Origin: Capitulum mitella | Lineage: Eukaryota; Arthropoda; Thecostraca; Pollicipedomorpha; Pollicipedidae | DNA length: 64,000 nucleotides | Assembly (NCBI GenBank): GCA_030062745.1 | Contig: CP099842.1 | Location: 248,001 to 312,000 of the forward strand | Direction: 5' to 3' | Shown here: in pieces, positions 1-64,000 of the stretch | Position numbering within the stretch: the stretch's first letter is position 1 | Layout: every line of letters starts with the position of its first letter | Translations under genes and position numbers: made by a program | Notes under the pieces: generated by a model | Database searches by the model: none | The model's input: the letters and a program-made list of their open reading frames with translations, nothing else | What the model was told of the DNA's origin: nothing

Positions 1-659
1 TCACTGAAATCTGAGCAGTGAATCGGCTAATTCGGGAATCTGCAAGTCGGCATGTGCTGGACACCGCCCATTGGAAAAGAAGCGGAAACGAAAATTTCCA
101 CAGCCACGTCGCAGGTCGATTTGCAAACCGATCACGAGCCTGTCTTGGGGTCGAAGGAGGGATCACGCCAGCTTAAGACGTTATCAAGCCTTGTGCTCAG
201 TACCGTGTGATGCCACCTGTAGGTCTTCAGATCTACAGGCGGAATCCCTATCTACAGATCTGCAGCCCGATCTTTAGACCGCCAACCTGTCTAAAGACCG
301 AGCCCGCTGACCGGCGGGCTTTACGACGCTCTCCGTGGTTTACCGTCGCTCAGGGATGGTGCTGCAGCCATCACTGCGGCACCAGCCGAACAGTGCCCAC
401 ACCCAGGACTGCGGCCTCCGGATGCAGTATAGGGCGCGGCAAGACCGACAGCGGACAGACCGGAATCCAGGCCTCTCGTCAGCGCCGGTGCCTGCTGTGT
501 CAGCGGCGGAGGAGATCTGTTCAGCAGCCGGCGGAGCCGGAGACACGTGCGGAAATCGTCATTAGTACTGCAGTACCAATGTACCTCCCCCACTGGCACA
601 GGAAAAGCCTGCTGTGCCGATCCCCCTCCCCCACCTACGCTGACACAAGAAGCACGTGT

Positions 660-772
660 TGCACCGATCTCCTTCCCGCCGACATACGACGCTCCTGCGG
701 TACCGATCTCCTTCCCGCCGACATACGAGGCTCCTGCGGTACCGATCTCTTTCCCGCTGACACGGAAGACAC
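660..772. repeat. 39-bp tandem repeat, about 3 units
   Basis: A unit that begins CGATCTCCTTCCCGCCGACA recurs about three times with period 39, the last unit diverged. Because 39 is divisible by three, the plus strand reads as a 13-residue peptide repeat (PISFPPTYEAPAV) and the minus strand as GKEIGTAGASYVG. Either this is a minisatellite or the repeat region of an unrecognised protein. Confidence 0.8.
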
Positions 773-2082
773 TTATACTTATCGTTTTCCCGCTGGCGTA
801 GCAGGCACCTGTTTTATCGATCCCTTGCAAAGTCACCATCCGTTCTGCCATCAACAGAGATTTTGTTTTTCGACTCGCATGGATTCTAATGATGAGCTTG
901 CGGCTCTGTGTGTGGTGCATGCGATAATCAGACCACGACCTGGGACTTAGACAGTGAGGGGAAAAACTGAAAAAGAAGTCTCCGGAATACCACATTGTCC
1001 CTATTGCTAAAGGCTTTCCGGAAATTCGCACAAAAGTGAAAAATGAAAAGACGCTCCTCACCACTCATCCGAACTTGAGTAATGCGCATTTGACGTTTTG
1101 ATGCAGGAGACCTGTTGCCTGGTGTGGTATTTGTTGTTCGGGTGGTACTGATGTGCTGACACATATCGTCCTTGCCTGCATGACCGACTGTCTGAACTGG
1201 GCTTTTTATCTGGTATGGAGAAATTTAGGGGATCTGTCACCTTAGCTGAGTCACTTTTTATTCACATTCGCTGGGTATGCTTTCAACTAAGATGGAGTGT
1301 TTGCTCGTCGTGGAATTCAGAGTCATCTTCTGCTGTATTTGGGATAATTTCGTCACCAGAGACGACCTCCTTTGCGCCTTATTTCGGGAAGGAACAATGT
1401 CGAATACTCTAAAGAATCAGGCATCTGGCTAGCGGCTACAACATTTTAAAAGTAGGCTTAAAAATTCAGAAATCCATGTTAGAGACTTTGGCATTGTTTC
1501 CTGAACCATCATTCCCACCGGGACGAAGATAAAATTATTAATTACACTGATTCTTGAAAGCCGGGGAATGTGAGTTGACACCAAGATCATTCCCCAGCAC
1601 ACAACTAGAACTCTCCATGGCGGCGCGATGCACATACGCGTGAGCCCGGCTCAGCGTGAACGCTGGCGCCTGCCGGACAATGACTGACATTAGCGACGGT
1701 GCACGGCCGTACCAGACTTGTCAGTATTGGCTCTACGTCCTGTTTGCACTGTGACACGGTAAATAGAGTCCGGGACTGGATAACGAGGTGCTGGATTACA
1801 AATCGTAGTCCTGCCAGCAGGGGAGGTCCGCTCTGTGGTTATTGGCGGTCGTTAGCGAGCTGTCAACACTGCGACTGGCGCCCCGGCGGCAACGAAGTCT
1901 GCGCAGTACAATGACGTCAGATGACAGGCTGACCTCTGCAGTCTTGGGCCGTAGAGTGTGTAAATACGGACTCATTAAACTGTCTGATGTAAGACATGTC
2001 GGCGTTGCCTGCAAAATGTGTGACTCATTTAGCGAACAGAGCTGGATTACGATTCATTGCGTGCTTGCCTTAGGAGGTTGTG

Positions 2083-2084
<2 letters not shown>

Positions 2085-2141
<57 letters not shown>
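2085..2141. repeat. (TA)n-(TG)n microsatellite
   Basis: An alternating AT tract passes directly into a GT tract. It lies in intergenic sequence about 250 bases before the first TTAA element. Confidence 0.95.
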
Positions 2142-2401
2142 CTTCTTACCACAAAGTTCTGGATCGCCAGAGGCCACTTTAAGTCAAATTATATATGCAC
2201 ACATTTGGTTAAAAAAATCTGGTAAGAAAATTTGACCGTGGATCGTAAAAAGTAAGTGATAAATAGCTGTACATTGAAGCAAAATGACACATGAGGCTAA
2301 AGTATTTCAGACGAAAATGAAAACAAGGTGAAAATGTTGCCTTTTTGTACGGGCAATAGTAGGGCTTTTTCTGCAAGTACGGGAATACGTTCTAACTTAA
2401 C

Positions 2402-3619
2402 CCAATTCACGAAAGGCTAGACGGTACGGCCGATTCCCAGCAGGGGTGGGGGGCGGATTCGACCCCCCTGAGATCTCGAGGACATTGCATCCGATTTCGC
2501 TGCAACAAACGGCAATCGATACACCATGACGTAAACTACATTTTTATCAAAAGAGGGTTTTAAAATCTTGAAAGGGGTGCGGGCAAAAAAGCCAAAATAG
2601 GGATATTTTTGAACTTGTTATAACTCTGCTATTTATGGACCGATTTTGATGAAATTGGTACGAATCAAGATATATAAAAACCTTATTTATAGGATTATAT
2701 ATTGTAGGATATTCGTATACAGGATCCCTATAAATGGGAATTGTACCACTGGTCCATAAAGTTGAAATTTTGGTAAATGTCATAGGCGTTCACAGGCCTC
2801 CAAAAATAAGGGGATTAATCTTCTAAAACTGAATGAACAAAAAGTTTAAAACACCTTTTTTAGCCCGTACTAGTCATATTATACTGAACAAGTACAAGTC
2901 GTATTACATTGTATAATTTCGGCGTAGGCGGTGCGAGGGACACAAAAATGGATAAACTGTCATGGTCACATGTTCATCAGGACAACTCGCGACCTTTGAC
3001 CTTGAATGACCTCCATTTACCTTAGAGTCGCACGGAATGATTTTGAATGCATTTCGTATTATTTGAGGGCTTTTCCAATCATTCGAATTTACTCTATTTC
3101 TAGAATTCCATTTTACTGCTATTGTGATACAGGTAACGTGCATTGATATTTTAGGTCATAGCTCCTTGACCCGACCTGCTATCGACCTGGAACTTGATAC
3201 ACAAGTAGAGGGCACCCCTCTACGTCATATATATTTTCATTTTGGGAGGAATAGCGCCGAAACTACTACTATAAAACGAAATTTGACTTTGACCTTATGA
3301 AGTGATTATATCTTTATGCTTGCCGAACTAATTACCTACACACCCATGCAAAGTTTTAAGTCCTGTCTTAAAAGCTCTTTTTTGGCAGATATTTCCTTTT
3401 TTTTCCTTAACAGGGCTAAAAATGGTCTGAGGTACCTCCCAGAAACGACTCCAGACTGCGTGCCTGAGCAAAAAAGGATTGCGAAATTTTGTTGCAGTAC
3501 GTAGAAAGCATAGTTAGGAAAAGTGACCAAGTTCTGTGAAGCTGCGTCAAAAAACCCTGGAATTAGCGAGGAAAAACCCTGACGGCGTTGATGCAGCCCC
3601 TCCGCTGCCGGGAATAGGG
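2402..3619 (-). mobile_element. TTAA-type MITE, family 1, copy A (reversed)
   Basis: This ~1.2 kb copy begins after TTAA at 2398-2401 with CCC and ends GCCGGGAATAGGG, the outer inverted repeat of the family. The right-hand TTAA has decayed to TAAG. Its left part is the reverse complement of the right part of copy B. It encodes no transposase. The short frame at 3316-3504 is a stretch shared with copies B and D, not a cellular gene. A minus-strand AGGTCAAAGGTC direct repeat lies near 2990-3005. Confidence 0.8.
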
Positions 3620-5101
3620 TAAGACAGACTGCAGGTTCGTTTGGCATGTAGATCAGATCAGGATCCATTGCGTTTTCCTCAAACAATGCCACCCTAGGTG
3701 AACGTGTTGACGTCTGCAATTCTTACATTTTTGATGTTTGCTGTGTCATCTGACGTTCCGCCATTGGTTATGTAAGAAATGGCATTTTATACCACAGAAT
3801 TTACTCACGTCGTGGTCCTGGTGCCCGATGAAATTCATGCCCCAAAGTGCTGTCAAATCACACCAACTAACCGACCATTACCAAACCACTTAACGCGACG
3901 TTAATACGCGCCCTCGTGCCCCCCCCCCGTGTTCGGTGCGAATTCAACTTTCGCGATAATATGGCTCGAACGTACAGCTTTGTGTATCTTATACCGTGTA
4001 TCTTACACTGCCTGCCTTATGCGCACTAATGGCGCATTTCTGTTATGTCTAAAATGTTGCAATCGTTAGACAAGCGTTTCCACTACGGCCCGGAAAATAG
4101 GAGCACCGGGCTCGTGGCAGATCCATCGTCACTGGCGGACGACAAAACGCGCGTGTCGGGCCGTAGTACCATGCTTTGCAAAAGCGAGCTGGACTGCTGA
4201 GACCGGCCAGCCAGCTTCCCACCTTTGTGAGGAGCTAGCATGCTTGATAAGCTTACTAAGCTAAAGCGCAAGCAGCTCAGTTGATATCAGTTGAGGTCAT
4301 CCAACATGAAATGGCCAGAATGAAGCAGTATGCCTTTTTCTTTCAGATCTATTCATCCTCTCGGAACCCTGCTGGGGATTAGTGTACAGGATGACCGTAC
4401 GCAACTCGAAGCATAATTAACTCAGGTCATGTTGGTCGAGTTCTCTGTAAATGGGGCGTGTGGAAATTTGGTTGAGACCAGTGGCGCGGAAAGGATTTTC
4501 TTAAGGAGTGGTAAAGGCTGAAATAAAAACGCTTGAAACTAGGCCTACCATGTTATTGCAAACACGGTAAAACTGAGGCTATCAAACAACACAGCTGGCG
4601 ACTTTGAAAATGAAATTACATTGATCTTTCATTTTGAAATATTTGTCTTTTAAAGAAATAATTTGCCACAATAGACAATTCTTGGAAACTTCTGACCATA
4701 TCTTTTCTATATTCCTAACAACATATAACAGTATCAGTTGAACCCCCTGACCCCCTCTGGCTACGCCAGTGATGGGTATTTATTTATTTATTTATTGATT
4801 GATTGATTTATTTATTCATTTATTCATTGTTCCGATCTTTATGAATTCCGATTTTTATGAATTCATTTCTAAACTTTATAAATTTATAAGCTCATTAACA
4901 CAACTCAGTAAGCACATCAACGGACCTCGCCGACATCTGCATCATCACTCACTAATTAAAGACAAACTAGCACGTTACACGGTTGGTTTAGGGTCAAATC
5001 AAAGCTTTGCATCGCAGGCGGACCTGTGCACTAGACTGGATCGACTTTAGGCTTTTCCTCAGAGGAGCATTTCCCCACTCACCGTAGCTTGCATGGGACT
5101 T
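3620..5101. other. Intergenic stretch, no gene seen
   Basis: AT-rich sequence. The open frames are short and lack signal peptides, domains or splice support. It contains a C-run at about 3920 and a TTTA-rich simple repeat near 4780. Confidence 0.5.
4777..4832. repeat. (ATTT/GATT)n simple repeat
   Basis: Tandem tetranucleotides of the TTTA and GATT types run without other content. A short plus-strand frame passes through it and is low-complexity only. Confidence 0.85.
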
Positions 5102-5105
5102 TTAA

Positions 5106-6293
5106 GCCTATTCCCGGCAGGGGGAGTGGGTCCGCCCCCTCGGGTTTTTTGCTTGCCAATTCCAGGGTTTTGGTCACTTTTCCTAGCTATTCCTTCTACG
5201 TACTGTGGCAAAATTTCGAAATTCTGTTTATTGGAATGGCGGAACCAGGCGACTTTTTTGGGAGGCACCTCAGGTCAATTTTGGCCCTGTTTAAGGGTAC
5301 AAGGAAAATGACTGCCAAAAATCGCGTTTTTAAAATAGAACCAAAAACTTTATATGGATGTATAGCTAAACAGTTGCGCAACATGCGGATACAATTTTGT
5401 TTATCTGAGGTTACTGTACAAGGCCAGATCAAGGTCAAAAGTCAAAATTTTGGTTTGTAGTAATGACTTTGGCGCTACTTTTTGAAATGCCAAACCCGGA
5501 ATATATATGACGTGGAAGGGTGCCCTCTACTTGTGTATCAGTTTCAGCTTGATATCAGGTCAGGTCACGGAGCTATGAACCTAAAATGTCAGTGCGCGTG
5601 CCCTATATCACAATAGCCGTAAAATGGAATTTTTGAGAGTGAATTCAAATCACTGAAAATGTTTACAGATATATTAAACGCACACGAGATCATTCCAAGT
5701 GGCTCCAAGGTCACTGGAGGTCATTTAAGGTCAAAGGTCACAAGTTGACCAGAAAAACATGTGACCCTGACTGTTCCCCCTTTTTCATGTCCCTGGCACC
5801 GCCTATGCTAACATTATGCAAACATTGTATTATCATTTGTACTTGTTTAGCATGGCATGACTAGCAGAAGCCAAAAAAGTGTTTTTAACTTTTTTTCTTC
5901 ATTCAGTTTTTGGAGAACTAATCCTTCTGTTTTTGAAACCCTGTGAATGCCTATGAATTTTCTCAAAATTTCAAATGTGTGTATCAATGGTAAAAATCCT
6001 ATCTAAAATCTCTCGATTCATGTCAATTTCATTGAAAGCGGCCCATAAACAACAGAGTTATAAGAAATCAAAAAGTGCTCCTCATTTCGACATTTTTGCC
6101 CCCCCCCGTAACCAGCCCTTTCAAAATTTTGAGAGTTTACTTTTTTAAATGTAGTTAACGTCATGGCAAATCGATTGCCGTTTATTGCGATAAAATCGGA
6201 TGTGTAGTTCTCGATATCCCAGGGGGGCCGAATCCGCCTCCCCCCCGCCCCTGCTGGGAATGGGCTATACCGTCTAGCCCTCCGGGAGTAGAG
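5106..6293 (+). mobile_element. TTAA-type MITE, family 1, copy B (forward)
   Basis: TTAA at 5102-5105 is followed by GCCTATTCCCGGCAGGGG, one base off the family start. The copy ends CTCCGGGAGTAGAG plus a decayed TTAC. Internal landmarks shared with the other copies are GCTTGCCAATTCCAGG, GGGAGGCACCTCAGG and GGAGCTATGA. It carries AGGTCA half-sites, including a perfect one-base-spaced direct repeat, AGGTCAAAGGTCA, at 5728-5740. No transposase is present. Confidence 0.85.
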
Positions 6294-6409
6294 TTACATA
6301 ATAAAAAAGCCAGAATTAAAATTGCCAAAAATATGCTTGGAGTGCCAATTTTTCGTTGAATACGCCATGTTTTACGTTACTAATACATTAATTTCTCAGT
6401 TGGTATTAA

Positions 6410-7611
6410 CCCGCGCATGACCGTTGGTCAGCGGCAATCACTCCCGACTGGGGGGGGGGGGCGGTTGGCCGTCCCCCTCTAATTCACGAACGGTTCGTTG
6501 TGCGATAGAAATAAGCACACCGTTGGAAAGCTTGTGACGAGTAGAGATCGAAACTGGCCTCATTTTTGGTTTTAGATAATATGTAAGCAATTTACAGCCT
6601 ATATATGCTTTCTCATAGCCGACTGCATGAAGCGGAGAAACGGCCTCAGTCTCAAGGGCTGTGACTAATAACACATAGGTAAAGGCACCGACGCAGAAGT
6701 AAATGTCCGCAGATGCCGATACACGTCTAATTTCTCAGATTAGTTCAATATATACGCCGAAACTTTGAGTTAAAGACACGACAGTTTTCATGCCGGGCGA
6801 CGCAGCCGTACCCAGTACGAAATTGACGGGAACTAATTTTAGCGTTCCTTTATTTGCGCGACATAAGCCTACCCATGTAAATTTTATTGATCTTAGTGGT
6901 TCTTGTGATGGTTTCTCATGCTTAAATTTTGCAAAAAATCATCAATTACCAATCTACACAAATGGCGGAGCTTTATTCGCGACAGCCTGTTTATTTCCAA
7001 AATATGCAATAAAAAAATTTGGGTTCTCGGTATTACTTTCGTCTGTGCAGGGCAGTTCTGCCATTTTCACCCATTCTGAGTAATTCATCGCTGATTTTTA
7101 TGGTGGTACATTTTGACTCACAACAGTTATTCGTGACCTCACCCCAGGTCAACGGCTGGAAGTCATTGATACTTTGCCAACTGATGGTAACTAGATGTCT
7201 GCTTCACTGCAGATGTCTACCAAAAATGTTACGAAAAATTCCGCCAATTTCCGAAAAAAACAACATGTCTTAAAATTGGCTTGGCCCTAGGTCAATAACT
7301 CGGAAAATTCCGAAAAATCTGAGATAGAAGATTTATTGCATCTATCAAGATCACTAATTCCTGAAAGTATTATTGCGACATCTTGTTTTGCGAAAAAGTT
7401 ACAAGGAGTTAAACGTTTTTGGACATAGGTCCGTTTGACCTGACCTAGGTCAGACATCTGACTTGGCCTCAAGTCAAAACTTTGTCACAAGGTGTAAAAA
7501 TTATCAAGCAAAAGGTACAAGAAGTTTCGTTGCGCTGTGTTTGTTCGTTCTCTCGCAGTTCCAGAAAAAACTCGGGGGGGGACAGTCAACCGCCCCTCAG
7601 TCGGGGGCAGG
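6410..7611 (+). mobile_element. TTAA-type MITE, family 2, copy 1
   Basis: TTAA at 6406-6409 precedes CCCGCGCATGACCG, and the copy ends AGTCGGGGGCAGG before TTAA at 7612-7615. Subterminal G-runs and C-runs (GACTGGGG near the start, CCCCTCAGTCGGG near the end) form an imperfect inverted repeat. The second copy lies at 58352-59564 and matches along the whole length. No long ORF is present, so it is non-autonomous. Confidence 0.85.
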
Positions 7612-7615
7612 TTAA

Positions 7616-8129
7616 GATATAAAAGTTTCCGTGCAGTAAACTTGGCACGAAGATTTCCTGCATGCGTTTTCCTGCGCGACTTGCGTTTACTCTGGATCGT
7701 ACACAAAAAATTAAATGCGAAACAAACGACGTGATATAACAGTTTGGAACTTCCTGCATTTACATTTAACGCCATGTTTTACAAACAATTTCCTAGCAGA
7801 CGTGGAAATGCATCTGTATTCGAAATACCTCATTTCATCACACAAAACGACGGAAAAGTCCCATTACATGCATAGTAGGTAATCTTCACAATAACTGAAA
7901 TATAATAATTTGAAAAGGTATCACAGCCCGAGCGTACGATGGCAGTACTTAGACAGAAAGCTACCGTTTCCTTTACCTGTCATTGTTGTAATTTATCGCC
8001 ACATTGGTGCAGTTCGTGAACATTTGGCCAGCACGTATGTTCAGTCCAGAGACAGTGTTTCCCGCTGTATCGTTGGTATTTACTCTGAGTCTGAACTTCA
8101 AACGAAGCCCCGTTTCTGAGCCGAAACTG
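7616..8129. other. Short intergenic stretch
   Basis: Nothing convincing is seen between the family-2 element and the Crypton-like relic. The open frames are short and random in composition. Confidence 0.4.
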
Positions 8130-9019
8130 TCACGCTCTTCTGGGCCTTTACATAGTCGGCAGAAATGACGCAGACTCGCCGCGTTCTACTGGTCCGTCAG
8201 CTGGGCACAGTGTTCAGCTGGACAGCCTGAGTCTGATGTACGTTCTGTTTTCGTCTTTCTAACGCTGCAATTAGACTTTTTCCCTTCAATACCGGCCATT
8301 TTGGGCCCTGTTTTCAGCGGTTTCCCCAGGCTGTTAACTCCAAGTGGGCCTTGCTGTACCGGACTGTTTGATCTGGAGTGTTCTTGTGGTTGATGGCAAG
8401 GAAAAATGGCGACTGGCAGTTTATCATGTACTCAGGTAGTCTCTTAAGGAACTCATATGCATGTACGTGGTACTTTTCTGGTTTCTCTGGGTTTGAGAAA
8501 GCTTTGGGAGCAAGTGCTTTTGAAAACGAAGCTACTGAGCTACCCCTCGTCTTCGTCATCCTGCCATTGAATTGTAAGAAATAACTGTCATTTCCACCAG
8601 TCTTGAAACAAACATGTCCCCATCGCATCTGTCTGACTTCATTTCCGCCACGAAATCCAAAAAAAGAGTGAGCATAAACCACATCGTTCTGATTAAAGAC
8701 AATGGCGTTTCGCACCCCACTTGTCCTGATTTCCACTATTATCTTCCTCAAAACTGAATGGATCTGCCATATTTGGACGTTTGCCTTTACCTAGCTGTTT
8801 CATGTATTTTACCTTTGCAGCCTTAGTCTGCCTCGCTCCTCCGAATACGTTGCTCTCTTCAAGACACTCTCCGTATCCGTGCTCACTTAGATAAATCTTA
8901 ACAATGTTACAGAAGTTGTCAGTGTTCGAAATCTCGCATTCATCTCCTTTTTCCCTTTCCACCATTTTATCCATATATCCACATAATGATGCACCAAGGG
9001 CCTCCGCCTTGACCTCCAA
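8130..9019 (-). pseudogene. Crypton/DUF3504-type tyrosine recombinase relic (KIAA1958-like)
   Basis: Two overlapping minus-strand frames give successive parts of a DUF3504 protein. The upstream frame (9019-8693) has ARQTKAAKVKYMKQLGKGKR then NMADPF. The next (8751-8314) has FGFRGGNEVRQMRWGHV, RMTKTRGSS, NPEKPEKYHVHAYEFLKRLP and QSPFFLAINHK. A further frame change restores GVNSLGK and GKKSNCSVRKT down to about 8130. In this family the domain comes from Crypton tyrosine recombinases that cut and rejoin DNA. At least two frameshifts break the frame. The usual NHSVRKT reads NCSVRKT, so a catalytic histidine appears lost. No start codon was located, and the N-terminus is probably missing. The family call is from memory of motifs. 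Confidence 0.7.
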
Positions 9020-9321
9020 AATCGGGAACTATTTGTCCATTACTTCAAAATAAGGCTCATGACGAAAACCCATGAAATATTTTCTCGGCTACTTCATTCA
9101 AACATATGGAAAGCAACTTTTTACACGATGCCAGGTAGACTCGGTAAACTCCGTGTTCTAGATTTCAGTCATTGACGCAGTTCCTGGTAACTCGCTACGC
9201 TCGAGCCAGAAATGGTGTCATTGATCTCGATCTGGAACATTCCGTTTTCCTGGCATCGTCCAAGACGTTACATTCATGAACCGCCTGGCATGGTGACGGT
9301 TAATGCCGTGCTCCGTCGTGA
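9020..9321. other. Intergenic stretch 3' of PN1
   Basis: No gene is seen. It is likely to hold the 3' UTR of PN1, which is transcribed toward it. Confidence 0.35.
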
Positions 9322-9327
9322 TTTATT
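9322..9327 (-). terminator. Candidate polyadenylation signal for PN1
   Basis: The minus strand reads AATAAA about 110 bases past the PN1 stop codon, a normal distance for a short 3' UTR. Confidence 0.45.
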
Positions 9328-9436
9328 TTCTTCCAGTGACTTTCAGGCGTTTATTCCGGTACACAAACAGCGCAGCAGAAGACAGTACAGAGATAAACAT
9401 CACTGGCAGGACAGCTGTTGGAAGTGAATAAGAGGT

Positions 9437-10216
9437 TCACGTCATGACGGTTATTTTGTGCGCATCATTACGCAAAGTCTGGGCAAATGTCTGCCCTTCA
9501 CCGTTTCCTTCGGCTTCACTGAACGTCGCCACACCAAACAGACGCAGAATGCGCAGAACCAGTTTCGCGACCCTCACTTTCCATGTAACCTGCGGTGCCT
9601 GCCTCATAATGTTTATCTGGTTGGCGTTGTTAATATTGGCGTTAATGTTCTCATTGTTATTATTCAGATTGTTATTATTGTTATTATTATTATTATTGTT
9701 GTTGTTGTTGATGTTGTTGGAGATGTTGGCGACGGTGTCGAACACGGACACGATGAGGCTGAGCAGGACGAGGGGCGCCACCGCGATGAGGCCGCTGCCG
9801 GACGCCGGGGCGCACGGGTCCTCCCGTGGGTCCTCCCCCACCGGCAGGTACATGACGGCCGGCGGCGAGCGGGCGGCCCGGCCGCCGCCGGCCGAGCTCT
9901 GCCGGTACCGAGCGGTCCGCCGAGGCAGGTACCGGTACAGCAGCGAGAACAGCCGCGACCTCAGCTGGCTGGCGCTGACCGGCCGGCCGGCCGCCGGCCG
10001 CAGGGCCTGCGAGGGCGCCGGCCTGTCCGCGGAGGTCGGGGATAGAGGCGGGGAGCGCTGGTCCTTCCCAGCCGTCAGCCGACCGTCGCGGGGCCCCGTC
10101 GTCGGCGAGGGACCTCCGAGAGCGGCGGCCGGCGTCCTGGTGTGTCCGGCGGTCGGCGACAACATCCGGAGCACCAGCAGGGCAGAAAGCGACAGCCTGG
10201 ACGCAGAGGAGATCAC
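9437..10216 (-). CDS. PN1: poly-Asn secreted-type protein (start uncertain)
   Basis: Open frame of about 259 codons. From the N-terminal side it has a hydrophobic stretch (LSLSALLVL), a Pro/Arg-rich region, a helical patch (ASQLRSRLFSLLYRYLPRR), the motif AVMYLPVGED, a hydrophobic segment (VAPLVLLSLIVSVFDTVANI), SNNIN plus about 14 Asn, then further Asn-rich sequence ending NNANQINIM and a 60-residue tail. NNANQIN and VMYLPVG are shared with neighbour PN2 on the same strand. The first codon of the open frame is GTG, and no ATG precedes the hydrophobic stretch in frame. Either an upstream exon supplies the start or translation begins at the ATG at 10165, which would lack a signal peptide. The ATG-less start and GC-rich composition are the main doubts. 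Function unknown. Confidence 0.7.
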   Translation of the reverse strand: MISSASRLSLSALLVLRMLSPTAGHTRTPAAALGGPSPTTGPRDGRLTAGKDQRSPPLSPTSADRPAPSQALRPAAGRPVSASQLRSRLFSLLYRYLPRRTARYRQSSAGGGRAARSPPAVMYLPVGEDPREDPCAPASGSGLIAVAPLVLLSLIVSVFDTVANISNNINNNNNNNNNNNNNNLNNNNENINANINNANQINIMRQAPQVTWKVRVAKLVLRILRLFGVATFSEAEGNGEGQTFAQTLRNDAHKITVMT

Positions 10217-13200
10217 TTTGTTCCGTCGACCCTCGCATCGGCCAATGAGACGTGATGCTCAGGGTCTGTGATAACCGGGACAAAGCATTAGGCGTATATC
10301 CCTCCCATTGGGCACGTCGCCTCCTCACGCAGTGGAAAAGAGGCGCAGCCAGGGGTGTCGGGACCCGCATGTTTGCTCCGCTCCCGCTCCTGCTGTCGCT
10401 GCCGCTATCTCCCCCCCCCGTTTAGGCCCGGACTTCTGTGAAAACTATTGCACATCGTTTTCACAGCAGGCGGTTTTTGTATGATTTCAATTTGCACTGA
10501 GCTCAGGCCCCCTTAAGAAAATCCTGTCTGCGCCCCTGCAGTAGAGCGATTGCTGTGTGGCGTCACGGAGTCGAATACTGACTGGCTGTGAGTGATTTGC
10601 CCATGACACGTGACCTGACGAGCTACAAACAGCGCTAAAAAGGAACGATTTAAGCCAGCTTTACCTTTTCGATCGGCACTTCCTTGTGCGCGCTTATTCA
10701 GGCTTCCATTTGTCCTCAGAGAATTAGCTGTCAGACTCGAATATTTATCCCCTTCTTTGCGCTTCGCGTGCGGTTGATATAAGCAACAACACACATACGC
10801 AGTGGCAAAAGAGCAGCCGTGTAATTATGAGTGGTTGAAACTGAGCCATTGCCAGCTTAATACAATGGCTAAAATATACGTCCGCTAAAATATAAATAAT
10901 AGTATAAATATACGTCCGCTTAAATACAACCGGACGCTGCCTGCATGCTATTCGGCTTCTGTAACACTTTTATTCCCGGACATCGCGGACTCTTATGGAT
11001 TCTGCAAAAAGAAAATATTGGTCTGCATGGTCGACAGTGATACCTTCCCTCAGCACACATTCGAAAGACGCCAGAGTAATTTACATGTATTACGAGCCTT
11101 GAACGTCGCTCACGATATGCAGCCTTTTGACGTGACATCAATCAACTGGCAATGCTGCTAATCCTTTGGGAAGTGTAAATTTCGCTGAACCTGGCAGCTT
11201 GCAGCATTGTTCTTGGCCAAATCAGTTTTCAAGTTATTCATGACCACCTCACACAATTCCCATGTTCAGTCAGGAAATGGCGCTTCTTAAAGCACGGCAG
11301 TTACCCCCAAAAGAATAGTGGTTGTTTCTGAAACAGTATGAATCCAGTATTTCGCGAATGAGCCTCGGCATACTATTTTGTCATCTTTGAGCTGGAAAAG
11401 TCAGTAATATGACATGGTCTGTAACGGTATTTAGATGTACATGTTTCGATGGATACCAGCATACACGGTGAGGTGCGATATACCAGTACATATGTTTAAG
11501 TACTGGTATTTAGACTGCATGCGGTTCTAGATAAGCTTGAATACTTTGTTATGAGCTGCAAATCTCAACAGCTGCAGGATACCTCCAGTAAATGCAGATA
11601 ATGCCACATTATTATTTTACATCCAGTGCGATTGTGGGCCAGCAGCAATGAGGAAAAACTGCGTGGTCTTATTTCGTTCACGCCATAGATTTAGCAAAGG
11701 GCCAGGCAGTTTCGCAATAAACTGGATAACACCAACGAAAAAAGGACCTTCAGCATTATCTTGCTTTAATGCTTTCTGCGATACTCTTTGAAGTAAACTG
11801 CAATTACCAAAAGCAAGTTGACTTGATGCCCACAACCACGCTTTCTATTGAGACATTTTTAGCTTTGCTTCAGACAGCCTGTCGTCGACGCTGACACCAG
11901 ACCTTGTGCGCACTGTAAGTACAAAGCTGGCTTGATATTTCCGTCCGTTTGGCAATGGAAGGGCAACAGGTCACGTCAAACACTGATAATTTTTCACCGC
12001 TCGTTTCGCGTGCTTCACTGTAGCTCAAGAAGGGTCTCTTTTTCGATTCGTTGATAGGCGGTGGTAAGAACCTCTCGAAGTATGTATGTGGTCGGATGGT
12101 TCGACAGAGAGCGGGGAGAGGTCGAGAAAAGACACGGAATAGGAAAGGCCATTCAAAGCGTGTAACATACGACAAAGAGCTGCCCGACTGCAGCCAATTA
12201 GAACACTACAAATTCCTGTACACCCATACAAGCATGCATGCACACAAACCCACGGAGAAATACGGGAGCAGCCGAATAAGACAAGGTAGCCTTGCTTCAA
12301 ACTTAAATCTCGCGAAGCACAAGTGTTCTGTGCCAAAATATGGTGGGCAAACCAGGGACAACACCTTCGGTGGTTACCACTCGTTGCCTGTGCTCGTTGC
12401 CTGTGACCAGAGCAAGGGGTCCATCAGGAGGAAGATGTCCCCTGTGTAATACGAGCTTGGATTGGGTCTGCGGTTTTGCACAGGAGGTACCACAATAAAA
12501 AAACTGACATTCGTTCGAGCATCGGCAATAACGCTTTTGATAAAGGGACTTTGAAATAGTACGATTTCCAGAAGAAGTAAAGGACGATTAAAGAGTAGTC
12601 CTCACTTCATTCTCTTCATTTTAAATGCAGGCCGCGAGCTCAGAGTAGCATTTCGCTCCTTCGGCACTGACCATATCCGCCGGAAGCAGATACCTCACAC
12701 CGGACCTGAAGTGAGAGAATGCGATGGTTAATGAAGACTGATGACAAAATCTCCCGTCAAGCAATGGACTATGAACTCATCAGTAGTGGCCATTCGACGA
12801 CAGTGTCTGTCCAGAAGAAAGACAACTGTCATTAATCAGAAGGCCGGCAGTGCACGCTGTTTGTGAATTTGGACTTTACGGGCGCAGCGACTGTCCATGG
12901 TCACATGGCGCCCAGAGCATGTTAATGGGACGAACCAGCAACTGTCTACGTGATGACGCCTGATCCCCCATCGATGTAAAAGTAACGTTGTTGGACACCT
13001 TAAGTCTGAACTAAAGTGCATCAAGCAAACATAAATGCGTGCGCGATCAGCGCTATACATGACATTTATTGCGAAAACAACGCATCTTTGCACCATTACG
13101 CATCTCAATGAAATAACGCGGTAATGGTCATCGGGTGGAAATGCTTGTGAGCTTTTTCCCATCTTCAAGAAAAGCGTCATAAACCTGTTCGCCAAGCTGA

Positions 13201-13487
13201 TGATGATGTTTCTGCTATCACCGCTCACCGAACGCATATATCTTGCTGGCGAGACATAAACACAAACACAAAGGATGCATGAATTACGGGAGCGGCCACG
13301 CAAGACGGGAATCTAAAACGATTGTAATATCGCCGAAAAACGCGAGGGCGTTCCATCTGGGCCTATTCCTGACAGTCGTCTGCAATAACGCCAGGCAATT
13401 GGCCTGTTTTTGCGTCGGGTCGGCCAACAGGTGATTAACCAGCCCATTGGCAGTCATAAGGGAGCCGTCGGGAAGGCAGCCAATGCG
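10217..13487. other. Intergenic stretch between PN1 and PN2
   Basis: A GC-rich shoulder to about 10350 may be the PN1 promoter or 5' UTR. Beyond it the DNA is AT-rich. Open frames at 12051-12449 (+) and 12836-13303 (-) are the longest but show no signal peptide, domain or splice support. A segment around 12230-12300 partly repeats at 13255-13315 (both contain TACGGGAGC), suggesting an interspersed repeat and not a gene. Confidence 0.4.
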
Positions 13488-14534
13488 TCACGAAGACGGC
13501 GTCAGCGCAGGCAGCGTCAGCGCCGCCCGGGCAGCGCCGCCAACGCACCTGATCAGCCTCGTGACGTCATTGCCGCCCAGGGCGCAGAGCGCGTCGGAAA
13601 CGGCGCAGAGGAAGAGGCTCCTGCGTGAGGACAGCGTCCTCTTGAGGACGGCGAGGACGGTGCGGGCCGCCGGACCCCTGGAAGGGTCGGCAGAGCGGCG
13701 GCGGCGGCCCGGCGTCGGCGGCGGCAGCTGCACGTTGATCTGGTTGGCGTTGTTGTTGTTGGAGCTGAGGTTGGAGTTGGAGCTGCTCACGTTGTTGTCG
13801 TTGTTGTTGTTGTTGTTATTGTTGTTGTTGTTGATGTTGTTGGAGATGTTGGCTACCACGTTGAAGATGGCCAGCACGAGCGAGAGAAACGCCATCTGGG
13901 AGATGCTGGAGGCGGCGGCGTCGGCGGCCGTCGGGCAGCGCTTTCCGCCGCCGCCGCCGCCGCCGCCCACCGGCAGGTACATGACCGCGCCTGACTCGGC
14001 CCCGCGCCTGCTGCGCGGCCGGCCGCCGAACGCGGCGGCGAACTGGCGCTGCATCAGCGCCAGCCGGCTCAGGTGCGCCCTCAGCAGCTCGGAGAGCACG
14101 GCCTGGACGCGGTGGCGCAGGACGCCGGCCGCCGGCGCCGACAGCCGGGCGGTTCTGGCGCCGCTCTGAGGCCCGTGTTCGACGGGACCCTGAGCGGCCG
14201 CGTCGGAGGTCGCGACTCGCCGTCCGGCTCGGGCCAGCGGAGGGGGAAATATCCCGGCCAGCGCCGGCGGAGGGAGGGATATCCCGGCCAGCGACGAGGG
14301 GCCGCGGCCCTCCGTCGCGTCCTCCGCCGCAAGCCCGCCCGCAGCCCGCGGCCAGCCACGGCGATCCCCCAGCAGGCCCTGGCCGAAGTCCGGCAGCGCC
14401 GCCATCGCCTCCTCCACATCCACCCTGTCCACCGCCGACGCTCTTGCCACTCCCCCGTCCACCCTGCCCACCGCCGACGTCCGCGCTAGCAGCAAGCACC
14501 CGGCGGCGGCGCAGAGTCGCAGGGCGCGCGACAT
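13488..14534 (-). CDS. PN2: poly-Asn secreted-type protein, apparently intronless
   Basis: I start it at the ATG at 14534 (MSRALRLCAAAGCLLLARTS), which gives a signal peptide and about 348 residues. An upstream GTG in the same frame is not a plausible start. After the signal come an Asp/Val repeat (VGRVDGG, VDRVDVEE), a Pro/Gly region with repeated LAGI-PPP units, a helical region (VQAVLSELLRAHLSRLALMQ), GAVMYLPVGGGGG, the hydrophobic segment (MAFLSLVLAIFNVVANI), SNNIN and about 11 more Asn, a Ser/Asn stretch ending NNANQINV, then GRRRRS, a candidate proprotein-convertase site, and a Cys-containing tail. The tail DVTRLIRC weakly recalls the C-x5-C-E region of other members. It is head-to-head with PN3. 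A CAG|GTAGGC match just 5' of the ATG could be a splice donor; if it is used, this start would be wrong. Confidence 0.75.
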   Translation of the reverse strand: MSRALRLCAAAGCLLLARTSAVGRVDGGVARASAVDRVDVEEAMAALPDFGQGLLGDRRGWPRAAGGLAAEDATEGRGPSSLAGISLPPPALAGIFPPPLARAGRRVATSDAAAQGPVEHGPQSGARTARLSAPAAGVLRHRVQAVLSELLRAHLSRLALMQRQFAAAFGGRPRSRRGAESGAVMYLPVGGGGGGGGKRCPTAADAAASSISQMAFLSLVLAIFNVVANISNNINNNNNNNNNNNDNNVSSSNSNLSSNNNNANQINVQLPPPTPGRRRRSADPSRGPAARTVLAVLKRTLSSRRSLFLCAVSDALCALGGNDVTRLIRCVGGAARAALTLPALTPSS

Positions 14535-14701
14535 GGTGCCTACCTGAGCGACGTCGTCCGGTGCCGGGCGGGAGCGGACTGGGCGGCGGGGGCCGTGCTC
14601 CGGCCGTCGTAGCGGGCCGTGCGGTCCCGTCACGGGTCGCTGGCGGCGCCGCGCTGCCGCCGCCGCCGCCGGCCGCCGGCCGCCGCCGCTCAGTGAGGCC
14701 G
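14535..14701. promoter_or_regulatory. Compact divergent promoter between PN2 and PN3
   Basis: Only 167 bases separate the proposed start codons of two family members on opposite strands. The interval and its flanks are very GC- and CpG-rich, and I see no clear TATA box. A shared promoter would allow co-expression. This depends on both start codons being right. Confidence 0.5.
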
Positions 14702-15880
14702 ATGACGGCGCGACGGCGGCTGTCGGCCCTGGAGACGGCCGCTCTGCTTCAGCTCCTGCTCCAGCTCCTGCTCCAGCCTGCCGTCGGGTGAGACTGGTGT
14801 TTTCGAGGAGCGCCTGGTATCCGCTTTACATGGCGTCTTCAATGTCCCCGCTGCTGCCGGAGTCCTACAAAGGAAAGGAGCAGTAGCGCTATTTGGGATG
14901 TGATACACTTGTTTTTAAAACGGCACAGCAACGAACGTGATTCGTTCTAACTTCTGACGATTTGAACCTTCACTGCGGATGTGGGGAAATTCCCGGCGTC
15001 CCAGAATACTGGAATCAATCTGTATGTGTTGTTCGTAAACCTTTTAGGCTCATCGATGTTAAATGAAGGCCCAAGTTCGAAATCTGAATGGTCGTTTTGG
15101 TTGGCATGCAAAGAGACACCTATGGATTCTCCGTTTCAAAAATGCCATTGGAACACTTTTCGTTGCTGACATTTGTGATGCCTTGTTTGTGTGCATGCAA
15201 AAACATGCAATATTTCGGCCATATTTTCAACGTTATGACTTTCTATATTTTAAGTCGTTCTAAATCCAAACTCCGGTGAAATGCCAGTTCCACTTGGCTC
15301 CGAACGTATTGGGTTTTGCCGTGTTGCCTGTTTCCAGCGCTTGTTTTTGTTCCGCTGATCTCCCTACCACTGACGACGGTCATCTCGCACACGTCAGGTC
15401 CTGGATGGTTTACCGCTCGTCCGCGAACGGCACCGATTCCGAACCTTCCGAATACTGCCCGGACTCCGGACACATATCCACCTTCACCTTCCTGAACTTC
15501 GGGCTGGCCGCCACCAGCGCCGCCGTCAACATCGCCAACAACATCAACAACAACAATAACAACAATAACAACAATAACAACAACAACAACAACAACGATA
15601 ACAACGTGAACGCCGCGAGCAACAACAACAATGGCAACAACGTCAACAACGTCATGTTTCAACGGCCGATGGGTCGGCGCCGCCGAGGCGTGATCGCAGC
15701 GGAGTGCGGCGATCGTCTGAGACGCCTACAAGACGTCGAAGAGGCCTGGTGGCTGGGTCTGGAGCTGTGGCTGGCCGCCTCGAGTTGCGTCGACTCCGCC
15801 TGCGTGGACCTGGCCCTGCAGCGTCGGCCTCCGAAACGCGCGTGGTCGCCGGAGTCGAAGCTTCTCTTCAAACACTTGAG
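14702..15880 (+). CDS. PN3: poly-Asn secreted-type protein (exons 14702-14787 and 15398-15880, 3' end open)
   Basis: Exon 1 encodes a signal peptide (MTARRRLSALETAALLQLLL and on to QPAV) and stops at GG|GTGAGA in phase 2. Exon 2 starts after CACACGTCAG at 15397 in the matching phase, giving GSWMVYRSSANGTD. It continues with the hydrophobic segment (ISTFTFLNFGLAATSAAVNI), ANNIN, about 17 Asn, an Asn-rich stretch with NAAS, then MGRRRRG (basic cleavage-like site) and a helix with WWLGLELWLAASSCVDSAC. The exon ends LLFKHL plus AG|GTGAGG, so at least one more exon follows that I could not place. The Cys pair is C-x4-C here against C-x5-C in PN7-PN9. A third, intermediate exon in the 610-base intron is not excluded. 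Function unknown. Confidence 0.75.
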
Positions 15881-18800
15881 GTGAGGCGAAATCGGCGACG
15901 TGGGGCGCTGCACGCTCCATGCTGATTTACACGCGCTTTGGGAGCATGACCAGAGGTTGAGTAGATGTAGATGTGAGCGATCCCTTTCTGATTTAATCAC
16001 AGTAGTCCCCGTCTGAGGAGAATGTTTATGACTTGTTTCTTCTTCGGGGACGGGGAGGGGACAAATTTCCAATATCCTAGAAAAATCGGTATAACATGGC
16101 TTTAACAGAACTTCGAAGGTGGCATGCTAAAAATGCATCATTATCAGTCCACACCATGATTTATACGACATTTTATTGTTAAGATATAACTGGTTACGGT
16201 GTGGAGATATAACCGTTCCATGATCGTAGCCGAAGCTCTTTTCACGCGCAATCCATCCGCCCACCAAATAGTCCATGGCCGAGCGCTGCAGACTCCTGGT
16301 CGCCAGTATTTACGAGGTGGTTGATCGTCTCGTGCAACTCCAGGGAAACGGGCCCAGCTACCTTCGTTATGGGTGCATGGTGGTCTGCGTTGCCCGGTCT
16401 GTTTTTCTTTTGTTACCCTTTTGTCTGTTCATCTGGGGATATCTAGTCGTAGGTATATTAATCCTTTGAGAAGCCTCTTCCCTCCTGATAACATTGAGTG
16501 CTGGGTGTAGTCAGGTGCGACAATTTTTGTAGCTGTTGTCATTTGTTGTATCAACTTGCCAGTGTTTTTGTTCTTCATATGATATATGCATGAATGAGAT
16601 GCCTGGGTTATGAATGAGATGCAATGGGAGCAAACAAAAAAAGGAAAACAACGATGGCACTGAGCACGTCTTGGATAGCGAACACTACTGTGTGGGCGTG
16701 AAAACACAGCAGTTTGTGTGAGAAAAAGGAACGTTGACTTGTCAGTTGGTGCATATTGCAGTAATTGCAGATTCTGAGCCCCATTCGTGCAGGCTTATCC
16801 AGGTATGATAGGCGACAGGCACTGGGGGATTTGTAAGCACGTTAAAAAAATACCATTCTCCATCTGGACTCCACAGTCAGCTCAGCAGCAATATGGGCGT
16901 ACATGATCAGTGGATTGCCCGGGCAGTGCCAATACTAACTTTAAATGCCCATGTACACTTTTGTGAATGTTTTATCCAAAATTTAAGAGCAAACCAGATA
17001 ATATTTTTCAAGGGATATCTTTTTATTTATTTATTGTGCCCATGTCCTTTAAGGTAAAACCCATAAGAGGTCTTCCATGCACGTGCGATCCAATTACGTC
17101 ACAAAACAAACTTGACATTCTTAAAAAAGCAGGTAGGATCACACCATTCCTCACTGTTTTTTTCGTTTCTTGAAAAACAACCCAGAGCCAGTATTAGTAT
17201 CCTGTTACACCTAGGATATCGAAAACGACAGACAGCGAGCTAGTGAATCCCGTCAAGATCCTGCACGGCGCCAAACAGAACATAAAACATAAGCATGAAC
17301 TCGTCAAAGAAGGAAATGGAAAAAAAAAACAGAGGGCTAGATAAGGAAATGTTGAAATAGATAAAACATGCTGCATAAACAAAACAAAACTAAATCGCCA
17401 ACCGCCAGAAAGACAAAGACTTTCCAGAAAAACGCCGAGTGGCTATATTTAGCCAGCTCGTACCCCGTGTTACCCGTAACCTGATGATAAGGTGTTCGTG
17501 GCTTATTGCGCCGCCAACCCTCAGTAATGTGGGCGCGTCACACGAGTCCCAGGGCGTGGACGGCTCACTCAGCACTAAGCGTCACCAGCCGCCGCCAGCT
17601 AATAGAGCGGAAATCCAGTGCTGCGACCCCGAGCTCGAATCAGAAGCTGGGTCCACGCCGGCCCAGCTGGAATCAGGAGGAGCTGGGTCCGCGCCGGCCC
17701 AGCTGGAATCAGGAGCTGGGTCCGCGCCCAGCGGAAAGCTGGGTCCGCGCCCCAGCTAATCAGCAGAGAGGGGCCGCCCCCCAGCTGGAATCAGGAGGAG
17801 CTGGGTCCGCGCCGGCCCAGCTGGAATCAGCAGCAGCTGGGTCCGCGCCGGCCCAGCTGGAACCAGCAGGAGATGGGTCCGCGCCGACCCAGCTGGAACC
17901 AGCAGGAGATGGGTCCGCGCCGGACGGGAGACCATCACTCGTTCACTCGTCGTCGAGTCGCCCCACAGGCGGCGTCTGAGGCGGACCTGGACGCCGGTCT
18001 GGACGCTGAGCGACGCACGACTGCGGCGATATGCGCCAGCGGATTGTTCGCGCACGACGGCCCGTCATTGGCAGCAGCCGGCTGAGCGGTCGTTAGAGCA
18101 CGTTAAAAAAACACAAACACGAAACAAAGAAGCGGCAAAACAAAAACACGAATTGTACGCGCGGAGAATACAATTCGTATATGTGCCCTCCCTGCCACGA
18201 ATGGGTATCTGTTTGGGATAATTTTAATTGCACTCACTATTAATCGGTTTCCAGTGAGGGCACGCGCCGACGTGTACTGAAGATGATTTGGACGTTTTTA
18301 ATCTTCATCTATCACACAGCTAATTTTTCTATCAACGCATGCGTATTGGAATCAGCGTGCCCATTTTCATGTGTCTCTTGAAGTCCTACGCGATGTAGAA
18401 CTAGAAATTCAAACTTTGGGTGCTAATTAACGCTAAAAAGCTCCACATCCGTTGACTGATAACAGCAAATTGCGAAAACCGAAACATTCGCAAAGTTTAG
18501 TATCGAGTTGAGGCAAATGTACCGTTTGCCTGGAAGATTAATGTTTTCCGGCGTGGTGCAGTAATAATAATAATAATCCGAAGCTGTCAAACGATTTTAG
18601 ACCTCGAGCTTATACCTAAAGTAAGCATTCTTTTTACTCGTAGAGGGGTTTAAGAAATCTGGTTAATGGCCGCCGATTCTCTGTATTTCTCTTGCTTGTG
18701 CGGTACCAGTGGCACGGCTCCCACAGTCATAACGACCGCATACGTCATCTGCTGTCTGACGATATATGAATTATTTACCCCTCACGTTGTACGCTGTTTT

Positions 18801-19955
18801 ATATACCAGTTCAGATACCCATGAAATACCGCAGACGACGTGATCAGTTGGCATGCCACTATGCCCATTGATCCTCCAGTAACCAAATGGAGTATGCCGA
18901 AATATCATACACGAAATATGATTAAAAAACGTATGAAATAGTATAAGCACGCAGTACAATCACGTTTAGCAAACACCGTGTACATTGCTCTGGCTCAGAG
19001 GGTCAAAGGGACAGTCAGATTAATATGCTAGATGTGTGAACGTACTGAGAGCACTATCTAACTATGCGTCGAACATTCAAGCTGCTTACCATGGTGATTT
19101 GAGCAAGGATTTGCTAATCTCTTTTGTCTTTTGCGTCTGATTTGACATTAGCGTCACTTCCATGGTCTGTGCACGCCATTTCATATACATTTCGCAAAAC
19201 CTAACCAAACTAAATTCTAGCCGTCGTTGATGGGCTCGTTTTACTAATTTATTAAATCGCCATTGATTTGTTTATTTGATTTCATGCGTCCAGTAACAAG
19301 AAGAGATGAGGCGCCAGAGACCGCTCGCGCAATGAGTGACATAAAAATCTGTAATGATTACGTTATAGACAATGAATATTAGATGCTAACATTGTATGCT
19401 AAATCATGGGGATCTGGTTTTAAGTTAAACAGTTCTGTTGACTAAAAAATTTAGGTTAATTTGATTTCATTACAAATGATTATTAGACAGCACGAGTCAT
19501 TGTGCGAGTGGTCTGTATGTTAGACAAATCACATCCTTGCTAAACGAGGAGCCTTGGAATCGGAGATCACATCCTTGCTAAGCCTTTGAATCGGAGCTGA
19601 TGTGGCGAGACTGGCCTAAACCAAAAACAAGGCTGTGTTGACCCAAGGTGGATTTCGGCCCCTGCCCTTTCTCCTGACAGCAATGCCGTGCTGAACGGAG
19701 CTGTCAACGTGAGAACGTTGACGTGAGACGTGAGAACGTGAGAACGACACCCCGGCCCGTCTCGGAGGACCGTCAGCCGCGGGTCCGAGCCGGCCGGCGG
19801 CTTCTCATCGAGCGCCTCTTTCTCCGCCCGCAGCCATTTCGTCGCCGCCACGCTGCTCGGCGCCGGAGGTGCCAAGTCGCAGCCGGAGCGCGCGCTGCAT
19901 TTGTCGACGCTAACGACGCGGAGACAATCGGCGTCGGCGGCCGTCGGCGGCGACC
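15881..19955. other. Intron/intergenic stretch downstream of PN3
   Basis: The start should contain the missing 3' exon or exons of PN3. I found no exon with convincing acceptor and phase. The interval holds a GC-rich minisatellite (17638-17925) and otherwise AT-rich DNA. GC content rises again from about 19730 into the CpG-rich first exon at 19956. Confidence 0.4.
17638..17925. repeat. GC-rich minisatellite, about 8 units of 27-36 bp
   Basis: Units of the type CAGCTGGAATCAGGAGGAGC plus TGGGTCCGCGCCGGCC recur in tandem with small length changes, mostly multiples of three. The plus strand therefore reads as PAQLESGGAGSA repeats and another frame as PSWNQEELGPRR. It is open in several frames at once, which argues for repeat composition over coding, though an expressed repeat protein is possible. 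Confidence 0.85.
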
Positions 19956-20703
19956 ATGCGGCCGCCCGGAGGCGGCGCGGGGCCGTCGGCGGCGGCCGCG
20001 GCTCTGCTCGTCACGCTGCTGGTGGCCGCCGTCTCCGCGAACGGTGAGCGGCGGCGGCGACGCTTCCGTCCGCGCAGTCGGGGATTCTCGGCTCGGCGAT
20101 TTAGCTCAGAAACGCCTCTCGCCGGAAATGAACTTGCGGTCGCTGCGCCGATGCGGCGGTAAACGCGAGCCGCAGATAATGAAAGACGGTGCGATATCCG
20201 ACGTGTACAGACGGAGAGATAAACGTCCAAAATCGGAGCACTCGCTTTTACTTACTTTGCTAGAGTCTCAATGTTTCGCCGCATCAGTTCAATGTTACAA
20301 ATGCTCTGCTGTTGCTGTCACGCTACATAACTGTTATGCCCTGAATGAACAAGTTCTGCGGCTTATTGTTGTTCTACTTTTGAACTATAATAACCTGGAT
20401 AATTCGTGTTATGAACGACGGACATAGAACTTCATTTCGGAGTAATTTTGAAAAAAAAATGAGTTGAATCCCGCTTATCTGATCTTTTGGTAATGGTTTG
20501 ATTCAGGAATGAAGACGTTTCGAGAAGATGGGTGTCTTTGTTCTTTGTGCGATCAGCAGGACTCTCCAAGATTCTTATCTCTAAAACAAAAGGAACAACG
20601 GTGTCTGCTATCAACGACACGATCTGAAATGCTGGAGTTCCTCCGAAATGCACGGGACTTGCGCGAAACATTTCCTGACACATATAACTGGATTCGACCG
20701 TGA
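19956..20703 (+). CDS. Predicted small secreted peptide, two exons (19956-20042, 20507-20703)
   Basis: Exon 1, in a CpG-rich island, begins ATGCGGCCGCCC and encodes a strong signal peptide with the hydrophobic core AAAAALLVTLLVAAVSAN. It ends AACG|GTGAGC in phase 1. Exon 2 begins after a pyrimidine-containing acceptor (TTTGATTCAG at 20506) in the matching phase and encodes MKTFREDGCLCSLCDQQDS, a KQKEQRCLL stretch, then RSEMLEFLRNARDLRETFP and a TGA stop. The product is about 93 residues, with about 64 after the signal region and four cysteines (C-x-C-x2-C, then one more). It lacks the hydrophobic segment and poly-N of the surrounding family. I do not recognise it; a peptide hormone or venom-like/defence peptide fold would be guesswork. 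Support is the phase match plus signal peptide. Confidence 0.5.
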
Positions 20704-21583
20704 CAGATGGCTCCGTGGCCGGGTCCCAGGCGAGACCGAGCTGGCACGGGGCCGGCTCGCTCCGTCGTCACTGGCCTTGGCCTTTGACCCTGCGTGACTG
20801 AGGGGCAGCTCGTGCCTAGATCCGCCCTGTGTGGCGACAGGCCGTCACGGAAAGCGAAGTTGCTTACCGCAGACATTCTGGTTGACCCAAGAGCAAAAAA
20901 ATGAGACTTTAGCGCTCTAAAGACCTCCCCGCGAGCGCCGGCCGGCGCGACCTGATCCCAAGCCAACTACCGAGTACTTCACCCGATGTCGCCGGTTGGT
21001 TGGGAACACCAAAAGAGCCGTCGCATTTGTGGTCCTCTAAATGCGTTTTACGGCTGAGCTGAACGTCCCCAGAGTCGCAGTCCGCGAATCGGCTGCGTGA
21101 AGAAACCGAACCTGGCGTACCTTTCATAGGAGTAGGCCTGTTCATGGCAATATTGCGTGGCCGTTTTCCCCTAAATTACCTATGTGTCTGCCTACTATTT
21201 GTAACGATTAGATCCCAGGAGAACAATTTCAGCCGTAACTCACCATTTTCTCTCAGCTCGTCCATTTTGTAGGCCAAGACATCGATGTGAATTCACAGAC
21301 CATTGTAAGGATGACTATCGTCTGACTCATGCAGGCGGAACGATAGGGTCAGGCGACAGCTGCGTGGGATGGGCATCCCCAAGTCATCCGATATTTGCAG
21401 ATCGTATTCTGTGTTATGAAATCTAAAAACTGCAACGAAGTCAAAAGCTGTAAAAGTAACCGAAAGAATGCTCCATAAGCAACAAAAGACAATTAGCTGA
21501 ACTTTGGACTTTGCTAATGATCTTGAAACACACAAAAACACAAAGGGGTTACGTCCATTTCAGCTGTCCGGCGTATATACATG

Positions 21584-21650
<67 letters not shown>

Positions 21651-21745
21651 GCCGGACATAACCTTACTTGTTCCACGTACATTTGTTTCTGCGTTCCATG
21701 TATAATCCAAGATGGTGTGTGTAGAATCGTGTTGTTCGTTCTCAG
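20704..21745. other. Intergenic stretch with a (TA)n hairpin
   Basis: No gene is seen. It ends in TGTTGTTCGTTCTCAG, a good splice acceptor at 21745, which I use as the start of a PN4 exon. Confidence 0.4.
21566..21659. repeat. (TA)n tract inside a 14-bp perfect inverted repeat
   Basis: TGTCCGGCGTATAT on the left and its exact reverse complement ATATACGCCGGACA on the right flank a long TA/CA tract. The whole can fold as one long hairpin. It may be a small hairpin mobile element or a (TA)n that has grown inside a palindrome. Confidence 0.85.
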
Positions 21746-23819
21746 CGTTTGGGAAACATCCTTCTTCGTGATACCGCAACCGCATACACCCGAAACATGA
21801 CGGCGATCACAAGCGGGCCCAGTCGAAACCCGGAGGGCTTCACCGCTGCTGGTGTCAGCTGGCGCGAACAGGGAGACCGCCAGCCGGCCGGCGGAGACGG
21901 CTCGGAGGAGACGGCAGGCGCCCGCGGGGACGCCTCGGGGGAGACGGCAGACACCCACAGAGACGCCTCGGAGGAGACGGCAGGCACCCGGCCGTCTGAG
22001 GAGGAGACGCTCTACCCAGCGGGTCCCGCGCCTGGCAGCGGCCGGCCAGACCAGCGCCGGCACGGCCTCAGAGGGCGCCGAGCCGCCGCCGTCCCGTCCG
22101 ATCCCGTGTCGTTCATGATGCAGAGCCCCGATGCCAGGTGAGGCCGCGCCGGGCGTTGTGTCCGGCCGGGACGCGGCTGGCAGGCAGGTGACAGGGAGGG
22201 AGCAGACGCGACGGTGCCCGTCACCTCATCCAGACCGAGCCGCTATTGTGAGTCAGAAGAAACGGGGGCCAGCTTTGCGCTGGAGGAAGGCTGGCACCGC
22301 CTGTTAAATTCGGTCGTTACATTAACAAGGATCCGGTTTTCCAGTCCTTGACAGGACACGACTATGCAGTTGCTATGTTTGCTATCTCGTCGCTTTTTTA
22401 TTGCGCTCTTCGCTGTCCCTACGTATCATTTGGACAACGAAACAGCCCCTGCGGCATTATAATGTTCAGATGCTTACAAAATATCCCAATTATTAAAGGG
22501 CATTATGAATGTGAAAGCCTGTACCTCAGAAGAGCAATCTCGGCCGGCAGATGTGTAAAGTGCACCGACCTCGATGGAAACTTCTGGCACGATGTTCCAA
22601 CAAACTTCGGCGGAGACACTCCTGGATCCCAGATCAGCAACGTTCGTCGCGAGCCCCTCTTGGACCCTGGCGGCCTGCCATTGGTCCAAGCCACCCGTCC
22701 AATTTGTTTTACCGCATAGCGGCGGTCGGGCGAGCCGTCGAGGACTTAATGAACCAGATCGTTAACATGCAAAGACATCGCCGGCACCCGGATGCCAGAA
22801 ATTGGCGCACACCCCGGGGAACTGACTTGGGAGACGCCCGCCTCCGAGGCTGCCGCAACAAAAGACTGATGAATATTAATAAATCTCCAGTAGCCCAAAA
22901 AAAAACATGTTGTCGAACGCAAATGCCTTAATTTACGCCGAGGCTGTGGCATTACAAACGTCAGTCGCTTCTCCACGCTGCCTGTTGAGAAGTTCGGGCT
23001 TCTACAGGATAATTTGCGATAAATATGATCGGAGAGACATTGTGGGGTGATTTCGGAAGCTCGTTAAGCAAAGCTCCCTGCACGATCCTGGGCCTTACAC
23101 TCCAGCGTGCGTTTCCAAGTAACGGCCTGTTTTGTGGCGAAAGTTTAACGTGCCTTCAGAGACACGACATGACAGTGTGGTACTCGCCATAGTTCTCTAT
23201 CGGCCCGCCGCTAGCTGGCCCGCGGTCCAAATATCGAGCGCAGGAACGACTCGAACCCATTTTGCTAGGACGGGGATACCACGCTTTCCCAACTGAGCCT
23301 GCGATTACAGTGAAATTGAGCCCATAAGTTACATAAATATGTATCTCCTGCCAGCGTCGCGATGGCCCGATTACCCACTTTTGTTTCCACAGTTCAAACG
23401 TAGTATTCTATGAAGCTCCCGAAAAAGAAGAGGCTCCGTGCAGGAGCGGCGTCTTCTCCGTCTTCACTCTGATCAACTTCGCTATCGCGGCCGTCAGCGT
23501 CGCCAGCAACGTGCTCAACAACAACAACGACCGCAACAACAACAACAACGACCGCAACAACAACGACAACAACGTGAACGTAGCGGACAACAACAACAAC
23601 GGCAACAACCTGAACATGATTGACCTGGGCGGAGCGCTGGGTCGCCGCCGCCGGGTCCTGCTGGAAAGGGAGCGCGACCTGAACCAGATCAAGGACGCAA
23701 TCGAAGACGAGGCCGTCGTCCTCGAGGTGGTGGGGATCAGGACGCGACAGGACGTCAACGCGACAGCTTCCGAGACCACCGACCGACGCCGAACACGGAG
23801 GAGCAAGGTCTGCACTCAG
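21746..23819 (+). CDS. PN4: poly-Asn family member (exons ~21746-22137 and 23393-~23819, both ends open)
   Basis: The first exon starts after the acceptor at 21745 and contains an acidic repeat (ETAGARGDASGETADTHRDA) before VPSDPVSFMMQSPDA. It ends AG|GTGAGG in phase 2. The second exon follows GTTTCCACAG in the matching phase: SNVVFYEAPEKEEAPC, the hydrophobic segment (VFSVFTLINFAIAAVSVASNV), then an Asn tract interrupted by Asp and Arg (NNNNDRNNNNNDRNNNDNN) and an Asn-rich tail ending NLNMIDLG. LGRRRRV follows, then a charged helix. A donor CAG|GTGGCG at 23819 is my guess for the exon end. No signal-peptide exon in matching phase was found; the 19956 exon is in the wrong phase. The poly-N tract is the most broken of the nine. 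Confidence 0.6.
23238..23304 (-). ncRNA. tRNA-like sequence (degenerate tRNA or SINE head) in the PN4 intron
   Basis: The minus strand has an A-box-like GGCTCAGTTGGG and a consensus B box GGTTCGAGTC about 40 bases apart, bounded by ends where CGCAGG can pair with CCTGCG. At 67 bases it is short, and the T-stem pairs poorly, so a functional tRNA is unlikely. A tRNA-derived SINE head or a tRNA pseudogene fits better. Confidence 0.4.
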
Positions 23820-24482
23820 GTGGCGGCGCAAATAGTCGCTGGTTTTGGCGTTTGTATCGCTGCCTAAAATGGATACACTATCGGGCACTGCGTTATCCAG
23901 GTCGCAAAAACTTCCATCCATTTGGGAAACTTAATACAGGCAGCACTGCGAGTTCGTGCTATCAGAATAATGCGCGATATTTCACAGCGGTAGTATGGCT
24001 TTCCGAAAACAGGGTTCAGCGTACCGATATCACCATATGTTCCCCGTCATCTCAATCCCTTGACATTGCAGCGCTGACCCCACTGACGTTTTCGATCGAT
24101 GGCCCAACTGGCAGCCCGGGAACAAAAACAGGGGCTCGTCTGTCGCCAGATGAACTCCTGGACGGCAGCCGGACGAAACGACGACCCTCCTGCTGCAGCC
24201 GACGACATACGCCGTCTGGCGCTGCTGTTCCAGCTGACCTCCGATATCGCCTCCTCCCTGCCACCTCCGCTCGCTGCGGTCGTGAAGCACGTGATGTACG
24301 CGGCGACCGCGGCGCGTGATAAGTGATTCAAATGACTCTCCTAGTGGTGAGGGATGTGCTTCGGTGATGAGGCTGTCGACAAATGGCGTGCCGCCTCATA
24401 GGATGCCGAAGACGATAATGAGCCAAAAGTATTATAGCTCTTCTCCGTCACTCTTTCATCCTTGCTCCCCGTCTACCATTCG

Positions 24483-24486
24483 CTCT

Positions 24487-24529
<43 letters not shown>

Positions 24530-24540
24530 TCTCTCTCTCC
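24483..24540. repeat. (CT)n microsatellite
   Basis: A pure CT tract with one CTT interruption lies at the left edge of a CpG-rich block. Such tracts often sit near arthropod promoters. Confidence 0.9.
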
Positions 24541-25080
24541 TATTCTTTTCACTCCCTTTGTCCTCAAGCCGACACCACGAGCGTGTTTCCGCGACAAGTC
24601 TCTGAAGCCCCCGCTCCGGCGGGTCCTGCAAGGACCGCTCAGGCGCGCGAGCCCCTCGGCCGACCGCGCCCTGCACAGCGTATTCACACGCCACTCGCCC
24701 GAGGCGCGGCGCCGCCAATCTGGCGGCGAACGCCGCCTCATTACCGCGCCACCTCCGCCGCCGAGGCCGGGACCCCGCCGCGCGCCGGCCGCGGTCGATG
24801 TCAGGCGCGCCGCCCAGCAGGCCGCCCCGGCGACGCACGGCCGCGCACTCCTCAGTCTCGCAGCAGATGGAAAACGTCCGGCGCGGCTTCCAGCAGGCAA
24901 TCTCGCCGGCTGTCCGGGCGCCGACTTCGACGCTGATTATCTGAGCGGTCCCCGGGGAGGTGCGGCCGGCGAGCTCCGGCGCCCGGCGCGTCGTCCGGAC
25001 GGTCAGCGCTTCTTCCCAGAGACGACGGCCGTCCACCCAACAAGAGTGGTGTCTCACCACCTAATAATACGCAGCTGTGC

Positions 25081-25083
<3 letters not shown>

Positions 25084-25127
<44 letters not shown>
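25084..25127. repeat. (TA)n microsatellite
   Basis: An uninterrupted AT tract lies at the right edge of the CpG-rich block. Confidence 0.95.
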
Positions 25128-25128
<1 letters not shown>

Positions 25129-25921
25129 CAGTAAATATGGCGTAGTACTTATGTTGTAGCAGTTTTTATTCAATGCCAAGGAAATCCTGCATTTGATAAG
25201 TTTCTTCTTCGTCTGCTCTAGTTTCCGTATGAAGTCTTTGACAAAGGCCAAGACTGTTTTTGCCGAAAGACGAAGACTTAATACAGAAACTGGAACGGAC
25301 GGAAAAGAAGCTCATGAAATGCAGAACTTCAAACAGGCGCCACCAGTTTACTCGCTAAACTGAAATCTGCATAAAACCACCCAAGTCGAACTGCGAAAAA
25401 ATATTTGAATGTTGCAAGAAACTGCGGTGTAAACTGTGTGTGCGGATTGTTGCAGGAAAATTCAGTGATCTATTTAGCTATATCCAAAAATAAATTTATT
25501 TTTTTAAATATTTAAATAAATATGGAAATGGAATAAATCGTATTAAAATCTCCACCCCACTCGGAAAATGAAAATGCAGATTTTGCAAAGACGTAGCATG
25601 GAGTCAGAGAAGCTCCATATTAAACTCTCAGGACATGCTGCGACGTAATGCAGGTCACAGTCACTATGCATTGTAAATTCACCGGCAATATGACTGTGAA
25701 GAAGAGCTGAAATTCAAATTGCAAAACATGATCGTGCTTATGACGTCATTAATACGTGACCGAAGGTGACCTTGTTCTCAAATTTTTCTCAGTATGTGTC
25801 CAATTGTTGTAAAAAAAAACACTGAAAGTTTCAGGACACTACATTTGTTCCTTTGGAAGATTCCTAAGAAATGCTCCTGGAGACGCGTGAAACGCTTCTT
25901 CCAGCCATTTCGTCAATTCGT

Positions 25922-26158
25922 TCATTCGTTATGGCCAATTATGTCGTTCGTTGGAATGTCCGCTGCCTTGATCGCTCGTTGATTCCTTCTGTTTGTGCAT
26001 AACGTTAGAACGGTAGAGTTACCCCACTTTGGTAGGTGGTTTGACCGTTCCATTTGACCGTTCCATAGTCTGACTGCACCCCCTGCACATGGGATTTTGT
26101 ATACGACACCCTTGCCTATGTTTAATCCTGTGCTTTTTACCATGAGATATAAGTTCAC
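25922..26158 (-). pseudogene. Penelope-like element GIY-YIG fragment, inverted copy
   Basis: The minus-strand frame reads GVVYKIPCAGG, then ERSNHLPKWGNSTVLTL and NQRAIKAADI, which matches the order of motifs in the GIY-YIG endonuclease domain of Penelope-like retroelements (KIPC..., H-x-W, R-x-IEA). The middle part with YxG and the Arg helix is missing. It lies tail-to-tail with the plus-strand fragment that follows. The family call is from motif memory. Confidence 0.5.
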
Positions 26159-26229
26159 CTATTTTCTTTCCAGATGCAATGGCTGCTGTTACTGATAAAC
26201 ATAGGTAAAAAGCATAAAATGCAAATGAT

Positions 26230-26578
26230 GAAGATAAAAAGCACAGGCCCAGAGACAAGAGAGACAATACAAAATTCTATTTGGGCGTGTGATAGGACTT
26301 ACTTAGTAGGAAATGGTAGGGTAATTGAGACAATCATAAAGGAACATAAGAGGAATATTAAAAACCACATGCCATACAGTGTATTTGTCGCTCACATTGA
26401 ACGGTCAAACCACCCACCAATATGGGGTGACTTGTCTATTCTAGCGTCATGCAAAAACGCAGAAAACAGACAAGCGATCGAGGCAGCATGTATGCAACGA
26501 ACAAAGTGTTTAACGCGAGTGCGGGGCCCTGCCTCACCCAGTATTGGTTTATCCCTCAATATTTTATGCCAGTTTTAA
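26230..26578 (+). pseudogene. Penelope-like element GIY-YIG endonuclease fragment
   Basis: The frame holds ACDRTYLVGNGRVIETIIKE, HKRNIKNHMPYSVFVAHIER, SNHPPIWGDLSILASCKN and AENRQAIEAACM, then RTKCLTRVRG. These match the C-terminal GIY-YIG nuclease of Penelope-like elements, which nicks DNA for target-primed reverse transcription. Only the nuclease end is present, with no reverse transcriptase upstream, so it is a 5'-truncated dead copy. With the inverted fragment at 25922-26158 it forms the inverted arrangement often left by such elements. Confidence 0.6.
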
Positions 26579-29500
26579 CAAAAAAATAGGTAATAATAAC
26601 TAAAAGGACGGCCGCAGTTTCATCTTTTATTTATTTATTTATTATTATATTTATTTAATTCATCTTTTATTTCATGAAAATAGGGCAGAATGCAGTGCAG
26701 GACTGACTTTTGCTCCGACGGACGGAGCGGCGAGGGTCTCGGGGTGATGAGCCTGCAATGCCACGACATGCATAAATTAGATTTTATGGTGAATATCGAC
26801 TCAAACAACGTTTTAACATAGTCAAGTGAGAATTGTTAGATAATCCGAGATTATTCAAGGTGACTGGTTTAAAATTGTCTTGGATGACCTAAGATGACCT
26901 TGGATGACCTGAGAGGACTTCTAGATGTTACTTGACAATCGTGTTGGTTAATTCTGATGCAACATTCGACTTCAACATCTATTGTTACCTACAAAAGATA
27001 TGCACATCTGAGAACGCATTTAAGCCGACGACCCTGCTGGACAAGGGCTGACCTAGCACGACCTGGATCGGAATCCATGGGTGAAATGCATTCATGAGGT
27101 GTACAGATAGACTCATAGTTGATTGACGAACGCAATGGTATCTATTTTGCTTCACTGTTATTCACTCTTTTGCATTCATTTCTTCTTTAACGCGAAAAAG
27201 TACCACTTTCTGCTGATTTCTGACCTTTGACCCGACTTGAAACGTCACCTGTTGGCCTCAGACCTTAATAAGGAATACCGGTCGCGATATCTCGTCACGT
27301 GCAATACGCTGGTTCTTCTGCGGCGCTCTATGACGCATGATGTGCAAATCGTCATGGGTCGTTCCAACCCTCCCACGTTATGCAGAAACCCTTACACGAG
27401 CGAGAGATAAAGCGCGGCAGTGCCGATAAACTTCCAAACGGCCGGACAAAGGTGCACCGTGTGAAATAGGCACCACTTGCAAACGCCAGCATGCTCTAAT
27501 GTTCCAATGACGCAGGTTTTTTTTCGTTTCAGGCTGGCGACTTTGGACTTGTGGGAGGATCTGAGTGCTGACTTCAAGCTTACTGTAGAACAAAAGTTAG
27601 AACTAAAAAACTACATTGTCTCAGGCTGAATGGACCATGGCATAATGGCGAATTAGACACATTAGAAAATCGCTTTTTTAGTCGGTATTTACCACCACCG
27701 ATATTCAGTATTTGTACGAATATATGGACTACAATGTAGATGCCTTGGTAAATAGAGGCGCAGCCATGCAAACCTGTTTACATCCAAAGGAGGTAATGAT
27801 GAGCTAGACGATGGAATCGTGATATCACTGGCATACCTTGCATTTTTGGACATTTGCAGCAATAATTGTCGAAAATATCACAGCGTTCCTTTTCGTTCCT
27901 AGCACATGCAGAACATTGTTCTGTCAGAGGGATTGTGTCCTCTCAATGATTCGACGAGTAGGATGACGAGAAAAATAACGATAACCTTTGAAAACCTAAT
28001 TAGACGTCATATGACACTTCCGGGACATTGCTTACCAGTACATCTAACCCTGTTGCTTTGTGGAATATCCGTGCGATTCATAAAGCACGACGCCAGAGGT
28101 GAAAATAAGTGCCAACATGGCAACATACGACGGTGGAAATTTACGACCTCTGGCAATTCTCCGTGGCAAAAATAGAACCCCGGGGACTCGGAACACACAA
28201 GCTGGCTGTGGGGTCCTAGCTTCGTTTGGGTGTTATTCACAAACTTTCCGAGAAAATGAATAAAACTTCCAAAAATTCAACGGAATCGGATGAAGGATGA
28301 AGAAGGATTTGCAGTTTTTGGATTTGCGGAAATTGCGGATTTGCGGAAACACGAAGGATTTGCAGTTTACTCCTCATTCACCATATTTCCCTGGGGGATT
28401 TCGAAAGCCTGAAGTGTTCACTGCCTGTAAATGCATTCGTTGACGTTCATTGTCAAAAACCTCTACTTGGTCAAAACGGCAACGTTCCACCGGAAGGAGT
28501 CAAAGGTGGAAACTGGAGGAAGTGTTTTACACAGGTACACAAACCGCAAAATGTCGAATTTGTGTACCAGACCGATCAAAAATAGTTTTGCTTGTCTGGT
28601 AAGCCACGAGGATCATGCTGATATTCCCATTATGTGTCCATGAAGCCATGGCTCACGAAACCTAGAGGTGGGAAACCGCCGCAGACGGGTTTTGTGTGTT
28701 TAGTATTTGTTCGTAACCGCCCGACAACGTGAAGAGGGCGAGTAGCCACAATAAAGCTAGGAAGAAATTATACATGCTATTCACGCTCAAATATTAATAC
28801 TGGGCACCGTTTCATAGTTCACAATGCGTGCGAGAGGGCTGTCTAAGCAATCGTAAATTGTCCTTCAAATCGTATTTTACTCCCTTGCTCACTTTGACAT
28901 CTCTGTCCACTCAGACATTTCTGGTTCAAAGTACCTTGATAGGGGCGCTTCGCGCCGAAACTGAAGTGTCCTTGATTTGTGCGTCGGCTGAGCCTTTTCC
29001 TGCGCTGGGATGTTAGGGTACCTGCAGTAAGATTACATGTCAAATAGGAAGGAACACTGTTACCCAGTGAAATTCAGCGGTTTACTCAAGGTCCTAAAAA
29101 AGCTTCAATAATAGCCTAAGCCGTAAAATAGGGTTTACCCAACAGTTTATTTCTGGAAAACCACACTTTCAGCACACTGTTGCACAGGACGTTAAGTGCA
29201 AGCGCGTGACATGCCGCAGAAAGAGTATTACATGGTTTTCAACATCGAACACACTGCATTACGTACCCAAGAAATAACTTCAGTATTACCCATTTGATGC
29301 AGTTACGTTCCATGGTTTTTGGTCAAAAAGTCTTGAAATTTCGCAACGGAACACTGTGTTCCAAGCTGTATAAGTATAAAGTGATGCGTCGAAGTTTTCA
29401 CAGTGGCACATCCCCTTTTCGGAATGGTTTTCATGTTCGCCAGGCATTTGGATGCATTCATTGCCTTATCTTCGCGGCGAAAAAAACAAAACACTTTTCA

Positions 29501-31692
29501 TACAATATCACGCTGAATTTCATTATCTTGAGGGAATCCAGGTCAGCCGTCGAAGATGCTGGTCTAGCACCCACAAATAGCTTCACCCATGGAAAGAGGT
29601 CCTAACGTGTCGAAACTAGACCCTCTTACTTTTTAGAGGTTTTAGCATTTGACACGCAGCGTTATCGTGAAATTACTTGTCTGAATCCCTGTTGAGCTCC
29701 CAATGATGTTCTGAATCCTCCAACCATAGCTTAAAAGAAAACAAACATTAAAACCCATTTTGCAGCATGTTTTGTTTTTGTCTCCTGAAAGACGGTCGGA
29801 ATATATCCGTTGCTCGATTCACTCGATAGACCACTGGAAGATCAACATTGGGTCGAAGCAGCATGCTGCATATCACGGTGGGTCAGAATGCGATGATGTT
29901 GGTCTTTATGCGCGGCCATCTCAGATTCACGATGTCAGAGGCCTGTTGACTTGTGCTGCAACGCGGACTGCTGCGTGCTGATTACGTACAACCCAAAAAC
30001 AAGCAAGGGAGAAGGCATTTCTGTGTGACATTTTCGAGCCATTTCTAGGTTCACCGAATTAGACTGGACAATGCACATAAGCAAAGAGGGTGAGAAATCC
30101 ACTGACGATACAATTATTTTCTTTTGCCAGAAGTAGAAACGCCACAAATTTTTGCGAAACTTGGAAAAGAAGTATTTTTTAAGATGGGGAGTTATTAAGG
30201 GATTCTATTTTTGGTGGTGACAATGCCATGGTGGAAGATTTCGTTCGTGGAAATTGCGACCGTTTTTTCACCTCTGCACGACGTTACTAACAAAAGAATC
30301 CGACAGCCTACCTCAAGATTTGTGCCATTGCGTTTGTACCTGAGCCTTGATATTTGTGACCATATTTATGTTTTTTTTTTTAAGTCAGTAAGGGTTACGT
30401 GGTATACAAAGAGCTCTCCCGGCGTTTTGTCCATGGCCCAATTGTTATATGTGAAAATCCTGAAGGAAGAACAGGAAAGTCTCGAAAATGCCAGCTAAAT
30501 AAGAGAATCCGACTGGCAGCTCTCAGTTTTCCATAGTGAGCAAAAATGTTATGTTCCGCAAATAGAAAATAAGGGTGAAACATTAATTTTTCCCATCACA
30601 TTCATTAGTTTCCTGGATTTCCTCTTATTTCAGAACGCTGCTGCCAATTTCTCCCCTTACTCTCTTTCGCTTTCTCTTCTCGTTCTCTCTCCCTGTCTTT
30701 GTCACACACAGACACACGCCTTACTTTTCCTTCCATCTTTTCTCTCCCACCTCTTTTTTTTCTTCGCTCCCTCTTTCTCCTCCTTTTCTCTCCTGTTTCG
30801 TTTTGGCTTGTCTTCTTTTATCAGCAAAACATATTAAGCTGTCTTGACTTATCTCTTTGGATGAGTGGCTAGCTGTCAGAAGCTTGAACGCAATGCTTGC
30901 CCCACTAAAAGCATTGTAACCCGATTTTCAATCCCGGAGGCCCTTAGTTAACACTTCAAAGTGATAAAAGAGAGGGAACAAACAAACATCCTAGCGAGTT
31001 TTAACTACATGGAAAATAGCACCGCTGGTATTAAACTTGTTTAGGGCTGCAGACTGTATCACATGCTCATCAGTTTGTGGGTTGTAATCCCTTCATTATG
31101 TTGTCTAAGTTGGCTTGACAAGGCTTTGCTGGCTACGTCTCCTTGGATTCAGTCAGGAGTACCCGGAAATCTCCAATACGTGATGGCCTTTCAGTCTTGT
31201 TTTGAGCGGTTTCTAATAGGTTACCCTATGCCTCAATGTTTATGACATAAGCGATGATGAGCACGGGAACTTTACGAACTTCAAACAAAGGACATTTAAC
31301 AAAGGCATCGCGAAATGGAAAACAAACGATTTCATTATCTTGAGAAGAACAGTATTTTGTCCCAAAAAAGCTAGGAAAGAGTCGCATTCGTCGATTATAT
31401 CACGAAAGCTGTCTGTGGAATTCATGGCTCTTGACATAACGAGACAAAACGCAGAACAAAACGCAGGACACAAAACGAAGAACATAAAAAATCAACAAAA
31501 ACATTCACGTCCGTGTTGAAAACTCTACTTAAAACTGCACGAAGGTGCCAATCGTCACCAGCCTTGAGCCCTTCCCTCGATCTCAGCGAAGTTCAGAATC
31601 AGATATGACTCAGATTCGGATTGTTATTGCGAACGTTTATTCCATACTATCTTGCATACAGGTATCGCAATTAACCCCAAATATCACCTGCC
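26579..31692. other. Long AT-rich stretch without a gene
   Basis: No open frame here has a signal peptide, domain or splice support. At 26870-27270 several TGACCT half-sites (such as TGACCTTGGATGACCT, and TGACCTTTGACCC at about 27226) suggest a decayed relative of the family-1 TTAA element. Other contents are TTTA repeats at 26622-26660, short imperfect repeats of GGATTTGCGGAAA around 28300-28370, and a pyrimidine-rich tract at about 30650-30830. Confidence 0.4.
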
Positions 31693-31695
31693 TCA

Positions 31696-32112
31696 CACAG
31701 TGAATACGTGTTCTCCATCACGCTTTCTCGAATCCCTATTTCGATTTATGTCTATATTGGTGCTTATCAAAATCACACTGTGGAGTAACAACAGTAAGAC
31801 ATTCATCAGGCCGAAGATGCTTCGCTTGTGGCGCGGGCGCCGTGGGCCTCGTGGTCCCAGTGGCAACGGAAGGACAGACCGCAACGTCTTCAAAGCATTC
31901 TCCGTCGTGTCGGACGACGGAGGGCCTGGCGGCGCGCGAAAGGTCGGTCCGATCTGGATGTCTTGCGAGCGAACGCGGGCGTTTTCCCTCTTCAGTTCAG
32001 CGACGGTCTGCGTTGGAGCCAGATGTCTGGCAGCAGTTCTGCTGGGCCGACAGAACGTCGTGGCGAACATCCCACAACCGACAATAAACGTCACAAACGG
32101 AATCAGTCGCAT
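31696..32112 (-). CDS. PN5b: family member or module without poly-Asn
   Basis: From ATG at 32112 the frame encodes a signal peptide (MRLIPFVTFIVGCGMFATTF), a charged spacer, HKRS, then the hydrophobic segment SIFGLMNVLLLLLHSVILIS followed by TNIDINRNRDSRKRDGEH and a TGA. The segment from SIFGL matches PN5a and the other members, but the poly-N is replaced by a short Asn/Arg/Asp sequence. A donor GT|GTGAGG at 31696 would give the same phase 2 as other members. It begins only 18 bases after the PN5a frame closes. Alternative model: PN5a splices at GG|GTAACA (32134) to an acceptor at 32042 in matching phase, and this is the second half of one gene with two hydrophobic modules. Function unknown. 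Confidence 0.6.
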
Positions 32113-32130
32113 CGTGAGCGTTGGACGGTG

Positions 32131-32517
32131 TTACCCTTGCAAGTTTCTGAACAAAGGCATCGATCGCTTCATAATTGTGTTGTCGTTGTTGTTGTTATTA
32201 TTATCGTTGTTGTCGTTGTTATTATTATTGTTGTTGTTGTTGTTATTGTTGATGTTGTTACTGATGTCGATGATTGCATTGAAACAGACGAGTAGGAAAT
32301 TCAGCAGACCGAATATACTGCTGCTATCTCTTGGCTCCACTCTTCCTGGGGCGGAGATGCGAAACTCGGGAGACGGCTGTTCGCTGGACGTGAGACCGGC
32401 CTGCTGCGACAGGCGCCGTCCGGGCTGGTCGTCAGGTTGAACCCGCAGGCTGGGTCGCGTCTCCGAGACGGCCAGCAGGCTCAGCAGCGTGGCGCCCAGC
32501 ACCCAGAGGAACCTCAT
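32131..32517 (-). CDS. PN5a: poly-Asn secreted-type protein
   Basis: ATG at 32517 opens a signal peptide (MRFLWVLGATLLSLLAVSET). A 45-residue polar spacer follows, then SSIFGLLNFLLVCFNAIIDI, SNNIN, about 11 Asn, a DNNDNN stretch, and MKRS (basic site) with MPLFRNLQ before TAA. A possible donor overlaps the stop (GG|GTAACA, phase 2), so the frame may continue in a further exon. At the 5' side a good donor and acceptor define a UTR intron. It is the third minus-strand member and is followed immediately by PN5b. Confidence 0.75.
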   Translation of the reverse strand: MRFLWVLGATLLSLLAVSETRPSLRVQPDDQPGRRLSQQAGLTSSEQPSPEFRISAPGRVEPRDSSSIFGLLNFLLVCFNAIIDISNNINNNNNNNNNNNNDNNDNNNNNNDNTIMKRSMPLFRNLQG

Positions 32518-32559
32518 CGCCCGGCGATCGTCGCAGATGTCTAGGGCGATGGGTCTGAC

Positions 32560-32788
32560 CTGACCCCAGGCCCCGGGAGAGGTCAGCAGGCCGCGAGAGC
32601 TGGCCTGACGCCACCCGGTGATGTATGGACGTGAGGAGGCCGCCTGCTGATGTGTTCACTGAGGTTCGCTGCTGGGCTGGTGCTCGGCCGAGGGAGGCGT
32701 CACACGATGGCCTGAAGTCCCCGAACTTGCAGCAGTTCGGGCCGACGCAGGTCACAGTCGCCCACGGCTGAGATGCGTTGCGTCTCAC
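32560..32788 (-). other. Predicted 5' UTR intron of PN5a
   Basis: The minus strand has CGATCAG|GTGAGA, a near-ideal donor, at 32788 and the acceptor GGGGTCAG at 32560, 42 bases before the PN5a ATG. The upstream CpG-rich sequence to about 33000 would be the first, non-coding exon and promoter. Confidence 0.5.
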
Positions 32789-34189
32789 CTGATCGCTGCA
32801 CCGCCGCCCGCTCTGCCGCCACGCGGCGAACTCAGAGCTCTGGTGCAGCAGCTCTGCGAAGCGGCCCGGCCTAACGGACCCCGCGACCCCTGCACTGGTC
32901 CACTGCGCCGTAACGCAAGACACCGCTGAGCGCGCCGGCCCAGCGCGCCACACGAACGTCGAGGTCCGCGTACCGTGGCAGCGGCAACCGGACCAACGGC
33001 GCGGAAATCGCATAACTTGCGGAACTGCGCAAATGGCGGAGGGTGACACAAAAACTATGTCGTGGCATGTGCGACCATTCTGTTATTGCTGGAACTGTGC
33101 CACGCGGGCACATTCTGGACCGTTTTGTGGATTGCGATGAGAAGCTCAGTTAAACGGCCGGATTAGAGCGACGTATGGCGATTCTTGTCTGTTAAGCGTG
33201 GCGAGAAGACGATTAATACTGAAGAGGTACTAATGTCACTCGGTATTTCACACTCATTTTGTCCCAACGACTAGCTTGCTACAAGCTATTAGATCTCATT
33301 TCATGATAACGAAATTCTGTGTCTGTTTTATGACGCGAAAGCAATGCAGAGACAATGTAAAAATATCCCCAGTCAGTCCATTACAGGTTTTATAAACCAG
33401 GACCTTCTTGGTATCAGCAAATGTTGAATTCGCTGTGCTTCACTGGCGAAGCTGGGTGTATGAAATACACGCAGTCCTGAAAAAACACTTGAGTGAAGGG
33501 GCTCTTCCTCGTTTAACACAAGTTTTGAGCAGAAATAAAAAAGTTGTAGCCCCTAGTATCGGACGTCGATTTATAATGTACATCTTGTATTTCGACAGTA
33601 TGTCCTACCTCAGCATAAGGTCTTAACACAAGGTCGCTTTTTTCCATCTGAGCTTTGAGCAAATATTCACAGATCTACCATGAGCTTAGCCCATACATGG
33701 AATCCGCGCTGGTGGTAAAATGCTTAAAGGGTCGAATTGAACTGATTTACAGTTGGCTCTAACACTGAGAGATGAGTCACTGCCTCTGCAGACATCAAAC
33801 CGCACCAGAAGGAAATTGTCTCGCTGTGTTACGCATCCGGTAAGGAGAACGTCCTGTCGCATTCTGCTGCAGTGAGATGCTTCATGATTTACGAATGCAT
33901 ATGCATGACGTATTAAAAAATGCAGGCCTTGTACATTTTGCTGTAGACATGAACGCTATGTTAGATGACAAGATATTCTGAAACAGCTCTTGCCATACCG
34001 ACCTTAACATGCGCAATGAAGGGGAGGAACCATCTGCCTTTTTCTGAACTTCTTTATGCATGGCTCTCCAACGAAATAGCGAGAATCGCTGCTTTATGTT
34101 TCGCCTCAAAAAAGCATATAGCGCGATATTTAAACAATTTCATTACTCGGTCGAAATTTGCGTACGTACAGCCATTCACCCATGTTCCC
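32789..34189. other. CpG-rich block then AT-rich intergenic DNA
   Basis: The GC-rich part (32789-33020) is the likely PN5a first exon and promoter. From 33050 the DNA is AT-rich, with no supported gene. Confidence 0.4.
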
Positions 34190-35344
34190 GTACTCATAGC
34201 GCTACAGCACATTCCGCATGGGGGGCACATTATTTGCACCCTCCCTCTCCAAGATCTAGAGAACTACCAGTCCGATTTTATTGCAACAAACAATGATCGA
34301 TTCGCCATACCGTAAACTACATTTTAGTAAGTAGAAGTTTTGAAAATCCCGAAAGGAACGAATTTAGGGGAACAAAAAAGCCTGAAAGGAATATCTTTTT
34401 AATTGGTGTTTTTTACTTGGCACTTTTACTTGGTAAAACTCCGTTGTTTACGCTCCCCATTTTCATTTTGAAACATGAATCGAGAGCTAATTGATGAGAA
34501 TCTTCCAAACGAATCACAAGTTTGCAGTTTTGGGGAAATTCCTTAACATTTAAAGGGCTTGGAAAGTGGGGAATACGTTTTCCAAAAACTGAATTAATAT
34601 AAAAGTTAAAAATATTTCTTTCAACTTTCACTTTTCATGTTATACTAAAGAAATACAAATTGTGCTGTACTATTTCCATAGTTTTGGCAACGGCGGCCCA
34701 GGGATCTCAAAAACAGGAACTGTCATTTTATCTCAAATGACCCCAAATTACCTCAGAGTCACATGCAATACCCTTAAGCTCATTTCATAGTCTTTGAGAA
34801 CGTTTCAAGTCATTTGAATTATCTTTATTTCTTAAAGTGCCGTCTATGGCCATAGTGATATATAACATGTGCACTGACATACGCACATTTCAATTCATAG
34901 CACCGTAACCCGACCTGATATAAATCTGGAACTTAAAGCACAAATGGGGGTTCAGGGCTGAGCTGTGACTGTTTTGAATTTTGCATTTTGAAAATGAGCT
35001 TCGAAAATATTTACATAAAACCACGTTTTCACTTTGACCTCGACGTGATTTTGTGAAATGCCTTCATATCATCCAAAATATTTTTGCATATTTTTCCGGT
35101 TATACGTCCAGTTATCCCCTTTACGCTCATTTAATGCTATAAGTTTGATCTTCAAACCCCCATTTTTGCAGCCATTTTTTTCTGCTTTTAACATTGCCAA
35201 AAATGCCGTGATGTTCCTCTCAAAAACTGGAACTGGGTTCGCCCCCGAGCAAAATCGAGAGTTGCTTCAGATACTTCGAAAATGGCGAGCGAAAAACCGA
35301 GGGAGCTTCTGGAGCTTACCCCCCCCCCCCTTACGGGAACAGGG
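34190..35344 (-). mobile_element. TTAA-type MITE, family 1, copy E (reversed, left end decayed)
   Basis: The right end is ACGGGAACAGGG before TTAA at 35345-35348, close to the family end CCGGGAATAGGG. Internal matches include the reversed order of GTCCGATTTTATTGCAACAA at about 34270, Ca-runs of CCCC near 35320 and gaccCgacctgata-type half-sites. I cannot fix the left boundary exactly. No transposase is present. Confidence 0.7.
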
Positions 35345-35348
35345 TTAA

Positions 35349-36942
35349 AACTGAGCTTACGATCAGTTGGCCCCAAACGTTTGACAAGACTTTGCAATAG
35401 CAGCTTTAGCTTTTGAGATAGTCTGTTGTAATTTGCCAGTTGCCATGTAACAGCACGTCACATTTCCTAGCACAATTGTAAGCCTAAGGCTAATTCAGGT
35501 CACCTAAGGTCATACCACTGAAATTAATGTCGTTATTTCGTTTTTCAGAAAATGTAAAATCTACACGTTTGTTGTTATTGTCTGCATGTTTTAAAATTTA
35601 TTATAATTTCTTTTTTGAGGTATGAAGCATAAAACGGTCATTTATAAAAGCAAATAGGAAACAGACACATGGAACGATAAAATTCAAGCCGCACCATACA
35701 TATACCAAACATACATTTTTCTCCTTTTCGATGCTTCCTGTCGAAATCTCTTTGTTATTTTTACTTTAACTGTTGAGCCATCTTGCTTTTTGTTTTAGGT
35801 GTCAGACTGGACTAATTTGGATTTGGTCGACATCTTGGTTGATGGTGGGCGTCCTCTCCCGAATCTCTATGATCTCCAATGGTGCAAACTATTCATCTGT
35901 CTGTGCGTTTACATTTTTTTCCAGATGACCGTTGCATACTTCATGCCACCGCAGAACGAACCGCAGTAGGTGCCGCAGTATACGGAAAATACCAACAAAA
36001 AATGGAACTCTTCGAACGCTCCGAAAAACGAAATAACGACTGCATTATCGCAAATTATAAACCCAAACGTGGCATTAAAAGGTCATATCACTGAAATGAC
36101 TGAATGAAGGGATGCAATACGAAAACATGACAAAAAACATGCGTGTAGAAAACAAGAGTGTAGTGCTGGCCTGACATACTGTTACGTCAGAACCATACGA
36201 GAAGGTGTAACCCGTTGCCGGCCGCCAGGCCGTGTAGTTGACAGCCAATCGTCAAAACGATCACTGCTCATCCAGAACCTTGCCCTGATATGTTTTTCTT
36301 TTTTGATTTTTTCTTCTTTTTTATCTGAATTACGGCAACTATACGAAGTTTAACTCTTCTGACAAAAAATGTCAAGATATTGGGGCCCAAACAAAAAGCA
36401 AAAACACGAAGAAAAATCGTAATCACAGTCCATGTCGTCTATAACCTAGTACAAGCTTTTATGACCTTAATGTCTTATAGTCCTTTTTCAAAACCTTTCT
36501 CCGCCCCTCCCCACTCAACTGAGCGTCATTCACCACTACGTCCATAAAACCATTCCGCTAAATGGCTCGTAAAAGTACGGTTCCTATTTGGGTGGCCTGG
36601 GATAGAGGATTTCCACATTATGACAAAACGTGTCCGACAACACGATGACACCACAAACGGGACATCATCTACTTGCGTTCGTCGTGCATCGAATAAAGAT
36701 ACTTCCCTATATTCATAGGGCTAGGGGCTTGACTAGCGCTCAGCATCCATGTCGTGCAAAGCCATGAACAGAAGATGACACAGATGCATCTTTTATTCTT
36801 GTATTTTTCGCAGAGTACAAGCATAAAAGTCTTCAGTGCCGTAGAGCAGTTAAACTGAGGCTTACGACAGAGTAACGGGTACGAATCTCTGTATTACGAC
36901 GGAGATGTCTTGCTTGGACTCATCAGTCTAATGCGATATTGG
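35349..36942. other. Intergenic stretch, no gene seen
   Basis: AT-rich. The frame at 35879-36094 has no signal peptide or domain. A weak B-box-like GGGTACGAATC at about 36877 is too degenerate to call a tRNA. Confidence 0.4.
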
Positions 36943-36948
36943 TTTAAT
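36943..36948 (-). terminator. Candidate polyadenylation signal for PN6
   Basis: The minus strand reads ATTAAA about 60 bases past the PN6 stop codon. Confidence 0.45.
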
Positions 36949-37006
36949 GTGAGATCAGAATACGTAGGAAATGACAGAGACTCATTTCCAGCGTTGATGG
37001 TTGGAC

Positions 37007-37459
37007 CTAAGAGAAATTTCCCTCTGCCTGGACGAGATGATGGTATATTTCCGCCATGTCTCGTCTTTTTCGCCTCCGCCTCATATTATTATTATCGTTG
37101 TTGTTATTGTCATTATTGTTATTGTCGTTGTTGTTATTATTGTTGTTGATGTTTTCATTGATGAGCAGGACGCTGTTGAGCAGCAGCAGCAGGAAGCTGA
37201 GGAAGCCGAAGATGGGCAGACCGCCGCCGCTCCTGCCGGCGTCACTGCGGGAGGCCGCCAGGCGGTGGTCGCCGTCATCAGTCCGGCCGGCGCCGGCGTC
37301 AGAGCCCGCTACCGACAACGGGTCACCGGACTCGGCGGACACGAGCCGGCCGGCGGCGGCCGGCGGCCCCGTCCGCGCCGGCAGGGCGGCAGACCGGCCT
37401 CCGGCGGCCAGCAGGAGCTCGGCCAGCAGCGCGACCAGCAGCGGCGCCCCGCTCAGCAT
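37007..37459 (-). CDS. PN6: poly-Asn secreted-type protein, short form
   Basis: The ATG at 37459, in the context GCCGCCATGC, opens a signal peptide (MLSGAPLLVALLAELLLAAG) and about 150 residues. A GC-rich spacer with SAESGD and RTDDGDH precedes LPIFGFLSFLLLLLNSVLLI, then NENINNNNNNNDNNNNDNNN, and MRRRRKRRDMAE, a strong basic cleavage-like site. Only 15 residues follow (EIYHHLVQAEGNFS) before TAG, and I see no donor with a standard sequence, so this member probably ends here without the Cys region. A polyadenylation signal lies 60 bases on. The larger open frame upstream of the ATG is 5' UTR, since it contains a spliced intron boundary. Confidence 0.75.
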   Translation of the reverse strand: MLSGAPLLVALLAELLLAAGGRSAALPARTGPPAAAGRLVSAESGDPLSVAGSDAGAGRTDDGDHRLAASRSDAGRSGGGLPIFGFLSFLLLLLNSVLLINENINNNNNNNDNNNNDNNNNDNNNMRRRRKRRDMAEIYHHLVQAEGNFS

Positions 37460-37637
37460 GGCGGCCGTGCTGCGGCCAGCCGTCCCGGCCCCGCGTGACG
37501 TCGGCCAGCGCCGCTCAGCGTCAGGGGCCGGGGGGGGGGGCGTGGAGGGGCGTCCTCGGCAGGCCTCCCTGCTGAGTCGCTGATGACGGTGGCCGGGCGG
37601 AGTCGGCGGCGGAAACAAAGGAGGTCGAGGCAGAGCT

Positions 37638-37755
37638 CTGAAAAAGGACGAACGGCGTGACGGATCGGGACAACGAGACCGCTGAATCAACACTGCGCCA
37701 TCGGCCACCTCCAAATCTGGGAGATCCGAAAATAAAGGCGAAAGTTTTTGCTTAC
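37638..37755 (-). other. Predicted 5' UTR intron of PN6
   Basis: On the minus strand ATGAG|GTAAGC at 37755 is a strong donor and TTCGTCCTTTTTCAG at 37638 a strong acceptor, giving a 118-base intron about 180 bases 5' of the PN6 ATG. Confidence 0.6.
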
Positions 37756-39305
37756 CTCATTCTGGGCGGTCCCAGGTCATCATTTCCGAGCTGCGATGAG
37801 ATTTGGCGTTAAAATATCACGCTTGAAATTCGCGTTGCTCGGGGACGGTTGGTCAGCTTAAGCGAGAGGCAACACGTGCCTCACGGCGTGGACATTTCAT
37901 GGATGAGTGAACTTTCATCAAATGGGAACACACCATACCCGTCTCAGAAATTATGCGCTTTCCCATCGCAGCGGATGAATTATGCTCAAACTCATGCCTG
38001 TTTCAGGTAGACGAGAAGAAAGCTGAAGGTCACTGGCTTTGTCGCTCTAATTTTAGTATGGAGAAAAGCGGAAAAGGGAAAAAATCTCGGGGATTGGCGC
38101 AAAGCTGCCTTAAGATCCGGAATTTAAATTCAACGATACGGACGACCGCGGCAGGGTGGCGCAGCGTCGCGTCATGTAAGCCGACTACTGCCATTGATAT
38201 ACCATTACCATGTGCTAGTTACAGATGCGTCTGATTCTTACTTGACCTGACCAGTGATTTCACCATGAGATTTCAGATCTACCCATCGCTTTCACACTGG
38301 GGGGCATGGGCGGAATGATCATCAACCAATTACGTCTCGAGGAAACGAACGGTGTTCAAAGAAGTCTCATGTGCAAAACAGGTGGCTGAATGGAAGAACA
38401 AGTGGTGTTATACAAAAACCGGCACAAAATGCAGGTAGGGATCCATCCAGTCAGTCCGGGCCCTGTTTCACATTACACTGACCTGAACAGTACAGCGGGC
38501 AGGCGTCAGCTGCGCTCGCCGCAGCCTGAGACCCCGTCTCTCCCGGCCGGCCGTCCCAAGCCGCCGGCGAGCCCGCGGCGTGTCTGCGTCGACCGGACCC
38601 GTGGCGACGGCAGCGTCGCTCTGGCGGCGGCCCGTCTCAGGGGCCGTGGCGCGGTGCGGTGCGGCGCCGGCCGCCGCCTGCGGTAACGGTGTCCCCGAGG
38701 CGGTGGCGGCCGCCTCCATATTGGCAGAGCAGGCCACTCGCGCCCGCTGATTGCCGGAGTTGGCAGCGTGAGGGCCGTTCGAGCGCCGTTCGCCCCCGTC
38801 CAGGTGAGTTGGGGCAGACTCGTGGTGCGTAGCAGCCCGCCGGAAACGACTGCAGTGCCCGGGATGAGTCGCCAGCAGGGTGGAACTGGGTTTATTGCTC
38901 AGGAAGTGGGCGAGTAACAGTTATCGCCTCCTGCGATGTGGAATGCTGGGACGTAATTTGGTTTATTGCACAGTTCGCGTCGTATTTGAAATGTCGTGTC
39001 CTCCATTTTTCAGATCTGCTCTCACTCCACCTCTCTGTCTTTCTCTCTCTCTCTCTTTCTTCCCTGGATGCTATTACTCTCAGAAATATTTAACATATTT
39101 TCACAAACTTCAGTCGATGTAACGTGTAGCACGACGAAGCTATGCATTGCAAATGTGAAGCTTCGAGACTGTCTTGGTCTATCGGTTTCCACTATTTATG
39201 ATTCAGAAACAGGAGAATGGATTTTTCCTATTTGCCCACATAAGCACGCCCTCAGTCCTACGGTATATATCCTATTGTAGGTTCCAAGTCCGTTAAGCAG
39301 AGTGC
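37756..39305. other. Stretch between PN6 and the next TTAA element
   Basis: Apart from the CpG island at 38470-38803 I see no supported gene. A (CT)n tract lies at about 39030-39060. Confidence 0.4.
38470..38803 (+). promoter_or_regulatory. CpG island with a probable non-coding first exon
   Basis: A dense CpG block ends at CCGTCCAG|GTGAGT, a near-perfect donor at 38804. No long plus-strand frame with a good start reaches the donor, so it looks like a 5' UTR exon and promoter of a plus-strand gene. PN7, 4.3 kb downstream, is the nearest candidate. This link is inference. Confidence 0.45.
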
Positions 39306-39309
39306 TTAA

Positions 39310-40512
39310 CCCCCTTCCAGTACCCATAACGCTGGTGCGCATGACTGTATGGGCGTGGGGGGAGGGAGAAGGCTTATTCGGTCTTCTCCTTGAGATCTCC
39401 AGAACTACCCGTCTGGTTTGATTTGAATAAACGGTAATCGATTTACTGTGATGTGAACTACATTTTTCTAAAAAGAGATCTTGAAAATCTATACGGGGAA
39501 AAACAGAAAGTGGGGTATTTTACTTTTCATAACTCCGATGTTTATTAACCAGTTTTGATGCATCTGACATGAATCGGGGGCTAATGAGTGGGCTGTTCTT
39601 TTTGGCCCATATGTTTATAATTTTGAGAAAACTCATGGGCGTTCACAGGGCTGGAAAATGGGAGGAGTATTTTTTTGTACACTGAACTACCATAAAAGCT
39701 TCAAATATTTTGCAACCACTTGCTGCTTATTCTGTATTTCAGAAGTGTAAGTCGTTTGAAACTGTTTGTATAATGTTGGCTAAGGCGGAAACAAGGGCAT
39801 GAAAGGGGAAGTATCATAGTCGTACGTTAATCAGGCCGATTTATGGCTTTTGACCTCAGATGACCTTAGATGACCTCGGAGTCACATGGCTCATTACCAG
39901 CCTTAGGTTCATTTCACAGTGTCTGGAAGCATTTCTTATCACCTGAATGGACTATATCTAGTAAACCTCTGTTTATGACCGTCATGATCTGGGCTACGCG
40001 CTCGAACATTTTAGGTCATAGCTCCTTGACCCGACCTGACATCGACCTGAGATTTAAAACACATGCATGAAACATTTTGCTGAGCTAAGCGCATCTTGCG
40101 TTTAGTTTTTAATTAGCGCCAAATGTATTTACGTAAAACTTAACACCGACCCTTAACCTTCTCTTGACCTTGTAAAATGTCCTTAGGCTAACAAAAATGT
40201 TAATGTTTGCCCAGCAGTGTATTTATTTAATCATAACAAATTTGAGGCACTATCTTAAATTTTTCGCAGCCATTTTTCTTTTACCTTAAACAGTGCCAAA
40301 AACAACCTGAGGCGCTTTCCAAAAACATGGCCTGGCTCCACACCTGGACAAAACCAAACTGTGAAAATTTCGCATAATACGTTTAAAGAATAAATGGAAA
40401 GTGACCAGTTTCGTGTAACTGCTTCGTTAAGCAAGGAAACACCCTGGAAATGGCGAACAAAAAACTGGAGGGCTTCTTAAGCCCCCACCCCTTTTATCCA
40501 TAGGAAATAGTG
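39310..40512 (-). mobile_element. TTAA-type MITE, family 1, copy F (reversed)
   Basis: TTAA at 39306-39309 and 40513-40516 bound a ~1.2 kb copy whose termini (CCCCCTTCC... and ...ATAGGAAATAGTG) are diverged from the family ends. Internal order matches copies A and E. It includes TTTTGACCTCAGATGACC-type half-site arrays at about 39848-39885. No transposase is present. Confidence 0.75.
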
Positions 40513-40516
40513 TTAA

Positions 40517-43076
40517 GGTTCAATCGCAGAATTATGAGCATCCACAGAGCGCCGAGACACGACACCACTTCTCCGCGCGTCGAGCCGTAAAAGTAGGCTC
40601 CTTCCGGCAGTGGCCGAGACGGACCATTGAGCTGGTAATGGCCCGCTGCGCTGGCCCGGGCGACCGCGTCCAACATCCGAGGCGCCGCGCCAGGCGCCGG
40701 AGGCGGCGTCCAACCGGAGCGGCCGTAAACGGGCGATCCGTCCGGCCTCACTGACGCCGCGCCGATTGGGCCCCGGCTCGGCCGCCGCCGCGGGCGGACG
40801 CCGCCGGCGTCGACGGCCGTCGCGGCGTCGGGGCCGACGTCTCGCGAGCGTCGACGGCGGCCGGGGACGAGACCGTGGCCGGCGCGGCGGGCCCGGCCGT
40901 CGGCGGCGCTCCCACGCGACGGTGCCGCCGGCGAGTTTTTGTCCGGGGCGTCAGAGATGAGCGCACGAGCGGTCAACGGCCGACGGCGGCCGGAGCTGGA
41001 AGAGCGTCGTACCCTCCCCCGCCTTCAGTCTCATGTCGTGCGGCCTCGGACGTCGGAAGTTCGGCGCAGACCTCTGTCGAAACCAGGCTGACAGTGCACC
41101 GCAGCAAGACTGCTGCTAGTGGCGACCAGGTATAACTGTACTGGGACGGTATGAGTTACTTTCTGCTGGAACGAACCGTATTATTTTACTGTCCGTATCA
41201 GATAAGTGACTTTGTCATTTTTTTGTTCCAAGGAGGAGCTGTTATTTCGGGGCTTAACGTAAAACGGCCATACATTTATCGATGATTTGCCAAAGTCAAC
41301 TTTTTGATGTTACTGACTCTCGGCAGGCTTTAGACTATCACAGTACAATCTATAAAAGCTGGAAGTCGTGATTTTGGGCTCCGCATTTTTCGTTTTGACA
41401 TACCACGAATTGCTGGGGATACGCGTTTGTCGTTCATCCGTCCCCAGTTGCAACAGTTCACAACTGCGTCTGGAGATGCTTTATTGCTTTTCTGATTTTT
41501 TTCATATTTGTCGCAGTATTACCGTTATTTTAATCATCCTAGCATAGGATGAAAATATAACGGTTAACCGAAGAGTTGCAGAAATTCCAAGATTGCAGGA
41601 AGATTCCAGACGATCAGCGCACGGACACAGATATTTTCGCGATTTCAGCTATTCATGTGTCGAAAGGGATCGACGGCTATCATTTTATTTAATCCTATTC
41701 AAGCTACCAGCATCACATGCGTATACATGGGCGCCAGCCCGGGGGTCGGAGGTACCAGAACACTGCAGTATGGTTCATTCATAACCTCCTCGCCGTAACT
41801 GCCGAGAATTTCCGGAAAATTCATCTATCAAGTTCATGAAAACACGCACCGATCTAGAGGTATGGACGGCGACAGAAGTCAGCTGACCCACTCGCCGGGG
41901 GCAGCGGCCCCAAAAGACCGAGACGGTGGCGAATCTGGCCGCAGTCGGCTTTCATCTCGGGCGCCCGACGTGCCGTCGGTCGATGCGGAGCCGATGCCGG
42001 CCGCGTCGGTCTCGATGCCGCCTCATTGTGGGCCCGGGGCCAGCCGCGGGCGCCGGACGTTTTTTGGTGTCGAGACGTTCCAGAAATGCGCGCGTCGGAG
42101 TCGATTCGCGTGCTCCGGCACTCTGCGGCCGGGCCGGTGGCGGATCAACACGACGTGACGGCCAGCCGAATGGAAGCGCGTGCTGAAAAAGCGCATCGGC
42201 TTTGTCGCGGTCGGTGCCATAAATAACTCGCTTTTCGGCCCGCCGTCTGAAAAATACGAGGATAGGGTCTTGACCGAGGAGGCGGACTTTACTGCGTTCA
42301 GCTTTTGTGACTAATCTGGTTCCGAAGGCCAGTAACTTTAAAGGGTGGGTAAGTATGTCGGAATTTTCCGAGATATAGTTGTCGGCATGCCTCAGAACTC
42401 ATGAGGCCGGAACAGTACGGTTCCCATCATAACAAAAAAAAGCAATGAGTTTTGTGTAATTATCACCACTTCAGGTCGTAGAGCCATTTGCTTTTCCGGA
42501 CAGTCATGATCGTTGCGAAATGTTTCCAGCTAAACATTTTTCAGGAGCAAAATAATTACGATCATAGTTATCCCCTTAGGATTTGTTCTGTCGTATACTG
42601 AGTATCACTGCAGTCTAGATAACTGTAAGTCACGACTTAGTCTCCTGCTCAAGTCAGGCAGGCTACTGTTCATTTATTTATACCCATAACCGATATCTAC
42701 GGCCTGGTCGTCTAACGCACCACAAAAGTCCTTTGCATAGTTTGGCATCCCATGGTGGTAACCTTTACCACCGTAGTTCCGCCGACCTTGACGGCCATCC
42801 ACCTCGCCAAAAATGGAATCGACTCCTCGCAGTTCGGCGTAGAGAGTTTCCGGTTTCTCCGATCCACCGGCAGTGCCAATGCAATCACCTACCCGGTGAC
42901 CTTTGGCTCGGCAGCCGGTCGACAGCCGACAGATTGCCGGGGGCAGACTTCGCCGTCCGAAACATAATCGCCGCCCGACGTGCGCGCCGCCCAAATCGGT
43001 TCCCGAAGTACTCCAGAATAGCCGCGATTTCAGGGCGAAGCGCGCTGCTCGGCCACGGCTGACCGGCTCCTGAACG
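40517..43076. other. Stretch with two CpG-rich islands 5' of PN7
   Basis: CpG-rich blocks lie at about 40560-41130 and 41860-42230. The first ends with CGACCAG|GTATAA, a possible donor. Their open frames on both strands are mostly composition effects, with no signal peptide or domain. They could be promoters or first exons for PN7 or unseen genes. Confidence 0.35.
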
Positions 43077-43945
43077 ATGAAGCTCAATCTGGGGGTGGTG
43101 GCTCTGGTGGCGGCGCTGCTGGCGGCCGCCGTGGGGGCGTGGCCAGCCTTCCCGCCGTCCCGCGCCGGGCCGACCTCCGACCTGACCTCTGACCTGAGTG
43201 CCGCCGACGGCCGGACGCCCAGCCGGCAGGGTCGCGACGCCAACAGCAACCTGGCTTTCCTCGGCTTCATCATGGCGCTGCTGGACACGGTCATCAACAT
43301 CGTTTCCATGATCAACAACAACAATAACAACAACAATAATAACAACAACGATAACAACAATAACAACAATGATAATAATCTCAATGATGTCGACGTCAAT
43401 AGCATGTAAGCTTTGCTATTTGTGATGGCTAAGAGGTACTAAATGCGTCCGCGACGAATTTTCCTTGACGCCGCACTTTGTTCGTTTTTGTTTCCATTTC
43501 AACATCGTAACACGTGCGTTCATTGCCTGTTTCAACAATGTTGACCGAAGGCGTTGCGGGCCTGCACCTTGGTAAACCAAATGCGTCTCTACAGATGAAA
43601 TGTAACGAACTGAATTTAAAAATTACAGCCATTACCGTAACGGAGTTTTCAAAATTGTTGTTAGTAAATAACATATAAAAAAACAAACAAATAAAACAAT
43701 ACGTTGTTGCTAACTCAAGAACCCGTTCAAACACCCAGGAACATGAACACCAACATGGTGATGGGCAAGAGTTCCGGCTGGAGTTGGCTGGACGCCATGC
43801 TGTCCTCGCAGTTGGACGGCCTCTGGAGGTGGAGCAAGACCATCGCGCAGCACCACCCGACCTGCATCACCAGGCTGGTGTGCGAGACCCACCGCATGAG
43901 CGAGCACCACTCAGGCCTCACCTATCTGTTCACGACCTTTCTGAG
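43077..43945 (+). CDS. PN7: poly-Asn protein with C-x5-C-E region (exons 43077-43405 and 43739-43945, 3' end open)
   Basis: Exon 1 starts ATGAAGCTCAAT and encodes a signal peptide (MKLNLGVVALVAALLAAAVG), a polar spacer, LAFLGFIMALLDTVINIV, SMIN, about 12 Asn and a DNNNNNNDNN stretch. It ends AGCAT|GTAAGC in phase 2. Exon 2 follows CACCCAG in the matching phase: MNMNTNMVMGKSSGWSWLDA, then LWRWSKTIAQHHPTCITRLV, CETHRMSEHHSGLTYLFTTF and L plus AG|GTACGC. PN9 has NMNTNQNM at the same place without an intron, which supports the join. The C-x5-C-E pattern recalls the insect DM4/DM12 domain (CxLRxxCE), an inference. Further exons are needed; acceptors at 44406 and 44640 are candidates. Confidence 0.8.
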
Positions 43946-44734
43946 GTACGCTGGACAGGCTTTGATCTTGCGTCTGCGACGTTTCTGGAAATCGGCCTCG
44001 GCGAAAATGTTCAGTGCTGCATTTGTCGGCCATGGTTAAACCGCTTTTTTGAGATCGTTGGAACTTCACGCAGAGGCATTTCAGGACTCTTATTTGCGCC
44101 CGAACACATCGTTATTTGTGATTGCTTTCCGGGCAGCTGCGTCTCTTGGTAACCAACGCTTGGAATGACACTACACAAAAAGCTTAACTGAACATTGATT
44201 TCGACGTAAGGTAAGCCGGGCGCTGACGTCTGTGTCCTTCGTTGACGTCAACCCGATCCCCGACCAAGGACCAGACAGGCTCCCAGAAATAAACCGTGTG
44301 TCACGAATACCACTCGCGCTGCCAACACACTCAACCAATGGCTACCTTCGTAAACGACCCGCACATCAGAAGCTCCGCTCCTTTACAACTGCTTTTGATC
44401 TTTCAGAGAACGAACCGACGCTGAGACGCCGGTTTCCGCTTGTGTTGGGGTAAAGTCCGACGAGCGGCGAAGTCCCGGAACCTTCGTTTTTGCAGCTACT
44501 TTTCGGCCCCATCATTAAAGGCTGAATGCCGCAAGGACGCTTTAACGACTTTGAACAGAGCTGTCTCGTCAACGTGGCAAATCGCGTGCATCGGATCAAC
44601 AGAGCTCACGTTCGAACCCGTTCTTCTGATCTTGTTTCAGCTCTGCGTCGAGCTTTCTGCTCGCTGAGGCATTTCAGCCACAAGTGAGGTTGACTGACGT
44701 CACCGAGGCGGCCCGCGTAGGCAGACAAAATCAC

Positions 44735-45055
44735 AACTGCTACCCGCTGCAGTGTCGCCTCTTTTGAGTGCCGCCAGCTGCAGCGTCGTCTCTTCTGAGT
44801 ACCACCCGCTGCTTTGTCCTGTCTTCGGAATGCTAGCATTCAGAAGAAAGGTCGCTGACACGGCAGCGGGTACCCGCTGCCGCTGTCGGCTCTTCTGGCC
44901 ACCACCTGCTGCAATGTCGCCTGTTCTGAACGACAACCCGTTGCAGTGTCGGCATTTCTGATAACCACCCACTGCAATCTCGTCTCTCCTGAGCGCCACC
45001 CGCTGCAGTGTTGTCTCTTTCAAGCGCCACCTGCTGCAGCCTTAACACCGTGCTG
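44735..45055. repeat. Degenerate minisatellite, ~36-40 bp units
   Basis: Units containing CACCCGCTGCAGTGTCG and TCTTCTGAG/TCTCCTGAG recur about eight times with variable spacing. Open frames across it on the minus strand (TLQRVALRR-type repeats) are composition effects. Confidence 0.75.
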
Positions 45056-47535
45056 AGCACCTCAGTACCACGCAACGCTGCTGATAACGAAATGCCACCC
45101 GGAACCGAAACGAAGGATAAGCTGTTGGGACTTTCTATGGCTTGGTAAAAATCATCGGTTGCATGTTTCACTCTTGAATCGCCCGTTGTTGCATTTAGGT
45201 GCAGAATGACGAAATTGCCGAGAATGAACCGTTTCAAATGGAATAAGTTTTTACGTAGCGAAGCTATCTTTCCGAAATGAAATTGTTGAGTAAAAATGTT
45301 TATTGCGGATTGGCAAATGGCATGTTTCGGGCTGGTGTAAAAAGCTGCGTCGTTTTGCAATGTTAAGTTCACAGTGCGCGAATTGATAGCATACTGTAAA
45401 GGAGATGCAATGCTTTTGTGCTTTCTTTGTCCTTAGTTGCTCCTTGTTTGCATTGGTTACAGCGAACTGACTTTTAATGGGGCATTTTTGGTTCTCCCTA
45501 TTTTTCAATTCTTCAGACAGTTCATGTCTCAGGTTTATTGGGGCCGTTAATCACGAAACGTTGCAATTTCCCTTTGCGCATCCAATGTAATATTTTGGGC
45601 ATTATATAATACTTGTGTACGTGATTTATGACTTTTGTTATGTCGTCGGAATAAAGACCGTGAAACAGATTACAGAATACTTTTTTAAGGCCATTCCATC
45701 TGCAGTCCCTGGTCGCCGATGCTACGGTTGTCTCTCCTGAGTACTGATGTTGTGGTCATAATTCGCATAGGAAAACGCTTCATATTTTTCGCGCATTTTG
45801 CTGGTAACCATGTTTTTCTAAGTGTTCAATCGCCGAGTTGCTCTTCAAAACCGCGAAAAATGCAATTATTGGCTGCCAGAACTATATACAACACTTCTGT
45901 AGGGTGCCTGGAGCATCCAGTTGAAGGAAAAGACTCACCAGACCTCGGCAACAAACTTGAAGATTCTGTCATTTCGGAACAAAGGTTCGGCAGAGTTTCG
46001 TCAAAGCTCGGCAGCTTGACATGCGTCCAAAAGACTTAGAAAACAGTCTGATGTACGTCATGAATAAGTGCTAACGTTCCGACGTTAGAGTATTTGGCCA
46101 AGGATCAGCTGGCAGCTATTGTTTTGCTTAAAAATACGTGGCAGCCGTTCGGTGAGAAGTGTTTCACATTCTTCCACTGTTAACTGGATGTAAAGGAATC
46201 CGCAAATCACCGTCCAACTTGATCTTTTAGCCATCCTACGGCGGTTTCATCAGTATTGAGGTTATCAGAAGTGGACTACCACTGAATCCATCGGGTAGAG
46301 AATTACTGATTGTCGTTAAATGCCGAAATTCCATTGACCATCATATTCTTTCAGTACCTCGTTGATTTTAACCTGCCCGTGATCAACACAAACCAGTTCT
46401 TTGCGAATAATCCATACATTTCTTTTACCTCTATTATATTCGTTTTAGATACTAGATACTTTCTCATAGTTGAACGGAAAGCCACTAGCCCTCTCACGGT
46501 TCTTAAAGATCTTTGGCGTGAGCAAAGACGGTACCTATCCTGGGAGGAAAGCACATCCACTTTCAACAAAAAGTGCAAATGCAACGCATTCTGTAGCTTG
46601 GATGTTTCTGTTTGTCAGTATCATATTTATTCGGGGAGTAATAATGTACAAATTACGTCAGAATATGCATAAAAGGATAATTCCGAAGACCAGCTAAAAT
46701 GCATTACAAAGACTCATCCCAGAAACAAAGGTTTAACAAACAAAAGAACCTCATGGACACCGAAGAAGAGGCTGCGAAGAGGGCACCGAAAAAATATGGT
46801 ATAATGCCTACAGCATCATCACGTGTTACGCTCCAAAAAAAATGATTGCCGTTTGCAGTTCCGTCTTGTTCTGACTGTGCAAAATTTCCCTGTTCCATAC
46901 ACAATCCCGAAGAACTCCATATCCATATTTTCTTATACCTCGTATTTACTGAGACTCCAACTTACCGTCCAGTCGCGTTGTAGTCTCAGCAAGACGCAGA
47001 AGGCAATGAGCTTTTGAGCCCAGCTTGCCTCGGGGTTCATAGCCGCGACCACATCTTTCTGGCCGTGATAGTGGCGGAATTGCAGTATTTGGATGTCCCG
47101 GTCAGGCCATCCGCCTCGATAAGAACAGTGGAAAACCGTGTTGTCATGTTTGGCTCAATCGGTACACATAAGACGCTCCTCCAAGAACCGATGGCATTTT
47201 GGGCCATTTATGAACAAATCGGCTATTATTATCGTCTCTACACTCGTAGACAATCTGTTGCAATTCACTTTAAGAGCATGCATCATTCACACGTTCATCT
47301 TTTTCAGGTTTCCCGTGCGCAAACAAATGGTTAAAAGACAGGCTTCATTCAGACTGGAGGCGTCTTACAGGGAAAATAAGCTGCTAAGATGTGCACTTGA
47401 GGACAATAGAGAAGGGAGCCAGACTGGCTCAGTCACGATTCACGCTCTCGGCTGACAACAGGCGTGCCGCAGGCATTATTGTGCCCGGCCTGGCCACTGG
47501 CCGTCATGATGGACTCGGATGATTCGTTAGGCAAA

Positions 47536-47679
47536 AACTGTCCTCCAGTGGGGTCTTTTCAATCAGAGGCCACCTCGTGACGACCTGGGAGAAAATTTGA
47601 AGGAACAAGAAACTGTCCTCCAGGGCTTTTTTCAATCAGATGTTACCTCGTGACGATCTGGCGGAAGGTTTGAAGGAAC
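47536..47679. repeat. Two-copy tandem duplication, ~73 bp
   Basis: AACTGTCCTCCAG...TTTTCAATCAGA...CACCTCGTGACGA...GAAGGAAC occurs twice back to back with a few differences. Confidence 0.8.
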
Positions 47680-48533
47680 TAGGACAAGGGCATTACCCGA
47701 ATAATAATGCGCATGGCGGTCGGATGTTGGCGAGGTACACGCCACATGTTCCGCTATGGTACGCAGCCGGCGCAAAACTAGCTTGAAGAAATTATTGTAT
47801 CGAGAAGCCGTGGACACTGCTGCTGCTGTTATATGATTTCTTTCATTCAGTGAGGAAACACACCTCACTAGCACGGCACTTTACAGTTAGGACATCATTG
47901 GGACTAAAGCTGCCTCCTCGCCGAATGCTCTGTTCCTTCGCTAGAGCGAGTGGTCACCGACGGGCAGAATGTTCTGTCACCGGTGCGGTATCTGTAACTT
48001 TCAATGTAGGGAACATTACAGCGCCTGATCGTGTCGGACAAGTTATGTCTGGAACAGCTTTCTCGCTGGTCCTGTTCCATCTAAGCTTGTGAATAACTTT
48101 CTGTATTTATAAACAGCAAATTGAACACAGAATAGCAATGGAGAACAGGTGGCCGACGCGAAGCTTTAAAAGAGAATCCTTTATCATCTGCATTATTTAC
48201 TCGATAGTTTGTTCCTGACAATGCGGAAATGGAGGGTGCTGCTGTAAGACAGGTGGAAACTACTGGCTCGGCGCTGGCCCAATTCCGTAACATGATGAGG
48301 TTTGCCTGGCAGACTCGAACCCCTTCAGCATGCTTGTTGGCCGGCCCTTCGATAATATGAGTATTATTTTGATTTCTGCAGGTATTCTTGTGCGCAGTGA
48401 GTATGTATATGTGCATTGCAGGTGTAGAACCTACAGCGTCCTCGGAAAACCTTGAGACCCATGCATTTGTTCCGCTGACGCATAGAGCGGTTGTGATTAT
48501 AAATAGATATCCTTCCATCACTGTGCTCACTAA

Positions 48534-48762
48534 CTAATATTTTGTCATACCATCGCGAGCCTCGATGACTTGAAGACGGCTGGGCATCGACTGGACAATG
48601 GTTTGGAAGTAATTCCTCTCGGTACCCATCACCCACATCTTTTTCAAAGCCTCCTGTAGACGCGAAACCGATGACGTGACGTGGTTGAACAGTCTGATCT
48701 ACATGCAGGACCAGACATTTTCGGTGGGGTCGGCTGAATTTTCAGGCCATTCTAGAACTGGA
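48534..48762 (-). pseudogene. Tc1/mariner transposase C-terminal relic
   Basis: The minus strand encodes WPENSADPTENVW, matching the WPxxSPDLNPIENxW region around the last catalytic residue of Tc1 transposases, then an in-frame TAG, RLFNHVTSS, LKKMWVMGTERNYFQTIVQ and SMPSRLQVIEARDGMTKY with TAG, the typical Tc1 C-terminus (SMPRRxxAVIxAxGGxTKY). The DLNPIEN core has lost residues. A dead fragment, with the N-terminal part missing. The call rests on motif memory. Confidence 0.7.
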
Positions 48763-50501
48763 ACGGGTGGACAGGCAAACACCGTCCTCTCGTTCGGTGA
48801 GGGTTAGTTACCGGCAATCTTTCACCAGCGTTCTTCTACCCAAACTCGACCAATAACTAATTCCTTTTGTGTTTGCTTGACATGGCCTTCAGCACTTTAT
48901 GAGAGTTTCGTAATTTAAAAATCTGGATTTGTGTGGAATAATCCGCTTGGGCCATCTCGCAGGAAAGTCAAATCAGTAATTTGTGATATCTTACGAGACC
49001 AATAAGCCACCAGGCGAGTTTTAGTTCTAAAACGGTTATGGGTCAGGGTAAAAGGGAATGTTCGACCCGGGTTGACTTTTTAGAAAGATTCGGACGATTC
49101 GGAAAAATAATCCGCTGATCTTATTCCCAGACTCACGGTTCCAAAATCTCCTTAGAAGCATCAGAAAATGCGACTTATCAAAAACTAAACTTGATATCAC
49201 CTGTTAATGGTAAAGCAATACGGGTTTCAGGCTAACGTTGGTCGGATTGCCCTCAGTGACATCACATAACAGATGACAGGAGGTCATGGACGAGTCATTC
49301 ACAAGGTGGACTGGAAAGAAGTCACTACAAAACTCAGCAAATGTTTGAGTTTGAGACGGAATATGCATCAGAACTTAATATGTTTTCAAGCCTACAACCT
49401 ACGGCTTTATCAGTCTCATGCAGTCTTAGAAATGAATGAAGGGAATGGTCTAGTCTTCAACTGGGTCAATGTCGCCTTGAGTCAAAATCAGGAAATGAGG
49501 TCACTGACCTTTTTTAATCTAATTAGGGTTAGGGTGTAACCTTATAGGAGTGTAATCGGAAACGCCATTTGTATAGCAATAGCATTAGCAGTGCTTTTAA
49601 ATCGATTTAAATTGTTTTGGGCCGCTCAAAAGAGCTATTAAGGTTACGCCATATGGGATCCAATGAAAACACCGATATGTTCGCCTTCAAGTTTGCCTAA
49701 AAGGCCACCGCAAAATCTGGAAAGGTTTCGCCGGGTGCAATGTGTACCCAAAAGCCAAAAATTTCACGCTCGTATATGTTTCGTCCCTCCATCGCGCTAG
49801 ATTTGTAAATGGCTGTGGGATTCGTGCTAATGTACCCCTGTACTATCGAAAGTGGCCAAATGCAGAATGCTGACAATGGTTTAAATATGCGTCCCCGCCT
49901 CATTTCAGTGGAAGACCAGTTGCGTTGGCGTCGCAGATGCGCTTAGCTTGCAATATAAGGAAAGCAAACTCGCATCGCCACACGTCGGCGCACTATTCGA
50001 ACAACCAATCGAAAGTAATGACAGTGTGGCTCTTAACGAGGAGCAGATAATGTTTCGAGTCATCACACGACTTCAGCTGGAAATAGGACGGCATGTGACT
50101 TCCGTCAATTACGACTATCTGCCGGTGGCCGGTGTCTTACGCTGTCATCCAGGGTCCAATATGAAACATAGCAAACACTGACTGTCTCGAACTGAAAGCA
50201 CGCTTACGTGAACAATCCAGTCGTTTGCGACGAGCAGATTGCTCGACCAAAAGGATCGTGATGAATGTCATCCACTACAATAGAGACGTTCTCATACAGG
50301 GCTGACTCATAAGAAGAACGTTCCGATGGTCGGACAGAACGCTTCGTTGTCCTCAGCGCAATTCCGAGTGGTTGACAGCATAGCGTCGTCAGCACTGAAG
50401 ACGCCGATACGTCGAAGATGCGCGTGGCCGATCTTTGAGAGCGATTTTAGATATCACGCTGGCTAAATTGATTACACAAACGGTGTTTCAGATATGCTAG
50501 C
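48763..50501. other. Intergenic stretch, no gene seen
   Basis: AT-rich sequence with short frames only. Some of the left part may be further decayed Tc1-like sequence. Confidence 0.4.
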
Positions 50502-50505
50502 TTAA

Positions 50506-51717
50506 CCCTATTCCCGGCACGGGGGGGGGGCGGAATCCGCCCCCCCCTCGAGTTTTTTGCTTGCCAATTCCAGGCTTTTTAACGCAGCTTCACGAAACTT
50601 GATGAATTTTCCTAGCTATTCTTTCTACGTGCCGTGACAAAATTTCAAAATTCTATTTTGCTCAGGGGCTGAGCCAGGCAACGTTTTTGGGAGGCACCTC
50701 ATGCCATTTTTGGCCATGTTAAGGGTAAAAGGAAAATGTCTGCCAAAAACAGAGTTTTTAAGATAGAACTTAAAACTTTATATGGATGTATAGCTAAATA
50801 CGTGGGAAATGTGCAAATATAGTTTTGTTCGCCTGAGGTCATTTTACAAGGTCAGGTCAAGGTCAAAAGTCAAAATTTATTTTTTCGCTATAATTTCGGC
50901 GCCGATTTTTCAAATGCCAAACCCGGAATACATATGACGTCGAAGGGTGCCTTCTATTTGTGTACCAGGTTTTAGCTTGATATCAGGTCGGGTCACGGAG
51001 CTATGACCTAAAATGTCAGTGCGCGTACCCTATATCGCAATAGCCATAAAACAACATTTTTGAAATAGAGTGAATTCAAATGATTGAAAACGTTTAAAGA
51101 TAATATTAAATGCACACGAGATGATTCCAAGTAACCCCAAGGTTACTGGAGGTCATTTAAGGTGAAAGGTCACAAGTCGATCTGAGAAACGTGTGACCAT
51201 GACAATTCCCCCTTTTTCATGTCCCTGGCACCGCCTATGCTAACATTATACAGACATTGTAATGCGATTTGTACTTCTTTAGCATAAAATGACTAGCAGA
51301 AGCCAAAAAAGGGTGTTGGCCTCTTTTGTTCATCCAGTTGTTAGAAAACTAATTCTCCTATTTTTGAAACCCTGTGAATGCCCATGAATTTTCTCAAAAA
51401 TTTCAGATTTGTGTACCCATGGTAAAAGCTCTATCCATAATCTCTCGATTCATGCCAGTTTCATCGAAATCGGTCAATAAACAATGGAGTTATAAGAAGT
51501 CCAAAAGTACCCCCATTTTGGCATTTTTTCCCCCCTGTATCCACAAATTTCGAAATTTTGAAAACTTCTTTTCATAAAAATGTAGTTGACGTCACGGCAA
51601 ATCGATTGCCGTTTGTTGCGATGAAATCGGACAAGTAGTTCTTGACATCTCAGGGGGGGGGGCCGAATCCCCCTCTGCCGGGAATCGGCCATACCGTCTA
51701 ACCCTCCGGGAATAGGG
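50506..51717 (+). mobile_element. TTAA-type MITE, family 1, copy C (best preserved)
   Basis: Flanked by perfect TTAA on both sides (50502-50505 and 51718-51721). It starts CCCTATTCCCGGC and ends CCGGGAATAGGG, so the outer 12 bases form a perfect inverted repeat, with G-runs and C-runs just inside. Length is 1212 bases. TTAA duplication with CCC...GGG ends is the signature of piggyBac-superfamily elements. No transposase ORF is present, so it would move only in trans. AGGTCA half-sites cluster at 50836-50870 and 51143-51175. Confidence 0.9.
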
Positions 51718-51721
51718 TTAA

Positions 51722-52186
51722 TTTAGTTAGGTACGTTTTTATAAATGGTGCTTCAGCTTCAAGGATTTTGCTGAGACATTGTCGCCTTCATTTATGAGCC
51801 AACTGAAATTACCGATGACCGCTCTTAATTATCACCTCACCGTTTCTGCTAAATCTAAAAAAGGTAATACCCCTCGTAGGGATACTACCTTTTGCTTTAC
51901 CCCTGGGTCAATTGGTTCCTTGGTTCGGGAAAATTTAGCGTTATTCTAGCAACAATGCGTGGAAAGAAAGGTACCAAAATGTCGTCTGCCCTGATAGTCT
52001 AAATACGTAATACTATGCAACAAGGCATGCTGAAAATCTTTGAAGTTTTCGGACTGCTCTGCGTGAGGTGAGCGGAAACCGATGCAAGGTAATTACTGAT
52101 CGCCCATTTTAGATGGTTTGAACATTTATGACAAAATGTGGACAATAAAGGTAAGGAAAACACTGCTTTGATTACCACTTAGGTCA
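51722..52186. other. Spacer between two TTAA elements
   Basis: AT-rich, nothing supported. Contains a short inverted repeat around AAAAGGTAATACCC/GGATACTACCTTTT near 51860-51893. Confidence 0.4.
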
Positions 52187-52190
52187 TTAA

Positions 52191-53398
52191 CTTTATTCTC
52201 GGCGGGGGCTGAATTCGCCCCCCACTCGGGTTTTTTTGCTTGCCAATTCCAGGGTTTTTGGTGTAGCCTTACGAAACACAGTGACTTTCCCTAGCTACTC
52301 TTTCTATGTATTGTAGCAAAATTTCGTAATACTATTTTGCTCAGGGGCTGAGCCAGGTAACGTTTTTGGAGGCGCCTCAGGCCATTTTTGGCCCTGTTGA
52401 AGGTAAAAGGAAGATGTCTGCCAAAATAACGTTTTTAGAATAAAAGTTAAACATTTACATGGATGTATAGGTACATAGTTGGGCAAACATACAAATGCAA
52501 TTTTGTTAGCCTGAAATTATTTCGTAACGTCAAGTCAAGGTCTAAAGTAAAATTTGGTTTTATAGTAGTAATTTTGACGCTTTTTTCTTTAAATACCAAA
52601 CCTAGAATATATATAACGTAGAAGAACCCCCTGTAATTGTGTATCACGTTTCAGGTTGCTATTAGGTCGGGTAACGGAGCTACAACCTAAAATGCCAGTG
52701 TGCGTACCCATATCACAATAGCCGTGAAATGGAATTTTAGAAACAAAGTGAACTGAAATGATTTCAAACGTTTCCGAACAATATAAAATGCGAACAAGAT
52801 CATTCCAAGTTACACTGAGGCCACTGGAGGTCATGTAAGGTCAAAGGTCGTAAACTGGCCTGATGAACATATGGCCATGATAGTTCCCCTTTTTCATGTC
52901 TCTGGCACCGCCTATGCCAACATTTAACAAACATTGCAAAACAGTTTGTACTTCTTCAGCATGACATGGCTAGTAGAAGCTAAAAAATGTTTTTAACTTT
53001 TTCGTTAATTGAATTTTTGGAACACTAATCCTCCTATTTTTCAACCCCTGTGAACGCCTACGAATTATCTCAAAATTTCAAATGTATGGACGAACGGTAA
53101 AAGTCCCTTTCATAATCTCTCGATCCCTGCCAACTTCATTAAAATCAGTCCATAAACTACAGAGTCATAACAAGTCCAAAAAATACCCATTGTTTGGACT
53201 TTTTTGCCCCCGTATCCACCCGTCTCAAAATTTTCAAAACTGCCTGTTATAAAAATGTAGTATCCGTCATTCCAAATCGATTGCCGTTCGTTGCAATAAA
53301 ATTGGATGTGTAGTTCTCGAGATCTCGGGGGGGGGGGCGAACCGGCCAGCTTCCCCTGCCGGGAATCGGTCTTACCGTCTAGCCCTCCGGAAATGGGG
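52191..53398 (+). mobile_element. TTAA-type MITE, family 1, copy D
   Basis: Flanked by TTAA at 52187-52190 and 53399-53402. It starts CTTTATTCTCGGCGGGGG (three changes from the consensus) and ends CTCCGGAAATGGGG. It is colinear with copy C, same orientation, 470 bases away. AGGTCAAAGGTC lies at about 52838-52850. No transposase is present. Confidence 0.85.
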
Positions 53399-53514
53399 TT
53401 AAAAACTTCCATCAGGCCACAATAAACAAGACAGTTTTCAAGAAAATATATTGGTGGTCAGTAGCCTAATCCAAAGGTACTTCGAGACCCGTCATAGTAA
53501 ACGAAGCAATATGC

Positions 53515-53516
<2 letters not shown>

Positions 53517-53571
<55 letters not shown>
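53517..53571. repeat. (TA)n microsatellite upstream of PN8
   Basis: A pure AT tract ends about 170 bases 5' of the PN8 start codon, within the likely promoter. Confidence 0.95.
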
Positions 53572-53572
<1 letters not shown>

Positions 53573-53742
53573 CATTATTACGAAAGCATTGTCTCTGCCC
53601 TCCCCTGCCCCGCTCGGCGGCGGGTTCCGCGCGGTCCATGTAACTGCTGGCGGCGGCGGCTGACGAGGAGCCGTGTCGGATCGGTGGAGCACGTAACGGG
53701 CCCTCGGCCGGGACGCCGCCCGCCGCTGACCGAGTCGGAGCC

Positions 53743-54440
53743 ATGGCGGCGAGCCGGGCGGCCGTCTCCGCTCTCTGGCTGCTGGCGCCGGCTCTGGCGT
53801 CCGCCGTCCGTCTGGCACCAGGCTCTGCCGCCCAGGGAGCAGCTTCTGCCGGTCGTTCGGGACCACGGTTTGCTGCCCAGCCGGGACCACCTTCTGCCGC
53901 CCAGCTGGCACCAGCCTCTGCCGTCCAGCTGGCACCAGAGTCTGCTACCCAGGCGAAGCTAGTATCGGCCGCTGGTCGGTCATCGTCTTACGGATCCTCG
54001 ACATCCTCGGCCTGTCCGTCCAAGGGCAGCAGTTTCTCCACCTTCGGCTTCCTCAGCTTTCTCCTCATCTGCTTCAACACGGTCATCAACGTCATCAACA
54101 ACATCAACAACAACAACAACAATAACAATAACAACAATAACAACAACAATAATAACAACAATAACAACAACAATAACAACGTAGCCATGGGAGGCGGCGG
54201 CGGCGGCGGCGGCGGCGGAGGCATCGGACGGTCCGTGGCCGGCTCCAGGGACCCGCTGAACGTCACCAGCTACCTGCAGGAGGCGGCGTCGTGCGACTGC
54301 TCCAGCCCGGCCGGCGCCGCTAGCCGGCAGATGACGCGCTGGCTCCTGGACCTGCTGGCCGCGTACCCGGACTGCGTGCCGCGGATCGTCTGCGAGCTCA
54401 CTAGGCAGCTGCCGCCGGCGCTGCTGCGTCTGACCAGCAG
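53743..54440 (+). CDS. PN8: longest poly-Asn tract, with C-x5-C-E region (3' end open)
   Basis: The ATG in GGAGCCATGGCG opens a signal peptide (MAASRAAVSALWLLAPALAS), then a Pro/Ala repeat region (AAQLAPASAVQLAPES), a Ser-rich patch, STFGFLSFLLICFNTVINVI, NNIN and about 25 consecutive Asn coded by a mixture of AAC and AAT. After it come VAMG, a run of Gly, IGRSVAGSRDPLN and a helical segment with MTRWLLDLLAAYPDCVPRIV and CELTRQLPPALLRLTS. The exon ends AG|GTGGGT in phase 2, splitting an Arg codon as in PN3, PN7 and PN9. IGRS-AG is shared with PN9. No intron interrupts signal to Cys region here. Downstream exons not found. Function unknown; secreted or membrane-inserted by its hydrophobic segment. 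Confidence 0.8.
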
Positions 54441-57400
54441 GTGGGTGTGGATGGCCTTCCCTTTGTCGCTGACTGGCTGTGGAGTAGTGGTGAATATGCA
54501 GCGACGGGTCCTAGTATTCAGAAACGGGTTGCTCAGAGGTGATAAGGGCCGTCCCGTCGCGAAGGGCCCCTGATCTGTGCGAAAATGTTGAAGAAACTCA
54601 GGCTGATTTCCCAGGGGACTTCTCTTTAACAGACCCGAACAGAGCCTTGTCCCCCTTGGACATTGTTAAATTTGTTCTCAGCTACTACTGCGCACGGTTT
54701 GAGACGTGATTTTAACCCCTTGACTGCTGAAAATTCACGCAGTTACACACACACACACGCACACACACACACACACACCTATATATATATATATATATAT
54801 ATTTGTGTGTGCGTGTGTGTGTGTGTGTGTGTGTGCAGTTCCTAAACTTTTACTTCCTGCGTTGTCGAAACGTGACGCCTGCTAGACACTTTTGTCACCG
54901 ATAGGGGGCCTTGAATATAAAGTCACGTAGTACATGACGTCCATTATTCAGGCCATTTGACCATTTGGCCATTTGGCCAAATGGCCATGTCGCATTTCAT
55001 ATGACTAGGCATTTTTGTGACACTAGATATGATACATTCCGGCACTGAATTGCAGTAAGGGAAACGATTAAGCAAGATTATCGTGCAAGACAAACATGCA
55101 TACTCGTCATATTTACAGAGATGCAACAATAATCAGGAGTTTTTTTTTTTGGTTTTAGCTGGTGCTTTGGAGGCTGGAATTTTACGTCGCACACTTCATT
55201 CATTGACCACTTTACGATTATTCTCCTTTTCCACTCATGTCCAAAGGCACTGCAATGCTATCAAGGTAAAAGGGCTAATAAAATGACACTGAAGATATTG
55301 AACAGTTGATAAATCCACGTAAATTGTCATTCGGAGATAGGACATTGACCGGTATAATTGATTCCCAGTCTTGACTGTAGGACTACTATGTCTCCATGTC
55401 ATAAACCATCTGAAACGATCATCTGGCAAGAAGGCGTCGTAAAATATCACATGGAAAATAATGTAGTAATGGAGAAGTAATTAACATTGAAAACATGAAT
55501 ATGCTGCTATCGTACTTGTCAAATTCACTGCCAGCTTTACTTTTTCTTTTTTTACTTCTATCTTTACTTCTATTTTTTTTTCTCTCTCTCTCTTTCTCTC
55601 CCTCTTTCGCAATCTGTTTCTTTTTTAACTGAGGAAGGCTCGGGCTGTTTTCAGGGTATTGGACCGGTGGACCAGGCTGAATCGGTTACAAGACGGCGAC
55701 AGCTGTTACTCGAAATTCCCTGGATGCCCACTCTTCGACGTTCAGTTGTGATAACCTACCGCAGTCACGTCCCAAGACGATGATTGCAGTTTGAGAAGCT
55801 TTCTTTATTGAATGGTGATTGTGACCTGAATGTTCTTCGTGAAACTCGCTGGAAGGTTTTTCCAAATCAGGGCGTGTCACCTCATGTAACCTGATACATT
55901 CTTCGCGAAACTCGCTGAAAGTTTTTTCGAACCAGTGTGTCACGTGTTTGCGATGGTGCGGCGAGACGATGTCATTTGAGAAGACGCGAATGAAATGCCG
56001 ATGTCTCGTATTCTTCATCTTCTCCTAAACACAATTTACAAACATGCATTTTTCACGATTTTTCAGGCACACTGACATGAGCGGAAAAGCATGGAGCCGT
56101 TTTCCACGGAATTTAGAAGATGAAGTCACAGACGGAAGAAATTCATTGACGAGTGTAAGTTAAAGTAGTTTTCAGACATGCTTGTAGCTATGTCTTGAAT
56201 ATCTATAGTCATTTTTTTGTGAGAAATAAATGAATGCATCTTCCACGGAAGCGTCTTTGGAACGTCAGGGTTTTTGGCGACATATTTGGACGCCGAAATC
56301 ATTTGACATCCAGGCAAGTGATGCACATCATAGAGATGTTGCAAGGCGGCATCGTCTTTTAGATATACGTGTAATAGAGGAAAAACTGTCTGCTGGGATG
56401 CGTATTAAAGCTGTTTTGATAAGCGTGTGGTACTGCGCGACGGATGGCCAGTGGTACCCACAGGGACCATCCGAAACGTGGAAGCTGAAGGAGTATGGCT
56501 GCGGACCCGTCACGCTAGTTTTTTAGGAACACAAACTAAACGTCCATTGTGTTACAGGGAAGGCGAAGGGGTAACACAATAAACGAAATATGTTCTTTGA
56601 AATTACGAGCCAGGCGTTATACTGTGCGAGACTCAGTTCATCAGACAAAGAGGAGACTAACCGTAACAATATTTGTTGGTTAATGTCTTCTCGATCACCC
56701 GATATGGACTCATACAGTTTTCAAAAAAATGCTTAATATGTCGTTTTGGGAACGCGTCTGGTGATGAAAAAAGTGATGCCCATTCCCCATACTTTTGTAA
56801 ATATCTTTCTTTATAGTAATAACAGAGCAATGGAAGTTAGTGTGTCCTCAGCTGTGCTCCTAGCATATCTTTCGTAGCATGAAATTTTTCAGTTGGATTC
56901 GGCAGAGAACTAAAATGCAGGTTAAGAGAACGCCTACACAGCCTTAAGTTATATCAGCGGTGGATTTGAAATCCATGACAGAGAGCCGATTTGACTCAAG
57001 ATACATCAATCTACTAAGACCATTTTGACGAACTGGGGCTCAACTTCAAACGAAAATTTGTGCTCCGAACCGTTGTGTTCATGAAGAACATCACTGGTGC
57101 TTTCAGAAGAGTATAAAGTGGGAAAATGGCCGATTTTCTCCTTCTTGCCTACAGCACTGCGTCCCTACTTTGACCCTCATACTCACTTTTTCGCCTTTTT
57201 GTGGCGGTGGCAGATTTATGTTCTCGAAAGTACTTGGTGAATTGTCTTCAGACTTTTGGCCCAATTTTTACTTAGTTCTGCCTAATGGCTTGGCTAATCT
57301 TAAAAGCTAGTGGAATGTACTTTACTGGATTACTCAATGACTTTTTTACACAAAAATCGCTCAGGCTTTTATCTTCTTGCATTTCTCGTTTAAAATTGTT

Positions 57401-57458
57401 CTCGATCCGCCCATGTCAATCCATTTATTATAATTGGCTGCCATACCAATACAGTGCT
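54441..57458. other. Stretch downstream of PN8
   Basis: Should include the missing 3' exon or exons of PN8. I see a 20-bp perfect palindrome at 54967-54986 and a CT-rich tract near 55577-55610. A minus-strand frame at 55686-56018 has an internal repeat (EKTFSEFREE and EKPSSEFHEE) that comes from a local duplication; no domain is recognised. Confidence 0.4.
54745..54836. repeat. (AC)n-(TA)n-(GT)n compound palindromic microsatellite
   Basis: AC repeats, then TA repeats, then GT repeats: the two outer arms are complementary, so the tract can fold into a hairpin. Lies about 300 bases past the PN8 donor, probably in its intron. Confidence 0.9.
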
Positions 57459-57462
57459 TTAA

Positions 57463-59868
57463 CCCAATACGCTATGGGGGATGGGCTTGATATGTCCCCT
57501 CCGTTTTTATTTTTTGCTCGCCATTTCCAGGGTTTTAAAGGCAGCTCCACAAAACCAGCTTACTTTTCCCAGCTATTTCACCTGCGTGTAATGTCAGATT
57601 TTTATCACTTCATTTCTCCCGCTGGTGGGGCCAGGCCTCGTTTTTGGGCAAAACCTCAGGACATTTTTGTTACTGTTGAGCGTAAAAGAAAATAGCTGCC
57701 AAAAATATGTTTTCAGATACAGCCTGAAATGCTATATGAAAGTATAGGAAAATAATTGAGTAAACACACAAAAATGTTTTTGCCAACCTAAGGTTACTTC
57801 AAAAAGGTCAATCCCAGGCCAAAATTCAAAACGTGATTTTATGTGTATGTTCTTCGCAAAATTTTTAAATAAAAAAACACGGGAGATATAAAGGTCGAAA
57901 CCGTGCTCGCTTCCTGTGTTCAGGTTTCAAGTCGACGTGAGGTAGGACCAAGGAACTATGGCCTAAAACATTAAGGACCAGACTCTATATCACGATGGTC
58001 ATGAACAGGAGTTCTAAAAACTTACTCCATTCAAATGATTGGGAAAGTTCTCAAACACTACGAAATGAACCCAAGGTCATTCCATGCCGCTTTGAGGTCA
58101 TCCGAGGTCATTCGAGGTCAACGGTCGCAAACTTGCCTAATAAACATGTCTCATGACAGTTTCCAATTTTTCATACCCCTGGCGCGGCCTGACCCAACGT
58201 TGTGCGAACAATGTAATATGATGTGTGCTCCTGAATTATAAAGCGATTAGTAAAAGCTGAAAACGTAAACTAATATGTTAAGCCAGTTTTGAACAAAAGA
58301 AACATTTCTCCCATCTTCCAAGACCTGCGAATACCCATGGATTTTTCTTAACCCGCGCACGACCGTCGGTCCGTTGCGATCATGCACGACTGGGGGGGGG
58401 GGGCAGTTGGCCAACCTCCCTCTAACTCGAACGGTTGGTCACACAATAAAATAAGCATACCGTTGGAAAGCTTGTGACGAGTAGAGCTCGAAACTGGTCT
58501 CATTTTTAGTTTTAGATAATATGTAAGCAATTTACGCCCTATATATATTTTCTCGTAGCCAACTGCATGAGACCGAGAAATGGCCTGAATCTCAAGGGCT
58601 GTGACTGATAACGCATAGGTAAAGGCACCAGCGCACAAGTAAAGGGCCGCAAATGCCGATACACATCTAATTTCCCAGATTTGTTCAATATATACGACAA
58701 AACGTCGAGTTAAAGACATGGCAATTCTCGCGCCGGCTGTTGGCGTGCGCCGCAGCCGTATGCAGTAAGAAATTTACGGAAACTAATTTTAACGTTCATT
58801 TATTTTCGCGAAAAAAAACCTATCCATGTAAATTTTACTGATCTTAGTGGTTCTTGCGATGGTTCTTCATGCTTAAATTTTGGAAAAATTCATTAGTTAC
58901 CAATCTGCACAATTGGCGTAGCTTTATTCACTGCAGCCTGTTTACTTCCAAAATATGCTATTTTTCAAACGTTTTGAGACTCCTGGTATTACTTGCGTCT
59001 GTGCAAGCTAGTTCTGCCATTTTCTACCCATTCTGAGTAATTCATCACCGATTTTGACGGTGGTACATTTTGGCTCACTACAGTTATTCGTGACCTGACC
59101 TCAGGTCAATGGCTGAAAGTCATTGATACTTTGCCCAATGACGGTAACTAGATGTCTGTTTCACTCCACACTAAAAATGTTATGAAATATTCCTTCAATT
59201 TCTGAAGAAAACGACATGTCTTAAAAATGGGCTTGACCTTAGGTCAATGGGCCGGAAAATTCCGAAAAATCTGAGATGGTAGATTTGTTGCATCTATCAC
59301 AATCACTAATCCCTGAAAGTATTATTGAGATATCTTGTTTTCCGAAAAAGTTACATGGAGCTAAATTTTTTTGGACATAGGCCTGTTTGACCTGACCTAG
59401 GTCAGGCACCTGACCAAATCTGAGGTCAAAATTTTGACGCAAGATGTAAAAATGATGAAGCAAAAAACACACGAAGTTTCGTGACTCTGTGTTTGTTCGT
59501 GCTCTCGCAATTCCAGAAAAACCTCAGTGGGGTGGTCAACTGCCCCCCCCCAGTCGGGGGCGGGTTAAAATTCTAAACGTGTGAACTACATGGGAAGTTC
59601 CATCGATTAGCTCTCAATTCGCGCCATTGCAGGAAAATCGGTGAAGAAAGATCGGAGATCGGGGTAACAACAAGTCGAAAAGGCCTCTTTCTGGCCTTTT
59701 TTATCCCCTGTATTCAAGAGAGATTTTCGGAACTTCTTGGATGAAAATGTAATTTACGTCACGGGAAATCCACTACCGTTTTTATGATCAGATCGGACAG
59801 GCTGTTTCCGAAGTGTCAGTGGGAGAGGTTCGAGTAAGCCTCCCCCTCTCATACGGGAATGCATGCTG
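57463..59868 (+). mobile_element. TTAA-type MITE, family 1, copy G, interrupted by a family-2 element
   Basis: Starts after TTAA (57459-57462) with CCCAATACGC, then the family-1 landmark TTGCTCGCCATTTCCAGGG. It runs to 58351, where a complete family-2 copy is inserted, and resumes at 59565 for about 300 bases to CTCATACGGGAATG. Without the insert it would be about 1.2 kb. The right end is decayed. Half-site arrays (GAGGTCATCCGAGGTCATTC) lie at 58080-58115. Confidence 0.75.
58352..59564 (+). mobile_element. TTAA-type MITE, family 2, copy 2 (nested)
   Basis: Flanked by TTAA at 58348-58351 and 59565-59568. Starts CCCGCGCACGACCG and ends CAGTCGGGGGCGGG. Length 1213. Matches copy 1 (6410-7611) throughout, for example GTTGGAAAGCTTGTGACGAG near both starts. 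Its insertion in copy G shows that family 2 was active after that family-1 insertion. Confidence 0.9.
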
Positions 59869-61555
59869 CCATTTTGGGCACGGAAATATTGTTAAACGGG
59901 TGCCATTATTTGGTCTAAATCAGTGATCCAAAATGTATGCAAACACGGGTCAAACTTCAAAATGATACATTCAGTCCCACCCTTGAAGATTATCATGTTC
60001 AATCGGCTACGTCTTTAACATCAATGCAATGAAATTGAAAAGCCGTGAAGTAATTAGCCATACATAGCCTTAAATACACAAGACACCATGATACAAGACT
60101 TGGCGTTAACCGCTTTCGCGTCTTCTGTATTCACCCTTGACAGACTCCATAAACTTTACAGTCCAAATGGATGGTGAATGGTCATAAATGTCAGACGCTG
60201 AAATCGCAGAATTGTCAAATATTGGCTTACAGCACCAACAATTGACCTTTATGGACCTGACACGTAGGAACATCTGAATCCCTCTCGAGTCATGTAGGAG
60301 ATTGCACTTTGTGTAGAGTTCGTGGAAAAATGCATATGAAAATATGAAGCAAATTTTACCTTAATGGCGCAAGCGGTTTCCATTTGCCTCCAGAAAAACG
60401 ATGGGATGTCGAAGCAGTCCCTGCATGAACATCAATGTGCAAAGAACTGCAGGTAGTTTTATGCTGGTCAGAGGAGCTTCGTGCTATGCTCTTCAGAAGT
60501 CCGACACACTGCTTGGTATGCTCGTTATTTTGCTAACAAGCACAGAAAACCGAAAGAAAAACATTCTGGTATATTTCTGGACAACTGGGATTCACTGTTA
60601 TCAGTGCCATCATTATTTTCTTACTAACAAGCGACAGCTCAAGATCGAACAATGCCACTAGGGGCCCATCTAACAATCAGTTCCTGTCATCGGCTGACGC
60701 AGCATGAGACGCTGCACGAATGCGCCTGACAGCGGGCCTAATTGCTGCACCGTCACAGCCGAGTGCGCCCTAACACCGGCCGCGCTGCCCGTTCCGGACG
60801 GCTGCGGCGCGCCCAGACCCTATCGTCGGCGGCCGGCGCTGAAGAATCGGCCCTCTTGTAGCGGTCCGCCCGAGCGTCAGCGCCCCGACGTGCCGACATC
60901 GGGCGGGCGGCGCGACCGCGTCATGCCGCGGCGTCACACGGCGCCGCCTGCTTCGACTGCCGCCCGTTACGCGGCTCTGTCTGCGTCCCTCTGAGGCTGC
61001 CGCGTGCAGGCCGCGACCGCAGCGGCGGCGCCGCTCTTCACGGCCGGGCGCGTCCCGCCGGCCTGCTGCATTGTCCGCGAGCCGCCGCCGCTCAGAACGG
61101 GCAGCGGTACGCGGCGCCGCAGTCCGCCGACGGCCCCAGGGCACGGGTCAGCGCCGAGGTCACCGGGCGAGCGTCCGACGCGCACAGGAGCCAGGCTCGG
61201 GCGGCCAGGCCGGCCCAGCCGCTGGAGACGGACCGCCGCCGTTACAGCTCGTGATGGGCTGCGTGGCTGGGAGTGACGGCGCACGGACAATACGACGCCA
61301 CGGTAACCTGAACCTTTAAGGCATGTCATGATTTAGGAAAATGCCAACGTAATCGAATCGGAAAACCTCATTGAAACACCGGAAACTTCCCGGGAAAACT
61401 GTTGCAAGGGCTTATAAGGCGTGTCCGAGTGTCAGTGTCTGTTTGAATATTGTTAGACTCCGACGACACTGAATGGCTAGGGTAAAAACGACTGAAAAAG
61501 ACAGTCCGTCGTCTCCGTCTCGAACTCTTCGGGACGGAGAGCATGCACGCTTCAC
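59869..61555. other. Intergenic stretch with CpG island, 3' of PN9
   Basis: AT-rich to about 60680, then a strong CpG-rich block to about 61280 with open frames in most phases and no convincing product. PN9 is transcribed toward this region, so its further exons may lie here, unrecognised. Confidence 0.35.
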
Positions 61556-62052
61556 CTGATGATCAGCTGCGAGGCTCTTCCGATCCCAGACTGCTGGGCC
61601 GCAGCCGCCGACTCGCAGACCAGCCTGCCGACGCACCTCTCCAGCAACTGGGCGTCTGATGACGTCACGACCGAGAAGCAGCGTTGGCCGGCGAGCGACC
61701 TGCCGATCATGTTCTGATTGGTGTTCATGTTGTCCGCTTGGTTCGTGTTCAGGTTGTTGTTGTTGTTGTCGTTGTTGTTGTTATTGTTGTTGTTATTGTT
61801 GTTGTTGTTGTTGACGTTGTTCACCAGGTTGATGACCACGTTGGAGATGACGACCATGAAGCTGAGGAAGCCGAAGACGGACATGCCGCCGCCGGTGCCG
61901 GGGGTGGGGTCGGGCGCCGGGCAGGCGGTCGGGTCGGTCAGCGCACCGGATGAATCCATCGGCATGTAGACGTAGGAGCGCTGCTGTAGCGCGGCGCTGG
62001 AGCTGCGGCAGCAGGCCAGCAGCACCGGCAGACAGACGGCCGCTCGGCGCAT
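61556..62052 (-). CDS. PN9: poly-Asn protein with C-x5-C-E region, signal to Cys region in one exon (3' end open)
   Basis: The ATG at 62052 opens a signal peptide (MRRAAVCLPVLLACCRSSSA). SYVYMPMDSSG matches the VMYLPVG motif. Then come a Pro/Thr spacer, MSVFGFLSFMVVISNVVINL, VNNVN and about 13 Asn, DNNNNNLNTNQ, NMNTNQNMIGRSLAGQR (equivalent to the PN7 exon join), and SDAQLLERCVGRLVCESAAA. The exon ends SQLII plus AG|GTGAAG in phase 2. An acceptor-like CCTGTTCATCAG lies 17 bases before the ATG, suggesting a spliced 5' UTR. This is the clearest single exon showing the whole architecture. Function unknown. Confidence 0.8.
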
Positions 62053-63102
62053 GGCCGCAGGGGGCTGACTGATGAACAGGATTGGGATGACTGAGGGATG
62101 AGAAGACGCTGGTGGGCCGGTTGAAAGTGCGCGTGAGGAAGTGGAGAAATGACGTCACGACACAGCACTACTACGTGTTTTGGGTGGACTGAATTTGCCC
62201 GTGAGGAGGATTTCCGCACGGAGGGCACTGGAAGAGAGCGTCCACGGCAGAAAACCTGCCAAAAAGGAGCCCGCATGTCATAGTCTCAACAGAACAAGCG
62301 AGTAAACAAACAAACGAACAAAAACACTACCGGAGTGGTCGCTGTCAAGGGGCTGTCAGTGCCTGGGCCGCATTTGACAGCGCCACTCGGGCTGAACTCT
62401 GGTCATTTTTTGGCAAAAATATGAGTTGTCAGGCTAAATAGTTAATTTGATATTACGTAACGGGCAAGCGTTTGGTATTTGGACAAACATTAAAGAGCTT
62501 TTTATTACTAGAAAACCCAAACGTTGTGGATACGCACACAAAAATTCTGCTTAATATCCCGTATTATCAGTCGACATTGCTGCCATAGCAAAAATGGATG
62601 CTCGAAAGTTTACAACGAAATGTGTAAAAAAAGAAGTCTGAATTTACCGAAACGATGTGTTGTTGGTCATTTCCCATTGATGGGTATAGCCAGGCCGAAT
62701 TTATAAAACACCAGTAATTCGTTGGAGATCAAATGAGATGTCAGCCATGCTGACCAGGGCAGAAGAAGCGGACGGAGTCGCTCAATGGCGTCTGAGAAGA
62801 GGGAACTCTCATTCGGGCTGTTACGAACAAAGTGTTGGTGTGTCCAAATATTTACTAGCCTTGAGACTGCATCATTCGGAGTTACGTCCCAGCACTATCT
62901 AAAATTTATCATTTAAGTACGAGAAAAGGATAAGGACACCAAATATAAAGTGTCATGGTAACACTCAGATAGGAAAAGGGCCCAAAACACTCTCTAGAGA
63001 CCACTGTTCTGACGAATTAGGACACGTGAGGGAGTCGACGTTATGACAGCCGAAGGAAGCTGTTTTCATCCATAGCGGAAGTGATACGCCATGCAGCCGG
63101 GG
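62053..63102. other. Intergenic stretch 5' of PN9
   Basis: The first ~200 bases are moderately GC-rich and probably hold the PN9 promoter and 5' UTR. The rest is AT-rich with no gene seen. Confidence 0.4.
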
Positions 63103-63340
63103 CTACTTCCTCTGGTCAGGGGGAGGCATCCCACAGGAGAGGCAACGTCGCCCCACCGGCACGTTTCCCTGGAAGTTTCTGATGTGGGTGGCCATCTCGC
63201 CGAGAGGAGTGACTCGACCCGTCAGAGGCTCTGGTGAGAAAGGTCGGAAGCCAATGTGGGCTCCGCCACCTATCGTAACAGGGGTGCCGTTTTGTTTTCT
63301 TTTGAGAGGGTCCTGGCCTACCCAAAGTTAATTTGAGCCC
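63103..63340 (-). CDS. Unrecognised open frame, possible exon or transposon piece
   Basis: About 78 codons open on the minus strand. It includes GTPVTIGGGAHIGFRPFSP, LTGRVTPLGEMATHIRNF, QGNVPVGRRCLSCGMPPPDQ and RK before TAG. The composition is protein-like, the one ATG is internal, and an in-frame TAA closes the upstream side. CLSCG could be part of a zinc-binding knuckle. I cannot name a family; a LINE or other transposon ORF fragment is possible. Confidence 0.3.
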
Positions 63341-63663
63341 CCTATGCTGGTTTGCCCCCCCCCTCAATATATACTGCCCATTTTAAAATGAAATGGGTAA
63401 TAGTAACGAAAAGAGCATCCGCACTAGACAAGAGATAGGCAACAAGTAAGAAATATAGTCTAAAGCGATGTATTTGATAAACAGTGACAAAAACTTATAA
63501 ATTTCCGTCGGTCAAAATAAAGTGGCCTAAATCCGTTCAAAAACCCCATTTGGTGGAGGTAAGATTGTCGGGCCCTTGGCTCAGTCCCCTTCCTCATCCA
63601 TGCACAGAAATCGACGTCCCTGTATCACAGCAAGTGTCAGAGAGAGCTTCATAGCTATACACT
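63341..63663. other. Short intergenic stretch
   Basis: No feature is seen beyond a C-run at about 63355-63363. Confidence 0.35.
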
Positions 63664-63666
63664 ACT

Positions 63667-63990
63667 ATTCCCATAGCTCAACACTACTCCGATGGTGATG
63701 ATATGGTTTGGTCGGACTTGGCTGCAGCTCACTGCGTCCGAGGTACGCTACACTTGCTGCAGGAGGCAAACGTGCCGGTTATAGGCCGTGTAGAAAACCA
63801 CGCAGTGCGTCCCTCTGCAAATTTTCGAGGTTTCGCCGAAAAGGAAACCCGCCAGACTGGTTGGGTGGCCACCTCTGACCTTGAAGTGAAGCGCTTTATC
63901 CGGGTTGTAATGCCATACATTGATGAGGTCCCGCGAAATATGATGGAGGTGAGGTCGACGAGCGCGCGAGAGCCGCAGACCGTTTCATTG
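63667..63990 (+). pseudogene. Tc1/mariner-like transposase C-terminal relic
   Basis: The frame reads QHYSDGDDMVWSDLAAAHC, then LQEANVPVIGRVENH, NFRGFAEKETRQTGWVATSD and VVMPYIDEVPRNMMEVRSTS. It aligns by eye with the DDE domain of Tc1/mariner-type transposases (FWPDLASxHY, ENNVPFV, RPIENFWG, GWxA). The catalytic Glu region RPIEN reads RPSAN, so the enzyme is dead. The N-terminal half is not found upstream in the window and the frame runs almost to the window edge. Confidence 0.55.
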
Positions 63991-64000
63991 TGAGCAAACT

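Follow-up and report, generated by a model that had tools for sequence, protein, structure and literature searches.

The window, a stretch of 64 kb, carries ten members of a tandem gene family that encodes proteins with a hydrophobic segment and, in nine of the ten, a poly-Asn tract. A further 12 members follow beyond its right edge, so that the family comprises at least 22 members over about 114 kb (C4:257,440-371,718), and two dispersed members away from the cluster were also read in the same genome. The tract is absent from two members. Similar proteins may occur in other arthropods. We see an even chance that the family is an offshoot of the arthropod DM4/DM12-domain secretory proteins and that its products are secreted, convertase-processed and self-assembling proteins of the extracellular matrix. 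The common layout, the clustering of the genes, the conservation of the hydrophobic block at the protein level and the resemblance to DM4/DM12 can all be read from the sequence; secretion, cleavage, assembly and the matrix function are our interpretation of it.

Gene organization and protein layout

In their common layout, the proteins begin with a signal peptide and a pro-region that varies between copies. Next come, in many of them, a [VL]-x-[YF]-x-P motif and a Cys, then a hydrophobic segment some 20 residues long that closes in the spaced pattern N-x3-N-x2-NN-x-N, a long tract rich in Asn, frequently Gly-Arg or Gly-Arg4, and finally a C-terminal region with paired Cys. Copy 1 (part 9440..10201 of open frame 9440-10258, minus strand) has a signal-peptide core, MYLP..C, the hydrophobic block and NISNNIN with poly-Asn; its exon probably begins at a splice acceptor, and no first exon was found. 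It pairs with copy 2 (13491..14534 of 13491-14825, minus), which reads signal peptide, pro-region, MYLP..C, hydrophobic block, poly-Asn, PGRRRR and a Cys-containing tail. Copies 3 (15339..15880 of 15264-15881, plus) and 4 (23394..23864 of 23337-23864, plus) are internal exons that start at a splice acceptor, in copy 4 with CCACAG immediately upstream; both carry the hydrophobic block, followed in copy 3 by poly-Asn, MGRRRR, a C-x4-C tail and a phase-2 donor at the end, and in copy 4 by an Asn-rich tract and LGRRRR. Copy 5 (32134..32517 of 32134-32655, minus) encodes a signal peptide, the hydrophobic block, poly-Asn and KR, with a candidate GT donor directly ahead of the stop codon. Copy 10 (31696..32112 of 31696-32130, minus), the member of the window that lacks poly-Asn, has a signal peptide and an RPRHKR site directly before its hydrophobic block SIFGLMNVLLLLLHSVILISTNIDINRN; leave-one-out profiles with N masked place it in the family at E values of about 0.002 to 0.2. 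In copy 6 (37010..37459 of 37010-37756, minus), signal peptide and hydrophobic block are followed by an Asn/Asp tract and RRRRKRR. Two exons were read for copy 7: the first (43077..43405 of 43074-43406, plus) contains signal peptide, hydrophobic block, poly-Asn and the donor GTAAGC, and the second (43739..43945, plus) contains NMNTNMVMGK..., a DM4/DM12-like region with CITRLVCE, and a phase-2 donor. Copy 8 (53743..54440 of 53644-54570, plus) has a signal peptide, the hydrophobic block, 25 Asn, poly-Gly, IGRS, CVPRIVCE and a phase-2 GT, and copy 9 (61556..62052 of 61555-62154, minus) a signal peptide, YVYMP..C, the hydrophobic block, poly-Asn, IGRS, CVGRLVCE and a phase-2 donor. A second exon was looked for in copies 1, 4, 5, 6 and 10, and none was found.

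The initial annotation had described nine poly-Asn exons on both strands, and all nine open frames are present; copy 10, the second exon of copy 7 and the 12 members beyond the window are additions to it. Its statement that the hydrophobic segment runs straight into NNIN is literally correct for five of them (copies 1, 2, 3, 5 and 8); the other four have LNNNN (copy 4), ENIN (copy 6), SMIN (copy 7) and NNVN (copy 9). A signal peptide, said to be usual, is predicted in six of the nine (copies 2, 5, 6, 7, 8 and 9) by a start codon and a strong hydrophobic core, using a crude heuristic (mean Kyte-Doolittle value of the core at least 2.1 and a small-residue cleavage pattern). By the same heuristic, 9 of the 20 copies tested have both features, and several others lack an identified first exon. 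C-x5-C-E, reported for several copies, occurs in three of the nine (copies 7, 8 and 9), in copy 7 on the second exon. In copy o363, an intron interrupts the block, and splicing restores SSFGFLSFIIAIINIVVNVANNINNN.

Conservation and duplication of the hydrophobic block

In a leave-one-out test, profiles built from the hydrophobic block after masking of N-runs found 16 of the 18 copies with E<0.01 in a set of 3788 open frames; o335 (E 1.4) and o363 (E 0.89) were missed, and o326 and o331 had been excluded before counting. The tracts consist of AAY codons and are called by tandem-repeat finders, as would be expected if expanded AAC/AAT microsatellites were read by chance in open frames. However, all 17 AAY runs of at least seven codons in a region of 214 kb lie inside family copies, behind family coding sequence, 16 of the 17 mix AAC and AAT, and two members do without poly-Asn altogether. 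The confinement of the runs to family copies, together with the masked recovery, indicates that the poly-Asn family is not repeat noise; a microsatellite origin is refuted for the 214-kb region, and we regard its probability as practically negligible. A dispersed repeat, which had been named as one of two observations that would overturn the proposal of a gene family, likewise fails within this genome on the masked profiles and the placement of the AAY runs.

The block is conserved at the protein level: for 13 copies (78 pairs), the pooled pN was 0.405 as compared to 0.641 in codon shuffles, and pS equalled the null. Against this, pN was at least as high as pS in 28 of the 78 pairs. The best-matching block came from an adjacent gene for 7 of 17 copies, as compared to a mean of 2.03 for shuffled gene order, and 53 of 5000 shuffles gave a value as high. 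The initial proposal of a real, diverged and locally amplified family with secretory features is supported. Copies 8 and 9 have in common an inverted repeat of 153 nt that is 78% alike.

Probable relation of the C-terminal region to DM4/DM12

The initial annotation knew of no named family with this layout. That the proteins stand outside all named families is doubtful, since weak Pfam matches, the place of an intron, profile-profile alignment and the likeness to a DM4_12 protein of the same genome point to a highly diverged DM4/DM12 (PF07841) domain as the most likely identity of the C-x5-C region. None of the nine full poly-Asn exons had a Pfam match above the gathering cut-off; the best, YxzE in copy 8 (E 1.1e-4, below cut-off), covers the hydrophobic-Asn stretch. 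DM4_12 was matched in three of the ten copies tested, always weakly, and in seven, o369 included, it was not. For copy 7 it was the only Pfam match (E 0.016 and 0.013) and, at 16.6 bits, the best of the cluster. Copy o348 matched at E 0.018 and 0.026, and in a longer segment of this copy serum amyloid A (E 0.0068) outscores DM4_12. For o363, DM4_12 was the best of four Pfam matches (E 0.13). No cluster copy reached the gathering cut-off for PF07841 (22 bits), and we therefore call the cluster an offshoot of DM4/DM12 rather than a member. Judged by its coordinates, an ungapped stretch of o348 would place its two Cys exactly at DM4_12 profile columns 22 and 28; the start coordinates for copy 7 and o363 are consistent with the same columns, both alignments containing a gap. 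A second Cys pair near the C-terminus, as expected of a DM4/DM12 protein, may be represented by C-x6-C in o359 and in o363, where it aligns to that of L057; no such pair was found for copies 7, 8, 9, o348 and o331, for which the search gave only unspecific matches.

In hhalign, eight cluster tails aligned to 12 DM4_12 exons with a P of 1.6e-4, and none of 40 Cys-keeping shuffles scored as high. When a profile was built from the DM4_12 exons of this genome, cluster tails scored no better than E 0.18 to 15, although they made up five of its top 16 hits among the 3788 frames. L057, a bona fide DM4_12 protein (30.4 bits, above cut-off), has a signal peptide, a hydrophobic segment, a Gly/Ser linker and the domain, and thus the same order as the cluster proteins with their low-complexity linker; o363 matches it at E 3e-6 in a single comparison, and seven of the eight tails were outscored by just 0 to 12 of 500 shuffles, the exception being o359 (325 of 500).

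The position of the intron points in the same direction. In all 12 DM4_12 exons read (L039-L050), a phase-2 donor lies 86 nt past the first Cys, and in the cluster, copy 7 as well as o348 and o331 have the corresponding phase-2 donor at 83 nt, and copy 9 has it at 80 nt. Among 244 C-x5-C sites used as controls, one had AG|GTR at 80, 83 or 86 nt, and this sole positive proved to be the second exon that had been missing for o369 (RACTLRAVCG...LGEI), which was thus recovered blind. The donor of copy 8 lies at 68 nt, and no convincing donor is seen at the expected place in o359 or o363. This intron place is not universal among the DM4_12 genes here: L056 ends right after CE, and 4 of 22 DM4_12 matches stop at profile column 31-33.

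Shared with DM4/DM12 proteins are C-x5-C, often with E next to it, the predicted signal peptide and the phase-2 intron about 80-86 nt past the first Cys. In contrast to DM4/DM12 proteins, the cluster copies mostly lack the conserved core G-[LM]-[DE]-G-[RK]-x-C-L-L-R and the L-L-G-E motif, and they carry the hydrophobic segment and the poly-Asn tract ahead of the domain. DM4/DM12 proteins typically carry, near the N-terminus, a convertase site followed by L-x-F-P. This combination was seen once, in L052 RQKRSLTFPAGS; by eye, VMYLP, VYMP, LFVP, VWFP and VYFP occur in copies 1, 2, 9, o363, o369 and o371, mostly without an adjoining basic site. If the proteins were an orphan secretory family, with C-x5-C and the intron phase acquired by convergence, the restriction of single-sequence Pfam matches to three copies, all below cut-off, would be readily accounted for. 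The intron place, the blind recovery of the o369 exon, the hhalign result and the match between o363 and L057 speak against such convergence, and we consider it quite improbable.

Possible functions of the hydrophobic-Asn segment

The DM4/DM12 domain is widespread in arthropods; to our knowledge, DM4/DM12 genes have no known function, and a search of the open-licence literature retrieved no DM4/DM12 study. A branch of 22 linked genes with an added hydrophobic and poly-Asn module may offer a handle on the purpose of the domain. We propose that the precursor enters the secretory pathway via its predicted signal peptide and that a furin-type convertase would cut the basic sites flanking the hydrophobic-Asn segment. 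The freed segment would self-associate via its hydrophobic face and its Asn side chains, and the assembled segments would build a material outside the cell, for instance the matrix of cuticle, shell plate or peduncle; the Cys-paired tail might keep the precursor soluble or dock it. The self-assembling, adhesive, cuticular or antimicrobial roles raised initially are likewise a matter of interpretation.

The hydrophobic segment could also be the transmembrane helix of single-pass membrane proteins, with poly-Asn as a polar stretch that separates the tail from the membrane. Indeed, the most hydrophobic 19-mer has a mean Kyte-Doolittle value of 1.2 to 2.5 and a favourable octanol transfer energy in all 22 copies, and L057 has a longer and stronger hydrophobic segment. 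Yet conserved Asn residues interrupt the segment. Moreover, cleavage of the signal peptide would leave the tail and its Cys pairs on the cytosolic side, an unlikely place for a Cys-paired secretory domain. In o359, and probably in copy 2, the segment has basic sites on both flanks, and cutting at both would presumably require that it not cross the membrane. We thus regard a membrane anchor as rather unlikely. The basic sites themselves raise the idea of secreted precursors of amidated peptides, antimicrobial or signalling, in which the hydrophobic-Asn peptide would be cleaved and C-terminally amidated by way of Gly-Arg4: G[RK] follows the tract in 16 of the 22 copies and GRRRR in seven, and RRRQKR in o359, like RPRHKR in copy 10, stands right before the block. 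However, multibasic sites are missing from several copies, and the long poly-Asn is unlike any antimicrobial peptide or neuropeptide known to us; precursors of this kind seem very unlikely.

Returning to the matrix proteins that we favour, it is tempting to speculate, as an unlikely elaboration, that the hydrophobic-Asn segment is a new processed assembly module, excised from a DM4/DM12-type precursor at the flanking basic sites, amidated at Gly-Arg4, and polymerising extracellularly as an Asn-ladder fibre or as a membrane-inserting film. Tandem duplication would then have provided a palette of modules for barnacle cuticle, shell or attachment structures. Long, conserved and genome-encoded poly-Asn is unusual in secreted animal proteins and lends itself to direct tests for self-assembly into a material, and practical interest attaches to barnacle matrix and adhesive proteins. 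According to PMC4232772, the pharyngeal cuticle of C. elegans is formed by secreted Q/N-rich APPG (ABU/PQN) prion-like proteins, likewise a family of Asn/Gln-rich paralogues and shown to be in the cuticle. APPG proteins are, however, marked by at least 9% cysteine and by Gln as well as Asn; such a Cys content is absent from the cluster proteins, which have few Cys in the sequences read (an estimate rather than a computed percentage), and we claim no homology. Apart from this precedent, the open-licence literature yielded nothing on arthropod poly-Asn secreted proteins. The cluster proteins would share with barnacle cement and shell-matrix proteins that they are secreted and come from the same kind of animal; the searched text of PMC8371367 and PMC11293433 contains no Asn-rich or DM4 term.

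A profile search of the PDB gave three matches at E 0.1 to 0.38, which we judge to be chance, and none of 600 pattern matches in an IMG/VR scan was confirmed. The tRNA and Rfam searches found none. Among ten other frames of the window compared with Pfam, the only match was to DUF3504, at 8317-8790 (E 2.5e-4, below cut-off).

Extent and layout of the family

All nine poly-Asn open frames claimed in the initial annotation were recovered where it had placed them, with five copies on the minus strand and the other four on the plus strand. The window spans C4:248,001-312,000. In the 214 kb examined around it (C4:198,001-412,000), 20 poly-Asn frames belong to this family, nine of them inside the window and 11 beyond its right edge, and together with two members without poly-Asn they make up a cluster of 22, from C4:257,440 to 371,718 (the outermost poly-Asn frames observed). 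One of these two, copy 10 (window 31696-32130, minus strand), comes immediately after copy 5, in frame with it and 11 codons past its stop, and could be either a separate second gene or a portion of a transcript shared with copy 5. In the other, L032 (C4:348,202-348,986; first frame to 348,561), a Gly/Asp tract replaces poly-Asn, and the second exon carries ECGRRFLCE.

The proteins share one order. A signal peptide, which a crude rule detects in 9 of 20 copies, precedes a variable pro-region and an MYLP/VYFP-like element with a Cys behind it (by eye); next come a hydrophobic stretch, its transfer energy favourable in all 22 copies, a spaced Asn pattern, the Asn-rich tract, a Gly-basic site and a C-terminal tail. 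G[RK] follows the tract in 16 of the 22 copies (in o348 after ARRRR) and GRRRR in seven; the tails of copies 7, 8, 9, o331, o348, o359, o363 and o369 contain C-x5-C.

Searches of the genome (477 Mb, 16 contigs), in which only the best candidates were considered, placed 8 of 23 matches of copy 8 and 2 of 15 of o359 outside the cluster. Among the matches listed, at least two are true members, L017 (C2:4.117 Mb) and L058 (C4:13.049 Mb); the other seven out-of-cluster matches of copy 8 resemble simple repeats, and the remaining o359 match lies on C3. By eye, L017 forms a subgroup with C4:330,327-332,153, with a TG[LI]F[SA]FFA block, an [IV]NINI pattern and an Asn tract interrupted by a Gly/Thr-rich stretch.

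Three lines of evidence set the family apart from chance: (i) Leave-one-out profiles of the block, i.e. the 32 residues ahead of the tract, picked out 16 of the 18 copies from 3788 frames with N-runs masked, at E<0.01; o326 and o331 were excluded since their block does not adjoin the tract. Missed were o335 (E 1.4) and o363 (E 0.89), the block of which is split by an intron and restored by splicing at TTAG|GTGAGT...TTGCAG|CTTC. (ii) All 17 AAY runs of at least seven codons in the 214 kb lie inside family copies, in the Asn frame. (iii) In the block of 13 copies, pooled pN is 0.405 as compared to 0.641 in codon shuffles, whereas pS (0.492) is similar to the shuffled value (0.475), and we therefore conclude that the block is maintained at the protein level. 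Of the 78 pairs, 50 had a lower pN than pS, though the single-pair test is weak.

Relation of the tail to DM4/DM12

The cluster is very probably an offshoot of DM4/DM12; we stop short of counting it as a member because no copy reaches the curated cut-off. DM4_12 was the sole Pfam match of the copy 7 tail, the best of four for o363 and among those for o348, each time below the cut-off, and seven further copies tested gave no DM4_12 match. With a longer o348 segment, serum amyloid A (E 0.0068) outscores DM4_12. A profile built from 12 DM4_12 exons of this genome, which holds at least 22 such exon matches above the cut-off, put five cluster tails among its 16 best of 3788 frames; taken singly, none of the five was significant. 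Alignment of cluster tails with DM4_12 exons by hhalign gave a probability of 50.9% (P 1.6e-4); none of 40 shuffles reached the real score, the best coming close (21.29 vs 21.70). The wider family has another tandem array at C3:25.77-25.84 Mb, where DM4_12 exon matches cluster locally.

A bridge is provided by L057 (C1:41.242 Mb, 41,242,000-41,243,000), a protein encoded in a single frame whose DM4_12 match exceeds the cut-off (30.4 bits): it has a signal peptide, a long hydrophobic segment, a linker rich in Gly and Ser and the domain, in the order seen in the cluster proteins. The o363 tail matches L057 at E 3e-6 (single comparison), including GR[TS]GG...C...[FY]P.CG, and seven of eight tails were beaten against its domain by just 0 to 12 of 500 shuffles; the o359 tail was no better than shuffles (325 of 500 higher). 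Partial L057 matches also occur at C6:16.98 Mb and C11:23.19 Mb, some of them probably compositional.

Intron position offers a further comparison. All 12 DM4_12 exons read have a phase-2 donor exactly 86 nt past the first Cys; the phase-2 donor lies at 83 nt in copy 7, o348 and o331, at 80 nt in copy 9, and the copy 8 donor at 68 nt. As a control, 244 further open-frame C-x5-C sites of the region were checked; a single one carries AG|GTR at 80, 83 or 86 nt, and it turned out to be exon 2 of o369 (RACTLRAVCG...QLGEI...LLDVF). Not all DM4_12 genes have the donor at 86 nt: L056 ends earlier, and 4 of 22 DM4_12 matches suggest an earlier break as well.

Possible function

The cluster proteins are likely secreted. 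Cutting by a convertase is suggested because the basic sites adjoin the hydrophobic segment: the enzyme would cut there, the Gly ahead of Arg4 would permit amidation, and the freed segment would self-associate. The closest tested precedent is the APPG group of C. elegans, secreted Q/N-rich proteins of the pharyngeal cuticle (PMC4232772). The main rival explanation is that the hydrophobic segment spans the membrane.

Local history and surroundings

The best block match is a neighbour for 7 of 17 blocks (2.03 expected; a count this high arose in 53 of 5000 shuffles), and this excess points to local duplication with much later divergence or shuffling. An inverted repeat of 153 nt (78%) is common to copies 8 and 9. 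Repeats of 170-300 nt, dispersed and multicopy (window 5278-7571, 50522-53338 and 57479-59523), are probably mobile-element remains between the genes, and a minus-strand frame at window 8317-8790 with a DUF3504 match below threshold (E 2.5e-4) is perhaps another such remnant. A GC-rich minisatellite with a 36-bp unit occupies window 17632-17923.
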